A stretch of DNA of 64,000 bases from the NCBI RefSeq assembly GCF_013466425.1, contig NZ_CP059165.1:4216001-4280000 (forward strand), read 5' to 3'. Source of the DNA: Mycobacterium vicinigordonae. GTDB lineage: Bacteria > Actinomycetota > Actinomycetes > Mycobacteriales > Mycobacteriaceae. A program made the translations under genes and the position numbers. The notes beneath the pieces are model-generated. The model saw only the letters and a list, made by a program, of their open reading frames with translations, ran no database searches and was not told the DNA's origin. Of the stretch, positions 1 through 64,000 are shown piece after piece (within the stretch, counting starts at the first letter, position 1; every line of letters starts with the position of its first letter).

Positions 1-1911
1 ACCGAGCACCACGTCGGGCTGTAGGCCCCACGACTGCCAGAGCCGGGCCAACCCCATCTCGACTGCGAAGAGGGCGGGCTGGGCGTAGCTGGTTTGGCGC
101 AGCGTGTGCTCGGCGTCGGGGTCGAAAATTACTTCCAACAATGGCTTTTCGAGCACCTGGGCGACCACCGCAGCACACCGGGCCATCGTCTCGGCGAACA
201 CCGGTTCGGTGTCGAACAACTCCCGCGCCATCCCGGCGAACTGGCTGCCCTGTCCGGGAAACAGCCACGCTGTCTTCGGGACGTCGGCGGATTCCCCGCG
301 CACCAGGCCCGGCGCCGGACGGTCGTCGGCGAGTGCGGCAAGTAGCTCACCGGCGGACTCGGTGGAATTCACCACTAGTGCGGCACGGTGCTCGAAGTGA
401 GATCGACCGACCCCGGCGGTGAAACAAAGATCCGCCAGATCGGCGTCCGGATGCGCGGTCAACCACTCGCGGTACCGCTGGGCGAGCTGGACCAGAGCGG
501 CCGGGCTGCGCGCCGACAGCGGCAGCAGGCCGAACCGCCGGTCATCATGCGCCGCGACCGGCGGCGGTGCCGAGCTGATGCGGATCGCCGGATCGGGCGC
601 TTCCTCAATAATGACGTGCGCGTTGGTACCCGAGAACCCGAATGAGCTGACCCCGGCGATACGTGGCACACCATTGCGCTCCCAGGCGGTGGGCTCCTGC
701 ACCACCCGCACCGCGAAGCGGTCCCAGGGAATGTGTGGTGACGGCGTGCGGAAATTCAAGTGCTTCGGCAACGCCCCGTGTTCGAGCGAGAGGATGACCT
801 TTATCACACCCGCGATCCCCGCGGCGGCCTCCAAATGCCCGATGTTCGTCTTCACCGAACCGATGAGCAGCGGCCGTTCCGGGTCACGGCCTTGGCCGAG
901 TACGGCACCGGCGGCCTGAACCTCGATCGGGTCGCCCAGCGACGTCCCGGTCCCGTGCGCCTCAAGGTAACCGACATCGCCGGCCGCGACGCCCGAACGC
1001 TGCAGTGCCTCGGTGATCACCCGCTGTTGGGCCACCCCGTTCGGGACGGTCAGACCGCCGGACGCGCCGTCCTGGTTGATCGCACTACCACGGATGACGG
1101 CCCTGATCCGGTCACCGTCGCGGATTGCGTCGTCGAGCCGCTTGATGACGATGACACCGCAGCCCTCGCCGCGCACATAGCCGTCCGCGGCGGCGTCGAA
1201 CGTCTTGCACCGGCCATCCGGCGCCAGCATGTGCGCGTGCGAGAAGGTGATCATGGTCGCGGGGCTAAGCAGCACGTTCGCGCCACCGGCCAGCGCCAGG
1301 TCGCACTCGCCATACCGCAGCGCCTGGCATGCCTGGTGGATCGCCACCAACGAGGAACTGCAGGCAGTGTCGACCGTAACCGCCGGGCCCTGCAGCCCCA
1401 TCCGGTAGCTGATCCGCCCGGCTCCGGCGGCCGCTGCGGTCCCGATCGCCATGTAGGCCTCGATCTCGGCGTAACTCAGCTCGTCGGAGGCCATTCCCAG
1501 GTAGTCGTGCGTCGACAGGCCCACGAACACTCCGGTGTTGGAGTTCGCCAGGGACATCGGCGCGACACCCGCATGCTCGACCGCCTGCCAGGCAGTTTCC
1601 AGCAGCAGGCGGTGCTGCGGATCCATCAACCTGACCTCACGGGCCGACACCCCGAAAAACGGCGCGTCGAAGCCGGTCACATCATCGATGAAGCCGGCCC
1701 GGCGGGCGACCATCTTGCCGGGCGCGTCGGGATCCGGGTCGAAGAACTCCTCGACATCCCAACGATCCTTGGGGATGTCCGACACCGCGTCACGGCCCTG
1801 TTGCAGCACGTCCCAAAACTCGTTCGCGTCGGCGGCACCCGGGAATCGCGCGGCGTAACCGACGATCGCGAATCCCGATGTCGACGCCGTCAGATCCTCG
1901 ACAAATGCCAT
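1..1911 (-). CDS. Type I polyketide synthase, N-terminal part (KS plus start of AT)
   Basis: Open frame of 637 codons running off the left edge. The protein begins MAFVEDLTAS and goes straight into a beta-ketoacyl synthase domain (about residues 12-440). The active-site Cys is C184 in DTACSSS, and the two His motifs EAHGTGTSLGDP and KTNIGHLEAAAG are present. A linker follows, and from about residue 549 an acyltransferase domain (FPGQGSQFAG). The window ends at PDVVLG, just before the expected GHSxG nucleophile motif, so AT specificity and later domains cannot be read. The ATG at 1911 follows a GGGAGGG ribosome site. The protein should extend a beta-keto or methyl-branched acyl chain in the cytosol. 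Divergence from a PapA gene suggests its product is esterified onto a sugar. Which Pks family it belongs to is not resolved. Confidence 0.93.
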   Translation of the reverse strand, partial: MAFVEDLTASTSGFAIVGYAARFPGAADANEFWDVLQQGRDAVSDIPKDRWDVEEFFDPDPDAPGKMVARRAGFIDDVTGFDAPFFGVSAREVRLMDPQHRLLLETAWQAVEHAGVAPMSLANSNTGVFVGLSTHDYLGMASDELSYAEIEAYMAIGTAAAAGAGRISYRMGLQGPAVTVDTACSSSLVAIHQACQALRYGECDLALAGGANVLLSPATMITFSHAHMLAPDGRCKTFDAAADGYVRGEGCGVIVIKRLDDAIRDGDRIRAVIRGSAINQDGASGGLTVPNGVAQQRVITEALQRSGVAAGDVGYLEAHGTGTSLGDPIEVQAAGAVLGQGRDPERPLLIGSVKTNIGHLEAAAGIAGVIKVILSLEHGALPKHLNFRTPSPHIPWDRFAVRVVQEPTAWERNGVPRIAGVSSFGFSGTNAHVIIEEAPDPAIRISSAPPPVAAHDDRRFGLLPLSARSPAALVQLAQRYREWLTAHPDADLADLCFTAGVGRSHFEHRAALVVNSTESAGELLAALADDRPAPGLVRGESADVPKTAWLFPGQGSQFAGMARELFDTEPVFAETMARCAAVVAQVLEKPLLEVIFDPDAEHTLRQTSYAQPALFAVEMGLARLWQSWGLQPDVVLG

Positions 1912-1965
1912 GCGTTGCCCTCCCTGGTCGGCCGGCCTGGTTGCGCCGCAGCTTGAATCTCCCCC

Positions 1966-1993
1966 GGCACAGTATGGCAAGCGAGGCTGTGCC
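1966..1993. promoter_or_regulatory. Inverted repeat in the pks/papA divergent promoter
   Basis: GGCACAG (1966-1972) and CTGTGCC (1987-1993) are perfect inverted arms separated by 14 bases, inside the 241-base gap between the divergent pks and papA starts. Spacing and position suit a dimeric regulator or a stem in the mRNA leader. No regulator gene lies next to it. Function is inferred from position only. Confidence 0.4.
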
Positions 1994-2152
1994 CGACACG
2001 AACGCCAAGCAATGTCACAGAGTGCTCCTGCCATCCCACGAGGCCGTGGTCGGCGCGTCGTCGGCGGCGGCGACGGACCCCGCCGGAGCGGTTATGTTGA
2101 TCTCGATGGCGGCGTGGCCGCACCGCACCGTCGCGAAACCTTGGAGGAAATA

Positions 2153-3574
2153 TTGCGCATCGGCAAAATCACTATCGGCACCATTGATCAATGGAGCCTG
2201 CGGCCGGGCACGGTTATCTCCTGGCACCCGACCGACGCATCCCGGGAAAAAGCTCGGCAAGCCCCGGTCAGTTCTGTCCCGGTAAGCTACATGCAAGGTC
2301 AACATCTCCGCAATTATTACGAAAGGACTGCCTCAGGACTCGATTTTTCGCGTCTTATTTTGGCTGGCTGCGAGGTGCCCGGTCAGTGCGATATCGCCGT
2401 GATGGATCGAGCTCTCAACGCCTACCTCCGCCGGCACGACACCTACCGCAGTTGGTTCCAGTACGCCGACACCGGCGACTTTGTCAGACACTCGCTCGTC
2501 GATCCCGCCGATATTGAATTCGTTCCGATAAATCATGGCGAGATGAGCGCCGAGGAAATACGCGATCACGTAATTGCGACACCGAACCCGCTGGAATGGG
2601 GATGCTTCGCTTTCGGCGTCGTACAGAACCAGGACCACTTTACTTTCTATGCCAGCATCGACCACGTTCACGGTGACGCGACGTTGATCGGCATCACGAT
2701 GCTGGAGTCCCATGCGATGTATCAGTCCCTGACGGCGGGAAAGGGTGCGCTCGCGCTGCCCGACAGCGGCAGCTACGACGACTACTGCGTCCAGCAGCGG
2801 GACTTTACCTCGCAGTTGACCGCAGATTCGCCGGCGGTACGCGCATGGATCGACTTTGCCGAGAACAATGACGGTGGGTTTCCCGAGTTCCCGCTTCCCC
2901 TCGGCAATCCGTTGAAGCCGTCCGACAGCGACATGGTCACCGAACTGCTGATGGACCCGCAACAAACGGCCCGATTCGAGTCCGCCTGCGAGGGTGCCGG
3001 CGCTCGATTCATCGGCGGCTTGTTCGCGTGCATGGCCCTGGTCGAACATGAATTCACCGGCGCCCCCACGTATTACGGGCTGACCCCGCGGGATACCCGG
3101 CGCACCTCGGAGAATTTCATGACCCAAGGCTGGTTCACGGGCTTGGTTCCTATCACGGTACCGATTGCGGCAGCATCGTTTGTCGATGCCGCCTGGGCGG
3201 CACAGAATTCTTTCGATTCCGGACTCGATATGGCGAAGGTGCCGTATTACCGCGTGCTGGAATTAGCGCCGTGGCTGGGTTGGCCAAGGCCGAACTTCCC
3301 GGTGTCGAACTTCTTGCACGGCGACGCCGCTCCGCTCAACGCTGTGCTCGCCGCCGCCGAGATGGGTTACGCGGACAATATCGGGATCTACTCCGACGGC
3401 AGGTTCTCGTATCAGTTGACTATCTACATTTTTCGGTACGGAGAAGGCACTTCAATGGCAGTGATGTATCCGGACAACCCGGTTGCGCAAAAATCTGTCG
3501 CCCGGTACATCCAAGCGATGAAGGCAGTCTGCACCCGGGTCGCGGAAAGCGGCGATTGGGGACGCGTTGCGTAG
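2153..3574 (+). CDS. PapA-family (PapA1/PapA3-like) acyltransferase
   Basis: 473 aa, close to PapA3 (472 aa). TTG at 2153 is chosen because GGAGG at 2143-2147 sits 5 bases upstream and the protein then opens MRIGKITIG, like PapA1/A2/A3. Family blocks are visible: LRRHDTYRSWF, FVRHSLVDPADIEF, FPEFPLPLGNP, MTQGWFTGLVP and YSDGRFSYQ. The condensation-type motif is H171-V-H-G-D175-A176, i.e. HxxxD followed by Ala where Gly is usual. Relatives move polyketide or fatty acyl chains onto trehalose in the cytosol. Being divergent from a PKS and upstream of MmpL and Chp-like genes supports the same role here, but the acceptor sugar is not known from sequence. Confidence 0.92.
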   Translation: MRIGKITIGTIDQWSLRPGTVISWHPTDASREKARQAPVSSVPVSYMQGQHLRNYYERTASGLDFSRLILAGCEVPGQCDIAVMDRALNAYLRRHDTYRSWFQYADTGDFVRHSLVDPADIEFVPINHGEMSAEEIRDHVIATPNPLEWGCFAFGVVQNQDHFTFYASIDHVHGDATLIGITMLESHAMYQSLTAGKGALALPDSGSYDDYCVQQRDFTSQLTADSPAVRAWIDFAENNDGGFPEFPLPLGNPLKPSDSDMVTELLMDPQQTARFESACEGAGARFIGGLFACMALVEHEFTGAPTYYGLTPRDTRRTSENFMTQGWFTGLVPITVPIAAASFVDAAWAAQNSFDSGLDMAKVPYYRVLELAPWLGWPRPNFPVSNFLHGDAAPLNAVLAAAEMGYADNIGIYSDGRFSYQLTIYIFRYGEGTSMAVMYPDNPVAQKSVARYIQAMKAVCTRVAESGDWGRVA

Positions 3575-3704
3575 TGTGGGGTAGTTCGATGGACGCTGCG
3601 GCGCGGAGAAGCTCGACTTCCGATCAAGCGTGGAACAAGGGTTCGCGCGGCGCAGCCAGGGGTGTCGCTGGGGGGCGCACGCTGGGACCGGAGGTGGGGA
3701 CACT

Positions 3705-6692
3705 GTGCGACGCCTAGCCGATTTTGTGGTGCGGTGGCCGTGGGTGGTGATCGGGTTCTGGGTCGCGATCGCGGTCGCGCTGCCGCTGACGATGCCGTCC
3801 CTCAACGAGATGTCCCAGAAGCATCCGCTTTCCATCCTCCCCAGCGACGCGCCGTCGAGCGTCACCGCCCGCAAGATGACCGAGGCCTTTCACGAGTCGA
3901 GCTCGGAAAACCTGTTGCTCGTGGTCCTGACGAACGACAAGGGGCTCGGACCGGCAGAGGAAAGCGTCTACCGCAAGCTGGCGGCAGCGCTGCACGACGA
4001 CACCCGCGATGTGGTGATGGTCCAGGATTTCGTCAGCACTCCACCTCTGCGCCCCGTATTGACCAGCAAAGACAACAAGTCCTGGGTGCTGCCGGTCGGG
4101 CTGTCCGGCGAGTTAGGCACTCCGCGGTCCTATGCCGCGTTCGGACGTGTCTCGCAGATCGTCAAACACACCGTCGCCGGCGCACCGCTGACCGTCAACC
4201 TAACGGGGCCGGCAGCCACTGTGGCCGATCTCACTGCCGCCGGGGAGCATGACCGGCTGCCGATCGAGGTGGCTATCGCAGTCCTGGTGCTCGCCGTGCT
4301 GCTGGTCGTTTACCGCAACCCGATCACCATGTTGCTGCCGCTGGCGGCGATCGGAATGTCCCTGCTGGTGGCGCAGGCGTTGGTGGCGGGGTTCTCCCAA
4401 TTGACCGGCTTCGGCGTGTCCAATCAGTCCATCGTGTTCCTGAGCGCCATGATCGCCGGCGCCGGTACGGACTATGCCGTTTTCCTCATCAGCCGATATC
4501 ACGACTACCTGCGTGCCGGCGCGGACTTCGACGACGCCGTACGCCGGGCGTTGATCTCCATCGGGAAGGTGATCGCCGCGTCTGCGGCCACGGTAGGCAT
4601 CACCTTCCTTGGCATCAGCTTCGCCCGGATGGGTGTGTTCTCGACGGTCGGCGCGTCGTCGGCAATCGGGATCGGCGTCGCATTCCTGGCCGCGGTGACC
4701 TTGCTTCCCGCCATCCTGGTGATCGCTGGACCACGCGGCTGGGTCCAGCCACGGCGCGAACGCACCGCACGATTCTGGCGGCGATCCGGCATCCGTATCG
4801 TCCGCCGGCCGAAGGCTCACCTGGTGGCCAGTGTGCTTGTGCTGGTCGCGTTGGCGAGTTGCGCAGGGCTGGTTCGCTTTAACTACGACGACCGTAAGGT
4901 GGTGCCGGCGTCGGCTCCGAGTTCGATCGGATATACCGCCCTCGAGCACCATTTCCCGGTGAACCAGTCCGTTCCCGAATACATCCTCATCCAGTCCCCA
5001 CACGACCTACGGACCCCGAAGGCGCTGGCCGACCTGGAACAGATGGCGGACCGGATCAGCCAGCTGCCGAACATCGCCAGAGTCAGCGGCATCACCCGGC
5101 CCACCGGTGTGGTCCCGCAAGAATTCCGCGCGACGTATCAGGCGGGTGCCGTCGGCGCCCGGCTCGGCGGGGCGTCGGACGTGATCAGTGACCACAATGA
5201 CGACCTCACCAAATTGGTCGACGGCGCCAACACACTGGCCGTCAACCTGCGGGATGTGCGCGGCCAGGTCAACCAGATGGTTGCCAGCATGCAGGGCCTG
5301 ACCGACGCCTTCGCCTCCATGAAGACCCAATACGGCGGCGAGAAACTGGTGCGGGAGGTCGTGACCGCGGCCAAGCTGGTCAACAGCATCAACACCTTGG
5401 GCAACTCCATGGGCGTGAACTTCTCCGCCGTCAAGGACATGTTCGGCTGGATCGGACCGGTGCTGACGGCGCTGCAGGGCAACCCCGTCTGCGACGCCGA
5501 CCTCTCTTGTAGCGACACCCGCGCCCAGTTCCAGCGGCTGGTCGCCGCCCGTGGCGACGGCAGTCTCGACCAGATCAACGAACTGGCCGGACAACTGCAG
5601 ACGTTCCAGGACCGGCAAACCCTGAACGCATCGGTGGACCGCCTGCGGGCGGTGCTCACCGGTTTCACCAGAGCGATGCACTCCCTGGGGCTGGACCAGC
5701 CGGGCGGCCTGCAGTCGGGCCTGACCAATCTGAAACAGGGTGCCGACCGCTTCGCCGGCGGGAGCCGGCAGCTGGCCGACGGCGTGGAACAGCTGGTCGA
5801 ACAGGTTAGGCAGTTGGGCGCAGGGCTCGGCGACGCATCGGCGTTCCTGCTCTCGATGAAGAATGACGCGGCCGACCCGTCGATGGCGGGGTTCAACATC
5901 CCAGCCCAACTGCTGCACTTGGAGGAGTTCAAAAAGGCCGCCAAGATGTTCATCTCGCCCGACGGACGCTCGGTGCGCTACCTGGTGCAGACGAAGTTGA
6001 ATCCGTTCAGCGCCGAGGCGATGGACCAGGTCAACGCGATCACCGATACCGCGCGGGGCGCCCAACCCAACACCGCGTTGGCGGACGCCAACATATCGAT
6101 GGCCGGATATCCCGTCACGCTGCGCGACACACGCAACTACTACGAGCGCGACATTCGCTACATCATCGTCGTGACCGTTCTGGTCGTGTTGCTGACCTTG
6201 ATGGCGCTGCTGCGTGCCGTGGTCGCACCGCTATACCTGGTCGGATCGGTCATCATCTCCTACCTGTCCGCTGTCGGTATCGGCGTGCTGGTGTTCCAAT
6301 TCCTACTAGGTCAGCAATTGCATTGGAGCGTGCCACCTTTGGCGTTCGTTGTGCTGGTCGCGGTGGGCGCCGACTACAACATGCTGTTCGTCTCCCGAAT
6401 GCGTGACGAGTCGCCGCACGGCATGCGTTACGGCGTGATCCGCACCCTGACCTCCACCGGCGGCGTGATAACCGCGGCGGGTCTGATCTTCGCCGCCTCG
6501 ATGTTCGGTCTGCTGTTCTCCAGCATCGGCACCGTGATCCAGGCCGGATTGGTGATCGGCGTCGGCATCCTGCTGGACACGTTCCTGGTGCGCACCATCA
6601 CGGTGCCCGCCATCGCTACGCTGGTCGGCAAGGGGAGTTGGTGGCCGTCACACCCGAGGCCGCAAGCGCTACCCGCCGACCAGGCCGACTAG
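3705..6692 (+). CDS. MmpL-family lipid transporter (MmpL10/MmpL8-like)
   Basis: 995 aa from GTG 3705, preceded by GGAGGTGGGG at 3690-3699. An in-frame extension upstream to 3630 has no good start signal. RND architecture: an N-terminal membrane helix ([20 protein letters not shown]), a periplasmic loop, a five-to-six helix bundle from about residue 185, a long second periplasmic loop with coiled-coil-like stretches (about 400-800), and a second helix bundle. The proton-relay Asp-Tyr pairs are in GTDYAVFL and GADYNMLF. It lies 130 bases after papA and 68 bases before the Chp-like gene, probably in one transcript. By context it should move the acylated lipid made by the PKS and PapA across the inner membrane. 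Confidence 0.93.
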
Positions 6693-6760
6693 GTGGATTA
6701 GGCGGACGAGGACCGAAATATGCAGAACCGTAAGACCGAGCCGAACGAGCGGGACAAACC

Positions 6761-7864
6761 ATGAAGAAACTACTCGCAGGAGTCACGGCGGCGGTAACTC
6801 TGGGCGCCTCAGGTTATTTCGGTGCCGGCCTGGCCAAAGCCGACGACCCGCCGCCTGCCGATCCGACGGCTCCCGGCGGCAACGCCTACGCATTGGGCGG
6901 TGCGCACGTCTTGGGCATCCCCTACGACGAATACATCCGCCGCGAAGGCGACGAGTGGTTCCCCGGGCTGCGACGGCAGATTGTCGACTATCCGGCAGGT
7001 CAGGTCCAGGGCCATGTGCTGGGACGGATCTTCCCGGGAATCGGCAAACTGGACGAGGAATTTCCCGGGCTCGGAGCGGACGGTCCCAGCATCGGCGAGT
7101 CCGTCGATGTCGGTGAAAACAATCTGCTCGCGGCGATCCACGCCGGCGGCCCTGGGACGGCAATTGGATTGTCCGAGGGGTCACTGGTGCTCAATGCCGT
7201 GCAGGCCCGGCTCGCCAACGATCCGACCGCTCCCCCACCAGACCAGTTGACGTTCGCCACCTTCGGCGATCCGGTCGCGCGGCATCCCTTCGGTCAGAGC
7301 TTCCTGACCGCCATGTTCCCGGTCGGCTCCGTGGTGCCCGCGATGGACTACACCATCCCGCCTCCGGTGGAGAGCCAGTACAACACTAAGCAATTCATTT
7401 CGGCCTACGACTCGATCGCCGACTTCCCGGACCGGCCGGACAACCTGCTGGCCCTGGCCAACACGCTGGTGGGCCTCGCCACCGGCCACACCGCGGTGGC
7501 GTTCACCAACCCCAGCATGGTGCCGCCCCAGAACATCCGGACGACCGTCAATTCACGCGGCGCCACGACGACGACGTATCTGATCCCCGAGCGGCACCTT
7601 CCGTTGGTGCTTCCGCTCGGCTATCTCGGCGTGCCGGACGAGTTGCTGAGTCAGATGGACGCCGAGTTGGCGCCGATGATCAACGCAGCCTATTCACGCA
7701 ACGACGATCCACTGACGGCTCCGGTTCAGGTGGATCCGGTGCACGGGTTCGACCCGGCCGCCGTCACGGCACCGGCGACGCAGGCCACCTTCGGCGGTGG
7801 CGCCGATCCGGTCTCGCAGATTCTCTCTGGCGCGCTGGCCGTGCTGAACCAAGGTCATCGCTGA
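6761..7864 (+). CDS. Secreted PE-PPE-domain serine hydrolase/acyltransferase (Chp-like)
   Basis: 367 aa. A signal peptide or N-terminal anchor (residues 1-27, ending GLAKA before DDPP) precedes a PE-PPE alpha/beta-hydrolase fold. The nucleophile elbow is GLSEG with S138; candidate triad partners are the Asp in [12 protein letters not shown] and the His in PERHLPL. Chp1 (sulfolipid) and Chp2 (polyacyltrehalose) are relatives that finish acylation of trehalose lipids at the membrane, next to MmpL8 or MmpL10. Position directly after an MmpL gene fits the same role: transesterification of an acyl-sugar on the outer face. The start at 6761 has only a weak ribosome site (GAGCGGGA). Confidence 0.88.
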
Positions 7865-7935
7865 GCAAACGGCGGCGATGTACCCGCTAGGCGCATAAAC
7901 TCCGAAGTGCAACGAAGGATCGTCAGGAGGCGCTG

Positions 7936-9900
7936 TTGGCGGAGGAGCCGCCGCTTGGCGGCACGACCGAAGAGTGGCACACCGGATCCCACTTCGGGCC
8001 CTACTTGCTCAAGCGACTTCTGGGGCGGGGCGCGTTCGGAGAGGTCTACGAGGCCCTCGACACGCGGAAAAGCCGATCGATAGCGCTCAAGCTGCTGCCG
8101 CCGTCCTACTCTGCCGACCCGAGCTTTCGCAGACGGTTGTTCCGAGAGGCCAGCACTGCGGGCAGACTCAACGAACCTCATGTCGTCCCGATCCACGATT
8201 TCGGGGAGATCGAGGGAAAGCTCTTCATCGATATGCGTTTGATCCCCGGCACGGACCTCCGCACCGTGTTGGACGAGAGCGGACCACTGGACCCGGTGCG
8301 CGCGGTGTCGATCGTCGCCCAGATCGCCTCCGCGCTCGACGCGGCCCATGCCGAACAGATCGTCCACCGCGACGTCAAACCAGCGAATATCTTGCTGGCG
8401 CCGGAGGATTTCGCCTGCCTCGTCGACTTCGGGTTGGCCAGCGCCGCCACTGACGTCAAACTAACCAGTACCGGCACCACCGTCGGCACCTTCGCCTACA
8501 TGGCTCCCGAACGATTCACCGACGCCGAGGTCGATCATCGGTCGGACATCTACGCCTTGACGTGTGTGCTCTACGAGTGCCTGACCGGTGCCACGCCCTA
8601 CTCGATCAGCGACCGGACGGCCTTGATCGCCGCGCATCTGGCCAGCCCCATCCCCCGCCCCAGCCGATATCCGGGCGTGCCCGCCGGCTTCGACGACGTC
8701 ATCGCTCAAGGAATGGCAAAGGAAGGCGAAGACCGCTATCCCAAGGCAGCCGACCTGGCCTCCGCCGCGCACCGAGCTCTGAGCAGCGCGCCACCCCAAG
8801 ACAAAACGACCGTCGCGACCATGGCCCCCGTGGCCGACGCGACGACCGATGCCACGGCGGGGACGGGAAAACGACGACGACGCATCCCGAGCCGAGCCGC
8901 GCTGGTCGCTATCGGCGTCGTGGTTGCCCTGGTTGCCGCGGCGGCGGCGATCGGCTGGTTCAGCTCTCGCCATCACCGACCTTCAGCCGCCGCTCCCAAG
9001 CCTGCGATGGCATCTATCGCGCGGATCGCGGCCACCATTGGGGTAGGCAAACGCCCCGAGGCGGTAGCAATCGACGCCGTCAATCATGTCGCCTACACCG
9101 CTAACTACCAAGACGACAGTGTCTCGATGATCGATACGGTCAGACGCGCCGTCGCGGCGACTGTGCCGGTAGGCAAAGGCCCGGTAGGCATCGCGGTGGA
9201 CCCGGCCAGCCACACTGCCTGCACGGCCAACAATCGAGATGACAGCGTGTCGGTGATCGATACGGTCGGAGGCGCAGTCGCCGCCACGGTACGAGTGGGC
9301 ACAAACCCGTGGGGGGTATCAATCGACCCCAGCACCCGCGCGGCCTATGTGGCCAACATGTGGGATTACACAGTCTCGGTGATCAACCTCGACAGCCGCA
9401 CCGTCACCGCCACGATCCCGGTCGGCAAAAACCCCTACGGTGTGGCGATCGATCCCACCGCACACACCGCCTACGTCGCGAACAGCAGCGACGGCACCTT
9501 GTCAGCGATCGATACACACAGCCTCGCCGTCGTGGCCACTATCCCAGTAGGAAACGACCCCCGTGGCGTGGCGGTGGACCCGCTCACCCACACGGCCTAT
9601 GTCACGAACGAAGCGGAGGGTGCCACGTCGGTGGTCAATCTGGAAAATCGGCGGGTCATCGCAACCATCCACATTGGCAACAGTCCGTACGGAGTGACCG
9701 TCGATCCCGCCAACCAGATCGTTTACACGGCAAATCACGATAGTGCCGTCTCGGTGATCGACGCCAAATCGTTCACCATCGTCGGCGCAATTCGTATCGG
9801 GAAGGACACCTTCGCTGTGGATGTCGACCCCATCAACCACATCGTTTACACAGCCAACCAAGACAACACGGTATCGGTGATAGAACCAGCAGGGTCGTAG
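7936..9900 (+). CDS. Membrane Ser/Thr protein kinase with C-terminal seven-repeat YVTN propeller
   Basis: 654 aa from TTG 7936 (GGAGG at 7926-7930, five bases away). The kinase domain covers about residues 20-285: glycine loop GRGAFGEVYEA (30-40), Lys52 in ALKLL, HRDVKPANIL with catalytic D146, DFG with D164, and GTFAYMAPE. A Thr/Ala-rich juxtamembrane linker and KRRRRIPSR precede one membrane helix at about 322-344. The outer part (about 360-650) is seven repeats of roughly 42 residues of the type VxATIPVGxxPxGVAVDPxxHTAYVAN, predicted to form a seven-bladed beta-propeller. Architecture is like PknD (kinase, helix, propeller), but the blades are YVTN type rather than NHL. A possible -10 (TAAACT, 7896-7901) suggests its own promoter. 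The ligand is unknown. Confidence 0.93.
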   Translation: MAEEPPLGGTTEEWHTGSHFGPYLLKRLLGRGAFGEVYEALDTRKSRSIALKLLPPSYSADPSFRRRLFREASTAGRLNEPHVVPIHDFGEIEGKLFIDMRLIPGTDLRTVLDESGPLDPVRAVSIVAQIASALDAAHAEQIVHRDVKPANILLAPEDFACLVDFGLASAATDVKLTSTGTTVGTFAYMAPERFTDAEVDHRSDIYALTCVLYECLTGATPYSISDRTALIAAHLASPIPRPSRYPGVPAGFDDVIAQGMAKEGEDRYPKAADLASAAHRALSSAPPQDKTTVATMAPVADATTDATAGTGKRRRRIPSRAALVAIGVVVALVAAAAAIGWFSSRHHRPSAAAPKPAMASIARIAATIGVGKRPEAVAIDAVNHVAYTANYQDDSVSMIDTVRRAVAATVPVGKGPVGIAVDPASHTACTANNRDDSVSVIDTVGGAVAATVRVGTNPWGVSIDPSTRAAYVANMWDYTVSVINLDSRTVTATIPVGKNPYGVAIDPTAHTAYVANSSDGTLSAIDTHSLAVVATIPVGNDPRGVAVDPLTHTAYVTNEAEGATSVVNLENRRVIATIHIGNSPYGVTVDPANQIVYTANHDSAVSVIDAKSFTIVGAIRIGKDTFAVDVDPINHIVYTANQDNTVSVIEPAGS

Positions 9901-9959
9901 CCGATCCGCCCGGTTCTATACGATTCGGCTCGCACCCCTCGCCCCGTACGGAAAAGAGA

Positions 9960-11063
9960 TTGCGGTTGAGCCAGCCACGTCAGCCACGCAGCGCGATCAT
10001 CGGCACCGGCATGGTCGGCTCGGTGCACGCCCACGCCGTGCAGCGCGCAGGCGGCCAACTGGTTGCGGTCTGCGCCGCCTCCGCGCAAAGCAGCGAGCAC
10101 TCCGCGCGACGCCTCGGCGCGCAACGGTGGGCCACCGCGGCAGAAATCTGCGCCGCTGATGACATCGACGTCGTTCACATTTGCACGCCAAATAATCTGC
10201 ACGTCGAGCAGACCACTGCGGTGTTGGCGGCAGGCAAGCACGTCATCTGCGAAAAGCCTTTGGCCACAACGGTTGCCGAAGCCGAGATTTTGGTCCAAGC
10301 GGCTTCGAAGGCGCAGACGGTGGCGGCCGTTTCGTTCATCTACCGGTTCTATGCCATGGCGCGCGAAGCCCGCTGCCGGATCCAGGACTCGGCGGTGTGG
10401 TTAATGCACGGTGGCTACCTACAGGACCACATGGCCAAGGCCGACCCAGCTGGCTGGCGATCGGATCCGGCGCAAAGCGGTGTCAGCATGACGTTCGCCG
10501 ACATCGGCTCGCACTGGTGCGATTTGGCGGAGTTCGTCACCGGCCACCGCATCACGAGCGTGTTCGCGACGGAAGCTGCGGCGCCGCGGTCGGGGGTCCG
10601 CCAGGATGACGGTGCCGTGGTCGCATTCCGCACCGACCGCGGAGCAATCGGAAGTGTGGTGGTCAGTCAGGCATCACCGGGGCGGAAGAACGAGTTGTTC
10701 TTCTCCTTCGACGGTCGTGAGACGGCGGTACGGTTCAATCAGGAACGCCCGGACGAACTGGTAGTTGGGGGCTTGCGTTCGACCACGGTGCTGGTGCGTG
10801 ATGCGGATGCACTGGATCCCCGCAGTGCCCGCTACTCATTGCTGCCGCCCGGTCACCCACAGGGTTACCAGGACTGCTTCAACCTTTTCGTCGCCGATGT
10901 CTACGAAGCGGTCCGCACCGGCAACGCACCCGAAGGTTTGCCGGTGTTCGCCGACGGTTTGCGCGCGGCGACGATCCACGCCGCGGTAGCGGCATCGGTG
11001 TCCAGTGGAACCTGGACCGCCGTCGCCGAATCACCTGCCACGGCGCCGGGAAGCCGGCCATGA
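9960..11063 (+). CDS. Gfo/Idh/MocA-family NAD(P)-dependent oxidoreductase
   Basis: About 367 aa. Rossmann motif IIGTGMVGSVHAHA at the N-terminus, ICTPNNLH and CEKPLATT (the usual EKP motif) around residues 75-105, and the family C-terminal sheet domain. The start may be TTG 9960 or TTG 9966; GGAAAAGAG at 9950-9958 favours the latter. Members oxidise or reduce sugars, inositols or related polyols. It overlaps the next Gfo/Idh gene by ATGA, so the two are co-translated and may act in sequence or as a heteromer. A sugar-modifying role in the neighbouring lipid pathway is possible but not shown. Confidence 0.88.
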   Translation: MRLSQPRQPRSAIIGTGMVGSVHAHAVQRAGGQLVAVCAASAQSSEHSARRLGAQRWATAAEICAADDIDVVHICTPNNLHVEQTTAVLAAGKHVICEKPLATTVAEAEILVQAASKAQTVAAVSFIYRFYAMAREARCRIQDSAVWLMHGGYLQDHMAKADPAGWRSDPAQSGVSMTFADIGSHWCDLAEFVTGHRITSVFATEAAAPRSGVRQDDGAVVAFRTDRGAIGSVVVSQASPGRKNELFFSFDGRETAVRFNQERPDELVVGGLRSTTVLVRDADALDPRSARYSLLPPGHPQGYQDCFNLFVADVYEAVRTGNAPEGLPVFADGLRAATIHAAVAASVSSGTWTAVAESPATAPGSRP

Positions 11064-12052
11064 ACGTCACCCCGGTGCGACTGGCTCTGATCGGCCTGGG
11101 CAATATGGGCACCGCACACCTGGAATACTTCCGCGATTTGCAACCTCAGGCGCGGATCTGCGCGGTCGCCGACAGTCACGTTCCTTTTGCCGAGCGGGCT
11201 GCCGCCAAAGTGCCTGCCGCGGCCGTCTTTCACGATCCCCTGGAATGCGTTAACGACGCCGACGTAGACGCTGTAGTGGTCGCGACGGCCGACGAAACGC
11301 ATCACGAGATCGTGCGCGCATGTATCGAGCGCGGCCTGTTCGTGCTCTGCGAAAAGCCTCTCACCACGACTGCGCAACAGTCGCGAGAGTTGGTCGAGGC
11401 AGAACGCGCCGCTGGCCGCCCGCTGGTGCAGGTGGGTCATATGCGCCGCTTCGACACCGACTATCTGGACCTGCATCGCAGGCTGCGGTCGGGCGAGGTC
11501 GGCGAGCCCGTGCTGATCAGCCAGCGACATCATAATCCGTTGGCGGTGATCAACTTTGACGAGACAGAGCTGATCACGAGTTCGGCTTCGCATGATATCG
11601 ATGTGTTCCGCTGGCTGGGCGGCGAGGACGTCAGGGACGTGTCTGCACTAACCACGGCCAGCAGTGACGGGTCGACGGTGATCGTCGTTCTCACCTTGAC
11701 CTCGCGGTCTGGTGTCGTCGGCGTCATGGAGCTTGGCCGTGGGCCGGGTCTGCGTTATGACATCGGTTGCGAACTCGTATGCAGTAGCGGCACGCTTGGC
11801 CTTCCGCACCCTGTGGACGATGCGTCCGCCAATAGCGTTGTCGCACAGTCAAAGCCGGGCGCCTGGATGGAGCGCTTCCAGCGTGCCTACCGGGATCAGG
11901 ATGCCGCGTGGCTGGCCAGTGTGGCCGGGGGGTCGACCAACGGACCAACGGCCTACGACGGATATGCCACCAACGTCGTCATCGACGCGGCGCTGGCAGC
12001 GTTGTCCAGTGGGCGCACCCAGCCGGTGTCACTTGAAATCGACCGCGCTTAG
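11060..12052 (+). CDS. Second Gfo/Idh/MocA-family oxidoreductase
   Basis: 330 aa, beginning at the ATG of the ATGA overlap with the preceding gene. Rossmann motif LIGLGNMGTAHLEYF, the EKP motif in LCEKPLTTT, and a catalytic-region His in HDIDVFRWLGGEDV. It resembles myo-inositol 2-dehydrogenase-like members of the family in length and layout. The substrate cannot be assigned. Sequence is clearly diverged from its upstream neighbour, so this is an old pair rather than a recent duplication. Confidence 0.88.
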   Translation: MNVTPVRLALIGLGNMGTAHLEYFRDLQPQARICAVADSHVPFAERAAAKVPAAAVFHDPLECVNDADVDAVVVATADETHHEIVRACIERGLFVLCEKPLTTTAQQSRELVEAERAAGRPLVQVGHMRRFDTDYLDLHRRLRSGEVGEPVLISQRHHNPLAVINFDETELITSSASHDIDVFRWLGGEDVRDVSALTTASSDGSTVIVVLTLTSRSGVVGVMELGRGPGLRYDIGCELVCSSGTLGLPHPVDDASANSVVAQSKPGAWMERFQRAYRDQDAAWLASVAGGSTNGPTAYDGYATNVVIDAALAALSSGRTQPVSLEIDRA

Positions 12053-12122
12053 GTGCACGCGGAGCCGGCCAATCTGATCGAACATAATTGGGTCCGTTCA
12101 CACCGGCGCAAAGGAGCACCCG

Positions 12123-13181
12123 ATGAGCACAACCCACCCTGACCGCCCGCTGCGAGTGATCCAGTGGACCACCGGCAATATCGGGCGCCGCTCACTGCAC
12201 GCCATTATCGGGAGGGCCGATCTGGAATTGGTGGGCGTGTACGCGCACGGGTCTGACAAGGTCGGTGTGGACGCCGCCGAGCTTTCCGGGTGGCCCGAAC
12301 CCACCGGCGTGCTCGCTACCAACGACATCGACGCGCTGATTGCGTTGGGTGCCGACGCGTGCTGTTATAACCCGTTGTGGCCCAACATCGATGAGTTGGT
12401 GCGGCTGCTGGAGTCCGGGGTCAACGTGTGCTCCAGCGCGGCCTGGATCACCGGTGGAAAGCAGAGCCCGCAGGACCGCGAGCGCATCGTCGAGGCTTGC
12501 GAGCGGGGTAATTCGACGATCTTCGGCAGCGGTGCACATCCCGGCATGACGAACATGGTCGGGATGGTGTTGTCGGCTTCCTGCGAGCGCGTCGACGAGA
12601 TCCGTATTACCGAATCGGTGGACTGCTCCACCTACGAGTCGGCCGGGACCCAGACGGCGATGGGGTTCTCGCAGGATCCGGCGACGCCCGGGTTGGCCGA
12701 AAGTGTGCGGCGCGAAAGCGAGGTGTTCGCCGAGTCGGCTGCGATGATGGCGGACGCGATCGGTGCCCGCCTGGACCGAATGACCTTTGACGTCACCTTC
12801 ACCGCGGCCACCGGCGACACCGATCTGGGCTTCATGACGATCCCGGCGGGGACCGTCGGCGGCGTCTACGGCTACCACCGCGGTTGGGAGGGTGATCGCA
12901 ACGTCGTCAGTGTTGGATTCAACTGGACGATGGGCAATCACATCAATCCGCCCAAACCGCTCGAACACGGCCACGTGATTCAGGTGTTCGGGCTGCCCAA
13001 CATGCGCACCGTCCTGCACTGCCTGCCTCCCAAGGATTGGAAGGAGCCAGGGTTCATGGGCCTGGGGATGATCTATACCGCGATGCCGGTGACCAACGCG
13101 GTCCCAGCGGTGGTTGCTGCCAAACCCGGCATCGTGACCCTGGCCGATCTGCCGCCGATCACCGGTCGGGTGGCGCGTTAG
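12123..13181 (+). CDS. DapB-like NAD(P)-binding dehydrogenase (DAP-dehydrogenase-like C-terminus)
   Basis: 352 aa. N-terminal Rossmann fold (VIQWTTGNIGRRSLHAII) related to dihydrodipicolinate reductase, followed by a mixed domain (FGSGAHPGMTNMVG, GYHRGWEG). Actinobacteria carry many paralogues of this type with no proven substrate. True DapB is shorter (about 245 aa) and has a different catalytic His-Lys motif, so lysine synthesis is unlikely. It starts 70 bases after the Gfo/Idh pair, with AAAGGAG at 12111-12117 upstream of the ATG. Confidence 0.8.
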   Translation: MSTTHPDRPLRVIQWTTGNIGRRSLHAIIGRADLELVGVYAHGSDKVGVDAAELSGWPEPTGVLATNDIDALIALGADACCYNPLWPNIDELVRLLESGVNVCSSAAWITGGKQSPQDRERIVEACERGNSTIFGSGAHPGMTNMVGMVLSASCERVDEIRITESVDCSTYESAGTQTAMGFSQDPATPGLAESVRRESEVFAESAAMMADAIGARLDRMTFDVTFTAATGDTDLGFMTIPAGTVGGVYGYHRGWEGDRNVVSVGFNWTMGNHINPPKPLEHGHVIQVFGLPNMRTVLHCLPPKDWKEPGFMGLGMIYTAMPVTNAVPAVVAAKPGIVTLADLPPITGRVAR

Positions 13182-13187
13182 GCGGGC

Positions 13188-13203
13188 TGTGCCGTTCGGC
13201 ACA
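13188..13203 (+). terminator. Short perfect hairpin after the DapB-like gene
   Basis: TGTGCCG-TT-CGGCACA is a perfect 7-bp stem with a two-base centre, starting seven bases after the TAG stop at 13179-13181. There is no T-run, as is usual in mycobacterial intrinsic terminators. It separates the dehydrogenase from the mmpS/mmpL pair. Confidence 0.5.
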
Positions 13204-13331
13204 ACCGAGCCACCCCGAGGAACGCTGGCGTCCACTAAGGGTTAACATACTTAGCCGAGCAAAGATTCTTGCCCGACAATTTCATGTCGGGCGGAAGCAA
13301 GCTCTGCGGCGGGTTGTTACAGGCAGGGTTG

Positions 13332-13817
13332 GTGCGCGAAAGGCGGTGGCAAGCGGTGGCGGTGCAGACTGGTTCACTCGCGGGGCGCGGTAGCCGCTTC
13401 TTGAAAAGAGCCTGGATACCCCTGGTCTTAGTGGTTGTCCTCGCCGTATCGGCCCTGGTGGTGTCCAGGCTGCACAAGATCTTCGGCTCACAGGACCTCA
13501 ATGCCAATGCGGGCCAGGGTATCGAGATCGTCCAGTTCAACCCCAAAGTCGTGGTTTATGAGGTCTCCGGGACCCCCGGAGCCACCGCCAGCATCAACTA
13601 CTGGGATGCCGACGCCAACACTCACCAAGTAGACGCGGCGCCGCTGCCGTGGTCGTTGACGATCTCGACGACACTGCCCTCCGTGAGCGCCAACATCATG
13701 GCGCAGACCGACGGCAGCCAAATCCACTGCCGCATCACCGTCGACGGTGTCGTGAGGGAAGAGAAGAGCTCCGATGGCGTCAACCCCCAGACCTTCTGCC
13801 TGGTGAAATCCGCATGA
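13332..13817 (+). CDS. MmpS-family membrane accessory protein (MmpS4-like)
   Basis: About 161 aa from GTG 13332, or 153 aa from GTG 13356; ATG 13269 is also in frame. One N-terminal membrane helix (RAWIPLVLVVVLAVSALVV) is followed by the extracytoplasmic MmpS domain with INYWDADAN, PLPWSL, CRITVDG and the terminal CLVKSA found in MmpS4/S5. MmpS4 partners MmpL4 in carboxymycobactin export. The gene overlaps the downstream mmpL by ATGA. No convincing IdeR iron box was found in the 150 bases upstream, so an iron link is not supported here. Confidence 0.9.
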   Translation: MRERRWQAVAVQTGSLAGRGSRFLKRAWIPLVLVVVLAVSALVVSRLHKIFGSQDLNANAGQGIEIVQFNPKVVVYEVSGTPGATASINYWDADANTHQVDAAPLPWSLTISTTLPSVSANIMAQTDGSQIHCRITVDGVVREEKSSDGVNPQTFCLVKSA

Positions 13818-16720
13818 GCGACCACGAGAACGAGGCGACCGGCCCGATCCGGGTCCAGGAGCCCGCCCGCCCCGGCGAAGCTGCCCCGCGTGCCGAACGC
13901 CCGCACCGGCCCGTCATCCCGCACGCCATCCGCATCTTCGCCATACCGATCATCTTGGCCTGGGTGTTTATCACGGTGCTGGTGAACGTCGTCGTCCCGT
14001 CGCTGGAGGTCGTGGGTGAAGCCCACTCCGCGCCGATGACTCCGATGGATGCACCGTCGATGAAGGCGATGATGCTGCTGGGCCACAACTTCAAGGAGTT
14101 CGACTCCAACAGCACCATCATGATCGTGCTGGAGAGCGGCCAGCCGCTGGGCGATCCGGCGCACCACTACTACGACAACCTGATTCGCCAGCTGCGCGAA
14201 CAACCCAACCACGTCCAGCACATCCAGGACTTCTGGGGTGACCGGCTGACCGCCGCCGGAGCCCAGAGCGCCGACGCCAAGGGCGCCTACGTGATGTTGA
14301 ACCTAGCCGGCAACCAGGGCACCACCGAGGCCAACGATTCGGTCGAGGCGGTCCGCAAGGTCATCGACAAGAACCCGCCACCGGCCGGGCTGAAGGTCTA
14401 CGTCACCGGCCCCGCCGCGCTCAGCGATGACATGCACGTCATCGGCAACGCCAGCCTGGCCAAAATCACCCTATTCACGCTGGGTGCGATCGCCATCATG
14501 TTGCTGCTGGTCTATCGATCGATCGTGACCACACTCGTGCAGTTGTTCATGACTTTCGTCGCGCTGGCGTCCGCGCGAGGAATCGTCGCGGTGCTGGCGT
14601 ACAACAACGCCTTCGGGCTGACCACGTTCGCCGCCAACATCCTGACCATGTTGGCAATCGCCGCGGGAACTGACTACGGCATCTTCCTGGTCGGTCGATA
14701 TCAGGAGGCACTGCGCGCCGGTGAGGACCGAGAAACGGCCTACTACACGACCTTTCGCGGGGTCACGCCTGTTGTGCTGGGCTCGGGCCTGACCATCGCC
14801 GGGGCGACGTACTGCCTGAGCTTTGCGCGGCTGCCCTGGTTCAACACCATGGGTGCGCCGGTCGCGATCGGCATGCTGGTCGTGGTGCTGGCCGGGGTCA
14901 CCTTGGGCCCCGCGGTGGTGTTCGTGGGTAGCAAGCTGCACCTGTTCGAATCCAAGCGTGCGGCCAAGCAGGGTCGGTTGTGGCGACGGGTCGGTACCGC
15001 CGTAGTGCGTTGGCCTGCACCGATTCTGGCGGTCAGCGCCGCGGTTGTGTTGGTCGGCATGGTGGCGCTGCCGAGCTTTAAGACGAGCTACAACGACCGC
15101 TATTACCTGCCGACTTCCGCGCCGTCGAACCAGGGCCAGGAAGCTGCCGATCGGCACTTCTCCCAGGCGCGGATGAACCCGGACATGCTAATGGTCGAGG
15201 CTAACCACGACATGCGGAACCCGGCTGACATGCTGGTGCTCGACCGGGTCGCCAAGAACGTGATGCGCACGGTCGGCATCGCGATGGTGCAGGACATCAC
15301 CAGACCGTTAGGCATCCCAATCCAGCACAGCTCCATACCATTTCAGAACAGCATGCAAAGCCAGACCACTATGCAGAACATGGCTTTCCTGCAGGACCGG
15401 ATGGCCGACATCACCAAGATGGCCGACGAGATGCAATTCATGATCGAGACCATGGAGCGGATGTACACGGTGACGCAGCATCTGGCCAGCGCCGCCGATG
15501 ACAGCGCCAAGACTACGGCGGAAACCGCCGAGATAACCAATAGATTGCGCGACCACATCGCCGATTTCGACGACTTCTGGCGACCCATTCGTGCCTACTT
15601 CTACTGGGAAAAGCACTGTTTCGACATCCCGATCTGCTGGTCGCTGCGGTCGCTGTTCGAGTCGCTAGACGGTTTCGACCAGCTGGCCGGCCAATTCGAC
15701 TTGCTTACCAAGGACATTCAGCGCACCGCAGATGCGACGCATGAAATGTTGCCGTTGATCCCGCCGATGATTGCGACGATGAAAACCACCAAGGCGCTGA
15801 CGCTCACGATGCAGTCGACGTTCAAGGCGATGCTGGATCAGATGAAAGCGTTGAGCGACACCGCCATCGTGATGGGGCAGAGTTTCGACGCTTCCAAGAA
15901 CGACGACATGTTCTATCTACCGCCCGAAGCGTTCGACAACCCGGACTTCCAGACCGGTCTGAGGATGTTCCTGTCGCCAGACGGCAAGTCAGCGCGTTTC
16001 TTCATCACCCATCAAGGTGATCCGATGACGCCGGAAGGCATTTCGCGTGTCGAAACCGAACGCACGGCCGCACAGGAGGGCTTGAAGCAGTCGTCGCTGG
16101 CCGACGCGAAGGTATATCTGGGTGGCACCGCCGCGACCTTCAAGGACATGCACGACGGCGCCAAGTACGACCTGATGATCGCGGTGGTGTCCGCGCTAAC
16201 GCTGATCTTCATGATCATGCTGCTACTCACTCGCAGCGTGGTCGCCGCACTGGTGATCGTGGGGACCGCAGCCAGTTCGATCGCGGCGTCGTTCGGGCTG
16301 TCGGTGCTGATCTGGCAGGACCTGTTCGGCATCAGAATCCACTGGATCGTGATGGCGTTGTCGGTGATCATCCTGTTGGCCGTGGGTTCGGACTACAACC
16401 TGCTGTTGGTATCGCGGTTCAAGGAGGAGATCCACGCCGGACTGAAAACCGGGATCATCCGGTCGATGGCCGGAACAGGTGGCGTGGTGACCGCGGCAGG
16501 GTTAGTGTTCGCGTTCACCATGGCGTCCATGCTGGGCAGTGATCTGCGCGTGTTGGGCCAGTTCGGGTCGACGGTGTGTATCGGTCTGTTGCTTGACACG
16601 CTGATCGTGCGCACGCTGCTGATGCCGTCAATCGCGACGCTGCTCGGGCGCTGGTTCTGGTGGCCGAAGCTGGTGCATCCGCGCGGCGACAACGCCCGGC
16701 GGACCTTCGCGCGCACCTAG
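13814..16720 (+). CDS. MmpL-family RND transporter (MmpL4/MmpL5-like)
   Basis: 968 aa, the same length class as MmpL4 (967). It begins at the ATG overlapping the mmpS stop. Twelve-helix RND layout, with the first helix at IPIILAWVFITVLVNVVVP and proton-relay motifs GTDYGIFLVGRY and GSDYNLLLVSRF. The second periplasmic loop (about 420-770) contains long Met-rich helices and CFDIPICWSLRSLF, as in MmpL4/MmpL5. With its MmpS it should form an inner-membrane exporter of siderophore or lipid. In this locus it could carry a second product of the lipid cluster; the substrate is not determined. Confidence 0.92.
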   Translation: MSDHENEATGPIRVQEPARPGEAAPRAERPHRPVIPHAIRIFAIPIILAWVFITVLVNVVVPSLEVVGEAHSAPMTPMDAPSMKAMMLLGHNFKEFDSNSTIMIVLESGQPLGDPAHHYYDNLIRQLREQPNHVQHIQDFWGDRLTAAGAQSADAKGAYVMLNLAGNQGTTEANDSVEAVRKVIDKNPPPAGLKVYVTGPAALSDDMHVIGNASLAKITLFTLGAIAIMLLLVYRSIVTTLVQLFMTFVALASARGIVAVLAYNNAFGLTTFAANILTMLAIAAGTDYGIFLVGRYQEALRAGEDRETAYYTTFRGVTPVVLGSGLTIAGATYCLSFARLPWFNTMGAPVAIGMLVVVLAGVTLGPAVVFVGSKLHLFESKRAAKQGRLWRRVGTAVVRWPAPILAVSAAVVLVGMVALPSFKTSYNDRYYLPTSAPSNQGQEAADRHFSQARMNPDMLMVEANHDMRNPADMLVLDRVAKNVMRTVGIAMVQDITRPLGIPIQHSSIPFQNSMQSQTTMQNMAFLQDRMADITKMADEMQFMIETMERMYTVTQHLASAADDSAKTTAETAEITNRLRDHIADFDDFWRPIRAYFYWEKHCFDIPICWSLRSLFESLDGFDQLAGQFDLLTKDIQRTADATHEMLPLIPPMIATMKTTKALTLTMQSTFKAMLDQMKALSDTAIVMGQSFDASKNDDMFYLPPEAFDNPDFQTGLRMFLSPDGKSARFFITHQGDPMTPEGISRVETERTAAQEGLKQSSLADAKVYLGGTAATFKDMHDGAKYDLMIAVVSALTLIFMIMLLLTRSVVAALVIVGTAASSIAASFGLSVLIWQDLFGIRIHWIVMALSVIILLAVGSDYNLLLVSRFKEEIHAGLKTGIIRSMAGTGGVVTAAGLVFAFTMASMLGSDLRVLGQFGSTVCIGLLLDTLIVRTLLMPSIATLLGRWFWWPKLVHPRGDNARRTFART

Positions 16721-16883
16721 CCTAGGAGCCGCGGGGCGCCAAGGGCAGACCGGTGAGCGGTGAAAACGCAAAGGATCCGTAGCAGAATCACGTTCGGCGC
16801 GAGTAATGCGCGAAATCTGCAACCAAGCGTGGGCTCGACTGTAGGGTCTTCACCACACAGTCACCGATGCTCAGGAGGCTACC

Positions 16884-18407
16884 GTGTCCGCGCTGCTGGT
16901 TACTCCTGACTTGTTGTCAACGGCGACAACAGAATTGGCGAACATCGGCACCACCGTCCACCTGTCTAATACCTCGGCCTTCGTCGGCACGACTGGGCTG
17001 GCGGCCGCGAGCGCCGATGAAATCTCGGTGGCGTTGGCTTCGATGTTCACCGAGTACGGCCAGCAGTACCAGGCGTTGGCTCAGCAGTTCGCGGCCTCCT
17101 ACGAACAATTCCTGCCCAGACTGCTCGAGGCCGCGCAGGCTTATGCGGCCGCCGAAACCGCCATCGTCAACCACCTTGCCTCCAGCGCATCGCACCTCAT
17201 CAACGATCCTGTCCTCGAGGTGACCGGGCGTCCGCTGTTCGGCGACGGCGCCAATGGCTACACCAATGCCCAAGGCGTGGGAACCACCGGTGGGGCCGGC
17301 GGTTGGCTGTACGGCACGGGCGGAGCCGGGGGCACCAGCACCGCCTACGGAGTCGCCGGGGGCGCCGGGGGCGCCGGCGGTGTGTTGTGCGGCAATGGCG
17401 GCATCGGCGGTAGCAGCCTGTACGGCGGCATGCCCGGCGGACCCGGGGGCTCGGCGGGCCTGATCGGCATCGGCGGCACCGGCGGGGCCAGCGGACCCGG
17501 CGGCATCGGCGGCCCCGGTGGTCGAGGCGGCCTCTTGGGAATGCCCGGCACCGCAGGGGTCAGCACCGCCTTGGGGCCCAACCAGACGCTGATCCATCCG
17601 GGCCAGTACGGCAGCCCGATACTGAATATCTCGGTCGGCGGCGGGCCGAGCTTGCCGGTCACCGTCGATTCAGGCGCCTCCGGTCTGGTGGTGCCCCCGC
17701 AATACGTCGACTTTGCGACTCTCGGCGCGCCGACCGGCACGGGCAGCGTCAGTTACGGCGGCGCCGTCGTCGTCAACTACAAGACCTATCTGACCACGCT
17801 GAACTTCGGTAATGGAATCGTCAGCCAGCCAACCACAATCGGCGTGGCCACCGATGCTCACTACAGCACGGGACAGTCGATCCCCCTTTCGTCGCTGACC
17901 GCCTACCTGGGGGTGGGTCCGAACAACGACTATCCGTTCCCCGCCCCGGTGACCGCGGCGCTGCCGGGAACAATGAGCGATGGTGTGCTGATCAATCTGC
18001 CACGCGGCCTACTGCAGTTCGGGCCCAACCCGCTGCCACCGATCCTCGATATAAACGGGTCTCCGAGAACCGTTGTGCAAGTGCAGATCAACAACGGAAT
18101 GCCGCAGACCGTCGGGACCTTTTTTGACTCCGGTGGGGAGCTGGGTGCTGTCCCTCAATCGTTGGTGCCTGGTCTCGCGATCGGCAACCACCTGCCCGCG
18201 GGCACGGTCATTACCGTGACCACGATCAACGGTGTGCCGCTCTACACGCAAACGGTGACCGCGACCCAGACTCCATTTGTTGTCGGGTCGGCCACGGCGA
18301 ACAACTACTACGTATTCAACACGGGGTCGTACCCATTCTCGCAGTTGCCCGTCTACATCTGGAACAACGACCCGGTAGGTACGACGATCATCGACCAGCA
18401 GATCTGA
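16884..18407 (+). CDS. PE-family protein with C-terminal aspartic protease domain (PecA-like)
   Basis: 507 aa from GTG 16884 (AGGAGG at 16873-16878). A PE domain (1-95) carries an ESX-5 type YxxxE signal in AYAAAETAIV. It is followed by a short Gly/Ala PGRS-like linker (about 125-225) and a protease domain (about 230-507). Two D-S-G triads are visible: D262 in VDSGASGLVVP and D415 in FDSGGELGAVP, one per lobe, as in pepsin-type enzymes and the PE_PGRS35/PecA group. Predicted to be exported by ESX-5 to the cell surface, where PecA-type enzymes process lipase-PE proteins. It converges on degV with a gap of only seven bases. Confidence 0.9.
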   Translation: MSALLVTPDLLSTATTELANIGTTVHLSNTSAFVGTTGLAAASADEISVALASMFTEYGQQYQALAQQFAASYEQFLPRLLEAAQAYAAAETAIVNHLASSASHLINDPVLEVTGRPLFGDGANGYTNAQGVGTTGGAGGWLYGTGGAGGTSTAYGVAGGAGGAGGVLCGNGGIGGSSLYGGMPGGPGGSAGLIGIGGTGGASGPGGIGGPGGRGGLLGMPGTAGVSTALGPNQTLIHPGQYGSPILNISVGGGPSLPVTVDSGASGLVVPPQYVDFATLGAPTGTGSVSYGGAVVVNYKTYLTTLNFGNGIVSQPTTIGVATDAHYSTGQSIPLSSLTAYLGVGPNNDYPFPAPVTAALPGTMSDGVLINLPRGLLQFGPNPLPPILDINGSPRTVVQVQINNGMPQTVGTFFDSGGELGAVPQSLVPGLAIGNHLPAGTVITVTTINGVPLYTQTVTATQTPFVVGSATANNYYVFNTGSYPFSQLPVYIWNNDPVGTTIIDQQI

Positions 18408-18414
18408 CACTGCG

Positions 18415-19245
18415 CTACTCGGCCAGTTGCGCACACACCGCCAGCGCCCCGGCACCGACATGCACCGCCAGCACCGGACCCAGCGGCGTCACGAGTGCCG
18501 GCTGCGCGGCCGGCAACCGGTCGGCCAGCATGGCGGCCACCTCGGCCGCACCGTCCGGGTTTGCGACGTGGTGCACCGCCACCTCGGCAGGGTACTCCCC
18601 CACTACCTCGCAGACTTGGTCGACCATCGCGGTGACGGCGCCTTTCGCGGTCCTGATCCGTTGGGCGAGAACGAGCTTGCCGTCATCGACGTGCAACAGC
18701 GGTTTCAGTGCCAGGGCCGTGCCCAACCACGCCTTGGCGCCGCCGATTCGACCGCTGCGACGCAAATTGTCCAGCCGCTGCACGATCATGTAGGCATGGG
18801 TGCGGTGTACTGCGGCAGCGGCAGCAGCCGCAACGGCATCCAGATCTGCCCCCGCCGCCGCTGCCCGCGCCGCGGCCAGTACCGTGAAGCCCGACCCCAT
18901 CGCTGTCGACTTAGAATCGACAACCTTTACCGCGGAACCGAACTCAGCGGCGGTGAGTTCTGCGGCGCGACAGGTTCCGGACAGCTCCGAGGAGATGTGC
19001 ACCGCCACCACACCATCGCCGCCGCTGTCCGCCAGCGCCTGCCGGTAAGCAGCACACAGCTCAGCCGGGGTAGCCGCCGCCGTGGTGGCGTGGCGCTTAT
19101 GGATGTCGTCGGAAATCTCATCGACGCCGTCACGCAGATCGGCGTTGTCCAACAGAATGTGCAGCGGCACTTCACGTATCGCCCACTTGTCGCGCAACTC
19201 CGCCGGCAGGCGCGCCGCGCTGTCGGTGACGAGGATGACAGTCAC
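18415..19245 (-). CDS. DegV family fatty-acid-binding protein (Rv2417c homologue)
   Basis: 276 aa from GTG 19245, whose GTGA overlaps the stop of the upstream octT-like gene. DegV fold markers are [12 protein letters not shown], the fatty-acid-contact region [30 protein letters not shown] and the C-terminal HVGAGALAV. DegV (FakB-like) proteins hold a fatty acid; in this operon the role is unproven. It is the last gene of a leftward operon that begins at nadD, so its 3' end is also the junction with the accessory lipid region. Confidence 0.92.
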
Positions 19246-19982
19246 TTGCGCCGCTCCGGCACCCCGGCTTCGTCCAGCGCCTTGAGCATCAGTTCCGCGA
19301 CTGCTCGGTGTGCCTGGAAATTCCAGTGGATGCCGTCGGGATTGCCGCGGCCGCTCAAGATCTCGTCGGCGACCGCGGCCTTGAGGTCGACCAGCGGAAT
19401 GTCGTGCTGCTGCGCCCATTCGGTGATCGCGGCAACAGTTCCGGCCCGGCCATGGTGCGCATTGCCGTAAGTCTCGGCGATGTGCACCGACGGCAGCGAC
19501 GCCACCATCGGGATACCCGGACGGTTGAAATCGATTGCACCACGGGTCTGTTCGAGGTAATCCACCGTCAAGTGCGGTGGCAGCGCGGGCCGGGCGACCG
19601 GCGACAGCCGAGGCTGCAGCCAGCCGTAACCGTCGCGCACCCAGCGCCGCAGCCAAGGCGGGCGGACATAGCGGATGAGTTCGCGCAACGCGGTCGGCAG
19701 CACCGAAGGCAGCGAATCCATGCCGCTGGTGGCGAATATCACCGCACCCGCCTTGGGCAGCGCCGCCCAGGCCCTCGGGTCCTGAGTTGCCGCCCACCAT
19801 ACGTCCCGGCACGTCCAACCGATGCGGCCGATCAGCTCGACATCCCAACCCAGTTGGGCACCAACAATATTGGGCCAAATGCGGGTGTCGTCGGCGGGCA
19901 GTCCGCCAGTGGGCCCGTAGTAGGACAACGAGTCTGCGAAGATCAGCAGCGTCGGCCTGGAATGGGGATCAGAGGACGTCAT
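19242..19982 (-). CDS. octT: SGNH hydrolase-type octanoyltransferase (OctT, Rv2418c homologue)
   Basis: 246 aa from ATG 19982 ([10 protein letters not shown]); an upstream in-frame start at 20015 lies within the neighbouring gene. SGNH features: FADSLSYYG (nucleophile block, GDS-like), the Gly in [11 protein letters not shown], the Asn-equivalent region [11 protein letters not shown], and catalytic D and H in [11 protein letters not shown]. In mycobacteria this enzyme octanoylates glucosylglycerate-type early precursors of methylglucose lipopolysaccharide. It overlaps gpgP upstream, and GpgP makes the glucosylglycerate precursor, which supports the assignment. Confidence 0.88.
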
Positions 19983-20640
19983 TGGACACCTGCGCCGAAG
20001 CATTCCACACGTCAAGCCGCCAGCGGATCGCTTCGAAGTCCGCGGTGTCGCCTGCGTGGCCGCTCAACTGCACCCAGCTGCAGTTCCCCATACCACCCAG
20101 GATGGGCCAGCTGGCCACCGGCAGTCCCAGCAGCGCGGCCGATAGCGCGGCAATCAGCCCGCCGTGGGCGACCAGCACGACCGGTCGATCCGGTTGGTCA
20201 GCGTCACCCCAGTCCGGCTCATCGGCAACCAGTTCGGCCACCACCGGCACGCTTCGCTGCGCCACGTCGACCCTGCTCTCGCCCCCGTGCGGGGCCCAGG
20301 TGGCGTCCTCCCGCCAGGCCAGCCGCGCACCCGGGACGTCCGCGTCGATTTGCGTGTGGGTCATGCCCTGCCAGTCGCCGAGGTGTGTCTCTCGCAGCCT
20401 GCGGTCCACGCGGACCGGTAGGCCGGTGCGCTCGCCCAATGTGACCGCGGTGTCGAAGGCGCGTCGCAGATCCGAGGACACGATCCGCAGCGGCTGCAGC
20501 TTGCCCAGCACCTCGGCGGCAGCGACCGCCTGAGCGCGGCCAAGTTCGCTTAGGTCGGTCTCCAGCTGGCCCTGCATCCTGCTGCCGAGGTTGTAATCGG
20601 TCTGCCCATGTCGCAGCATCACGAGCCGGCGCACGCTCAT
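19969..20640 (-). CDS. gpgP: Glucosyl-3-phosphoglycerate phosphatase (Rv2419c homologue)
   Basis: 223 aa, the same length as Rv2419c. Histidine phosphatase fold: phospho-acceptor His in [10 protein letters not shown], Arg in [11 protein letters not shown], Glu in [10 protein letters not shown], and the second His in [11 protein letters not shown]. It removes phosphate from glucosyl-3-phosphoglycerate to give glucosylglycerate, the second step of methylglucose lipopolysaccharide synthesis. It overlaps rsfS upstream (4 bases) and octT downstream (14 bases). Confidence 0.93.
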
Positions 20641-21026
20641 TCGGCGTCCGTCTCGGGCTCAGCGGCCGACTCCATGTTCACCGGAATTACCGGGCAGTCG
20701 CCCCACAACCGGTCCAGCGCATAGAAATTGCGATCGTCCTGGTGCTGGATGTGCACCACGATGTCGCGGTAGTCCAGCAGTGTCCAGCGGCCCTCGCGGG
20801 CCCCCTCCCGCCGGGCCGGCTTGTGACCGGCCCGGCGCATTTTCTCCTCGACCTCGTCGACAATCGCGTTGACCTGCCGTTCGTTGGAGGCCGACGCGAT
20901 AACGAAGCAGTCGGTGATGACCAATTGCCCGGACACGTCGATGACCAGCACGTCGTCGGCCAGCTTCGCGGCCGCGGCGGTCGCGGCCACCGTCGCCATG
21001 TCGATCGCCTCTTGGTTGGCGCTCAT
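20637..21026 (-). CDS. rsfS: Ribosomal silencing factor RsfS (Rv2420c homologue)
   Basis: 129 aa from ATG 21026 ([13 protein letters not shown]), the ATGA overlap with nadD. RsfS/Iojap signature: [24 protein letters not shown], then [17 protein letters not shown] and [10 protein letters not shown]. It binds ribosomal protein L14 on the large subunit and blocks joining with 30S during nutrient stress. An Asp/Glu-containing tail ([11 protein letters not shown]) extends beyond the core fold. The nadD-rsfS pairing is conserved in many bacteria. Confidence 0.95.
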
Positions 21027-21649
21027 GCGGCGGTCCCTGCCTTCCGGTAGAGCCGACGCTTGGAGACGTACTGGACGACGCCGTCGGGCATTAGGTACCA
21101 CAGCGGCCGACGTTCCTCGGCACGTTGCCGGCAGTCGGTCGACGAGATCGCCAGCGCCGGAATCTCGAACAGCGTCAGCGTATCCGCGGCCAGCTCGCCG
21201 ACGGCTTCGGTCACGTGGTCATGGTGCAGCTCGTAGCCCGGCCGGCTGACCCCGACGAAGCGCGCCAAGTCGAACAGCTCCTCCCAGCCGTGCCAGGACA
21301 GGATCGACGCCAGCGCGTCGGCGCCGGTGATGAAGTACAGCTCCGCGTCCGGGTTGAGGGTGTGCAGATCGCGCAGCGTGTCGCGGGTGTACGTCGGCCC
21401 GGCGCGGTCGATATCGACGCGGCTCACGGAGAACCGCGGGTTGGATGCGGTGGCGATCACCGTCATCAGGTACCGGTCCTCGGCGGCCGAAACCTGACGC
21501 TCTTTTTGCCACGGCTGTCCACTGGGCACGAAAACCACTTCGTCGAGCTCAAATTTGTGGGCCACTTCACTCGCGGCGACCAGGTGGCCGTAGTGGATGG
21601 GATCAAACGTGCCACCCATCACCCCCAGCCTGCGCAGCCGCTTTTGCAT
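21023..21649 (-). CDS. nadD: Nicotinate-nucleotide adenylyltransferase
   Basis: 208 aa from ATG 21649. Nucleotidyl-transferase motifs: [15 protein letters not shown] (HxGH-type T/HxGH), [33 protein letters not shown] and [12 protein letters not shown] (the ISxTxxR motif). It adenylates nicotinate mononucleotide to deamido-NAD in the cytosol; the next enzyme, NadE, is also encoded in this window at 33-35 kb. First gene of the operon ending with degV. Confidence 0.95.
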
Positions 21650-21715
21650 GGTTTGCCAGCTTACTGGAGCGGCGCCGGCGGTTCCGTCCAAGGACTCCCG
21701 CCAACCTGCTGGCGA

Positions 21716-21990
21716 TCAGGGTCGCAGGAACTTCTTCAGCTCGGTGGTCACAACGTCCTGTTGGTCAATGAAGATCAGGTGATTCGCGTCATCGCCCAGG
21801 ACCACCTCTGCGCCGGGCAGCTGCCGCTGGAACCTGTCCGCCGTCATTGCTCCGTCGTGCAATGTCTCCTCGCGTCCGATCAGCGCCAGAACGGGGGTGC
21901 CGTTCGTCGCCAGCCGGCCGATGTCACATTTGACCGGGCGAGGCTCGCGTAGCCCGCACCGAAAGGTCGACATGCCCAGATGCCCCACCT
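21716..21990 (-). pseudogene. Remnant of an alpha/beta hydrolase (C-terminal end only)
   Basis: About 90 codons resembling only the last third of an alpha/beta hydrolase: TPVLALIGREETLHDGAM (the acid-residue strand), then GDDANHLIFIDQQDVVTTELKKFL with the catalytic His block. No nucleophile elbow or oxyanion motif lies upstream; the open frame instead runs antisense into the start of the methyltransferase gene. This is most simply a gene cut off at its 5' side by rearrangement. A short expressed fragment cannot be excluded. Confidence 0.7.
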
Positions 21991-22074
21991 CCCTCGTTGC
22001 TGCAGTGCAATAAAGATCTAAGGCCTTTGCCCAATGCCGCGGCAATAGTGAGCTCGACCGTGTACAAGGAGTCT

Positions 22075-23121
22075 GTGGAAAACTCGACGACCAGCTCGCT
22101 AGACCAGACTCAACAGTGGAAAGACGCAATGACCCGGCGCTTCCTGAGCCGATCCGTGGTCACCGGCGAGATCTCGCTGCCAGCCGTGCCGAGCATGCTC
22201 GACGAGTACGTCAAGATGTGCAGCACCATCTTCGCCAGCGTCGGGCGCAAGTTCAACGACGAAGAACTCGCCCATCTGCGCAAGGTACTGCAGGAGCAGC
22301 TCGCCGAAGCCTTCTCGATTTCGCCGCGCTCCAACATCGTTATCTCCTACAACGCCCCCATCGGGCCAACCCTGCACTACCAGGTCAATGCCCGCTGGTT
22401 CACCGTCGCCGATTCCTACGCGAACTGGGTCGCCACCCGCGAACCTCCGCTGTTCGGTACCGAACCCGACGCGCGGGTGTGGGTTCTGGCGAACGAGGCC
22501 GCCGACCCCGCGACGTATCGGGTGCTCGACATCGGGGCCGGCACCGGTCGCAACGCACTTCCGCTGGCACGACGCGGGCACCCCGTCGACGTGGTGGAGC
22601 TGACCCCGAAGTTCGCTGAGATGATTCGGGCGGAGGCGCAGCGCGACGGTCTGGACGTGCGGGTCATCGTGCGCAACGTCTTCGAGACCACGGCCGACCT
22701 CCGTAAGGACTACCAGCTGATCCTGCTGTCGGAGGTGGTGTCCGATTTCCGGACCACCCAGCAGCTGCGAGGACTGTTCGAGCTGGCCACCCATTGCCTG
22801 GCCCCCGGGGGGCGGCTGGTGTTCAACGCGTTCCTGCCGCGGTTGGGCTACGAGATCGACGACGCCGCCCGCGAATTCGGGCAGCAGGCGTACACGGCGA
22901 TGTTTTCGCGCCAGGAGGTATCGGATGCGTCGGCCGGTCTGCCGCTGGAACTGATCTCCGACGACTCGGTGTTCGACTACGAACAGGCCCATCTGCCGCC
23001 CGGTGCATGGCCACAGACCAGCTGGTACGCCGCGTGGGTCAGCGGTGCGGACGTGTTCCCGGTCGAGCGTGAGCAGATCCCAATCGAGATGCGCTGGCTG
23101 GTGTTCCGCAAGTCGCGCTGA
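22075..23121 (+). CDS. Class I SAM-dependent methyltransferase
   Basis: About 348 aa. GTG 22075 is a tentative start; AAGGAG lies at 22066-22071 but only three bases away, and GTG 22048 or ATG 22128 are alternatives. The N-terminal 150 residues are helical and of unknown role. The SAM-binding motif VLDIGAGTGRNALPLARRGH is followed by DVVELTPKFAEMI, the post-I acidic region and LLSEVVSDF. The C-terminal part resembles methyltransferases linked to tetratricopeptide or small-molecule methylation, but the substrate is not recognisable. It replaces the Rv2422-Rv2424c segment found here in M. tuberculosis. Confidence 0.85.
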   Translation: MENSTTSSLDQTQQWKDAMTRRFLSRSVVTGEISLPAVPSMLDEYVKMCSTIFASVGRKFNDEELAHLRKVLQEQLAEAFSISPRSNIVISYNAPIGPTLHYQVNARWFTVADSYANWVATREPPLFGTEPDARVWVLANEAADPATYRVLDIGAGTGRNALPLARRGHPVDVVELTPKFAEMIRAEAQRDGLDVRVIVRNVFETTADLRKDYQLILLSEVVSDFRTTQQLRGLFELATHCLAPGGRLVFNAFLPRLGYEIDDAAREFGQQAYTAMFSRQEVSDASAGLPLELISDDSVFDYEQAHLPPGAWPQTSWYAAWVSGADVFPVEREQIPIEMRWLVFRKSR

Positions 23122-23133
23122 GGTCGCTGGGTT

Positions 23134-23568
23134 TCACGAACCCAGCGATTTGGTCAGCAGCTCGGTGAGTCGCCTCTGCTCGCCGGCGCTCAACCTCCCC
23201 ACCAGCGGCGCGATCCGCTCGCCGATCGCCCCGGTGATCTCGGGTACCAGGCGGTGGGCATGCCCGGTCAGCGTCACCCGTACCGCGCGACCGTCCAATT
23301 GGTCGGCTTTGCGTCGCACCAGGCCGCGCCCGACCGCGCGGTCCACGAGTCCGCTGACCGTCGAGCGCTCCAAACCGGTGTAGGCCGCTAGGTCCGCCAT
23401 GGTGGGCTCACGATCACGAAGAATCCCCAGCACCCGTAGCTGCGTCAGCGAGATGTCGTGCGCGGCGGCTACCTCGGTAAGCACAGCCATCAACGTAAAA
23501 GACATCTGCACCAATGCATCTCGGAGGTCGTCCGGGGGCCCCGGATTGGTGCCGCGCTCACCGGTCAT
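23134..23568 (-). CDS. MarR-family transcriptional regulator
   Basis: 144 aa from ATG 23568 (MTGERGTNPG). Winged-helix core: ISLTQLRVLGILRDREPTMADLAAYTGLERSTVSGLVDRAVGRGLVRR, then the wing DGRAVRVTLTGHA. It is divergent from an oxidoreductase gene and converges on the methyltransferase. A TATGTT -10-like box lies six bases before the ATG on this strand, suggesting a leaderless mRNA. MarR proteins usually repress a divergent enzyme gene and themselves, released by a phenolic, quinone or oxidant ligand. Confidence 0.92.
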   Translation of the reverse strand: MTGERGTNPGPPDDLRDALVQMSFTLMAVLTEVAAAHDISLTQLRVLGILRDREPTMADLAAYTGLERSTVSGLVDRAVGRGLVRRKADQLDGRAVRVTLTGHAHRLVPEITGAIGERIAPLVGRLSAGEQRRLTELLTKSLGS

Positions 23569-23574
23569 GTCCGG

Positions 23575-23580
23575 AACATA
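23575..23580 (-). promoter_or_regulatory. -10 element of the marR gene (leaderless)
   Basis: TATGTT on the minus strand, followed by CCGGAC and the ATG at 23568. This spacing puts the transcription start at or next to the start codon. Inferred from sequence only. Confidence 0.4.
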
Positions 23581-23601
23581 CCGGAAATAGATCGTGTTGC
23601 C

Positions 23602-23614
23602 AACTAATTTAGTT
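23602..23614. promoter_or_regulatory. Palindrome AACTAATTTAGTT, candidate MarR operator
   Basis: AACTAA-T-TTAGTT is a perfect inverted repeat in the marR/oxidoreductase divergent gap, about 34-46 bases upstream of the marR start, an AT-rich island in GC-rich DNA. It is placed to cover the -35 region of marR. A candidate binding site for the adjacent MarR protein. Confidence 0.6.
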
Positions 23615-23629
23615 CGCAATACCATCAAT

Positions 23630-23641
23630 CTAGGAAACTAG
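23630..23641. promoter_or_regulatory. Second short inverted repeat before the oxidoreductase
   Basis: CTAG-GAAA-CTAG, 16-27 bases upstream of the oxidoreductase ATG at 23657. It shares the CTA/TAG half-site core with the palindrome at 23602-23614, so it may be a second, weaker operator controlling the enzyme gene. Confidence 0.4.
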
Positions 23642-23656
23642 AGAGATAGGTCGAAC

Positions 23657-24589
23657 ATGAAGGCTGCAGTTGTGCGTGCATTTGACGAACCGCCCCGCTA
23701 CCAGGACTTCCCCGAACCGGACGGCACTGGCACGGACGAGCTGGTGGTCGATGTTGTCGCCGCGGCACTGCACCCGCGAGTGCGGTCTCAGGCGAACGGT
23801 TCCCACTACACCAGCACCGGGGAACTGCCGATGGTGCCCGGGATCGACGGAGTGGTCCGCGATGCGACGGGCGCGCTGTACTACGCACTCGTCGAGGACA
23901 CCAACCTGGGCACCATGGCCCAGCGCACGATCGTCGAAAAGAGTCGCACCGTGCCATTGCCCGCTGACACCGACGCAGCGGCCGTGGCTGCCGCCATCAA
24001 CCCAGTGATGTCGTCCTGGGTCGCACTGCGGCGACGCATCCACTTCGAGCCCGGCTCGCGGGTGTTGATCCTGGGAGCTACCGGCAACGCCGGACGCATG
24101 GCGATACAGGTCGCAAAGCGCTTCGGCGCTGGGGAGGTTATCGGCGCAGGAAGAAACCCCCAGCGGCTGGCCGGCCTGCCAACGCTGGGTGCCGACCGCA
24201 CACTCACCTTCGACCGGCTCGGCGAGGCAGGCGATGTCGATGTCGTCCTCGACTATGTCTGGGGCCCACCGAGTTCCGCCGGAATGGTCGACTTGCTCAC
24301 CCACCGCAACAACCGGAACAAGAGACTCACCTGGATCGAAATCGGATCCATGGCGGGCGCGACGGCCGAGATCGCCTCCGCGGCGCTGCGATCCACCCGC
24401 CTGCAGATCGTCGGCAGCGGCATAGGGTCGGTCGCCCGGGCCGAGTTCGCCCATGAGATACCCGAAATCGCCGCGGCGGTGGTGGCCGGCGAATTCGACA
24501 TCGACACCCAGACCGTCCCACTCAGCGAGGTCGAGGCCGCCTGGACCCGGCGACCATCGGACGACAGACGACTGGTGTTTGTACCCTGA
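23657..24589 (+). CDS. Quinone oxidoreductase-like MDR-family dehydrogenase
   Basis: 310 aa. N-terminal GroES-like domain (MKAAVVRAFDEPPRYQDFPEP) and a nucleotide-binding domain with RVLILGATGNAGRMAIQVAKRFGAGEVIGAGR. The GATGNAG loop and absence of the structural Cys cluster suggest a zinc-free, NADPH-preferring quinone oxidoreductase type. The N-terminal domain looks compact for the family. Divergent from a MarR regulator, which probably controls it; a role in quinone or electrophile detoxification is likely but inferred. Confidence 0.87.
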   Translation: MKAAVVRAFDEPPRYQDFPEPDGTGTDELVVDVVAAALHPRVRSQANGSHYTSTGELPMVPGIDGVVRDATGALYYALVEDTNLGTMAQRTIVEKSRTVPLPADTDAAAVAAAINPVMSSWVALRRRIHFEPGSRVLILGATGNAGRMAIQVAKRFGAGEVIGAGRNPQRLAGLPTLGADRTLTFDRLGEAGDVDVVLDYVWGPPSSAGMVDLLTHRNNRNKRLTWIEIGSMAGATAEIASAALRSTRLQIVGSGIGSVARAEFAHEIPEIAAAVVAGEFDIDTQTVPLSEVEAAWTRRPSDDRRLVFVP

Positions 24590-24596
24590 CCGACGG

Positions 24597-26039
24597 TCAG
24601 ACCGGCAGCAGCTGGTCGACCACGCCGGCCAGCTGCTTGGCCGACCGGCACTCGTGCATGGTGATGATTTCCTCGTAGCGCGGCACCGCCGAATCACCGC
24701 TGCCCCAAAGGTGTCGGGGCTCCGGGTTGAGCCAGTGCGCGTGCCGGGCCGACTTCACCATGTCTTCCAGTACATCGACAGCCGGGTTGCGGTAGTTGGT
24801 GCGCCCGTCGCCCAGGATCAGCAGCGAGCTGCGCGGCGAGAGCACGCTCGGGTTCGCCTGCTGGAAAGTGACAAACGCGTTGCCGTAGTCCGAATGGCCG
24901 TCACGGGCGTACACGCCCGCTTCGCGGGTGATCCGCTGAATCGCCACGGCGAGGTCGGCTTCGGGGCCGAACATGTGCGTCACCTCGTCGGTGGTGTCGA
25001 TGAAGGCGAAGACGCGCACGCGGGAAAACTGTTGGCGCAGCGCGTGGACCAGCAACAAAGTGAAGTGGCTGAATCCCGCCACCGAGCCGGACACGTCGCA
25101 CAGCACCACCAGCTCCGGCCGCGCCGGGCGTGGCTTCTTGAGTACGACGTCGATCGGCACCCCGCCCGTGGACATCGACTTGCGCAATGTCTTGCGCAAG
25201 TCGATCGTTCCGGCCCGCGCGCGACGCCGACGGGCGGCAAGCCGGGTGGCGAGCGTGCGAGCCAGCGGTGCGACGACGCGGCGCATCTGGCGCAGCTGAT
25301 CGCCCGAAGCGCGCAGGAATTCGACGTTCTCGGAAAGCTGTGGAATGCCGTACATCTGGACGTGCTCGCGGCCCAGCTGCTCGGCGGTGCGCCGCTTGGT
25401 CTCGGCATCGACCATCTTGCGTAGCTGCGTTATCTTCTGCGCAGCAAGCGCTTTGGCGATCTGTTCTTGACTCGGCGTGGGCTCGTCGCCGTACGGGGCG
25501 AGCAATCCAGCCAGTAGTTTGCCCTCCAGCTCGTCCAACGCCATCGCCTTGAGCGCCTGATACGACGAGAACGACGGACCCCGGCTGGAGTTGTACTTGC
25601 CGTAGGCCTCCACGATCCGCGCGATCATCTGCACCAGCCGCTGGTCCATGTCGGCCAGGTCAGGGTTGTCGTTGAGCAGATCGAGCAGCATCTGCCGCAT
25701 CGCCTCGACGTCGTCGGGCGGGAGGGCACCGTCGCCCTCGCCACCCCCCTCGTCCGACACCGCGGAACGGGCCCCCAGGGCGGCGGGGAACCACAAGTCG
25801 AACATGGCGTCGTAAGTTTCACGATGATCGGGCCGTCGCAGTACCGCGCACGCCAGGCCGGCGCGCAGCACCTCGCGGTCGCCCAGGCCCAACGTGGCCA
25901 TCACTCGGCCGGCATCCACCGTTTCCGACGGCCCTACCGAAATGCCACTCGCGCGAAGCGCTTCCACGAAGCCAACCAAATGACCCGGCAGTCCGTGCGG
26001 GGCGAGCGGACGGCTGGGTCGGAGGCGTCGGGTGGCCAT
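24597..26039 (-). CDS. VWA (CoxE-like) domain protein, Rv2425c homologue
   Basis: About 480 aa from ATG 26039 (TTG 26048 is in frame). The N-terminal half is charged and helical (EGGGEGDGALPPDDVEAMRQML). The C-terminal half is a von Willebrand A domain with the MIDAS-type start LVVLCDVSGSVAGFSHFTLLL (DxSxS), then FIDTTDEVTH and DGRTNYRNP. Proteins of this type work with a MoxR AAA+ ATPase, which is the gene immediately upstream, probably as a metal-insertion or complex-maturation pair. The target is unknown. Confidence 0.87.
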   Translation of the reverse strand: MATRRLRPSRPLAPHGLPGHLVGFVEALRASGISVGPSETVDAGRVMATLGLGDREVLRAGLACAVLRRPDHRETYDAMFDLWFPAALGARSAVSDEGGGEGDGALPPDDVEAMRQMLLDLLNDNPDLADMDQRLVQMIARIVEAYGKYNSSRGPSFSSYQALKAMALDELEGKLLAGLLAPYGDEPTPSQEQIAKALAAQKITQLRKMVDAETKRRTAEQLGREHVQMYGIPQLSENVEFLRASGDQLRQMRRVVAPLARTLATRLAARRRRARAGTIDLRKTLRKSMSTGGVPIDVVLKKPRPARPELVVLCDVSGSVAGFSHFTLLLVHALRQQFSRVRVFAFIDTTDEVTHMFGPEADLAVAIQRITREAGVYARDGHSDYGNAFVTFQQANPSVLSPRSSLLILGDGRTNYRNPAVDVLEDMVKSARHAHWLNPEPRHLWGSGDSAVPRYEEIITMHECRSAKQLAGVVDQLLPV

Positions 26040-26057
26040 CGTGTTCAAGCCCTTTCG

Positions 26058-26933
26058 TTAATTGAGCCTGAGCTCGCCGCTCGCGCGCTGCTGATCGGAC
26101 TGATGCTTGAGAACCACACCCAAGGTGGCGGCGACAACGGAGTCATCGATGGTGTCCATTCCCAGAGCTAGCAGGGTGCGACCCCAGTCGATGGTCTCGG
26201 CGATGGATGGCACCTTCTTCAGCTGCATCCCGCGCAGCACGCCGATGATGCGCACCAGTTCCTCGGCGAGATGCTGGGGCAGTTCAGGGACCCGCGACAA
26301 CAGGATGCGCCGTTCCAACTCTGGCGTCGGAAAGTCGATGTGCAGGAACAGGCAACGACGCTTGAGCGCCTCAGACAGCTCCCGGGTGGCATTCGAGGTC
26401 AGCACCACCAACGGCGTGCGGGTGGCAGTGATGGTGCCCAATTCGGGCACCGTCACCGCGAAATCGGACAGCACCTCCAGCAGTAGACCCTCGATCTCGA
26501 TGTCGGCCTTGTCGGTTTCGTCGATCAGCAGCACGGTCGGGTCGGTGCGGCGAATCGCGGTCAGCAGCGGCCGCTGCAGCAGGAATTCCTCGCTGAATAC
26601 GTCGTCTTTGGTGGCCTGCCAGTCCCCGGAACCGGCCTGGATGCGCAATATCTGCTTGGCGTGATTCCACTCGTAGAGGGCGCGCGCCTCATCGACGCCT
26701 TCATAGCACTGCAGCCTGACCAACCCCGAACCGGTGGCCTGGGCGATGGCGCGAGCCAGTTCGGTCTTGCCGACGCCTGCCGGTCCTTCGACCAGCAGCG
26801 GCTTACCGAGCCGGTCGGCCAGGAAAACCGCCGTCGCGGTAGGGGTGTCGGGCAGGTAGCCAGTCTCGGCCAAGCGTCGCGAGACGTCGGCGATGTCGGC
26901 GAACAGCGGCACAGGCCGCGCGGGAACGCTCAT
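26058..26933 (-). CDS. MoxR-family AAA+ ATPase, Rv2426c homologue
   Basis: 291 aa. Walker A GPAGVGKTELARAIAQ (about residues 50-65), Walker B VLLIDETDKAD, sensor 1 in VLTSNATRELSEALKRRCLF with the Arg finger, and a small C-terminal lid. It is 18 bases upstream of the VWA gene on the same strand. It should act as the cytosolic chaperone-like motor of the MoxR-VWA pair. Confidence 0.92.
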   Translation of the reverse strand: MSVPARPVPLFADIADVSRRLAETGYLPDTPTATAVFLADRLGKPLLVEGPAGVGKTELARAIAQATGSGLVRLQCYEGVDEARALYEWNHAKQILRIQAGSGDWQATKDDVFSEEFLLQRPLLTAIRRTDPTVLLIDETDKADIEIEGLLLEVLSDFAVTVPELGTITATRTPLVVLTSNATRELSEALKRRCLFLHIDFPTPELERRILLSRVPELPQHLAEELVRIIGVLRGMQLKKVPSIAETIDWGRTLLALGMDTIDDSVVAATLGVVLKHQSDQQRASGELRLN

Positions 26934-26960
26934 TGGATGGACACTCCTAGGGAGGGCCGG

Positions 26961-28208
26961 TCAGGCCGGTCGGGTGTGGCCGTCTCCCCAGACGATCCAC
27001 TTGGTCGAGGTCAATTCCGGCAAGCCCATCGGACCGCGGGCGTGCAGCTTCTGCGTCGAGATGCCGATCTCAGCACCAAAGCCGAACTGCTCACCGTCGG
27101 TGAATGCCGTGGACGCGTTCACCATCACTGCGGCGGCATCGACCTGTTCGGTAAACTGTTGCGCCGCAGCGAGATTGGTGGTGACGATGGCTTCGGTGTG
27201 CCCGGTGCCGTACTCGTTGATGTGCGCGATCGCGCCGGCTACGCCGTCGACCACCGACACCGCGATGTCCATCGCCAGGTACTCGCGGCGCAGATCGTCC
27301 TCGCCCGCGTCGAGATGCACGGTGACGCCGGCGTTCTGCAGCGCCTCGAGCAGCCTCGGCATCGCCCGGGCAGCGATCGCGGAATCAACCAGCAAGGTCT
27401 CGGCGGCGTTGCAGACGCTGGGCCGGCGGGTCTTCGAGTTCAGCAGAATGCGTTCGGCGACGTCGAGGTCGGCCGCTTCGTGCACGTAGACGTGGCAGTT
27501 GCCGACCCCGGTCTCGATGGTTGGTATCTGCGCGTCGCGCACCACCGCCTCGATCAGACCGGCTCCCCCACGCGGAATAGCGACGTCGACCAGGCCGCGA
27601 GCCTGAATAAGGTGGGTAACGGTGGCCCGGTCGGCCGCCGAGAGCAGCTGCACAGCGTCGGCGGGCAACTCCTGAGAGACCAGGGCCCGGCGCAACACCG
27701 TGACCAAAGCCTCGTTGGACTTGGCCGCCGAAGAACTGCCTCGCAACAGCGCGGCGTTGCCGGACTTGAGGGTTAGGCCGAAGGCGTCCACGGTGACATT
27801 GGGACGGCCCTCGTAGATCATCCCGACCACACCCAGCGGAACTCGCTGCTGACGCAGCTGCAGCCCGTTGGGCAGGGTGGAGCCGCGCAGTACTTCGCCG
27901 ACCGGGTCGGGCAGCCCGGCGACCTGGCGAAGCCCGGCGGCGATGCCATCGATGCGCTGCGGGTTGAGCGCCAGCCGATCGAGCATCGCGGCAGCCGTGT
28001 CGGCCGCGCGGGCCGTGTCCAGGTCCTCGGCATTGGCCGCCAGGATCGCCCCGGCACTGGCCAGGATCTCATCCGCGGCGGCGTGCAGCGCGCGGTCTTT
28101 GACGACGGTGGGCGTGCAGGCCAGCACACGGGCGGCGATCCGGGCGCGTCGGGCGGCGTCGTGCACCTCTTGGCGCAGGTCGGGCAGCGCAGGCGCTTGC
28201 AGACTCAT
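26961..28208 (-). CDS. proA: Gamma-glutamyl phosphate reductase
   Basis: 415 aa from ATG 28208 (GTG 28214 is in frame). Aldehyde-dehydrogenase fold with [29 protein letters not shown], the NADP loop [14 protein letters not shown], and the catalytic Cys in [12 protein letters not shown]. It reduces glutamyl-5-phosphate to the semialdehyde in proline synthesis; the kinase partner proB lies 10 kb to the right in this window. In M. tuberculosis the next genes are oxyR', ahpC and ahpD; here the next gene is the MscS channel only 60 bases away. Confidence 0.95.
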
Positions 28209-28268
28209 TATCACAGGGTATCCGGCCTGCTCCGACGGGGCGCGCCCGCCCGTTGCCCCGATGGCGCT

Positions 28269-29672
28269 TTAGCCGACTCGCTCGCGACGCGTCACACGCC
28301 GGGCCGTGCTTTGCCGCTCATCGATGATCCGGCCCAGATCCTGCAGCAACATCGGTTTGTTCATCACTATCTTCTCCAGGTGCTCGCGTTCGATCTCCAG
28401 CGCGGTCACCTCGTCGAGCGCGTACGCGCCGGCGACGTTGGGCTGGCGAGTCAGCGCGGTGATCCCGAGGAACGAGCCCTGGTGCAGGGTGGTGACGGGG
28501 ACGACGTCGCCAACCTCGTCGGTCACCGTCAGCCGGACTGCGCCGGCGACCAGAAATATCATCACCGTGGGAACCGTCCCGGCATACTGCACGATCTCGT
28601 CGGCGCCGTACCGCACGACCCTGGCGTACGGCGCCAACAATTGTTGATCGGCGAGGGTCAGCCGCAGTTCCGGCGCAACCACCGTACGCAGCGCCTTGCT
28701 GACGCGCTCGGGTGTAGAGAATTCGTCGTCGTCGCCGTCCAAGTGCAGTTCCTCGCGACGTGCGGCGTACCAGACCCAGCGTGCGAAGGTCGACTGCGTC
28801 GCACCTTCGTCGGCGGGCGAATTGACCCTGATCGTGGTCTTGTACTCGCCGCCGCCGAGCGCCACTGAGTTCGGCGCGGTACCCGGCTTGATTAACGGCA
28901 GCGCGCTGGCCACCAGGTTCAGCATCGCGCACACCTTGTCGGGCGGGTCCGACGTGGCGAACGTGGTGGTGATCGAGCACTTGTGCGGCCCGCTGGGGCG
29001 GCTGAGATTGGTGAACGCCGTGGTGGCCAGCATCGAGTTCGGCATGATCCGCAGCCCACTGCCGGTCTGAATGTGCACCGCCCGCCAGTTCACCTCGACG
29101 ACTCGCCCCCGTGCCGTCTGCGTATCCAGCCAGTCGTTGATCCGGAAAGGCTGCTCGAACAGCATGAACAGCCCCGAGACGATCTGACCGACCGAGTTCT
29201 GCAGCATCAGCCCGATGACCACCGAGGTGATTCCGAGCGCGGTAAACACGCCACCGACGCGCACGCCCCAGACGAAGGACAGGATCACGGCCAGCCCGAC
29301 ACCGATCAGTGCGATGCGGCCGACGTCGAGGAAGATCGTCGGGACTCGCTTGCGCCAGCTGTCTTCAGGTGCTCCCTCGAACACGGTGGTGCTCAGCCCG
29401 GACAGCAACAGCACCAGTACCAGGAAGCCAAACAGCGTGGTCAGAATGCGCACCGGGGGGTCGTTGGCCGAGATCTCCGACGCCTTCACCAACAACAGCA
29501 ACAGCGCACCGAGCGGCAAGAGCAAATTGCGCAGCACACCGACCTGACGGGCCAGCCGGTTGTTCCTGCGGACCAGGGCGTGGTGCACCTCGGTCAGCAG
29601 GATCAAGCCAACCGGGAATCCGACCGCGATGCCGATGGCCCAGTGAAACCACGACGAGTGCAATGCGTTCAT
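28269..29672 (-). CDS. MscS-type mechanosensitive channel with cyclic-nucleotide-binding-like domain (Rv2434c homologue)
   Basis: 467 aa. Four membrane helices in the first 160 residues (WFHWAIGIAVGFPVGLILL, LLLPLGALLLLLV, ILTTLFGFLVLVLLLSG, IALIGVGLAVILSFVWG), then the MscS pore-lining segment VFTALGITSVVIGLMLQNSVGQIVSGLF and the beta domain RGRVVEVNWRAVHIQT. The C-terminus (about residues 345-455) is a cNMP-binding fold (VRYGADEIVQYAGTVPTVMIFLVAGAVRLTV). Its phosphate-binding cassette reads GSFLGITALTRQPNVAGAYA, lacking the usual FGE Glu and the Arg of the RxA motif, so ligand binding may be altered. The start overlaps the stop of the cyclase-like gene by one base (TGATG). Confidence 0.9.
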   Translation of the reverse strand: MNALHSSWFHWAIGIAVGFPVGLILLTEVHHALVRRNNRLARQVGVLRNLLLPLGALLLLLVKASEISANDPPVRILTTLFGFLVLVLLLSGLSTTVFEGAPEDSWRKRVPTIFLDVGRIALIGVGLAVILSFVWGVRVGGVFTALGITSVVIGLMLQNSVGQIVSGLFMLFEQPFRINDWLDTQTARGRVVEVNWRAVHIQTGSGLRIMPNSMLATTAFTNLSRPSGPHKCSITTTFATSDPPDKVCAMLNLVASALPLIKPGTAPNSVALGGGEYKTTIRVNSPADEGATQSTFARWVWYAARREELHLDGDDDEFSTPERVSKALRTVVAPELRLTLADQQLLAPYARVVRYGADEIVQYAGTVPTVMIFLVAGAVRLTVTDEVGDVVPVTTLHQGSFLGITALTRQPNVAGAYALDEVTALEIEREHLEKIVMNKPMLLQDLGRIIDERQSTARRVTRRERVG

Positions 29673-31858
29673 CACCGCTCCGACAACCGATAGATCGCTT
29701 GCTCTTCGCCACCGACCAAGATGGTGCCGGTGGGCGTGAACTGCCGGGAGTCTCGCATCGCCTCGTACACTTGCGATGACACATAGATGCCGGGTTGCGG
29801 TGTGCCGCTGTGCATCTGGAAAGCCAAGCTGACAGCGCCACCCCACATGTCGAAGACCAAGCCGGATTGACCCACCAGACCGCTGATCACGTTGCCGGTG
29901 TTGACACCGACCCGCAGACCCAGGTCGTGCGGACTGCGGCTGTTGAAACGTTCGATGATCCGGCGCATTTCGAGAGCGAACTCGAGGCTACGATGCACGC
30001 TGTCCAGGCGCGGTGTGATAACCCCGCAACTGGCCAGATATCCGTTGTGGAAGGTGCGGATACGTTCCACTCCAAGGTTTTCTGCCGCCGAGTCGAATTG
30101 GCCGAACAGTTCGTCGACGATCCCGACCAACTCATTGCCCGGCAAGTAGTTGGAGATCTCGTCCAGCCCGATGATGTCGGCGAAGATGATCGCGACGTCC
30201 TGATGCTTTTGCGCGATGGTGGGCTCGCCTTCCCGGTATCGCTGGACGACCGATTCGGGCATCAGCGCCAGCAGCATCCGGTCGTTCTCCCTGCGCTGTT
30301 CGTTGAGCAGTTCCTCCTTGATCGCCAGATTGCGGCTCATTTCGTTGAAAGCTGCGGTGAGATCGCCGATTTCGTCGCGCGAGGTAACCGGGATGTTGAC
30401 CTCGTAGTCGCCGGAGCTGATCTGCTGGGTGCCCTTTTCCAGACGCCGGACCGGGCGCACCGCCGCCTGCGCGACCAGCATCGAGATTACGCAGACGGCG
30501 AAGATCATCCCCGTGACCGTGATCGCCAGGGTCTTGCTGAACCTGCCGAGCCTGGCAAACGCGTCGGAGTCGTCCCGGGTCGCCAGGATCGACCAGTGCA
30601 GGTCCGAATTCGGGATGTTCAGCGGGGCGTAGGCTTCCAGTTCCCTGTTACCGGTGTAGTCGGTGCCGGCGACGACGCCGGTCTCCCCTCGTTGCGCTGC
30701 ACGCAGACCGGCACTGGTCACAGGCTGCACGAGTGTGGTGCCACCGAGCTGGATGGCGCGGTCCGCGACGCTGGGAGCGGTGCCGGCCTCGATCGCCAGG
30801 CGCCGATATTCCTGCGGATCTTCCAGAAAAAGCCTTGAATCAGAACGCATCAGATCGTCGGCCCCGGCCAGGAACGTCTCGGTCGCCGCGCCCATTCCGG
30901 CGCCCTTCCAGTTCTTGTCGGCGGTCATGATGCTGTTGATCTTGGCGATGGGCACCGGCAGCGCCATCACTCCGTCGATCTTGCCGTTGAGGCCGATCGG
31001 GGACACCACCCAGGCCGTGGGCGCAGCCAACTGCGGCTGGTAGGGCTGAAAATCGGTGATCCAGACGAACTCGACATCGTTGGAACGCAACGCCTTCTGG
31101 TAGGCCTCGCGCAAATTCGATTCGCGATACGGTCCGGTGAGGACATTGGTGCCGAAGTCCGGCCCCTTCTTCACTGAGTAGACGACATTGCCATCCTGAT
31201 CCAGCAGCAGCGCATCCTGATAGTCGAAACGGGTGACAATGTCGCGCATGTAGAAGTCGTAGCGGGCATTGGCCGCCGACCATGCGCTGCCGTCGCCGGC
31301 GTCGCTGACTGGTAACGCGTCGGGTTTGGTCGAGGCGGTGTAATGGGCCTGCAAGTACTTCTGGGCGCCGGAATTCGGCAGTACCGCGTTGAGATCGATT
31401 TCGTCGCCGGTGATCTTTTTGATCGGTTTGATGATTTGGTTCTGGTAGTAGTCGACGAGCGCCTGCTGTTGGGCGCCGCTGATGGTGGCGTTTGCCAGCT
31501 GACCGAATCCGGCGGTCATTGCGATCACGGCCTGGTCGACGCTGAACCCGCCACTGTAGACCACCAGCGAGTCCGTCACCTCCCGGAACAGCGCCTCCAC
31601 CTGCCGCTTCTGCGACTGGCGCAACTCGATCAGCCGCTCGGACTCGACTTCACGCAGTGCACTGCGCCCCGAGAGCGCGCCGATCAGGCCGACGACAGCG
31701 ACCGAAAGAATGCTCGAAAGCAGCAGTGCCACCAGGATCTTGGATTGAATGCTGACCCGAAAGCGTATCCCCGGCAGCCGGCGGCGAGCGCCCTTGTTGA
31801 CCGGAGCTGGTTCAATGTCGCTTACCGGCTCCGACCTTGTTAGCTCAACCGATGTCAA
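29672..31858 (-). CDS. Membrane class III cyclase-like sensor with degenerate catalytic domain (Rv2435c homologue)
   Basis: 728 aa from TTG 31858 (GAAGGGAAG just upstream), matching Rv2435c in length. First helix at KILVALLLSSILSVAVVGLIG, a large extracellular Cache-like sensor (about 65-430), second helix (LAITVTGMIFAVCVISMLVA), a HAMP segment (AAVRPVRRLEKGTQQISSGDY) and a C-terminal class III cyclase fold. The first metal Asp is kept (FADIIGLDE). The second is Asn (RIRTFHNGYLAS instead of IKTIGDxYMA), and the WGxxVNxAxR element reads WGGAVSLAFQM, losing the transition-state Asn and Arg. It is probably a poor or inactive cyclase, perhaps a sensor that signals by contact with the coupled MscS channel. 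Confidence 0.88.
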   Translation of the reverse strand: MTSVELTRSEPVSDIEPAPVNKGARRRLPGIRFRVSIQSKILVALLLSSILSVAVVGLIGALSGRSALREVESERLIELRQSQKRQVEALFREVTDSLVVYSGGFSVDQAVIAMTAGFGQLANATISGAQQQALVDYYQNQIIKPIKKITGDEIDLNAVLPNSGAQKYLQAHYTASTKPDALPVSDAGDGSAWSAANARYDFYMRDIVTRFDYQDALLLDQDGNVVYSVKKGPDFGTNVLTGPYRESNLREAYQKALRSNDVEFVWITDFQPYQPQLAAPTAWVVSPIGLNGKIDGVMALPVPIAKINSIMTADKNWKGAGMGAATETFLAGADDLMRSDSRLFLEDPQEYRRLAIEAGTAPSVADRAIQLGGTTLVQPVTSAGLRAAQRGETGVVAGTDYTGNRELEAYAPLNIPNSDLHWSILATRDDSDAFARLGRFSKTLAITVTGMIFAVCVISMLVAQAAVRPVRRLEKGTQQISSGDYEVNIPVTSRDEIGDLTAAFNEMSRNLAIKEELLNEQRRENDRMLLALMPESVVQRYREGEPTIAQKHQDVAIIFADIIGLDEISNYLPGNELVGIVDELFGQFDSAAENLGVERIRTFHNGYLASCGVITPRLDSVHRSLEFALEMRRIIERFNSRSPHDLGLRVGVNTGNVISGLVGQSGLVFDMWGGAVSLAFQMHSGTPQPGIYVSSQVYEAMRDSRQFTPTGTILVGGEEQAIYRLSER

Positions 31859-31974
31859 TCGGCTTCCCTTCTGCCACCGATTTGTAACGGGTCCCCGATC
31901 ACGCTGCACGTTAGCTGGCCAGCCAGGCGTTGTCGGCGTTTACCGGAAAGTGACGCCGGGCTGTGTCCTTGCTT

Positions 31975-31988
31975 TCACCGAAAGGTGA
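31975..31988. promoter_or_regulatory. Hairpin/inverted repeat in cyclase/rbsK divergent region
   Basis: TCACC-GAAA-GGTGA is a perfect 5-bp inverted repeat with a GAAA centre, 34 bases before the rbsK ATG. A related sequence, ACCGGAAAGTGACGCC, lies about 35 bases further left. Together they may be an operator pair for the divergent genes. No function is proven. Confidence 0.35.
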
Positions 31989-32008
31989 TGCCCGCCCGCC
32001 GGTGTCGT

Positions 32009-32014
32009 TAGCCT
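32009..32014 (+). promoter_or_regulatory. -10 element of rbsK (leaderless)
   Basis: TAGCCT seven bases before the ATG at 32022, with no ribosome site between. This is the usual geometry of leaderless mycobacterial mRNAs. Confidence 0.45.
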
Positions 32015-32021
32015 CGATGCC

Positions 32022-32882
32022 ATGGCGAAGCGGGTGTCGGTCGTCGGCAGCGTGAATCTGGACCTGATGCTTCGGGTCGCGTCCCTGCCGTACCCGGGTC
32101 AGACGGTGCTCGCGTCAACGTCGTCGTATTCGCCTGGCGGCAAGGGGGCCAACCAGGCTGTCGCGGCCGCACGGGCGGGTGCACGCGTGCAGTTCGTCGG
32201 CGCTGTCGGTGACGACGCAGCCGCTGACCGGTTACGTGCCCACCTGTCGGCTAACGCTGTTGGGTTAGACCACCTGACCCGGGTGCCTGGCCCGAGCGGG
32301 TCAGCGGTCGTAGTGGTCGACGCCGGCGCCGAGAACCTGATCGTGGTCGTCCCGGGCGCCAACACCCATGTATCAGTTGGACACGCCGGTGCCTACGACT
32401 GCGATGTGCTGTTGACGCAATTAGAGATTCCGGTGCCGACGGCAGTTGCCGCGGCTCGCGAAGCGCGGTCCGCCGGGGCGATCGTGATGGTCAATGCCGC
32501 ACCATCGAGCAAACACAGCGCAGTGGCCGAGCTGGCGGCGGTCACTGACGTGGTGATCGCTAACGAGGCTGAGGCGGCCGAATGGATTTGGCCGACAGAG
32601 CACTTCGTGACAACGCTGGGTAAACGTGGCGCCCGCTACACGGGTATCGACGGAGACTTTGTGGTGACAGCGCCGTCGGTGGCGGCGGTCGACAGTGCCG
32701 GTGCCGGTGATGTGTTCTCGGGCGTGTTGGCAGCGAATTGGCCACCAGAACCGGGAACCCCGGTTGAGCGGCTACAGGCTTTGCGACACGCCTGCGCCGC
32801 TGGCGCCTTGGCGACGCTGGTGCACGGTGCAGGTAACTGTGCGCCGGATGCCGAGGCGATCAAAGCCGCGCTATCGCCGTGA
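32022..32882 (+). CDS. rbsK: Ribokinase (PfkB family), Rv2436 homologue
   Basis: 286 aa. N-terminal VVGSVNLDLMLRV, the substrate/glycine motif YSPGGKGANQAVAAARAG, AVVVVDAGAENLIVVVPGAN, and the C-terminal PfkB signature DSAGAGDVFSGVLAA containing the catalytic Asp. It phosphorylates D-ribose (or a related sugar) at C5 in the cytosol. No ribose transporter is nearby, so this is an orphan kinase. It converges on nadE, separated by 73 bases. Confidence 0.9.
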   Translation: MAKRVSVVGSVNLDLMLRVASLPYPGQTVLASTSSYSPGGKGANQAVAAARAGARVQFVGAVGDDAAADRLRAHLSANAVGLDHLTRVPGPSGSAVVVVDAGAENLIVVVPGANTHVSVGHAGAYDCDVLLTQLEIPVPTAVAAAREARSAGAIVMVNAAPSSKHSAVAELAAVTDVVIANEAEAAEWIWPTEHFVTTLGKRGARYTGIDGDFVVTAPSVAAVDSAGAGDVFSGVLAANWPPEPGTPVERLQALRHACAAGALATLVHGAGNCAPDAEAIKAALSP

Positions 32883-32955
32883 GTGAAACTTCCTGCGCTG
32901 CAGCACCAGAACGACTGCTCAAACTCGACAAAAACGAACCCGATTGACGCCGCTG

Positions 32956-34998
32956 TCAGTCTTCGGGCACCTGGCGCTCGATCTCGTCCAGCCAGATCCG
33001 CGCGGACATGTCTGAGGGAGCCCGCCAGTCTCCTCGGGGTGAAAGTGCGCCGCCATGAGAAACTTTCGGGCCGTTGGGCAACGCCGAGCGCTTAAACTGA
33101 CTGAACGAGTAGAAACGCTGCACGAAAACCCGGAGCCAGTGCCGGATCTCGGACAGGGAGTAGACCGGCCGCTTGTCCTCGGGAAAGCCCGGCGGCCAGC
33201 TGCCACGCGCGGCATCGCTCCACGCGTACCAGGCCAGAAAGGCGATCTTGGATGGGCGGAAGCCGTGGCGCAGCACATAGAACAGTGAAAAGTCTTGCAG
33301 GGCATAGGGACCGACCTTGGCTTCGCTGCTCTGCAATTCCTCCTCCTCGCCGGTGGGAACCAGCTCGGGGGTGATCTCGGTCTCGAGCACCGACTGCAGG
33401 ATCTCACCTACCTGTTCGTCGAACTCTCCGGAGGAGATGACCCAGCGAATCAGGTGCTGGATCAATGTCTTCGGTACTCCGCCGTTGACGTTGTAATGCG
33501 ACATCTGGTCACCAACGCCGTAGGTCGACCAGCCCAGGCCCAGTTCGGAGAGGTCACCGGTGCCCAACACGATGCCGCCACGCTGGTTGGCCAACCGGAA
33601 CAGGTAGTCGGTGCGCAAGCCGGCCTGAACGTTCTCGAACGTGACGTCGTAAACCTTCTCGCCGCGCGCGAACGGGTGCCCGATCTCGGCGAGCATCCCC
33701 TGGGCCGTCTTGCGGATGTCGATCTCCTCGAAGGTGACTCCCAACGCGCGCGACAACTTGACCGCATTATTCTTGGTGCGATCGCCGGTGGCAAAACCCG
33801 GCAACGTGAAGGCCAGAATGTCGCTGCGCGGCCGACCTTCCCGGTCCATCGCCCTGGCCGCGACGATCAGGGCGTGTGTCGAATCCAGACCGCCGGACAC
33901 ACCGATGACCACCTTCGGATAGTCCAGTGCCCGCAACCGCTGCTCGAGACCGGCCACCTGAATGTTGTACGCCTCATAGCAATCCTGTTGCAGCCGTTGC
34001 GGATCGGCAGGCACGAACGGGAAGCGTTCGACCATGCGCAGCAGGCCGATGTCGCCGTCGGGTGGGTCGAGCCGAAAGTCGATGCGGCGAAACGCGTCCG
34101 TTGCGGCGGCGTGGCGACGCCGGTTGTCGTCGAACGTTCCCATCCGCAATCGCTCCGAACGCAGCAATTCGGTGTCGACGTCGGCTACCGAGCGGCGCCC
34201 ACCCTTGGGAAACCGTTCGGATTGGGCCAGCAGCGTACCGTTCTCCCAGATCATCGTCTGGCCGTCCCAGGCCAGATCCGTGGTCGATTCGCCCTCCCCT
34301 GCGGCCGCGTACACGTAGGCCGCCAGGCAGCGCGCCGACGCCGACCGCGCCAGCAGGGCGCGATCCTCGGCGCGGCCCACGGTGATCGGACTGCCCGATA
34401 GATTCGCCAACATCGTCGCACCGGCCAGAGCCGCCTCGGCGCTGGGCGGCACCGGGACGAACATGTCCTCGCAGATCTCCACATGCAGCACGAAACCGGG
34501 CAGGTCCGTCGCGGCGAACAACAAATCCGGCCCGAACGGAACGTCCAAACGTCCGACCCGAATGGTCCCACGTTCGTCGTCGCCGGCGGCGATCTGGCGG
34601 CGCTCGTAGAACTCCCGGTAGTTCGGCAGATAGGACTTGGGGACCACCCCGAGGACCGCGCCACGATGCACCACAACAGCGGTGTTGTAGATGCGGTGCC
34701 GATGCCGCAGCGGCGCACCGATCACCAGGACCGGCAGCAAATCAGCCGACTCGGCCACCAGATCGGCCAGCGCGCACTCGACAGCGTCGAGCAGGGCGTC
34801 GGAGAGCAGGATGTCTTCGATCGAGTAGCCGGACAGTGTTAGTTCGGGGAAGACCGCCAATCCGACGCCCTCGTCGTGGCATTCGCGGGCGACGCGCAGG
34901 ACCGACGCGGCGTTGGCCGCCGGGTCGGCGATCGTGGTGTGGTGCGTGCACGCGGCGACGCGCATAAACCCATGCTGATAGGCCGAGTAGAAGTTCAT
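32956..34998 (-). CDS. nadE: Glutamine-dependent NAD+ synthetase
   Basis: 680 aa from ATG 34998 (679 in M. tuberculosis). The N-terminal CN-hydrolase glutaminase domain has E52 in FPELTLSG, Lys in VPKSYLPN and the nucleophile Cys in EICEDMF. The C-terminal synthetase domain has the PP-loop [13 protein letters not shown], then [26 protein letters not shown] and the ATP/NaAD-binding C-terminus. It converts deamido-NAD to NAD using glutamine ammonia carried through an internal tunnel. An in-frame extension to 35481 is antisense to the sirtuin gene and is not taken as coding. Confidence 0.96.
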
Positions 34999-35057
34999 CG
35001 CACCCCATTGTTGCGCGCGGTGGTCGCGATGCCCGAATCCCGTCCCACAAAAGTGCC

Positions 35058-35063
35058 TAGGCT
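35058..35063 (+). promoter_or_regulatory. -10 element of the sirtuin gene (leaderless)
   Basis: TAGGCT seven bases before ATG 35071, with no Shine-Dalgarno sequence; the same geometry as rbsK. The nadE/sirtuin divergent gap is only 72 bases, so their promoters must overlap or abut. Confidence 0.45.
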
Positions 35064-35070
35064 CGGATCC

Positions 35071-35904
35071 ATGGAGTCCCCCGAACTCATCGCAATGCTG
35101 TCCGGCCGGCGGATTGCGGTGCTCACCGGTGCAGGCATTTCCACGGACTCCGGCATACCCGATTATCGGGGGCCCGACTCGCCACCGAGCAATCCGATGA
35201 CGATCGGCCAGTTCACCTCCGACCCGGTGTTCCGGCAGCGATATTGGGCGCGCAATCACGTCGGGTGGCGGCACATGGACGACACCCGGCCAAATGCGGG
35301 GCACTACGCGCTGGCCGCTCTTGAGCAGGCGGGCGTGGTCTGCGGCGTTATCACGCAGAACGTCGACCTGCTGCACACGAAGGCCGGCAGCGCCAACGTG
35401 GTGAATCTGCACGGCACCTACGCGCGGGTCGCTTGTCTGGGGTGTGGTCACACCATGAGCCGCGCGGTTCTGGCCGAGCAACTCGAGGCACTCAACCCCG
35501 GGTTCATTGAGCGGGCCGAGTCTATCGGCGGGCTGGCGGTGGCACCCGACGCGGACGCCGTGGTCGCCGAGACCGAATCGTTCCGCTATCTCGACTGCCC
35601 GGACTGCGGCGGCATGCTCAAGCCCGACATCGTTTACTTTGGCGAGAGTGTACCCAAAGATGCTGTAGCCGAGGCATATTCAGTGATCAACCGGGCCCAG
35701 GCGCTGCTGGTCGCCGGCTCGTCGCTGACGGTGTTCTCCGGCTACCGGTTCGTCCGCCACGCCGCGGCCCACGGCATCCCAGTGGGAATCGTCAACCGGG
35801 GCGTCACCCGAGGCGACGAGTTGGCCACCGTAAAAGTCGACGGCGGCTGTTCGGAGATCCTGACGCTGCTGACCGCCGAACTGATTGTCAGCGCACCTTT
35901 CTGA
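35071..35904 (+). CDS. Sir2-family NAD-dependent deacylase (class II, SIRT4-like)
   Basis: 277 aa from ATG 35071. Sirtuin core: TGAGISTDSGIPDYR (residues 19-33), TQNVDLLHTKAG (95-106), catalytic H114 in NLHGTY, Zn-binding Cys at C122, C125, C176 and C179 (CLGC...CPDC), KPDIVYFGESVP, and the NAD-contact GSSLTVFSGYRF. The sequence pattern, including LHGTYARVACLGCG, fits SIRT4-like class II rather than CobB-type. It may remove acyl groups from lysines or ADP-ribosylate targets. It is divergent from NAD synthetase, whose product it consumes. It ends inside the 3' end of the small convergent gene (17-base overlap). Confidence 0.92.
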   Translation: MESPELIAMLSGRRIAVLTGAGISTDSGIPDYRGPDSPPSNPMTIGQFTSDPVFRQRYWARNHVGWRHMDDTRPNAGHYALAALEQAGVVCGVITQNVDLLHTKAGSANVVNLHGTYARVACLGCGHTMSRAVLAEQLEALNPGFIERAESIGGLAVAPDADAVVAETESFRYLDCPDCGGMLKPDIVYFGESVPKDAVAEAYSVINRAQALLVAGSSLTVFSGYRFVRHAAAHGIPVGIVNRGVTRGDELATVKVDGGCSEILTLLTAELIVSAPF

Positions 35905-36061
35905 CCTCGGCGACGAACTGCCGGCCCTGGTTGTCGACGACCTGCCAGGAGTACGGCCCGATAGCCTGCGGGTAACCCAGGTTGTGCACGGCCATCCTGG
36001 CGTCGTGCTCGTACCGGATGTTGTCGACCCGCAGTCCGTTGGATGTTGTCAGAGCCCACAT
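35888..36061 (-). CDS. Small conserved-type hypothetical protein (57 aa)
   Basis: Begins MWALTTSNGLRVDNIRYEHD at ATG 36061, with GGAGAAG four bases upstream. It has the composition of a small folded beta protein (MAVHNLGYPQAIGPYSWQVVDNQGRQFVAEVRKVR), without signal peptide, membrane helix or Cys. Codon use is mycobacterial and the ribosome site is good, so it is probably real. Function unknown. Its last 17 bases overlap the sirtuin 3' end tail to tail. Confidence 0.65.
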   Translation of the reverse strand: MWALTTSNGLRVDNIRYEHDARMAVHNLGYPQAIGPYSWQVVDNQGRQFVAEVRKVR

Positions 36062-36246
36062 GATCTTCTCCGAATCTCTTTCGTTGCGAACTGGCCTGAT
36101 GGCCGGCTTCGCTGATGCGATGAGTTTTTCGGAAGTGACTGTGCGGATTCTCAACGATTTCTTGACGAGTTCTTGAAGCGAACGCCTACGCGGTCACCCG
36201 GCACAGTCACAGGCGTGCGCGACTGTACTCGGGATCGAGCCGAACT

Positions 36247-37548
36247 TCAGAAGGTGCAGGGCAAGCGGCGGATCGCGTGGATGAAGTTGCCGACGACGTA
36301 AGACGGCTCCCCGGATCGGATCTCGGGAACCTGGCGGAGCAACTCGCCGAACAGGGCGCGCAGTTGCGCCCTGGCCACGTGGGCGCCAAGGCAGAAGTGT
36401 ACGCCGCCACCACCGAACCCCAGGTGCGGGTTGGGATTGCGACCCAGGTCCAGCCGTTCCGGGTGGTCGAACGCCTCACGGTCCCAGTTGCCGGAGGCGT
36501 AGAACATCGCCACCTTCTCGCCAGCGCGGATCTGCCGGCCGCCCAGTTCGTAATCTGTTGCGGCAGTGCGCCGGAATGTCATCACGGGGGTGGCGTAGCG
36601 GATGAATTCCTCTACGGCCGTGCCGATTCGATTGTCGAAATCCGCCTGCAGCCAGGCTTTTTGGTCGGGAAAGTCGGTCAACGCCTTCAGTGCGTGACTT
36701 GCGGTCTGGCGGGTGGTGTCGTTGCCGGCTACCGCGAGCAGCACGAAGAAGGCAGCCACATCGGCGTCGGTGAGCCGGTCGCCATCCACCTCGGCGTTTA
36801 CCAGCGCGCTGAACAGGTCGTCGCCGGGCTTCTCCCGGCGTTCCGCCGCCAGCGCCCCGGCCACCTGGTGCAAATAGACCTGGTTCTGGACCAGGAGCTC
36901 GAGCGGGTTACGCCCGGCGAGGTACTCGGGGTCCGCCCAAGACACCACGGCATCGGCGGCGCTGGCTACCTGATGCTCCTCGGATGCGGGGATGCCCGCG
37001 ATGTCGGACAGGGTGCGGATGGGCAGCTCTTTGGCGCAAAGGTCGACGAAGTCGGCACCGCTACCGGCGGCCCGCAACTCCTCGACGATGGTGCGGGCGT
37101 TGCGCTGGATAGACTCCTCGATACGGCGGACCTGGCGCGGGGTGAATGCGGCGCTGACCAGCTTGCGCAGCTTGGTGTGTCGCGGCGGGTCCATGGCCAG
37201 GAAGGACTGCGAGGCTTCCAGGAGTTCTTCGGGAATGTCGGCGAACATCACCCCCTTGCCGGACAGGAACACATCGTTGTTGCGGCTGACGGTGACGATG
37301 TCGGCGCGGCGGGTGACGGCCCAGTAACCGGGGTCGGCGGGATTCTCGATCAGGTCACCTTCCACGGGCGGCTGCCAGCTCACTGGGCGTTGGGCGCGCA
37401 ACACGGCAAACGAGCGTTCCCGGTCGGCCGCGGTGGAGGTCCAGAACGCTTTCGACGACAAGTCGATCGTGTCGTACGGACGGGTGCTGGCATCCGCCTG
37501 GGACGAACTGTTCAACGTTTGGGACGAAATGCTCGTCGGGCTGGTCAT
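36247..37548 (-). CDS. Cytochrome P450
   Basis: 433 aa from ATG 37548, chosen for GTGAGGAT upstream; GTG 37584 is in frame but lacks a ribosome site. Oxygen-activation I-helix motif AVAGNDTTRQ, K-helix ExxR in EEFIRYATPVMTFRR, and heme loop FGGGGVHFCLGAHVA with the Cys thiolate. C-helix contacts appear in MDPPRHTKLRKLVSAAF. It resembles bacterial P450s of the CYP125/142/108 sort acting on terpenes, sterols or fatty acids; the family is not assigned. No ferredoxin lies beside it. Divergent from a TetR regulator. Confidence 0.93.
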   Translation of the reverse strand: MTSPTSISSQTLNSSSQADASTRPYDTIDLSSKAFWTSTAADRERSFAVLRAQRPVSWQPPVEGDLIENPADPGYWAVTRRADIVTVSRNNDVFLSGKGVMFADIPEELLEASQSFLAMDPPRHTKLRKLVSAAFTPRQVRRIEESIQRNARTIVEELRAAGSGADFVDLCAKELPIRTLSDIAGIPASEEHQVASAADAVVSWADPEYLAGRNPLELLVQNQVYLHQVAGALAAERREKPGDDLFSALVNAEVDGDRLTDADVAAFFVLLAVAGNDTTRQTASHALKALTDFPDQKAWLQADFDNRIGTAVEEFIRYATPVMTFRRTAATDYELGGRQIRAGEKVAMFYASGNWDREAFDHPERLDLGRNPNPHLGFGGGGVHFCLGAHVARAQLRALFGELLRQVPEIRSGEPSYVVGNFIHAIRRLPCTF

Positions 37549-37608
37549 CGGGGCGATCCTCACGTCGACTATGGCGTCGGTCACAACGGGATAGTCACGA
37601 CATTATGC

Positions 37609-37625
37609 CTAGACATAGTGTCTAG
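37609..37625. promoter_or_regulatory. Perfect palindrome CTAGACATAGTGTCTAG, candidate TetR operator
   Basis: Seven-base arms CTAGACA/TGTCTAG with a three-base centre, in the 110-base divergent gap. It is 61 bases upstream of the P450 start and 34 bases upstream of the tetR start, over the tetR -35 region. Likely bound by the adjacent TetR protein to control both genes. Confidence 0.65.
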
Positions 37626-37646
37626 TCAACACGTCTGCGGGTTCGA

Positions 37647-37652
37647 TATGCT
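37647..37652 (+). promoter_or_regulatory. -10 element of tetR (leaderless)
   Basis: TATGCT six bases before the ATG at 37659; no ribosome site is present. It implies a leaderless transcript with the palindrome at 37609-37625 just upstream. Confidence 0.45.
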
Positions 37653-37658
37653 CGGGTT

Positions 37659-38303
37659 ATGCCGACCGTGACCCGCAAATCACCGGGCAATCGCGAGCAG
37701 GGACGCCGACAGCGGCAAGAGCAGATGGAAGCCCGCCTCCTGGAAGCCACCGAACGGCTGATGCGCGACGGCACCAGCTTCACCGAGCTCAGCGTCGACC
37801 GACTGGCGACCGAGGCAGGTATTTCACGCGCCAGTTTCTACATCTACTTCGAGGACAAGGGCCACCTGCTGCGCCGGCTGGCCGGCCAGGTATTCAACGA
37901 CCTGGCCAGCAACGGGCGCCGCTGGTGGGACGTCGCCTCGCGGCACAATCCCGACGACGTTCGGGCAGCGATCTCGGGGATCATCGACAGCTACCGCCGT
38001 CATCAGCCAGTACTGATCGCGCTCAACGAGGTTTCCGGCTACGACCCAGCGACCGCCCGCGCCTACCGCGACTTGTTGGGCGCTGTCATCGAGCAGGTGA
38101 CCGAGGTCATCGGGCAAGGGCAGGCCGACGGCTCGATCCGCAGCAAGCTGCCCGCGGTCACCACCGCCTCTGCCCTGACCTGGATGGTCGAGCGGGCCTG
38201 CCAGCAAAACCTACCTACAAGACCGCCCGAATATGACGCCGAACTGGCCGCGACATTGGTCGAAATAATCTGGGGCGCACTGTATTTGGAGACAGCCAAA
38301 TAG
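37659..38303 (+). CDS. TetR-family transcriptional regulator
   Basis: 214 aa. An N-terminal basic arm (RKSPGNREQGRRQRQEQ) precedes the helix-turn-helix domain ARLLEATERLMRDGTSFTELSVDRLATEAGISRASFYIYFEDKGHLL. The helical ligand domain follows (RRWWDVASRHNPDDVRAAI...). Divergent from the P450 gene with a palindrome between them, so it most likely represses the P450 and itself until a P450-related substrate binds. It converges on proB 16 bases away. Confidence 0.93.
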   Translation: MPTVTRKSPGNREQGRRQRQEQMEARLLEATERLMRDGTSFTELSVDRLATEAGISRASFYIYFEDKGHLLRRLAGQVFNDLASNGRRWWDVASRHNPDDVRAAISGIIDSYRRHQPVLIALNEVSGYDPATARAYRDLLGAVIEQVTEVIGQGQADGSIRSKLPAVTTASALTWMVERACQQNLPTRPPEYDAELAATLVEIIWGALYLETAK

Positions 38304-38319
38304 CTGCGCAGATGCCTGG

Positions 38320-39426
38320 TTACACGGCCACCAAGTCGTCGGCGTGTACGGCAGGCCGGCGCAGCTCATCGGGTAGCGCCGAGGTGGACCGGCCCATCAT
38401 GGTGGCGAGTTCGGTTGCGTCATAGGCGACCACGCCGCGCGCCACCACGACGCCGTCGGGCCCGCACAATTCGACGACGTCGCCACCGAAGAACTTGCCC
38501 GACACCGCGGTAACACCCGCGGGCAACAGCGAACGACGCTGGGAGACAACCGCGCGTACCGCACCGGCGTCCAGCGCCAGCGAACCGGCGGACTCGGCCG
38601 CGTAACGCACCCAGAACCGGCGCGCCGACATCCGCTCGGCGCGCGGCGCGAACACGGTGCCCACCGAGGCGTCGGTGAGCGCGGCCGCGGCATCGGTCGC
38701 CGGGGCCAGCAGGACAGGCACCCCGGCATCGGCGGCCAGCAGCGCCGAGGACATCTTCGACGCCATCCCGCCGGTGCCCAGGTGGCTACCCTGACCCGCA
38801 ACCACCCCATCCAGATCCTTCGGGCCGGTCACCTCGGGAATGAATCGGGCGCCCTTGACTTTTCGAGGATCTGCATCGTAGAGACCGTCGATGTCAGACA
38901 GCAGCACCAGCGCGTCAGCGCCCACCAGATGCGCGACCAGCGCCGAGAGTCGGTCGTTGTCGCCGAACCGGATCTCGTTGGTGGCCACCGTGTCGTTCTC
39001 GTTGACTATCGCCACCGCGTGCAGTGCGCGCAGCCGGTCCAGTGTGCGCTGGGCGTTGGTGTGCTGCACCCGCTGCGAGATATCATGCGCAGTCAGCAGC
39101 ACCTGCCCCACGGTACGTCCGTACCGGGCGAACGCCGCACTCCACGAGTTGACCAACGCGACCTGCCCGACGCTGGCCGCTGCCTGCTTGGTCGCCAAAT
39201 CCTTTGGCCGACGCGCCAACCCGAGTGGCTCGATACCGGCGGCGATAGCCCCCGAGGAAACGATGACCACGTCGGTGCCCGCCTTCATCCGCGTCTCGAT
39301 AGCATCGGCCAGGTCGGCCAACCGACCGATGTCGAACATGCCCGACTCGGTGGTCAGTGCGGTGGTGCCCACTTTCACGACCAGACTGCGCGCAGTACGG
39401 ACGGCGTCGCGGTGCGGGCTGGTCAT
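38320..39426 (-). CDS. proB: Glutamate 5-kinase with PUA domain
   Basis: 368 aa. Amino-acid-kinase domain with [52 protein letters not shown] and GTGGMASK; a C-terminal PUA domain (about residues 280-360) ends [10 protein letters not shown]. It phosphorylates glutamate at the first committed proline step, normally feedback-inhibited by proline. It overlaps obg by four bases, unlike bacteria where proB and proA are adjacent. Confidence 0.95.
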
Positions 39427-40877
39427 TCGAGTTCGCCAGGTTGCGCACCGCGTTCGCGGCGCTGCCGCCGGGCCGCCTTGCGTTCGGAGGCACCGACCCG
39501 GTCGGTGCGCTCCAGCCGCGCGTCGGTACCCCGCCCGGTCAACGGAACATCAACTCCCGCAGGGGTTTGCGGCTCCCAATCGAACGTCATGTCGCCAATG
39601 GTCACCGCGCAGCCGGGCTGCGCGCCCAGACGCAGCAACTCCTCCTCGACACCAAGGCGGGCCAGCCGGTCGGCCAGGTACCCGACGGCCTCGTCGTTGT
39701 CGAAGTTGGTCTGGCCGATCCAGCGCTCGGGCCGGGTACCGGTGACCACGAATCCGCCCTGACCGTCGGGTTGCACGGTGAAACCGCTGTCGTCCACCGG
39801 AACCGGGCGGATCACCGGCCGTCGCGGCACCACTTCCGGGCGCGCCGCGTTGTACTCCGAAACCATCTGCCAGAGCCCGAAGATCAATGGCTGCAACCCT
39901 TCTCGGGTGACAGTGGACACCAGGAACACCGGCCAGCCGCGCTGCGCGATCTCGTCGCGGACGAACTCGGCCAGCTCGCGGGCCTCCGGCACGTCGATCT
40001 TGTTGAGCACCACCGCCCGTGGCCGCTCGGCCAAGTCGCCCAGCACCGCGTCCCCCTGCAGGGTGGGTGTGTAGGCGGCGAGTTCGGCTTCCAGTGCGTC
40101 GATGTCGGAGATCGGGTCGCGGGCGGGCTCGGCGGTAGCGCAGTCCACCACGTGAACCAGCACCGCGCACCGCTCGATGTGGCGCAGGAAATCCAGGCCC
40201 AGTCCGCGGCCCTGCGATGCGCCCGGGATCAGGCCCGGCACGTCGGCAACCGTGAAGGAGTTTTCGCCGGCAGAGACTACGCCGAGGTTGGGGACCAGCG
40301 TGGTGAACGGATAGTCGGCGATCTTGGGTTTGGCCGCCGAGATGACTGATACCAGCGAGGACTTGCCCGCGGAGGGGAAGCCAACCAGCCCGACGTCGGC
40401 GACGGTCTTGAGTTCCAGTGTCAGGTCACGGGCCTGCCCTGGCTCGCCCAGCAGCGCGAAGCCGGGAGCCTTGCGGGCGCGGGAGGCCAGCGCGGCGTTG
40501 CCCAGGCCACCGCGGCCGCCGGCGGCGGCCTCGAACCGCGTGCCCGTGCCGACCAGGTCGGCCAGCAGCCGGCCGTTTTCGTCCAGCACGACGGTGCCGT
40601 CGGGAACCTTGACTTCCAGGTCCGCGCCGGCGGCGCCGTCGCGGTTGTTGCCCATTCCCTGCTTGCCCGACGGCGCGGTGACGTGTGGCCGGAAATGGAA
40701 GTCCAGCAACGTGTGGACCTGCGGGTCCACGACGAAGACGATGCTGCCGCCGCGGCCGCCGTTGCCGCCATCGGGACCTCCCAGCGGCTTGAACTTCTCG
40801 CGGTGGACCGAGGCGCAGCCGTTGCCGCCGGAGCCCGCCCGCGTGTGTATGACGACCCGATCGACGAATCGAGGCAT
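39423..40877 (-). CDS. obg: Obg-family GTPase
   Basis: 484 aa. N-terminal Gly-rich Obg fold ([26 protein letters not shown]...), central G domain with G1 GFPSAGKSS, the switch regions FTTLVPNLG and [13 protein letters not shown] and STVTREG, then the C-terminal OCT domain and an Arg-rich tail ([15 protein letters not shown]). It binds the 50S subunit and couples ribosome assembly to growth and stress. The rplU-rpmA-obg-proB order is the classical one. Confidence 0.96.
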
Positions 40878-40930
40878 CGGGCTATCCCCTCAATCGACTA
40901 CCGGCGCGCGCTCGGACACGCCTGCAGCGG

Positions 40931-41191
40931 TCAGTCGGCGGCGGGTCCGACGATGCTCACTGTCTTGCGGCCGCCCTTAACGCCGAACTGGACCGCCCCG
41001 GCCGCCTTGGCGAACAGGGTGTCGTCGCCGCCGCGACCGACATTGACGCCGGGATGGAACTTGGTGCCGCGCTGGCGGACCAGGATCTCGCCGGCCTTAA
41101 CCACCTGGCCACCGAACCGCTTGACGCCGAGTCGCTGGGCTGCCGAATCCCGACCGTTGCGCGAGCTGGAAGCGCCCTTCTTGTGTGCCAT
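40931..41191 (-). CDS. rpmA: 50S ribosomal protein L27
   Basis: 86 aa. Begins [16 protein letters not shown] with the highly conserved [30 protein letters not shown]. No N-terminal cleavable extension of the Firmicutes type. Located 19 bases after rplU. Confidence 0.97.
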
Positions 41192-41210
41192 GTCTGTCGC
41201 TCCCTACTCG

Positions 41211-41522
41211 CTACTTGATGCCGGTGACCTTGAGAACCGTCAGCTGCTGACGATGCCCCTGGCGCTTGTGGTAGCCGGTCTTGTTCTTGAACTTGTGGAT
41301 GCGGATCTTGGGACCCTTGGTGTGCTCAAGCACCTCACCGGTGACCGCGACCTTCTCCAGTGCCTTCGCGTCGGTGGTGACATCGGCGCCGTCGACGACC
41401 AGGGCGACCGGCAGCGACACGCTCGCGCCCGGCTCGGACTCCAGCTTCTCAACCTTGACGACGTCGCCGACGGCGACCTTGTACTGCTTCCCGCCGGTCT
41501 TGACGATTGCGTAGGTCGCCAT
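41211..41522 (-). CDS. rplU: 50S ribosomal protein L21
   Basis: 103 aa. Begins [20 protein letters not shown] and ends with the L21 signature [27 protein letters not shown]. First gene of the rplU-rpmA-obg-proB unit; it binds 23S rRNA. ATG 41522 follows GGCAGGAGAAC. Confidence 0.97.
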
Positions 41523-41748
41523 CGGTTCTCCTGCCTCTTCGTCCTCGTGCTTCGCGCGCGTGTTAACGACGGCGCGCGGTGGGTGGTCTTGTGCGGGTCC
41601 AGTTCGAGATCTGTGGCCCCGCTGTCACCGGCCAGCCTCTGCCCGGCCTGACGACAACTGTCCAAGGGTACGTGACCAGCGGCTACAGGGTCAAACCGGG
41701 TCAGTCACGCGGCGTGCTGCTGTTAGTCCTCTTTCGTGGTTTTGTGTT
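41523..41748 (-). promoter_or_regulatory. rne-rplU intergenic region (likely rne 3' end and rplU leader)
   Basis: 226 bases without a gene. It contains GC-rich partial inverted repeats (GGCCAGCC / GGCCGGGC around 41630-41650) that can form a hairpin, either a terminator for rne or a structured leader for rplU. M. tuberculosis has dctA at this place; no trace of a transporter frame is seen here. Confidence 0.35.
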
Positions 41749-44688
41749 CTAGTCAGCGTGGATTGGCGGTCCGGCCGGGCGGCCGGCTGCGCGCCTGCGA
41801 CGCGGCCCGATAACCGAGACCTGCTCGACCACCACGACGGAGGCTCGGGAGTCGTCGGACACGTCGTCATCGCCGTCGAGCTCGTCGGATTCATCGGAAT
41901 CGGAATCCTCGACGTCGTCGATCTCGGCGACGTCCTCGTCGTCCTCGTCGTCCTCGTCGTCAATCTCGTCGGAGTCGTCGCCATCGTCGTCGTCATCGTC
42001 ATCGTCGTCGCCATCGTCATCGTCATCGTCGTCGTCGTCGAGGTCGTCGTCGTCGACCAGATCCTCGTCGTCGAGGTCATCCTCGTCATCGGAGTCCTCG
42101 TCATCATCGGAGTCGTCGGTGTCTTCGTCGGCGTCCTCGAAGTCCGCCTCGTCGGCGTTGTCCGCAGCGACCAAGTCGGCGGCCAGCTCCTCGTCATCCG
42201 CACCAGGTGAGTCCGTTCCGGACTCGTCGGCTTCGTCGTCATCGCGCGAGGAGGCGGCCATCGCCTTGAACATCGGGTGCTCACCGGGGGCATGCACCGG
42301 CACCTTGGCCACGACGGCCTTCTCATCGTTTTCCTCGGACCGGTTCTTTTTCGACCGCCTGTTGCGCCGACTGGCGGATTCGGACTTACGTCCGGTCGCT
42401 GGCGCGGAATCGACCGGGTCGGTGTGCAGCAGAATCCCGCGGCCCGCACACTGCGGACAAGACGTCGAAAATGCCTCGATCAGACCGGTCCCCAACCGTT
42501 TGCGGGTCAACTGGACCAGTCCCAGCGACGTCACCTCCGACACCTGGTGACGGGTGCGGTCGCGGGCCAGCGCCTCGGTCAGCCGGCGCAGTACCAGGTC
42601 CCGATTGGACTCCAGCACCATGTCGATGAAGTCGATCACGATGATGCCGCCGATATCACGCAGCCGCAGTTGGCGCACGATCTCCTCGGCGGCCTCGATG
42701 TTGTTCTTGGTGACGGTTTGTTCCAGGTTGCCCCCAGACCCGGTGAACTTGCCGGTGTTGACGTCGATCACCGTCATCGCCTCGGTGCGGTCGATGACCA
42801 ACGTGCCACCGGACGGCAGCCACACCTTGCGGTCCATCGCCTTGGTCAGCTGCTCGTCGATGCGGTGCACCGCGAACACGTCGGGCCCGGTCTCGCTCGC
42901 CGGCTCGTACTTGGTGAGCTTCGAAACCAGATCGGGGGCAACGGAATTGACGTATTCGTTGATCGTCGTCCAGGCTTCGTCGCCGGATACGATCAGCCCG
43001 GAGAAGTCTTCGTTGAACAAGTCCCGGATGACCTTGACCAACACATCGGGCTCTTCGTAGAGCGCCACCGCGGCACCCGCGGCCTTCTGCTTGGTCTCGG
43101 CGGCCTTGGCGTCGATCTGGTTCCAGCGTTCCTGCAGCCGGGTGACATCGCCGCGGATGTCCTCCTCTTTGACGCCCTCCGACGCGGTGCGAATGATGAC
43201 CCCGGCGTTGGACGGCACCACCTCGCGCAGGATCTCCTTGAGCCGCTGGCGTTCGGTATCGGGCAGCTTGCGGCTGATCCCGGTCGACGATGCGCCCGGC
43301 ACGTAGACCAGGTAGCGCCCGGCCAGCGACACCTGCGTGGTTAGTCGCGCGCCCTTATGCCCGACCGGGTCCTTGCTGACCTGAACGACGACGTAGTCGC
43401 CGGGCTTGAGCGCCTGCTCGATCTTGCGATCGGCGCCGCCCAGGCCGGCGGCCTCCCAGTTCACCTCACCCGCGTACAGCACACCGTTGCGGCCGCGGCC
43501 GATGTCGACGAACGCCGCCTCCATCGACGGCAACACGTTCTGCACGATGCCCAGGTAAATGTTGCCCACCAGCGAAGCAGAAGCAGCCGACGTCACGAAA
43601 TGCTCGACCACGATGCCGTCTTCGAGCACCGCGATCTGGGTGTAGCGCGCGCCGGGGTGGGGCGGTTCGGTGCGCACCCGGTCGCGGACCACCATCACAC
43701 GTTCGACGGCCTCGCGCCGGGCCAGGAATTCGGCCTCGCTCAGTACCGGCGGACGGCGCCGGCCGGCGTCGCGTCCGTCTCGGCGACGTTGGCGTTTGGC
43801 TTCCAGCCGCGTCGAGCCGTCGATGCCCTTGATCTCGCCGGAACCCGACGAGTCACCGTTGTCCGAGCCCGACTTACCGCCACGCGGTGCGCGCTCGTGC
43901 ACGACGGTGTTGGGTGGGTCGTCGGGTGACGGGTTGTCGTCTCCGTCCTCGCCGCCGCCCGACTTGCGCCGCCTGCGTCGCCGACGACGACGGCTGCCAC
44001 CCTCACCAGTACCGTTGTCGTCGTCGCCGTTCTCGCTGCCGTCGCCGTCGTCGCCGTCGTCGGAATCCTGGTCCTGATCGGCATCGGTGTCGTCGCCGAA
44101 ACCGTCCTGGCCGCTCTGGTCCTGGTCCCCGGGCCCGTCCGGACCGCCCTGCTCGCCACGGCCGCGGCCGCGGCCGCGGCGACCCCGGCGGCGGCGCTTG
44201 TTGGCCGGGCGGTCGGCCGGATCGTCGTCGTCGGCGCCGGAGCCGTCGTCCTCGGAGCCGTCCTCCTCGGTGTCCTCCGCGATCTCCTCGGCGGGGGCAG
44301 CCACGGCGGTCCCGGCCCGCTCGGACAGCGGCTGCGGCGCGACGAAGAGCGGCATGTAGTGGGGGCGCTCGGCGGCCGGCTCGGGTGTCTCCGGCGTCTC
44401 GAGCAGCAGCCGGGACTCTGGCTCGACGGGCTCAGACTCGGCAGGCTGCGCCTCGGGTTGGGCGTCGGGTTGTGCCGCCAGCAGGTCGCGCACCCGCACC
44501 GCGTCAACCTGATCGACGCTGGAATGGGCGCTGCGGACCCGCCCGTCCAGCGCCGCCAGCGCGTCCAGCACCCGCCTGCTGGTGGTACCCAGGGTCCGTG
44601 CCAGCGAGTGGACCCTCAGGCGATCCGGCAGATCCTCGTGCTTTGTCGGCTCGGCTGATGATTCTGAAGATGGGGCACCGTCTACCAC
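41749..44688 (-). CDS. rne: Ribonuclease E/G with acidic and Arg-rich arms
   Basis: 979 aa from GTG 44688 (AGGAGA upstream). The N-terminal arm (1-320) alternates acidic stretches with Arg blocks (KRRRRGRRGRGRGRG, SRRRRRRRRRK). The catalytic core has an S1 domain (YLGIVQNVLPSMEAAFVDIGRGRNGVLYAGEV), the metal-binding Asp residues in VIDVNTGKFTG and IIVIDFIDM, and Zn-link Cys in SCPQCAGRG. The C-terminal arm (about 830-960) is almost pure Asp/Glu, encoded by a (GAC/GAT/GAA) triplet tract, ending in VIGPRRRRAAGRP. It makes the central mRNA-decay and rRNA-processing endonuclease. The acid tail is longer than expected from the 953-aa M. tuberculosis protein. Confidence 0.95.
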   Translation of the reverse strand: MVDGAPSSESSAEPTKHEDLPDRLRVHSLARTLGTTSRRVLDALAALDGRVRSAHSSVDQVDAVRVRDLLAAQPDAQPEAQPAESEPVEPESRLLLETPETPEPAAERPHYMPLFVAPQPLSERAGTAVAAPAEEIAEDTEEDGSEDDGSGADDDDPADRPANKRRRRGRRGRGRGRGEQGGPDGPGDQDQSGQDGFGDDTDADQDQDSDDGDDGDGSENGDDDNGTGEGGSRRRRRRRRRKSGGGEDGDDNPSPDDPPNTVVHERAPRGGKSGSDNGDSSGSGEIKGIDGSTRLEAKRQRRRDGRDAGRRRPPVLSEAEFLARREAVERVMVVRDRVRTEPPHPGARYTQIAVLEDGIVVEHFVTSAASASLVGNIYLGIVQNVLPSMEAAFVDIGRGRNGVLYAGEVNWEAAGLGGADRKIEQALKPGDYVVVQVSKDPVGHKGARLTTQVSLAGRYLVYVPGASSTGISRKLPDTERQRLKEILREVVPSNAGVIIRTASEGVKEEDIRGDVTRLQERWNQIDAKAAETKQKAAGAAVALYEEPDVLVKVIRDLFNEDFSGLIVSGDEAWTTINEYVNSVAPDLVSKLTKYEPASETGPDVFAVHRIDEQLTKAMDRKVWLPSGGTLVIDRTEAMTVIDVNTGKFTGSGGNLEQTVTKNNIEAAEEIVRQLRLRDIGGIIVIDFIDMVLESNRDLVLRRLTEALARDRTRHQVSEVTSLGLVQLTRKRLGTGLIEAFSTSCPQCAGRGILLHTDPVDSAPATGRKSESASRRNRRSKKNRSEENDEKAVVAKVPVHAPGEHPMFKAMAASSRDDDEADESGTDSPGADDEELAADLVAADNADEADFEDADEDTDDSDDDEDSDDEDDLDDEDLVDDDDLDDDDDDDDDGDDDDDDDDDGDDSDEIDDEDDEDDEDVAEIDDVEDSDSDESDELDGDDDVSDDSRASVVVVEQVSVIGPRRRRAAGRPAGPPIHAD
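41928..42135. repeat. Imperfect triplet (microsatellite-like) tract inside rne
   Basis: About 200 bases made almost wholly of tcg/tca/tcc triplets on the plus strand, coding Asp, Glu and Ser on the minus strand. Repeats of this kind can slip in replication and change in length without breaking the frame. Confidence 0.85.
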
Positions 44689-45013
44689 GAATTCTCCTCA
44701 AGCCCCCGGGCGCGTCGTCCTATCGACGCGGCCACGCGAGGGCTTCGCTATGAGTCCGGGTTACTTTCTCCCGGGCTTGTGATGGTCTCGCCCCGAGCAG
44801 CCCAGATCGAACCCACTCGGCGCCGTACTGAATGACGGCCCGACCCGCTGCGCCGCACCGCGGACTGGCGATGGTCGCGCTTGTCGAAGTCTTCATTCGG
44901 GTGACCGACGCCGGTTCGACGACGTTCACCCGAGAGTCAGTATCCCACACGCGGGAATGGAGTTGAGCACCCCTGAGCCGGGCACCCCGCAAACCACTAC
45001 CAGCGCGGGGCTG
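44689..45013 (-). promoter_or_regulatory. rne upstream region (325 bases)
   Basis: No supportable gene on either strand. GGGTGA (44899-44904) and TCACCC (44926-44931) are inverted arms that could form a stem in a long rne 5' leader. rne mRNA leaders are often autoregulatory cleavage targets, so a leader function is plausible but unproven. Confidence 0.4.
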
Positions 45014-45424
45014 TCAGCGGCTGGGGAACCAGAGCCCGATCTCGCGCTCGGCCGATTCGGCCGAATCGGAACCGTGCACCAGGTTGTACTGCGTCTGAAG
45101 GCCGAAATCTCCCCGGATGGTGCCGGGTGTGGCCTTGTCCACCGGGTCCGTGCCGCCGGCGAGTTGCCGGAACGCGGCGATCGCCCGCGGGCCCTCCACC
45201 ACGGCAGCCACCACCGGTCCCGACGTGATGAACTCCAGCAACGACCCGAAGAACGGCTTGCCGCTGTGCTCGGCGTAATGCTGGCGGGCCAGCTCGTCGC
45301 CGACCATCCGCAATTCCAAAGCCGCGATGGTGAGACCTTTGCGCTCAATGCGGCTGAGAATCTCGCCGGTCAACTGGCGTTGCACGCCGTCGGGCTTGAT
45401 CAGTACCAGGGTCCGTTCGGTCAC
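45014..45424 (-). CDS. ndk: Nucleoside diphosphate kinase
   Basis: 136 aa from GTG 45424 ([16 protein letters not shown]), identical in length to the M. tuberculosis enzyme. Catalytic His in [19 protein letters not shown]-site Arg/Thr residues in [17 protein letters not shown]. It balances NTP and dNTP pools. Short hexameric mycobacterial form without the C-terminal Kpn extension. Confidence 0.97.
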
Positions 45425-45466
45425 GCTGGCTAACAGTAGAGGTCCGACGGGCCGCACCCAAACCGG

Positions 45467-45847
45467 CTACTGACCAGGCGGCCGTTCCTGGCGCCGCCGG
45501 ACCTCGGCCCGCAGATAGGCGATCAGCGCCCATACCGCGGCGAACAGCACCCCGATGAACCCCACCGCCGGATACACCAGAAAGCCGGCGACCAGCGGCA
45601 ACTGTACTCCCAGATTGACCCAGATCGCCCACGGTTTGCGCTGAACACCGGCCAACGCCACCAATACCACTGCCAGCCCGATCAGATAGCTCAGCGAACC
45701 CGCACCCAGGCCGCCGCCAACCACCCCGACCACCGGTATCGCCAGCAGCACCACGATCGCCTCGAGAATGAGCGTGCCCGCCATCACCCCGGCGAAGCTC
45801 TTCCACGGGTCGGGGACGGCGTTGGTCGGCGTCGGCTGCTCGGTCAT
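45467..45847 (-). CDS. DUF4233 four-helix membrane protein (Rv2446c homologue)
   Basis: 126 aa with four membrane helices (AGVMAGTLILEAIVVLLAIPVV, LSYLIGLAVVLVALAGV, WAIWVNLGVQLPLVAGFLV, VGFIGVLFAAVWALIAYL) and a basic cytosolic tail (RAEVRRRQERPP). ATGA overlap with folC. The folC-DUF4233-ndk order is conserved in actinobacteria; function unknown. Confidence 0.92.
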   Translation of the reverse strand: MTEQPTPTNAVPDPWKSFAGVMAGTLILEAIVVLLAIPVVGVVGGGLGAGSLSYLIGLAVVLVALAGVQRKPWAIWVNLGVQLPLVAGFLVYPAVGFIGVLFAAVWALIAYLRAEVRRRQERPPGQ

Positions 45848-47292
45848 GCCGGATCACGTCCGAACAGGGTGCGGGCCACGCCGGCGGTGACTACCGAGCC
45901 GGTGATGACGATCCCGGCCCCGGAAAATGTCTCGCCCACTAGCTCTTCTTCCAAAGCCGCGGCGTCCACCAGCGCGGTCGCTGAGTCGATGGCCTCGCGC
46001 ATGTTCTCGGCGGTGATCACCCGGTCCGGCCCGAATCGCTGCTGTGCCGCCAGCGCCAACCCCTCGACGTCGAGTGCCCGCGGCGACCCGTTGTGGGTCA
46101 CCACGACCGAGTCGAACACCGGTTCCAACGCGGCCAAGATGCCGTCGACGTCCTTATCGGCCATCACGCTGAGGACTCCGACCAGAGTCCGGAAGTCGAA
46201 CTCGTCGGTGAGCGTCTGCGCCAGCGCGGCGGCACCGGCGGGATTGTGCGCGGCATCGATGAAAACCGTTGGGGCGCTGCGCATCCTCTCCATCCGCCCG
46301 GGACTGGCGACGGCGGCAAAGCCGGCCCGCACGGCGTCGACGTCAAGTTGGCGCTGGGACCCCGCGCCGAAGAATGCCTCGACCGCGGCCAGCGCCACCG
46401 CCGCGTTGTGCGCCTGGTGCTCCCCGTGCAGCGGCAGGTAGATCTCGGAGTACACCCCACCCAGGCCCTGCAGTTCGAGCACCTGACCACCGATCGCGAC
46501 CTGCCGCCCCAGCACCGCGAACTCCGAATCCTCCCGGGCCACAGCGGCGTCGGCGCGCACCGTTTGGCTCAGCAGCACCTCCATCGCCTCGGGCTGCTGC
46601 CGCCCGATCACCGCGACGGTGTCAGGCGCGCCCTCAGGCGCCCTGGTGATGATGCCCGCCTTCTCCCCCGCGATCGCGGCGATGTCATGGCCGAGGTACT
46701 CCACGTGGTCGACGCTGATCGGGGTAACGACGGCAACCGGCGCATTGATGACGTTGGTGGCGTCCCACCGTCCACCCATCCCGACCTCGACGACGGCGAC
46801 ATCTACGGGCGCGTCCGCGAAGGCCGCGAACGCCATCGCAGTGAGCACCTCGAATTTGCTCATGCGAGGCCCGCCGATGGCCTCCGACTGTTGGTCGATC
46901 ATCTGCACGAACGGCTCGATCTCCTGGTACGTCGCCACGTAGCGCGCCGGACTGATCGGCTTGCCGTCGATCGAGATGCGCTCGACCGCGGCCTGCAGGT
47001 GCGGGCTGGTGCTGCGCCCGGTGCGCATCTGCAGGGCGGTGAGCAGCGCGTCGACCATCCGGGCCACCGAGGTCTTGCCGTTGGTGCCAGCGATGTGGAT
47101 CGACGGGTAGCTCAACTGTGGCGAGCCGAGTAGGTCCATCAGCGCGCTGATCCGGGTCAGGCTCGGCTCGATCTTGGTTTCCGGCCAGCGCTGGTCCAGC
47201 AGGTGTTCGACCTGGAGCAGCGAGGCGATCTCGTCCGGCGTGGGCGGGACATCGGTGGCCTGCTCGGACCAGTCGGAAGATTCGGAATTCAC
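45844..47292 (-). CDS. folC: Folylpolyglutamate/dihydrofolate synthase
   Basis: 482 aa from GTG 47292. Mur-ligase-like P-loop [18 protein letters not shown], the FolC motif [44 protein letters not shown] with the carbamylated Lys, and [15 protein letters not shown]. It adds glutamate to folates and makes dihydrofolate. GTGA overlap with valS upstream. Confidence 0.95.
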
Positions 47293-49940
47293 TGCAGCGC
47301 AGCCAGTCTCGCGGCGATCCGGTCCGACTCCTCCTGCGCCAGCTGCTGACGACCGCGGATCTTGGCGACGACAGCTTCGGGAGCCTTGGCCAGAAAGTCC
47401 GCGTTGGCTAGCTTGGCCGCGGTGGCGGCCAGCTCTTTTTGCGCCGCGGCCAAATCCTTTTCCAGCCGCCGGCGTTCGGCAGCCACGTCGATGGTGCCCG
47501 AGGTGTCGAGCTCGACGACTACGGTCGCGGCGCTCAGCCGCACTTCCAGCGACACCGACGCCTCGAAGTCGCCGCCAGGCGCGGTGAGCCAGGCCAGCGA
47601 TGTCACGGCGGGCACCTGCGCCGCCAGATCCGCGTCGTCCACCCCGCTCAGTCGGGCGGGCACCTTCTGCCGGTCGGCCAGGCCCTGATCACTGCGGAAC
47701 CGGCGGATCTCGGTGACCAGCTTCTGCATGTCGGTGATGCGTTGAGCCGCAACAGGATCCAAAATGATCCCGGATGGCTTGGGCCAGTCGGCGACCACCA
47801 GCGATTCCTGCCCGGTGAGAGCCTGCCAGAGCGCCTCGGTGATGAACGGGATCACCGGATGCAGCAGCCGCAACAACGCGTCCAGGCCGGCGGCCAGCAC
47901 CGCTGTCGTGTGGGTCAGCCCCTGGGCAATTTGAGTCTTGGCCAATTCGACATACCAGTCACAGAATTCGTCCCAGGCGAAGTGATACAGCGACTCACAC
48001 GCCCTGCTGAACTCGTAGCTGTCGAAAGCCGAATCCACTTCGGCCCGAACCTCTTCCAGCCGGCCCAAGATCCAGCGGTCGGCGTCGGTGAGCTGTTCCA
48101 GCGGCGGCAACGGAGCCAGCGCAGCGCCGTTCATTAGCGCGTAGCGGGTCGCGTTGAACAGCTTGGTGCCAAAGTTGCGGGACGCCCGGACGGCATCCTC
48201 GCCGATGGCCAGGTCGCCGCCGGGGTTGGCGCCGCGAGCCAAAGTGAACCGCAACGCGTCGGCGCCGTACTTGTCCATCCAGTCCAGTGGATCGATGACG
48301 TTGCCCTTGGACTTGCTCATCTTGCGGCCGAACTCGTCGCGGATCAGGCCGTGCAGGAACACGTCGGTGAACGGCACCTGCGGACCACGCGCACCGTCCA
48401 GGGTGATGGCGTCGTCACCTCCGACATAGGTACCGAACATCATCATTCTGGCCACCCAGAAGAACAGGATGTCGTATCCGGTGACCAGAACGCTTGTGGG
48501 ATAGAACTTTTCCAGTTCCCGGGTTTCGGACGGCCAGCCCAGAGTGGAAAACGGCCACAGCGCCGAAGAGAACCAGGTGTCCAGCACGTCGGGGTCCTGC
48601 TCCCAACCGTCCGGAGGGGTGTCGTCGGGACCGACGCACACCATCTCGCCGTTGGGCCCGTACCAGATAGGGATGCGATGACCCCACCACAGCTGACGTG
48701 AGATGCACCAGTCGTGCATGTCGTCGACCCACGCGAACCACCGTGGTTCCAAACTGGCGGGGTGAATCACCGTGTCGCCGTTGCGAACCGCGTCGCCGGC
48801 TGCCTTGGCCATCGACTCCACCCGCACCCACCACTGCAGTGAGAGTCGCGGCTCGATTGGTTCCCCGCTGCGCTCGGAGTGCCCGACGCTATGGAGGTAG
48901 GGCCGCTTCTCTTCGATCACTCGGCCTTGGGCTGCCAGTGCCTCACGCACCGCAACCCGGGCCTCGAAGCGGTCCAAACCGTCGAATTGCGTGCCGGTGT
49001 CGGCGATGCGGCCCTTGGTGTCCATAATCGAGGGCATCGGCAGCTGGTGGCGCAGTCCGATCTCAAAGTCGTTCGGGTCATGAGCTGGCGTGACTTTGAC
49101 CGCACCGGTACCGAATTCGGGGTCGACATGTTCGTCGGCGACCACGATCATGTCGCGGTCGACGAACGGGTGCGGCAGCCTGGTCCCGACCAGATGCCGG
49201 TAGCGCTCGTCGTCCGGGTGCACCGCGATCCCGGTGTCGCCCAGCATGGTTTCCACCCGGGTGGTGGCGACCACGATATGCGGTTGGGAGTCGTCGAGCG
49301 AGCCGTACCGGAACGACACCAGCTCGCCTTCGACGTCTTGGTAGTTGACCTCGAGGTCGGATATCGCGGTCTGTAGCACCGGTGACCAGTTGACCAGGCG
49401 CTCGGCCTGATAGATCAATCCGGCGTCGTAGAGGCGTTTGAAGATTGTCCGCACCGCCCGCGACAGGCCTTCGTCCATGGTGAACCGGTCGCGACTCCAG
49501 TCGACCCCGTCGCCCAGCCGGCGCATCTGGCCGCCGATCGCGCCGCCGGACTCACGCTTCCAGTCCCACACCTTCTCGACGAACAACTCGCGGCCAAAGT
49601 CTTCTTTGGTCTTGCCGTCGACGGCGAGTTGCTTTTCCACCACGCTTTGGGTCGCGATACCGGCATGGTCCATGCCGGGTTGCCACAACACCTCGTAACC
49701 CTGCATGCGCTTTCGCCGAGTCAGTGCGTCCATCATCGTGTGCTCCAGCGCGTGACCCATGTGCAGGGTGCCGGTCACATTGGGCGGCGGCAGGACGATC
49801 GAGTACGCCGGCTTGGTGCTGTCCGGGTCAGCGGTGAAGTAGCCGCCATCGAGCCACTTCTGATAGATCGCACCCTCCATCGCGGCCGGATCCCACGACT
49901 TGGGCAGCTGGTCGTCGGCGGGGCGGGAACTGGCGGTCAC
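47289..49940 (-). CDS. valS: Valyl-tRNA synthetase
   Basis: 883 aa from GTG 49940. Class I motifs: HIGH-type [20 protein letters not shown] in [18 protein letters not shown]1 editing domain ([24 protein letters not shown]), anticodon-binding helices and a C-terminal coiled coil ([22 protein letters not shown]). Charges tRNA-Val and edits threonine. First gene of the valS-folC-DUF4233-ndk unit. Confidence 0.97.
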
Positions 49941-50008
49941 CGGTCAATTCTAGGAACCGCCAGCCACGCCACCGTCTATGGCCCTGAATTCGCAGCGCAA
50001 ACGCCCGA

Positions 50009-50629
50009 TTACGGAATCGTGAGCTCCTGGCCGGGGTGAATCAGGTCCGGGTTGGGGATGCCGCTGGCATCGGCGATCACCTGGTACTTGCTGCCGTCTC
50101 CGTAGAAACGCTCTGCGATGGCCCACAAGGTGTCGCCGGACTCCACGGTGTAGGTCCGCGCGGCGGGCGGGGCCGGCTCGGCCGGCTCTTCGGCTACCGC
50201 TGCCGACACCTCTTCGGCCGGTGCGCTGTCATCGGCGCTCTTGTCATCGACGGCGGCGGACGCGGCTTCGGCGTTCGGGTTGGGCGGCGGAGGCGCGTCG
50301 GTTTCGGTCTTGGTGGACCATGCGGCACCGTCACCGGAGTAGAGCACCAGGTTGCGGTCGTCCTGCAGAACCAGCCTGACGTTCTTCTTGCCCTTGGTGT
50401 CGCTGTGCCATACCGGCTTGTCTGCCGTGTAGAGCACGAAGTTTCCGTCCCGCTGCACCTCGGCCCGCACCACCTCCTGCCCGTTGGTCCCAGTGGACCA
50501 CAGCGGCTTGCCCCACGAGGCGAGCACCAGGTTGCCGTCGTCCTGCAGGGTAAGGGTGTACGCCCCGTTGTTCGAAACCAGCGACTCCCCCCGCACCAGT
50601 TTCTGTCCCTCGGTGAGTGTGTCTGACAT
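50009..50629 (-). CDS. B-type (GNA-like) lectin with C-terminal LysM domain
   Basis: 206 aa. The N-terminal half (1-105) is a bulb-type lectin with three repeats (LQDDGNLVLAS, VQRDGNFVLYT, LQDDRNLVLYS). The second and third match the mannose-binding QxDxNxVxY pattern; the first lacks the Tyr. A Pro/Ala/Glu linker (110-155) joins a LysM peptidoglycan-binding domain (YTVESGDTLWAIAERFYGDGSKYQVIADASGIPNPDLIHPGQELTIP). No signal peptide is visible, yet both domains should bind surface glycans. Similar to the M. smegmatis mannose-binding LysM lectin. Not part of the M. tuberculosis backbone here. Confidence 0.92.
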   Translation of the reverse strand: MSDTLTEGQKLVRGESLVSNNGAYTLTLQDDGNLVLASWGKPLWSTGTNGQEVVRAEVQRDGNFVLYTADKPVWHSDTKGKKNVRLVLQDDRNLVLYSGDGAAWSTKTETDAPPPPNPNAEAASAAVDDKSADDSAPAEEVSAAVAEEPAEPAPPAARTYTVESGDTLWAIAERFYGDGSKYQVIADASGIPNPDLIHPGQELTIP

Positions 50630-50761
50630 GACTATTCCCTCTCAATCTCCGTTAGCCGGTCAACATCAACCGTCGTACCCAACACCCCTGAACTCGAAAA
50701 CTACTGACCTCGAGACGGCTCAGACATGATTCCGATCCACGCAATTCTTTTGCCGCGCTGG

Positions 50762-51349
50762 CTATTTCTTGCCGCCGAGCAGGCCGCCCAGGATGTCGCC
50801 CAGACCGCCACCCTTGGATCCCAGCACACTGCCGAGGATGCCGCCGAGCGACTTGTCGTTACCGCCGCCGAGGATATTGCCCAAAATGTCGCCCAGCCCG
50901 CCGCCGGACGTGCGCTGCTGCGCGGCAGTGGTCTCCGCCGCGCCGCCGGAGCCGAGCTGTTTTCCTATGTACGCCAACACAATTGGGAGTATGACGGGCA
51001 ACAGTTGCTTGATCAGATCGCTATTGCCCGCTCCGCCGCTGGCCAGTGCAGCCGCGACCTGATCGGTGTCCTTACCACCGAACAGCGTTGCGACGGCCTG
51101 ATGTCCGTCTGCTTCGTCCACCTGGTCCACCCCGCCGCCGGCATCGAGCAATCCCCGGGCGGCGTGGCCGCTAGCAGCGGACTCGATCTTGCTGGCGTTC
51201 TCGGGATCCGCTGAGTTGTGCTGCAATCCGCTCAACAGCACCGGCACCAGCGTGTGAACCGCCTTGTCCACCTCGCCTTGGTCTGCACCAAGCTTGGACG
51301 CGATGTCCGAGGTCGGAATCTGCGCGTACAAGTCATCGAGCCCGGGCAT
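50762..51349 (-). CDS. DUF937 (YidB-like) protein
   Basis: 195 aa. N-terminal DUF937 helices (LGADQGEVDKAVHTLVPVLLSGLQHN...), a hydrophobic stretch (LLPVILPIVLAYIGKQL) and a Gly-Leu-rich C-terminus of repeated GGLGDILGxxLGG units ending GGLLGGKK. No signal peptide. The repeats may form amphipathic helices and stack or bind membranes. Function unknown. Confidence 0.82.
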   Translation of the reverse strand: MPGLDDLYAQIPTSDIASKLGADQGEVDKAVHTLVPVLLSGLQHNSADPENASKIESAASGHAARGLLDAGGGVDQVDEADGHQAVATLFGGKDTDQVAAALASGGAGNSDLIKQLLPVILPIVLAYIGKQLGSGGAAETTAAQQRTSGGGLGDILGNILGGGNDKSLGGILGSVLGSKGGGLGDILGGLLGGKK

Positions 51350-51456
51350 TGGCTATCCACCTTCGTTGCGGTTAGGTAACGGCGAGTCCCTTACGACACT
51401 AGACTCGCGCGATCTGGTTCGACACCCCTAGACGCAGCGCAACTCGAACCCGCGCG

Positions 51457-52713
51457 TCAATTTAACCGTTCGGTCTGCAGCGATATACCCGCGCTTGGGA
51501 GCCGCGCCAGTAACGCGTCACCCATCGCGGCGGCCGGGGTCAGCACACCACGCAACTCGGAGAGCGCTTCCCGGTCTTTGGCCAGGGCCAGACCACACTC
51601 GCCCAATATCACCGAAGTGGCCTTGTAACCGGGGTCGCCGCGTTGTTCGATGCGCGTCACGTAGCGCGCTCCGGTCGTCGTGGTCGTGTACGTCTCGACC
51701 CTGTAGAACCCGCTCTCGCGTGTCTTTTCACTGGGCCCGCTGCCGGCCTTGGGCAGGACACGCTCCAGCAGGCTTTGCGGCACCCGATTCATAATGCGGC
51801 TGCCCACGCCCAGGAGAGCGGCGGAAAATCCCGTCATAGCAACGGAGGCGACCGGAGCAAGCGGTGACGAGCCCATGCTCATGGTTTCGGTGTAGCGGAA
51901 TCTGCGGCCATAAGCCCAATCCATCAGCGCGTTGCTACGTCGCACGATTCGAGTGTTGGAGGGTGCCATCCCAAAAGCGCCCATCCATAGACCTGCCAGT
52001 TCAGGTGCAATTTGACTACCTCGACGCAAGGTGAGGTCGGGTTGCGCGCCGAGCTCCGGCTCGGCCGCGCGGTCGGTACTGAGGGTGTAGGGATCGGCCA
52101 ACTGACGCCGTACATCGGGATCACTCGATGCGGTGCGCATCATCTCGACCGCCGTGGCAATGGTTCCCCCGGAAGCACCGCCCCGTAATGCCCGAACCAC
52201 GAAGTTGGTGTCCGTCAGCTCCCCCGCACCCTCGGCGCGCGCGGCGCGAAAGAGTGCGTATACGGACAAATCAGACGGCACCGAATCGAAGCCGCAGGCG
52301 TGCACGATGCGTGCACCGTTGTCGGCGGCCTGCTTGTGATAAAGGTCGATGCAGTCGCGGATGAAGTTCGGCTCGCCGGTTAAGTCCGCGTAATCGGTGC
52401 CAGCGGCCGCACAGGCTGCCACCAGCGGCAGGCCATAGCGGGCGTAGGGCCCGACGGTGGTGATGACGACCTGGGTGCGGGCGGCCATCTCGTCCAGTGT
52501 GGACGGCGATGTGGCGTCCGCGGACACCAGCGGCCAGGACCGGGCGGACTCCCCCAGACTCTCGCGAACCGCCTTGAGCTTGTCGCTCGACCTGCCGGCC
52601 AACGCGATTCGTGCGTCGCCGCCGGCGCGGGCGAGATATTCAGCGGTCAACTTCCCCACGAAGCTCGTTGCGCCGTAGAGGACGATGTCGAATTCGCGCG
52701 TTGTTTGAGTCAC
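51457..52713 (-). CDS. Saccharopine dehydrogenase-like / trans-acting enoyl reductase-family protein (Rv2449c homologue)
   Basis: 418 aa. Rossmann start FDIVLYGATSFVGKLTAEYLARAGG, with ADLTGEPNFIRDCIDLYHKQA and HACGFDSVPSDLSVYALF typical of the mycobacterial family that includes Rv2953, the trans-acting enoyl reductase of phthiocerol/phenolphthiocerol synthesis. It may reduce a polyketide or lipid intermediate; no PKS is adjacent, so its partner is not known. True saccharopine dehydrogenase activity is unlikely. Confidence 0.87.
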   Translation of the reverse strand: MTQTTREFDIVLYGATSFVGKLTAEYLARAGGDARIALAGRSSDKLKAVRESLGESARSWPLVSADATSPSTLDEMAARTQVVITTVGPYARYGLPLVAACAAAGTDYADLTGEPNFIRDCIDLYHKQAADNGARIVHACGFDSVPSDLSVYALFRAARAEGAGELTDTNFVVRALRGGASGGTIATAVEMMRTASSDPDVRRQLADPYTLSTDRAAEPELGAQPDLTLRRGSQIAPELAGLWMGAFGMAPSNTRIVRRSNALMDWAYGRRFRYTETMSMGSSPLAPVASVAMTGFSAALLGVGSRIMNRVPQSLLERVLPKAGSGPSEKTRESGFYRVETYTTTTTGARYVTRIEQRGDPGYKATSVILGECGLALAKDREALSELRGVLTPAAAMGDALLARLPSAGISLQTERLN

Positions 52714-52762
52714 TCGCCCGACGCTACTCGCGCCCGCACGAGCGGGGGTACGGCCCCGGAAA

Positions 52763-52799
52763 CGACAAAGTGCCGGGCTGCGCAGCCCGGCACTTGTCG
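52763..52799 (-). terminator. Strong rpfE terminator (14-bp perfect palindrome, extended stem)
   Basis: From 52768 to 52795 is a perfect 28-base palindrome centred on TGCGCA; allowing one bulged A, the pairing extends to 52763-52799 (CGACA...TGTCG). On the minus strand it follows the rpfE stop by about 27 bases and is followed by TCGTTTCC. A strong intrinsic terminator between rpfE and the Rv2449c homologue. Confidence 0.75.
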
Positions 52800-52826
52800 C
52801 GCGCGATGAGCGCTATTGATCCTTGA

Positions 52827-54194
<1,368 letters not shown>

Positions 54195-54800
54195 CTAGCG
54201 ACCAGACCGCGCCGGAGCGAGCAAATCGTCCTCGGTGTTTACGTTGGCCAACACCCCTGAGGACGCCAGCACTATCTGCTGAGAGTCCGACGCGTCGATC
54301 AGCGCACGCATGCTCCGCTTGCCGGACGTGACTAGCTTATCTATCCGCTCGGCCAGATCCGTCCGATACACCGCAGCCAGGTAGTGGCTGCGACCATCCC
54401 AGGGCATTACCACTTCGGCATCGGTCTCCACCGCCAAGCGCAACAGATCATCGATCAAATCAGCTGTGAGAGAGGGCATGTCGACCGCAGCGATAAACGC
54501 CCACCGGGCCCCGGCGGCCGCGGCTGCGCGCAGTCCGCGCCCGGCGGCGGGCAATGGCCCCAGCCCCCGCACCTCGTCGCGCAGGATTGTAGCCGACAGT
54601 GTCGGCAACGGTTGCCCGGGAGCTGCCACCACGTAGACAGGCGAACAGCGTTGGCTTACCACGTCAACAACGTGCTCGACCAGCGTGCCTGTCCCGCCTG
54701 GAACGGGCAGGGTGGCCTTGTCACGGCCCATGCGTCGCGATTCACCGCCGGCGAGCACTATTCCGGCGAGTGCGCCAATCGGTGCAGCCCCGTCAGTCAC
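54195..54800 (-). CDS. mobA: Molybdenum cofactor guanylyltransferase (Rv2453c homologue)
   Basis: 201 aa from GTG 54800 (GAGGTGGG upstream); GTG 54812 is also in frame. MobA nucleotidyl-transferase motif [19 protein letters not shown], then [19 protein letters not shown] (metal-binding Asp) and [16 protein letters not shown]. It attaches GMP to molybdopterin. Downstream of korB by about 13 bases, so probably co-transcribed with the kor genes. Confidence 0.93.
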
Positions 54801-54813
54801 CTGCGCGCCCACC

Positions 54814-55920
54814 TCAGTCCACGGTCCAGGTGTCGCGGCCCCGCAGTAACGACTGCAGCGCCGCCTGGTCGGACGCGCTGGCGTCCTGCGCGGCTTGAAC
54901 CTGGGCGCGGGCCGCGTCGTCGTAGGTGGGCCGGCTGATGTCCCGGAAGATGCCCGTCACCATGTGATCGAGGTTCTGATCCGACAGTCGCGACAACGCG
55001 AACGCGTAGGCCGAGTCGTCATCGTGTGCGTCGTGCACGACGATCTCCTCCGCCGCCACATCCGCAGTCTTGGCCACGTCGAGGCCGAATCCCGCCTTCA
55101 CCACGCAATATTCACCGTCCGCGCCGAAGACGATCGGTTCGCCGTGGCTCACCCGGATCAGCCGGTCTTCGGAGCCCTCCTTGCGCAGCGCGTCGAAGGA
55201 GCCGTCGTTAAAAATCGGGCAGTCCTGCATGATCTCGACCAGTGCCGCGCCACGGTGCTGGGCCGCGGCGCGCAACACCTCAGTGAGGCCCGCGCGGTCG
55301 GAATCCAGCGCACGGCCGACGAACGTCGCCTCGGCGCCCAGGGCCAGCGAGACCGGGTTGAAGGGATGGTCCAGCGAACCCATCGGCGTCGACTTGGTGA
55401 TCTTTCCGACTTCCGAGGTCGGCGAGTACTGACCTTTGGTCAGGCCGTAGATCCGGTTGTTGAACAACAAAATGGTGATGTTCACGTTGCGGCGCAACGC
55501 GTGGATCAGGTGGTTACCACCGATCGATAACGCATCGCCGTCGCCGGTGACCACCCAAACCGACAGATCCTCCCGGGCCAGCGCCAATCCGGTCGCGATG
55601 GCCGGGGCACGGCCGTGGATGGAGTGGAAGCCGTATGTCTCCAGGTAGTACGGGAACCGGCTGGAACACCCGATTCCGCTGATGAACACAATGTTCTCGC
55701 GGCGCAGCCCCAGTTCCGGCAGGAAGTTGCGGATGGTGTTGAGGATGACGTAGTCGCCGCACCCCGGGCACCACCGCACCTCTTGGTCGCTGGTGAAGTC
55801 CTTGCCCTTCTGCGGCTGGTCCGTGACGGGCACGCCATCGTGCTTGGTCGGCCGATGGCTGGTCGTCGACTCGGTCAAACCCAGATCAGTGCCGGCCAAA
55901 TTGCTCATCACGTTTGTCAC
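54814..55920 (-). CDS. korB: 2-oxoglutarate:ferredoxin oxidoreductase, beta subunit
   Basis: 368 aa from GTG 55920 (GGAGGAG upstream). Fe-S cysteines in [12 protein letters not shown] and [15 protein letters not shown]-binding [20 protein letters not shown] with [11 protein letters not shown], and a C-terminal Cys in [11 protein letters not shown]. With KorA it makes succinyl-CoA and reduced ferredoxin from 2-oxoglutarate, CoA-dependent and separate from the HOA/SucAB route. Confidence 0.95.
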
Positions 55921-55966
55921 GAGCGCCGCTCCTCCTTGTCGCTTCGCTCTGGGCTGGTCACGCGGG

Positions 55967-57928
55967 TCATCCGTCCACACCCGCTCCGACCGTGGCTGCC
56001 GCCAACCGGGCAACCATCGCCTTATCTTGTTCGATCTCGGCCAGCGTCCCGCCCAGCGCGGCGCGGATGATCCGGCCCACTTCGTCGGCCAGGAACGACA
56101 GGCCATGCACCTTGCTGACCGACTGCACGTCGACCAGATACTTCGCCCGCAACAGCATCGCCAACTGGCCGAGGTTCATCTCCGGACAGACCACCTGCGG
56201 GTAGCGCCGCAGCACGGCGCCGAGGTTGGCGGGGAACGGGTTCAAGTAACGCAGGTGGGCGTGGGCGACCTTGATGCCCTTGCGACGCGCACGCCGGCAG
56301 GCTTCGCCGATCGGCCCGTAGGAACTGCCCCAGCCGATCAGCAGCAACTCGGCATCGTTGGTGGGGTCGTCGACTTCGAGGTCCGGGATGCTGATGCCGT
56401 CGATCTTGGCCTGACGAATCCGCACCATGAGGTCGTGGTTGACCGGCTCGTAAGAGATGGCACCCGAGCCGTTGGCGGCTTCCAGACCACCGATGCGGTG
56501 TTCCAGACCGGGTGTTCCGGGCACCGCGAATTGCCGGGCCAGCGTCTCCGGGTCGCGGGCATACGGCTGGAACGGCTCGCCCGGGATAGCGAACTTGTGC
56601 ATGATCGGCGGAAACGAGCTGATATCCGGAATGCGCCACGGCTCAGAGCCGTTGGCGATCGCGCCGTCGGACAGCACGATCACCGGAGTGTGGTAGGACA
56701 CCGCGATGCGCACCGCCTCGATGGCGGTTTCGAAACAGTCCGACGGCGACCGCGGTGCAACCACCGCGACCGGGGATTCGCCGTTGCGCCCGAACAGGGC
56801 CTGCAACAGGTCGGCCTGCTCGGTCTTGGTGGGCAGACCCGTCGACGGGCCGCCGCGCTGCACGTCGATGACGATCAAAGGCAGCTCGGTCATCACAGCC
56901 AGACCCAGGGCTTCCGACTTCAGTGAGACACCTGGACCCGATGTGCTGGTGACGCCCAGTGCACCACCGTAGGACGCCCCGATGGCCGAGCAGATACCGC
57001 CGATCTCGTCCTCGGCCTGGAAGGTGATGACGTTGAAGTTCTTGTGCTTGGACAGCTCGTGCAGGATGTCCGACGCCGGGGTGATCGGGTAACTGCCCAG
57101 CATCACCTGCTTGTCGGCCAGTTGGCCGGCGGCAACGATGCCGTAGGCCATCGCGGTATTGCCCGAAATTTGCCGGTACTCACCAGCGGGCAGCGAAGCC
57201 TTGGACACCTCGTAGGTAGTGCCGAAAGCCTCGGTGGTTTCGCCGTAATTCCACCCGGCCTTGAGCGCCAACACGTTGGCCTCGGCGACCTCGGGCTTGC
57301 GCACGAACTTCTCTCGAATGAAGTTCTCACTGGTCTGAATCGGTCGCCCGTACATCCACGACAACAGTCCCAGCGCAAACATGTTCTTCGCGCGCTGGCC
57401 ATCTTTTTTCGTCGCGCCGATCGCCTCGACGGCCCCCAGCGTCAGAGTGGTCATCGGCACGGCGTGGACGACGTATTCCTCGAGTTCGTCGGTGTCCAGC
57501 GGGTTGGTCACGTAACCGACTTTCGTCAGGTTGCGCTTGGTGAATTCGTCGGAATTCGCGATCACCATCCCGCCGCGCGGCAGGTCGCCGAGATTCGCTT
57601 TGAGCGCCGCCGGGTTCATCGCCACCAGCACGTCGGGACGATCACCGGCGGTGAGGATGTCGTAGTCGGCAATCTGAATCTGGAAGGAGGAGACCCCGGG
57701 CAGTGTCCCTGCGGGGGCCCGGATCTCGGCCGGATAGTTCGGTTGCGTAGCGAGGTCATTGCCGAAAAGCGCGGCCTCCGAGGTGAATCGATCGCCGGTA
57801 AGCTGCATGCCGTCGCCGGAGTCACCCGCGAATCGGATGACTACGTTTTCCAGTCGCTGCCTAACAGATCCGTTATGAGACTCAGTTCCGGCACCATTGC
57901 CGTTCGGATCCACGTCTCCGCCTCCCAT
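55967..57928 (-). CDS. korA: 2-oxoglutarate:ferredoxin oxidoreductase, alpha subunit
   Basis: 653 aa. N-terminal gamma-type domain (ENVVIRFAGDSGDGMQLTGDRF...) fused to the pyrimidine-binding alpha domain (TAMAYGIVAAGQLADKQVMLGSYPITPASDILHEL), with the conserved YPITPAS and TSTSGPGVSLKSEALG motifs. The C-terminal transketolase-like region includes NLGQLAMLLRAKYLVD. Located 46 bases before korB. Confidence 0.96.
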   Translation of the reverse strand: MGGGDVDPNGNGAGTESHNGSVRQRLENVVIRFAGDSGDGMQLTGDRFTSEAALFGNDLATQPNYPAEIRAPAGTLPGVSSFQIQIADYDILTAGDRPDVLVAMNPAALKANLGDLPRGGMVIANSDEFTKRNLTKVGYVTNPLDTDELEEYVVHAVPMTTLTLGAVEAIGATKKDGQRAKNMFALGLLSWMYGRPIQTSENFIREKFVRKPEVAEANVLALKAGWNYGETTEAFGTTYEVSKASLPAGEYRQISGNTAMAYGIVAAGQLADKQVMLGSYPITPASDILHELSKHKNFNVITFQAEDEIGGICSAIGASYGGALGVTSTSGPGVSLKSEALGLAVMTELPLIVIDVQRGGPSTGLPTKTEQADLLQALFGRNGESPVAVVAPRSPSDCFETAIEAVRIAVSYHTPVIVLSDGAIANGSEPWRIPDISSFPPIMHKFAIPGEPFQPYARDPETLARQFAVPGTPGLEHRIGGLEAANGSGAISYEPVNHDLMVRIRQAKIDGISIPDLEVDDPTNDAELLLIGWGSSYGPIGEACRRARRKGIKVAHAHLRYLNPFPANLGAVLRRYPQVVCPEMNLGQLAMLLRAKYLVDVQSVSKVHGLSFLADEVGRIIRAALGGTLAEIEQDKAMVARLAAATVGAGVDG

Positions 57929-58141
57929 AGGTACCGGATAGGCACTCCGCTGCAGCTTGTAGATTACGCGCGCCGAAGTGCAATACCGTCATCACGTTTT
58001 TGGTGTCACTGCAAGTACCAATTATGACACTTCTCTAAGGATGTCTGGTCAACTCCACGTCGCTATTACCGGCGAGTATGCAGGCAAAAGCACATGTCAG
58101 GGTGGCGGCGGCGGGCAGCATGAACAAAACTGTGGTTTTGG
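57929..58141. promoter_or_regulatory. korA upstream region with GTGTCA/TGACAC inverted repeat
   Basis: 213 bases between the MFS stop and korA. GTGTCA (58004-58009) and TGACAC (58025-58030) are perfect inverted arms 15 bases apart, upstream of korA. AT-rich for this genome. A possible regulatory site; it does not match the CRP consensus well. Confidence 0.35.
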
Positions 58142-59359
58142 TCACTTTCCTGCGGTTTTAGGCCTCGTCTCCGGCATCACGAACAGATACAGGCCGCAAC
58201 CGGCCACCGCGATAGTTCCCAGGCTCAGGAACGCGACGTGGTAGCCGGCCGCGACGACGATCGCACCGGCCACGTAATTGGACACCGCGGCACCAATTCC
58301 GGTCGCTGCCGTGATTGCACCCAAGCTGACGTTGAACCGACCGGTGCCGTGCGTGACGTCCTGGACCACCAGGGGGAACAGTGCTCCGAACACCCCGGCC
58401 CCGACACCGTCCAGCAGCTGCACCCCCACCAACCAATATGAGTTGTCGGATAGTGGGTAAAGGAATCCGCGTGCCGCCAGCACAGCGAACCCAACCAGGA
58501 AGATCGGTTTGCGACCCCACGAGTCGGCCCTGGATCCGGCGAGGTAGGCGACCGGGACCATCACCACCTGTGCGGCGACGATGCACAGCGACATCAGAGC
58601 CGTCCCGACATCCTTGTTCTGCAAGGCCAGCAATTGGCCGACTAGCGGCAACATGGCCGCGTTGGCGAAATGGAAGGCCACCACTGTCACGGCGAACACC
58701 ATCAGCGGCCGATTGTGCAGCAGGACCCTAATCGGTCGAGCATGTTGGTCCGCGGGCAACTGATCCATTCCGCGGGCCAATTGGTGATCGATTGCGCCGC
58801 CGGGGATCCACAACGTGGCGGCGACGCTGCCGGCCGCCATCGCACCGAGCACCCAGAACACCGCCGGCGGCCCGAGAAAGTAGGCCAATCCGCCGGTGAT
58901 AGCCGCGGCCGTCGCGTTGCCCGCGTGGTTGAACGACTCGTTGCGACCGATCCGCCGGGCGAACAGGCGGGGCCCGGTGAGACCCAGTGTGATGGCGGCC
59001 AAGGCCGGCGCGAACACCGAACCAGCCATGCCGGTGACCGCCTGCAGGATCGCAATCAGATACCGGTGCGGAAAAATCGGCATCGCCAGCGACCCTGCGG
59101 TCACGATCAGCGCAGCGGTGATGACGAGCGCGCGTTTCGCGGTGGTCCGGTCGACCAGGGCGCCTACCGGTGTTTGGGCAACGATCGCTCCGACGCCACC
59201 GACGGCCATCACGAATCCGATCGATTCTTGATCCCAGTGGTGGGTCAGCAGCAGGTAAATCGAGAGGTAGGGCCCGAGACCGTCGCGAACGTCGGCGAGT
59301 AGAAAATTCAGCAGATCCAGCGGACGCGACAGCCGATGAGGAAGCGCGTCGTCAGGCAC
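58142..59359 (-). CDS. MFS transporter (Rv2456c homologue)
   Basis: 405 aa from GTG 59359. Twelve membrane helices, with the MFS loop motif GGVGAIVAQTPVGALVDRTTAKRALV between helices 2 and 3 and a repeat in SRADSWGRKPIFLVGF. The substrate is not recognisable. It follows clpX by 39 bases on the same strand; ends with a basic tail (ETRPKTAGK). Confidence 0.9.
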   Translation of the reverse strand: MPDDALPHRLSRPLDLLNFLLADVRDGLGPYLSIYLLLTHHWDQESIGFVMAVGGVGAIVAQTPVGALVDRTTAKRALVITAALIVTAGSLAMPIFPHRYLIAILQAVTGMAGSVFAPALAAITLGLTGPRLFARRIGRNESFNHAGNATAAAITGGLAYFLGPPAVFWVLGAMAAGSVAATLWIPGGAIDHQLARGMDQLPADQHARPIRVLLHNRPLMVFAVTVVAFHFANAAMLPLVGQLLALQNKDVGTALMSLCIVAAQVVMVPVAYLAGSRADSWGRKPIFLVGFAVLAARGFLYPLSDNSYWLVGVQLLDGVGAGVFGALFPLVVQDVTHGTGRFNVSLGAITAATGIGAAVSNYVAGAIVVAAGYHVAFLSLGTIAVAGCGLYLFVMPETRPKTAGK

Positions 59360-59398
59360 GCCGGCTATCTACCCGAAATGGGGGCGGCTGGGATCCGG

Positions 59399-60679
59399 TT
59401 AAGCGGACTTGTCGCGGCGCTCGCTGCGCGACTGCTTGCGCGGCACGATCGTCGGCAGCACGTTGTCCTGGACGGTCTCCTTGGTGACAACCACCTTGGC
59501 GACGTCGTCACGGCTGGGGATGTCGTACATCACCGGCAGCAGGACTTCTTCCATGATTGCGCGCAGGCCGCGGGCGCCGGTACCGCGGTGGATCGCCTGG
59601 TCCGCGATCGCTTCGAGCGCGTCGTCGGTGAACTCCAGCTCCACGTTGTCCATCTCGAACAACCGCGTGTACTGCTTGACCAACGCATTCTTGGGCTCGG
59701 ACAAAATCTTGACCAACGAGTCTTTGTCCAGGTTGGTCACCGAAGCGACCACTGGCAGACGGCCAATGAACTCGGGGATCAGGCCGAACTTGATCAGGTC
59801 CTCGGGCATGACTTCGGCGAAGTGGTCGGTGGTGTCGATCTCGGCCTTGGAGCGCACCTCGGCGCCAAAGCCAAGGCCGCGCTTGCCGACCCGTTCGTAG
59901 ATAATTTTCTCCAGGCCCGCGAACGCGCCCGCCACGATGAACAGCACGTTGGTGGTGTCGATCTGGATGAATTCCTGGTGCGGGTGCTTGCGGCCACCCT
60001 GCGGCGGAACCGAGGCCTGGGTGCCTTCCAGGATCTTCAGCAGCGCCTGCTGGACGCCCTCGCCGGACACGTCACGGGTGATCGACGGGTTCTCGCTCTT
60101 GCGGGCGATCTTGTCCACCTCGTCGATGTAGATGATGCCGGTCTCGGCGCGCTTAACGTCGTAGTCCGCCGCCTGAATCAGTTTCAGCAGGATGTTCTCG
60201 ACGTCCTCACCGACGTAGCCGGCCTCAGTCAGGGCAGTCGCGTCGGCGATGGCGAACGGGACGTTGAGCATCTTGGCCAGCGTCTGGGCCAGGTAGGTCT
60301 TGCCGCAGCCGGTGGGTCCGAGCATGAGGATGTTGGACTTCGTCAGCTCGACCGGCTCGTAACGCGAGTCGCGACCCTTCTCGCCAGCCTGAATCCGCTT
60401 GTAGTGGTTATAGACGGCCACGGCCAGCGTCCGCTTGGCGGTGTCCTGCCCGATCACGTAACCCTCCAGGAAGTCCCGGATTTCGATGGGCTTGGGCAGC
60501 TCGTCGAGCTTCACATCGTCGGCGTCGGCAAGTTCTTCTTCAATGATCTCGTTGCACAGGTCGATGCACTCATCGCAGATGTACACACCGGGACCCGCAA
60601 TAAGTTTCTTGACCTGCTTCTGGCTCTTTCCGCAGAACGAGCACTTCAGCAAGTCACCGCCGTCTCCGATGCGCGCCAT
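59399..60679 (-). CDS. clpX: ATP-dependent Clp protease ATP-binding subunit ClpX
   Basis: 426 aa. N-terminal C4 zinc domain (CSFCGKSQ...CDECIDLC), Walker [16 protein letters not shown], Walker [15 protein letters not shown], pore loop GYVGEDV, the IGF-like ClpP-docking loop (RGLGFGAEV region), sensor 2 in [14 protein letters not shown]. It unfolds tagged proteins and feeds the ClpP1P2 chamber encoded just to the right. Confidence 0.97.
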
Positions 60680-60949
60680 GATGCTTCAGGGCCTACTTCC
60701 TGTGTCGCCGTATCGTCTTGCCTGCCGCGTGTATGCCACGACGCTACCCGCTAGCTCCGGCCGCCCGCGACCGTTAACGCCGAATAGCTTCCTTGGTATT
60801 CGCTGTTATTCCTGGGTCTGAGTTTCTCGCGTGCAGGAAGAACATATCGCCCGACCACGTCCGTCCCTTGTCGAGACGCGCAATACGTGTTCTTGGCGTG
60901 TCGCGGTCGTGATGCCACCGAAGCCGGCAACGCGACCACAACTCGACGG
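60680..60949. promoter_or_regulatory. clpX-clpP2 gap (270 bases) with clpX promoter region
   Basis: No gene seen. M. tuberculosis has mmuM and jefA in this place. It should hold the clpX promoter, read leftward, and the end of the clpP1-clpP2 transcript. No strong hairpin was identified by eye. Confidence 0.4.
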
Positions 60950-61594
60950 TCAGGCGTTCTGGGCGGACAGCTTCCGGTATTCGAGAACGGTGTCGATGAT
61001 CCCGTATTCCTTGGCGTCCTCGGCCGTCAAGATCTTGTCCCGGTCGGTGTCTTTGCGGATCACCTCGGGGTCCTTGCCGGTGTGACGGGCCAGGGTGGTC
61101 TCCATCAGGGTCCGCATCCGCTCGATCTCGGCGGCTTGGATCTCGAGGTCGGAGAACTGCCCCTGAATGACGCCGGAAAGCGACGGCTGGTGGATCAGCA
61201 CGCGCGCGTTGGGCAGCGCCATCCGCTTACCCGGCGTGCCGGCCGCCAGCAATACCGCGGCCGCGGACGCGGCCTGACCCAGGCACACCGTCTGAATGTC
61301 GGCCCGCACATACTGCATGGTGTCGTAGATCGCCATTAGCGAAGTGAAACCGCCACCCGGCGAGTTGATGTACATGGTGATATCGCGGTCAGGATCGAGC
61401 GACTCGAGCACGAGTAGCTGCGCCATGATGTCGTTGGCCGACGCGTCGTCCACCTGAACACCCAGGAAGATGATGCGCTCCTCGAACAGCTTGTTGTACG
61501 GGTTGGACTCCTTGACGCCAAAGCTGGAGTGCTCGATGAACGACGGCAGGATGTAGCGCGCCTGCGGCTGGAGCTGAGGATGCGGGGTACTCAC
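60950..61594 (-). CDS. clpP2: ATP-dependent Clp protease proteolytic subunit 2
   Basis: 214 aa from GTG 61594, overlapping the clpP1 stop (GTGA). Catalytic Ser in [16 protein letters not shown], His in [10 protein letters not shown], Asp in [14 protein letters not shown]-terminal extension ([20 protein letters not shown]) as in M. tuberculosis ClpP2. Forms a mixed tetradecamer with ClpP1. Confidence 0.97.
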
Positions 61595-62184
61595 TGGGCT
61601 GACTCTCCGTTGGTGATGTGGGCGGCGCGGGTGATGATGTGGTCGACAAACCCGTATTCCAGGGCCTCCGGTGCGGTGAACCAGCGGTCGCGGTCCGAGT
61701 CCGCCTCGATGCGCTCGATCGACTGCCCGGTGAATTCCGCGTTGAGGCGGAACATCTCCTTCTTGATGACGGTGAATTGCTCGGCCTGGATCGCGATGTC
61801 GGCAGCGCTACCGGTCACACCGCCCAGGGGCTGGTGCATGAGGATCCGAGCGTGCGGCAGCGCGAAACGCTTGCCCTTGGTACCCGCTGCGAGCAGGAAC
61901 TCCCCCATCGATGCGGCCATGCCCATCGCGTAGGTGGCGATGTCGCACGGTGCGAGCACCATGGTGTCGTAGATCGCCATCCCGGCGCTGATGGATCCGC
62001 CCGGCGAGTTGATGTAGAGGTTGATGTCTTTGTCGGCGTCCTCGGCGGCAAGCAGCAGGATCTGTGCGCACAACCGGTTGGCGACCTCGTCGTTCACCTC
62101 CGAACCCAAGAAGATGATGCGCTCGGAGAGCAAGCGCTCATAGACGGAGTCCGTGAGGTTTAGACCCATCGAGTTGGAACGCAT
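61591..62184 (-). CDS. clpP1: ATP-dependent Clp protease proteolytic subunit 1
   Basis: 197 aa from ATG 62184 (AGAAGGG eight bases upstream); GTG 62193 is also in frame. Catalytic Ser in [16 protein letters not shown], His in [12 protein letters not shown], Asp in [15 protein letters not shown]. Sequence is close to M. tuberculosis ClpP1 throughout. Start of the clpP1-clpP2 operon; essential in mycobacteria. Confidence 0.97.
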
Positions 62185-62288
62185 GTCAGTCACCCTTCTC
62201 AAAGTGGGGACACCTACTTTCTGTGTTGCGTGTTGCACCGACACTAACCAACCAGACCCGTCCTATGACCACCTGAGACGGGCGCGTT

Positions 62289-62299
62289 CGCTTACAGCG
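62289..62299. promoter_or_regulatory. Candidate ClgR-binding site before clpP1
   Basis: CGCTTACAGCG has perfect CGCT/AGCG arms around a three-base centre and matches the CGCYNANRGCG core of the actinobacterial ClgR box. It is about 105 bases upstream of clpP1 and abuts the tig stop codon. ClgR activates clpP1P2 in related species, so the site fits by motif and place. Confidence 0.55.
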
Positions 62300-63742
62300 T
62301 CATGCGGTCGGTGCGTCGGCGTCGGCGTCGCCCGCATCGTCGGCATCCTCGTCAGCCGTGTCGTCGCCGTTCTCGCCACCGTCGATGCCCTCGTGGTCGT
62401 GGTCGTGGTCGTGATCGGCCTGGCGTCTGCCGAACAGCTCGCCGGTGTCGATGGCGTTGCCATCGCTGTCGGTGACCGTCGCCTTCTCGACCACGGCGGC
62501 AACGGCCAGGCCTCGTCGGACGTCGGCGAACATGGCGGCCAGCTGATTGTTCTCCTGCAGATAGGCGAACAGCTGCTGCGGCTCGATGCCGTACTGCCGC
62601 GATGTGAGCACCAGCCGTTCGGTCAGGTCCTCCTGACCAACCTGGACGTCCAGCTCGTCGGCGATGGCGTCGAGCAGCAGCTGACGCTTGACGTTCTTCT
62701 CGGCCGCGGCGCGGGTTTCAGCGTCGAACTCTGCGCGCGAAGTACCTTGCTGCTCGAGCACCTCGTTGAACTTGCTCTCGTCGTTGTTCACCCCGCCCAT
62801 CGCCGCCTGCAGCGTCTCCTCGATCTGAGAGCGCACCACCGCGTCCGGTACCGGCACGTCGACCTGCTCGAGCAGCGCGTCCAGCGCGGCGTTGCGGATC
62901 TGATCGGCCTGCTTGGCCTTCTTGACGTTGCGCACCTGGTCGCCAAGGCTGGCCCGCAGCTCGTCAATGGTGTCGAACTCGCTGGCGAGCTGGGCGAACT
63001 CGTCGTCGGGCTCAGGCAGTTCGCGTTCTTTGATCGACCTGACGGTTACCGTGACCTCGGCATCCTTTCCGGCGTGCTCGCCGGTCGCCAACTGCGCGGT
63101 GAAAACCTTGGACTCGTCGGCGGCCAGCCCGACGAGCGCGTCGTCCAAGCCGGCGATCAACCGACCGGAACCGACCTCGTGGGACAGGCCCTCGGCAGCG
63201 GCGTTCGGCACCTCTTCGCCGTCGACGGTGGCCGATAGGTCGATCGAGACAAAGTCGCCGGTTTGCACCGGGCGGTCAACTCCGGTCAGGGTGCCGAACC
63301 GGGCGCGCAGGGAGTCAAGTTCGGCGTCGACCTCTTCATCGGTGATCTCGATGGGGTCGACCGACACGGTTAGCGCGTCCAGATCGGGAATCTCCAGCTT
63401 GGGACGGACGTCGACCTCGGCGAAAAACTGCAGTTCCTCGCCGTACTCCTTCTTGGTCACCTGGATGTTGGGACGTCCGATCGGCTGCACCTCGGACTCC
63501 GTCAGCGCCTGACCGTAGCGGCTGGGCACCGCGTCCTCGATGACCTGGTCGAGCAGTGCCTCACGGCCGAAGCGCGCCTCGAGCAACCGGGCCGGGGCCT
63601 TGCCGGGCCGGAAACCGGGCAGCCTGACCTGCTTGGCCAGTTCCTTGTAGGCACGCTGGAAGTCGGGTTCGAGTTCGGTGAACGGCACCTCCACGTTGAT
63701 GCGAACCCGGGTGGGGCTCAACTGCTTGACGGTGCTCTTCAC
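62300..63742 (-). CDS. tig: Trigger factor
   Basis: 480 aa from GTG 63742 (GAGGAG upstream). N-terminal ribosome-binding domain with [17 protein letters not shown] (the signature loop), PPIase-like domain (about 150-240, [17 protein letters not shown]...), and helical arms. The C-terminal tail has a run of alternating His/Asp ([10 protein letters not shown]) and a strongly acidic end ([19 protein letters not shown]), longer than in M. tuberculosis (466 aa). Folding helper at the ribosome exit. Confidence 0.96.
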
Positions 63743-63792
63743 GGCTTGCTCCTCGATGTGTAGTTCCGGCGCGCGGCTGTCGGCTTGACGGC

Positions 63793-63869
63793 TGGTCGGG
63801 GTGACAGGATTTGAACCTGCGGCCTTCCGCTCCCAAAGCGGATGCGCTACCAAGCTGCGCTACACCCCG
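63793..63869 (-). tRNA. tRNA-Pro(UGG)
   Basis: 77 nt on the minus strand with an encoded 3' CCA. Acceptor CGGGGTG pairs with CACCCCG. The anticodon loop is TTTGGGA on a TCCGC/GCGGA stem, giving anticodon UGG; the T-arm has GGTTCAAATCC. Just upstream of tig, and the only RNA gene recognised in the window. Confidence 0.96.
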
Positions 63870-63951
63870 CGGTGACCTCGCGATCCTACGGCCCTGCGAC
63901 ACCGGACCCGCACCGACCTCCGGGCACCCGAGGACCTCACGGAGCGGTCAC

Positions 63952-64000
63952 ATGGATGCGTCGATTAGATTTGATCTGCACCAGCACGTACAGTCTCGCT
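63952..64000 (+). CDS. Possible 5' end of a gene running off the right edge
   Basis: ATG 63952 follows GGAG (63941-63944) and opens 16 codons (MDASIRFDLHQH...). The reading frame is cut by the window edge. In M. tuberculosis a lipase/esterase gene (lipP) lies beyond the tRNA, but nothing here confirms that identity. Confidence 0.3.
   Translation, partial: MDASIRFDLHQHVQSR

Follow-up and report, generated by a model that had tools for sequence, protein, structure and literature searches.

The question raised by this locus was whether the PKS, PapA and MmpL genes at the left end of the window (the whole stretch analyzed, 64,000 nucleotides of Mycobacterium vicinigordonae DNA) form, with the kinase and dehydrogenase genes beside them, an undescribed lipid pathway acting on a modified sugar, as an initial annotation had proposed. 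Its gene list was confirmed with Pfam and NCBIfam for PapA, MmpL, the PE-PPE acyltransferase, the propeller kinase, the two Gfo/Idh/MocA proteins, MmpS, the second MmpL and the PE-PGRS/PecA protein (Table 1), but not for the placement of the PKS. The PKS gene starts near 1911 on the minus strand and is transcribed away from papA instead of heading its operon, and every gene from papA through the second mmpL (2153-16720) is on the plus strand. A DapB-like protein, encoded between Gfo2 and MmpS, was missing from the title of that annotation. Right of 24.7 kb (40 kb), the listing covers ORFs of at least 350 aa.

Table 1. Features of the left part of the window (G000, the window genome)
Feature	Position	Strand	Remarks
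Bimodular type I PKS, TPP-type pks, 5' end	1..1911	-	Full gene G000:C1:4206800-4217911, 3703 aa
PapA3-type acyltransferase	2153..3574	+	Pfam Condensation; start codon approximate
MmpL10-type transporter	3630..6692 (listed ORF)	+	TIGR00833; relatives' conserved start probably near 3702
PE, PE-PPE-domain trehalose-lipid transacylase	6761..7864	+	NCBIfam NF041570
Ser/Thr protein kinase, cassette gene 1	7936..9900	+	YVTN-type propeller at the C terminus; a single hydrophobic helix, about 319-341
Gfo1, Gfo/Idh/MocA dehydrogenase, cassette gene 2	9960..11063	+	Pfam/NCBIfam
Gfo2, IolG-like Gfo/Idh/MocA dehydrogenase, cassette gene 3	11060..12052	+	Below IolG-type cut-offs
DapB / 2,4-diaminopentanoate-dehydrogenase-like protein	12123..13181	+	Common across mycobacteria
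MmpS-type membrane protein	13269..13817	+	PF05423
MmpL4/MmpL5-type transporter	13649..16720 (listed ORF)	+	Probable true start about 13.83 kb
PE-PGRS protein with PecA-family aspartic protease domain	16884..18407	+	PF20729, PF00934, NF038019 above cut-off

Read beyond position 1, where it runs past the window, the PKS comprises two modules with two AT domains (KS-AT-KR-ACP / KS-AT-DH-ER-KR-ACP), an architecture that supports the named pathway for trehalose polyphleate (TPP), a large trehalose lipid of the cell surface, rather than an undescribed one. Both ATs carry an HAFH motif, which we take to indicate malonyl specificity. The PKS had also been called divergent in sequence. The comparison did not bear this out: over its best aligned segment, module 1 was 67-81% identical at 80/80 named loci (those kept of 112, each extending only 10 kb past PapA, with the M. 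smegmatis and M. abscessus TPP loci outside the 80), and each time module 1 was transcribed divergently from papA.

As published, the TPP set consists of pks, papA3, mmpL10, fadD23 and pe, corresponding to MSMEG_0408-0412 in M. smegmatis, and in M. abscessus pks (ma0939) lies opposite papA3-mmpL10-pe-fadD23 (ma0938c-0935c). Phage-resistant insertions in M. abscessus are reported to hit all five genes, with TPP lost in the mutants tested, and a published passage implies two ATs in M. abscessus Pks. The PKS / PapA-MmpL-PE order of the window is that of the published TPP locus. The neighbors thus show a named pathway; since the order is published and the loci are highly conserved, a new glycolipid class was rejected. 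The earlier view of the PKS-PapA-MmpL-Chp-like genes as an acyltrehalose-type assembly and export set holds.

The individual core proteins were consistent with this assignment. PapA, whose gene adjoins the MmpL10-type gene, was 70-78% identical across the 80 loci, with in-genome paralogues at 45% and 48%. Direct protein alignment with the M. smegmatis and M. abscessus TPP systems was confined to MmpL10 fragments, which are coiled-coil border sequences read from primers printed in PMC12183618. On two of the three M. smegmatis fragments the window MmpL was the best of 22 own MmpL-type proteins (19/25 and 8/11 identities, the other 21 reaching at most 11/25 and 6/11), and the third fragment was non-discriminating (8/14 here vs 10/14 in another own MmpL). 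The listed ORF has Asp-Tyr pairs at 281 and 915, and PMC11633156 names an Asp-Tyr pair of MmpL10. PE scored 636.8 bits against NCBIfam NF041570 ('acyltransferase PE', cut-off 580), and 133/198 sampled genomes of the genus had a match at E 1e-120 or better. PKS, PapA, MmpL and PE were all four present at 74 of the 80 loci.

The same protein families would also serve another, methyl-branched acyltrehalose of the DAT/PAT or SL-1 type, and PE relatives often carry the name 'diacyltrehalose acyltransferase' in jgi records. The SL-1/PAT PKS is a single-module methylmalonyl enzyme, whereas the window PKS has two modules and HAFH-bearing, presumably malonyl-specific ATs. The gene order matches TPP, and candidate genes for such lipids (other PapA, MmpL and FAAL genes) lie at 2.73-2.75 Mb in the genome, so this product is highly improbable.

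No fadD23/FAAL match was found within the TPP locus of the window genome, nor in that of the related genome G045, nor at eight named loci with the DapB-like gene directly after PE. TPP production by the strain is therefore not certain, and the locus was filed as a variant and not as a full TPP member. These absences would fit a remnant that has lost fadD23 and no longer makes TPP, which we consider unlikely: the genes still present are open, with 86-93% identity to those of G045 (PKS module 1, PapA, MmpL10, PE), and three FAAL matches lie elsewhere in the window genome, the best being 58% identical to the TPP-linked FAAL of Mycobacterium sp. E787. An M. smegmatis fadD23 mutant is reported to retain part of its TPP, possibly via another FAAL. 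TPP-type loci without linked fadD23, seen in M. gordonae, M. asiaticum, M. europaeum and M. parascrofulaceum records as well as the window genome, pose a small puzzle.

The best explanation, which we hold with high confidence, is that window 1-7864 and the upstream rest of the PKS are a variant of the TPP locus without linked fadD23, that kinase-Gfo1-Gfo2 is a separate cassette, and that no oxidized or otherwise modified sugar is needed. If the steps published for M. smegmatis and M. abscessus also apply here, the bimodular PKS of the window genome would make long polyunsaturated phleic acyl chains, PapA3 would load acyl groups onto trehalose to give diacyltrehalose, MmpL10 would export it, and PE would build TPP by transferring phleic acyl groups from one exported molecule to another.

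The proposal of sugar oxidation and sensing in the lipid pathway rests on the kinase, Gfo1 and Gfo2, a block between PE and the DapB-like gene (7936-12052) that was present at 0/80 named TPP loci. Close relatives of the block were found in 8 other genomes among 297 sampled (Gfo1 at ≥62% identity in 9/297, the window genome counted), and in the fetched neighborhoods of these eight closest carriers (up to 20 kb) no TPP genes were seen, the result for G294 resting on separate contigs and a one-sided neighborhood. The cassette lies about 1.6 Mb from the TPP-type PapA in G045 and 2.3 Mb in G117, and carriers G086, G181 and G188 have no PapA match at E 1e-100. The expected co-occurrence in other genomes thus failed for these three genes, and a functional link of kinase and Gfo proteins to TPP by synteny was rejected. 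The kinase and two dehydrogenases, which gave the cluster its novel look, are read as a separate three-gene block; among the sequences sampled, this lineage alone has it at the TPP locus. Word searches of the literature, mostly of passages, found no description of it.

The position of the cassette nevertheless bears on a second reading, in which the TPP operon captured it and it now works with TPP, the propeller kinase sensing the envelope and the Gfo enzymes supplying or altering a pathway sugar. Its genes are co-directional within the TPP row (papA3-mmpL10-pe-kin-gfo1-gfo2-dapB-like-mmpS-mmpL) and the gaps around them are short (71, 59, -4 and 70 bases, the Gfo1 and Gfo2 ORFs overlapping by 4), so the cassette may be co-transcribed with the row and could play a part in TPP. 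The sequence immediately before the DapB-like start is conserved between the window genome and G045, and all three cassette genes (kinase, Gfo1, Gfo2) have open frames with what we take to be catalytic motifs. In many slow growers fadD23 occupies the place that the cassette has here; it is nonetheless very doubtful that a kinase sensing the envelope and sugar redox enzymes are co-expressed there to tune or modify TPP. Besides its absence from the 80 loci and its distant or PapA-free settings elsewhere, M. smegmatis and M. abscessus, as published, make TPP with the five-gene set and no kinase-Gfo1-Gfo2, and we regard the capture itself as very unlikely.

Under the preferred reading of a separate block, the cassette would have ended up between the PE and DapB-like genes in this lineage. 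In G045 the PE/DapB-like junction is about 40 bases with no cassette, and the site of the G045 cassette is about 180 bases with no cassette in the window genome. That a single ancestral cassette moved within the lineage is possible but not favored: the G045 copy is 64/73/60% identical to the window (Kin-Gfo1-Gfo2) compared with 84-95% for TPP-region genes, and the Gfo1 tree did not pair the two genomes, though its deep forks are unsupported. Fast divergence, however, seems to be a general trait of the cassette: in G045 and G071, whose cassettes share a phosphotriesterase site, Gfo1 is also only 74% identical (phosphotriesterase 91%). Its base composition does not stand out.

Co-occurrence did hold in part for the genes downstream, the DapB-like gene lying beside the TPP core at 39/80 named loci and the MmpL4-like gene at 33/80, with 0/19 for both at Mycolicibacterium-named loci. 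Membership of the DapB-like gene in the TPP set was considered and rejected, the gene being found in 32/33 genomes searched and far from TPP in the three rapid-grower chromosomes compared (L037, L056, L071). The upstream FadE was matched in 11/14 genomes searched and is far from TPP in L037 and L071. In the best explanation, the DapB-like, MmpS, MmpL4-like and PecA-type genes are neighbors, outside the published five-gene set.

Compared with the TPP loci of M. smegmatis and M. abscessus, the window likewise has pks divergent from papA3-mmpL10-pe and shares the two-AT PKS, the PE transacylase family and an MmpL10 with matching coiled-coil borders; it differs in that fadD23 is not in the locus and kinase-Gfo1-Gfo2 follows pe, with the DapB-like, mmpS, mmpL4-like and PecA-type genes next. 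An apparently unknown lipid cluster is thereby filed under a pathway relevant to phage therapy and envelope biology. With the SL-1 (pks2-papA1-mmpL8-chp1) and PAT (pks3/4-papA3-mmpL10-chp2) loci of M. tuberculosis it shares protein families and an acyltrehalose assembly/export logic, a likeness judged from background and published descriptions, and differs in its two-module, divergently transcribed PKS. The kinase has the kinase-TM-YVTN propeller layout of propeller-bearing mycobacterial Ser/Thr kinases (nine matches at E 1e-100 or better in the window genome, query included), but sits with Gfo1-Gfo2 and falls below the NCBIfam cut-off of its best model, StpK7. The second MmpL, preceded by an MmpS, is strongly similar to the MmpS4-MmpL4 / MmpS5-MmpL5 exporters (about 1237 bits to solved MmpL4, 1149 to MmpL5); the pair, a predicted exporter, differs from these in being linked to the DapB-like gene and, at many loci, also to TPP.

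The window's genome (G000) comprises 6,266,765 bases in one contig, of which the window is C1:4216001-4280000. The + strand row was confirmed by Pfam and NCBIfam as PapA, MmpL, a PE-PPE acyltransferase, a propeller kinase and two Gfo/Idh proteins (Gfo1 and Gfo2), then a DapB-like protein, MmpS, a second MmpL and a PE-PGRS/PecA-type protein. The PE-PPE protein matched the NCBIfam model 'acyltransferase PE' (636.8 bits, cut-off 580), and of 198 genomes sampled from the genus, 133 gave a PE match at E 1e-120 or better. Outside the finding, the left flank carries two FadE genes together with genes resembling comEA, comEC and holA; to the right follow genes for DegV, a histidine phosphatase, RsfS and a NadD-like nucleotidyltransferase. 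The comEA-like and DegV genes bracket the trehalose polyphleate (TPP) region; in M. tuberculosis the slot between them is presumably occupied by eis.

Coordinates of the features discussed (L, fetched loci; C1, the contig of G000)
Feature	Position	Strand
PKS, start	window, near 1911	opposite to papA row
PKS, end	genome position 4206800	opposite to papA row
PKS in L003	L003:1800-13034	minus
PE	window 6761-7864	+
Interval without linked fadD23	window 7864-12123	
Kinase-Gfo1-Gfo2 cassette	window 7936-12052	+
DapB-like gene	window 12123-13181	+
DegV gene	window 18415 (end point of the slot that begins with the comEA-like gene)	
comEA-like gene	L001:7082-8038	
Second FAAL/MmpL/PapA region (L154, L161)	G000:C1:2727000-2753000	
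Ser/Thr kinase run	G000:C1:2781435-2790559	

A named-genome scan with PapA returned 112 relatives; the best 80, which carry Mycobacterium or Mycolicibacterium labels with few exceptions, were kept and compared by tblastn of the window's proteins. Among these 80, PKS module 1 was found and divergent in every locus, and the four core genes (PKS, PapA, MmpL, PE) each exceeded 55% identity in 74. L010, L030, L043 and L046 stop before or near the missing core gene, tblastn of the window's PE gave no match at L053, and L017 was without a close MmpL10 and had PE at 48% only. The first MmpL was anchored to M. smegmatis MmpL10 using the primers printed for the borders of its coiled coil (PMC12183618, the available part), and matched the three translated fragments at 19/25, 8/11 and 8/14 residues. 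The 21 other own-genome MmpL-type proteins compared reached at most 11/25 on fragment 1 and 6/11 on fragment 2; fragment 3 was non-discriminating, as one of them scored 10/14. The closest own-genome paralogue of the first MmpL was 50% identical and the rest at most 31% over the aligned part. The second MmpL belongs with MmpL4/MmpL5. A further region of this genome (2727000-2753000) contains fatty acyl-AMP ligases (FAALs), a 50%-identical MmpL and PapA paralogues of 45-48%, and is possibly another acyltrehalose-type lipid cluster.

The PKS (3703 aa) carries KS, AT, KR and ACP domains twice each by Pfam, with a single dehydratase and a single zinc-type enoyl reductase region; module 2 contains both. 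In the PKS at L003:1800-13034 the Pfam dehydratase lay in module 2 alone. Both ATs contain the motif HAFH, which we take to indicate malonyl-CoA. In phleic acids every second extension must yield a double bond, and both modules may be served by the module 2 dehydratase or by a partner enzyme.

Five TPP genes are given as pks, papA3, mmpL10, fadD23 and pe in the available text of PMC10465359, and that of PMC11633156 likewise describes a five-gene locus including MmpL10 and PE. A FAAL akin to the TPP-linked one lay inside 63 of the 80 loci (best 80 of 112), and in a number of rapid-grower loci was on the other strand at 56-62% identity. It was absent from the locus in the window genome and in genome G045, was not seen in eight named loci with the DapB-like gene straight after PE (L004, L018, L021, L024, L025, L027, L040, L057), and was also missing from the atypical L017; L141 belongs to the same set as the eight. 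At the TPP-type loci without linked fadD23 some other FAAL would have to activate the starter fatty acid. FAALs elsewhere in the window genome were 56-58% identical to the TPP-linked one, and a M. smegmatis fadD23 mutant retains some TPP, possibly via another ligase (PMC10465359, same part). In lacking fadD23 the locus departs from the published one, and our claim is accordingly limited to a variant TPP-type locus without linked fadD23; proven TPP production is not claimed.

The DapB-like gene was found in 32 of 33 genomes searched (best matches in other genomes 78-95% identical). It lay downstream in 39 of the best 80 loci, so that the PE/DapB-like junction was visible there, was far from TPP in three compared rapid-grower chromosomes, and occurred within the 10 kb covered in 0/19 Mycolicibacterium-named loci. 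Across the same best 80 of 112, Gfo1 and Gfo2 were found at >45% identity in none, and the kinase at E 1e-10 gave a single match (L054, 37%). Gfo1 at E 1e-40 was detected in 23 of 297 genomes; counting the window genome, nine reached at least 62% identity. Gfo2 followed Gfo1 in 7 of the 8 other close carriers (the exception being G294, where the contig ends), and a kinase match lay upstream in four (G294, G086, G181, G045). None of the eight fetched 20-kb Gfo1 neighbourhoods held PKS, PapA, MmpL10 or PE, that of G294 being one-sided because its contig stops just past Gfo1. PapA at 75% or more was present in G071 and G294 (separate contigs from Gfo1), G117 (2.3 Mb away) and G045 (1.6 Mb); G152 had PapA matches of 57% and 49% only, and G086, G181 and G188 gave none at 1e-100. 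The cassette, the part that had looked new, is a passenger until shown otherwise; its capture by the TPP operon, the most interesting reading still standing, is very improbable. At L128, L129 and L133 (three genomes) Gfo1-Gfo2 lies near a phosphotriesterase gene and is a cassette with variable partners: a kinase lies upstream of the pair in one of them, and in two the upstream gene encodes 253-256 aa, which Pfam assigns to a methyltransferase in L129. The Ser/Thr kinase run elsewhere in the genome has four matches to the cassette kinase in about 9 kb.

Identity between the TPP regions of G045 and the window was 86-93% for PKS module 1, PapA, MmpL10 and PE, and 95% for the DapB-like protein; in G045 the PE and DapB-like genes are about 40 bases apart, without the cassette. 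G045 carries its cassette elsewhere, between phosphotriesterase and FadE genes (kinase, Gfo1 and Gfo2 64, 73 and 60% identical to the window's); the corresponding site of the window genome has about 180 bases between these two genes and no cassette. In G071 and G117, Gfo1-Gfo2 is likewise next to this phosphotriesterase gene, and a FAAL separates PE from the DapB-like gene. Two different cassette positions thus exist among related genomes. The window's copy may have been gained independently, or it may have moved there and diverged fast; even between G045 and G071, at their shared site, Gfo1 is just 74% identical, and the Gfo1 tree left G000 unplaced. Pfam scans of neighbouring ORFs identified no mobile element.

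The initial annotation had proposed an undescribed lipid assembly, export and sensing locus. The lipid toolkit is real, but its conserved core, in the published order, is that of a known pathway, TPP, and so is not undescribed. In PMC1885439 (2007; the available part, including its gene table), ma0935c-ma0939 were attributed to glycopeptidolipids, the TPP role coming from later papers. There ma0939 is pks, and ma0938c, 0937c, 0936c and 0935c are papA3, mmpL10, pe and fadD23, a divergent order that matches that of the window.
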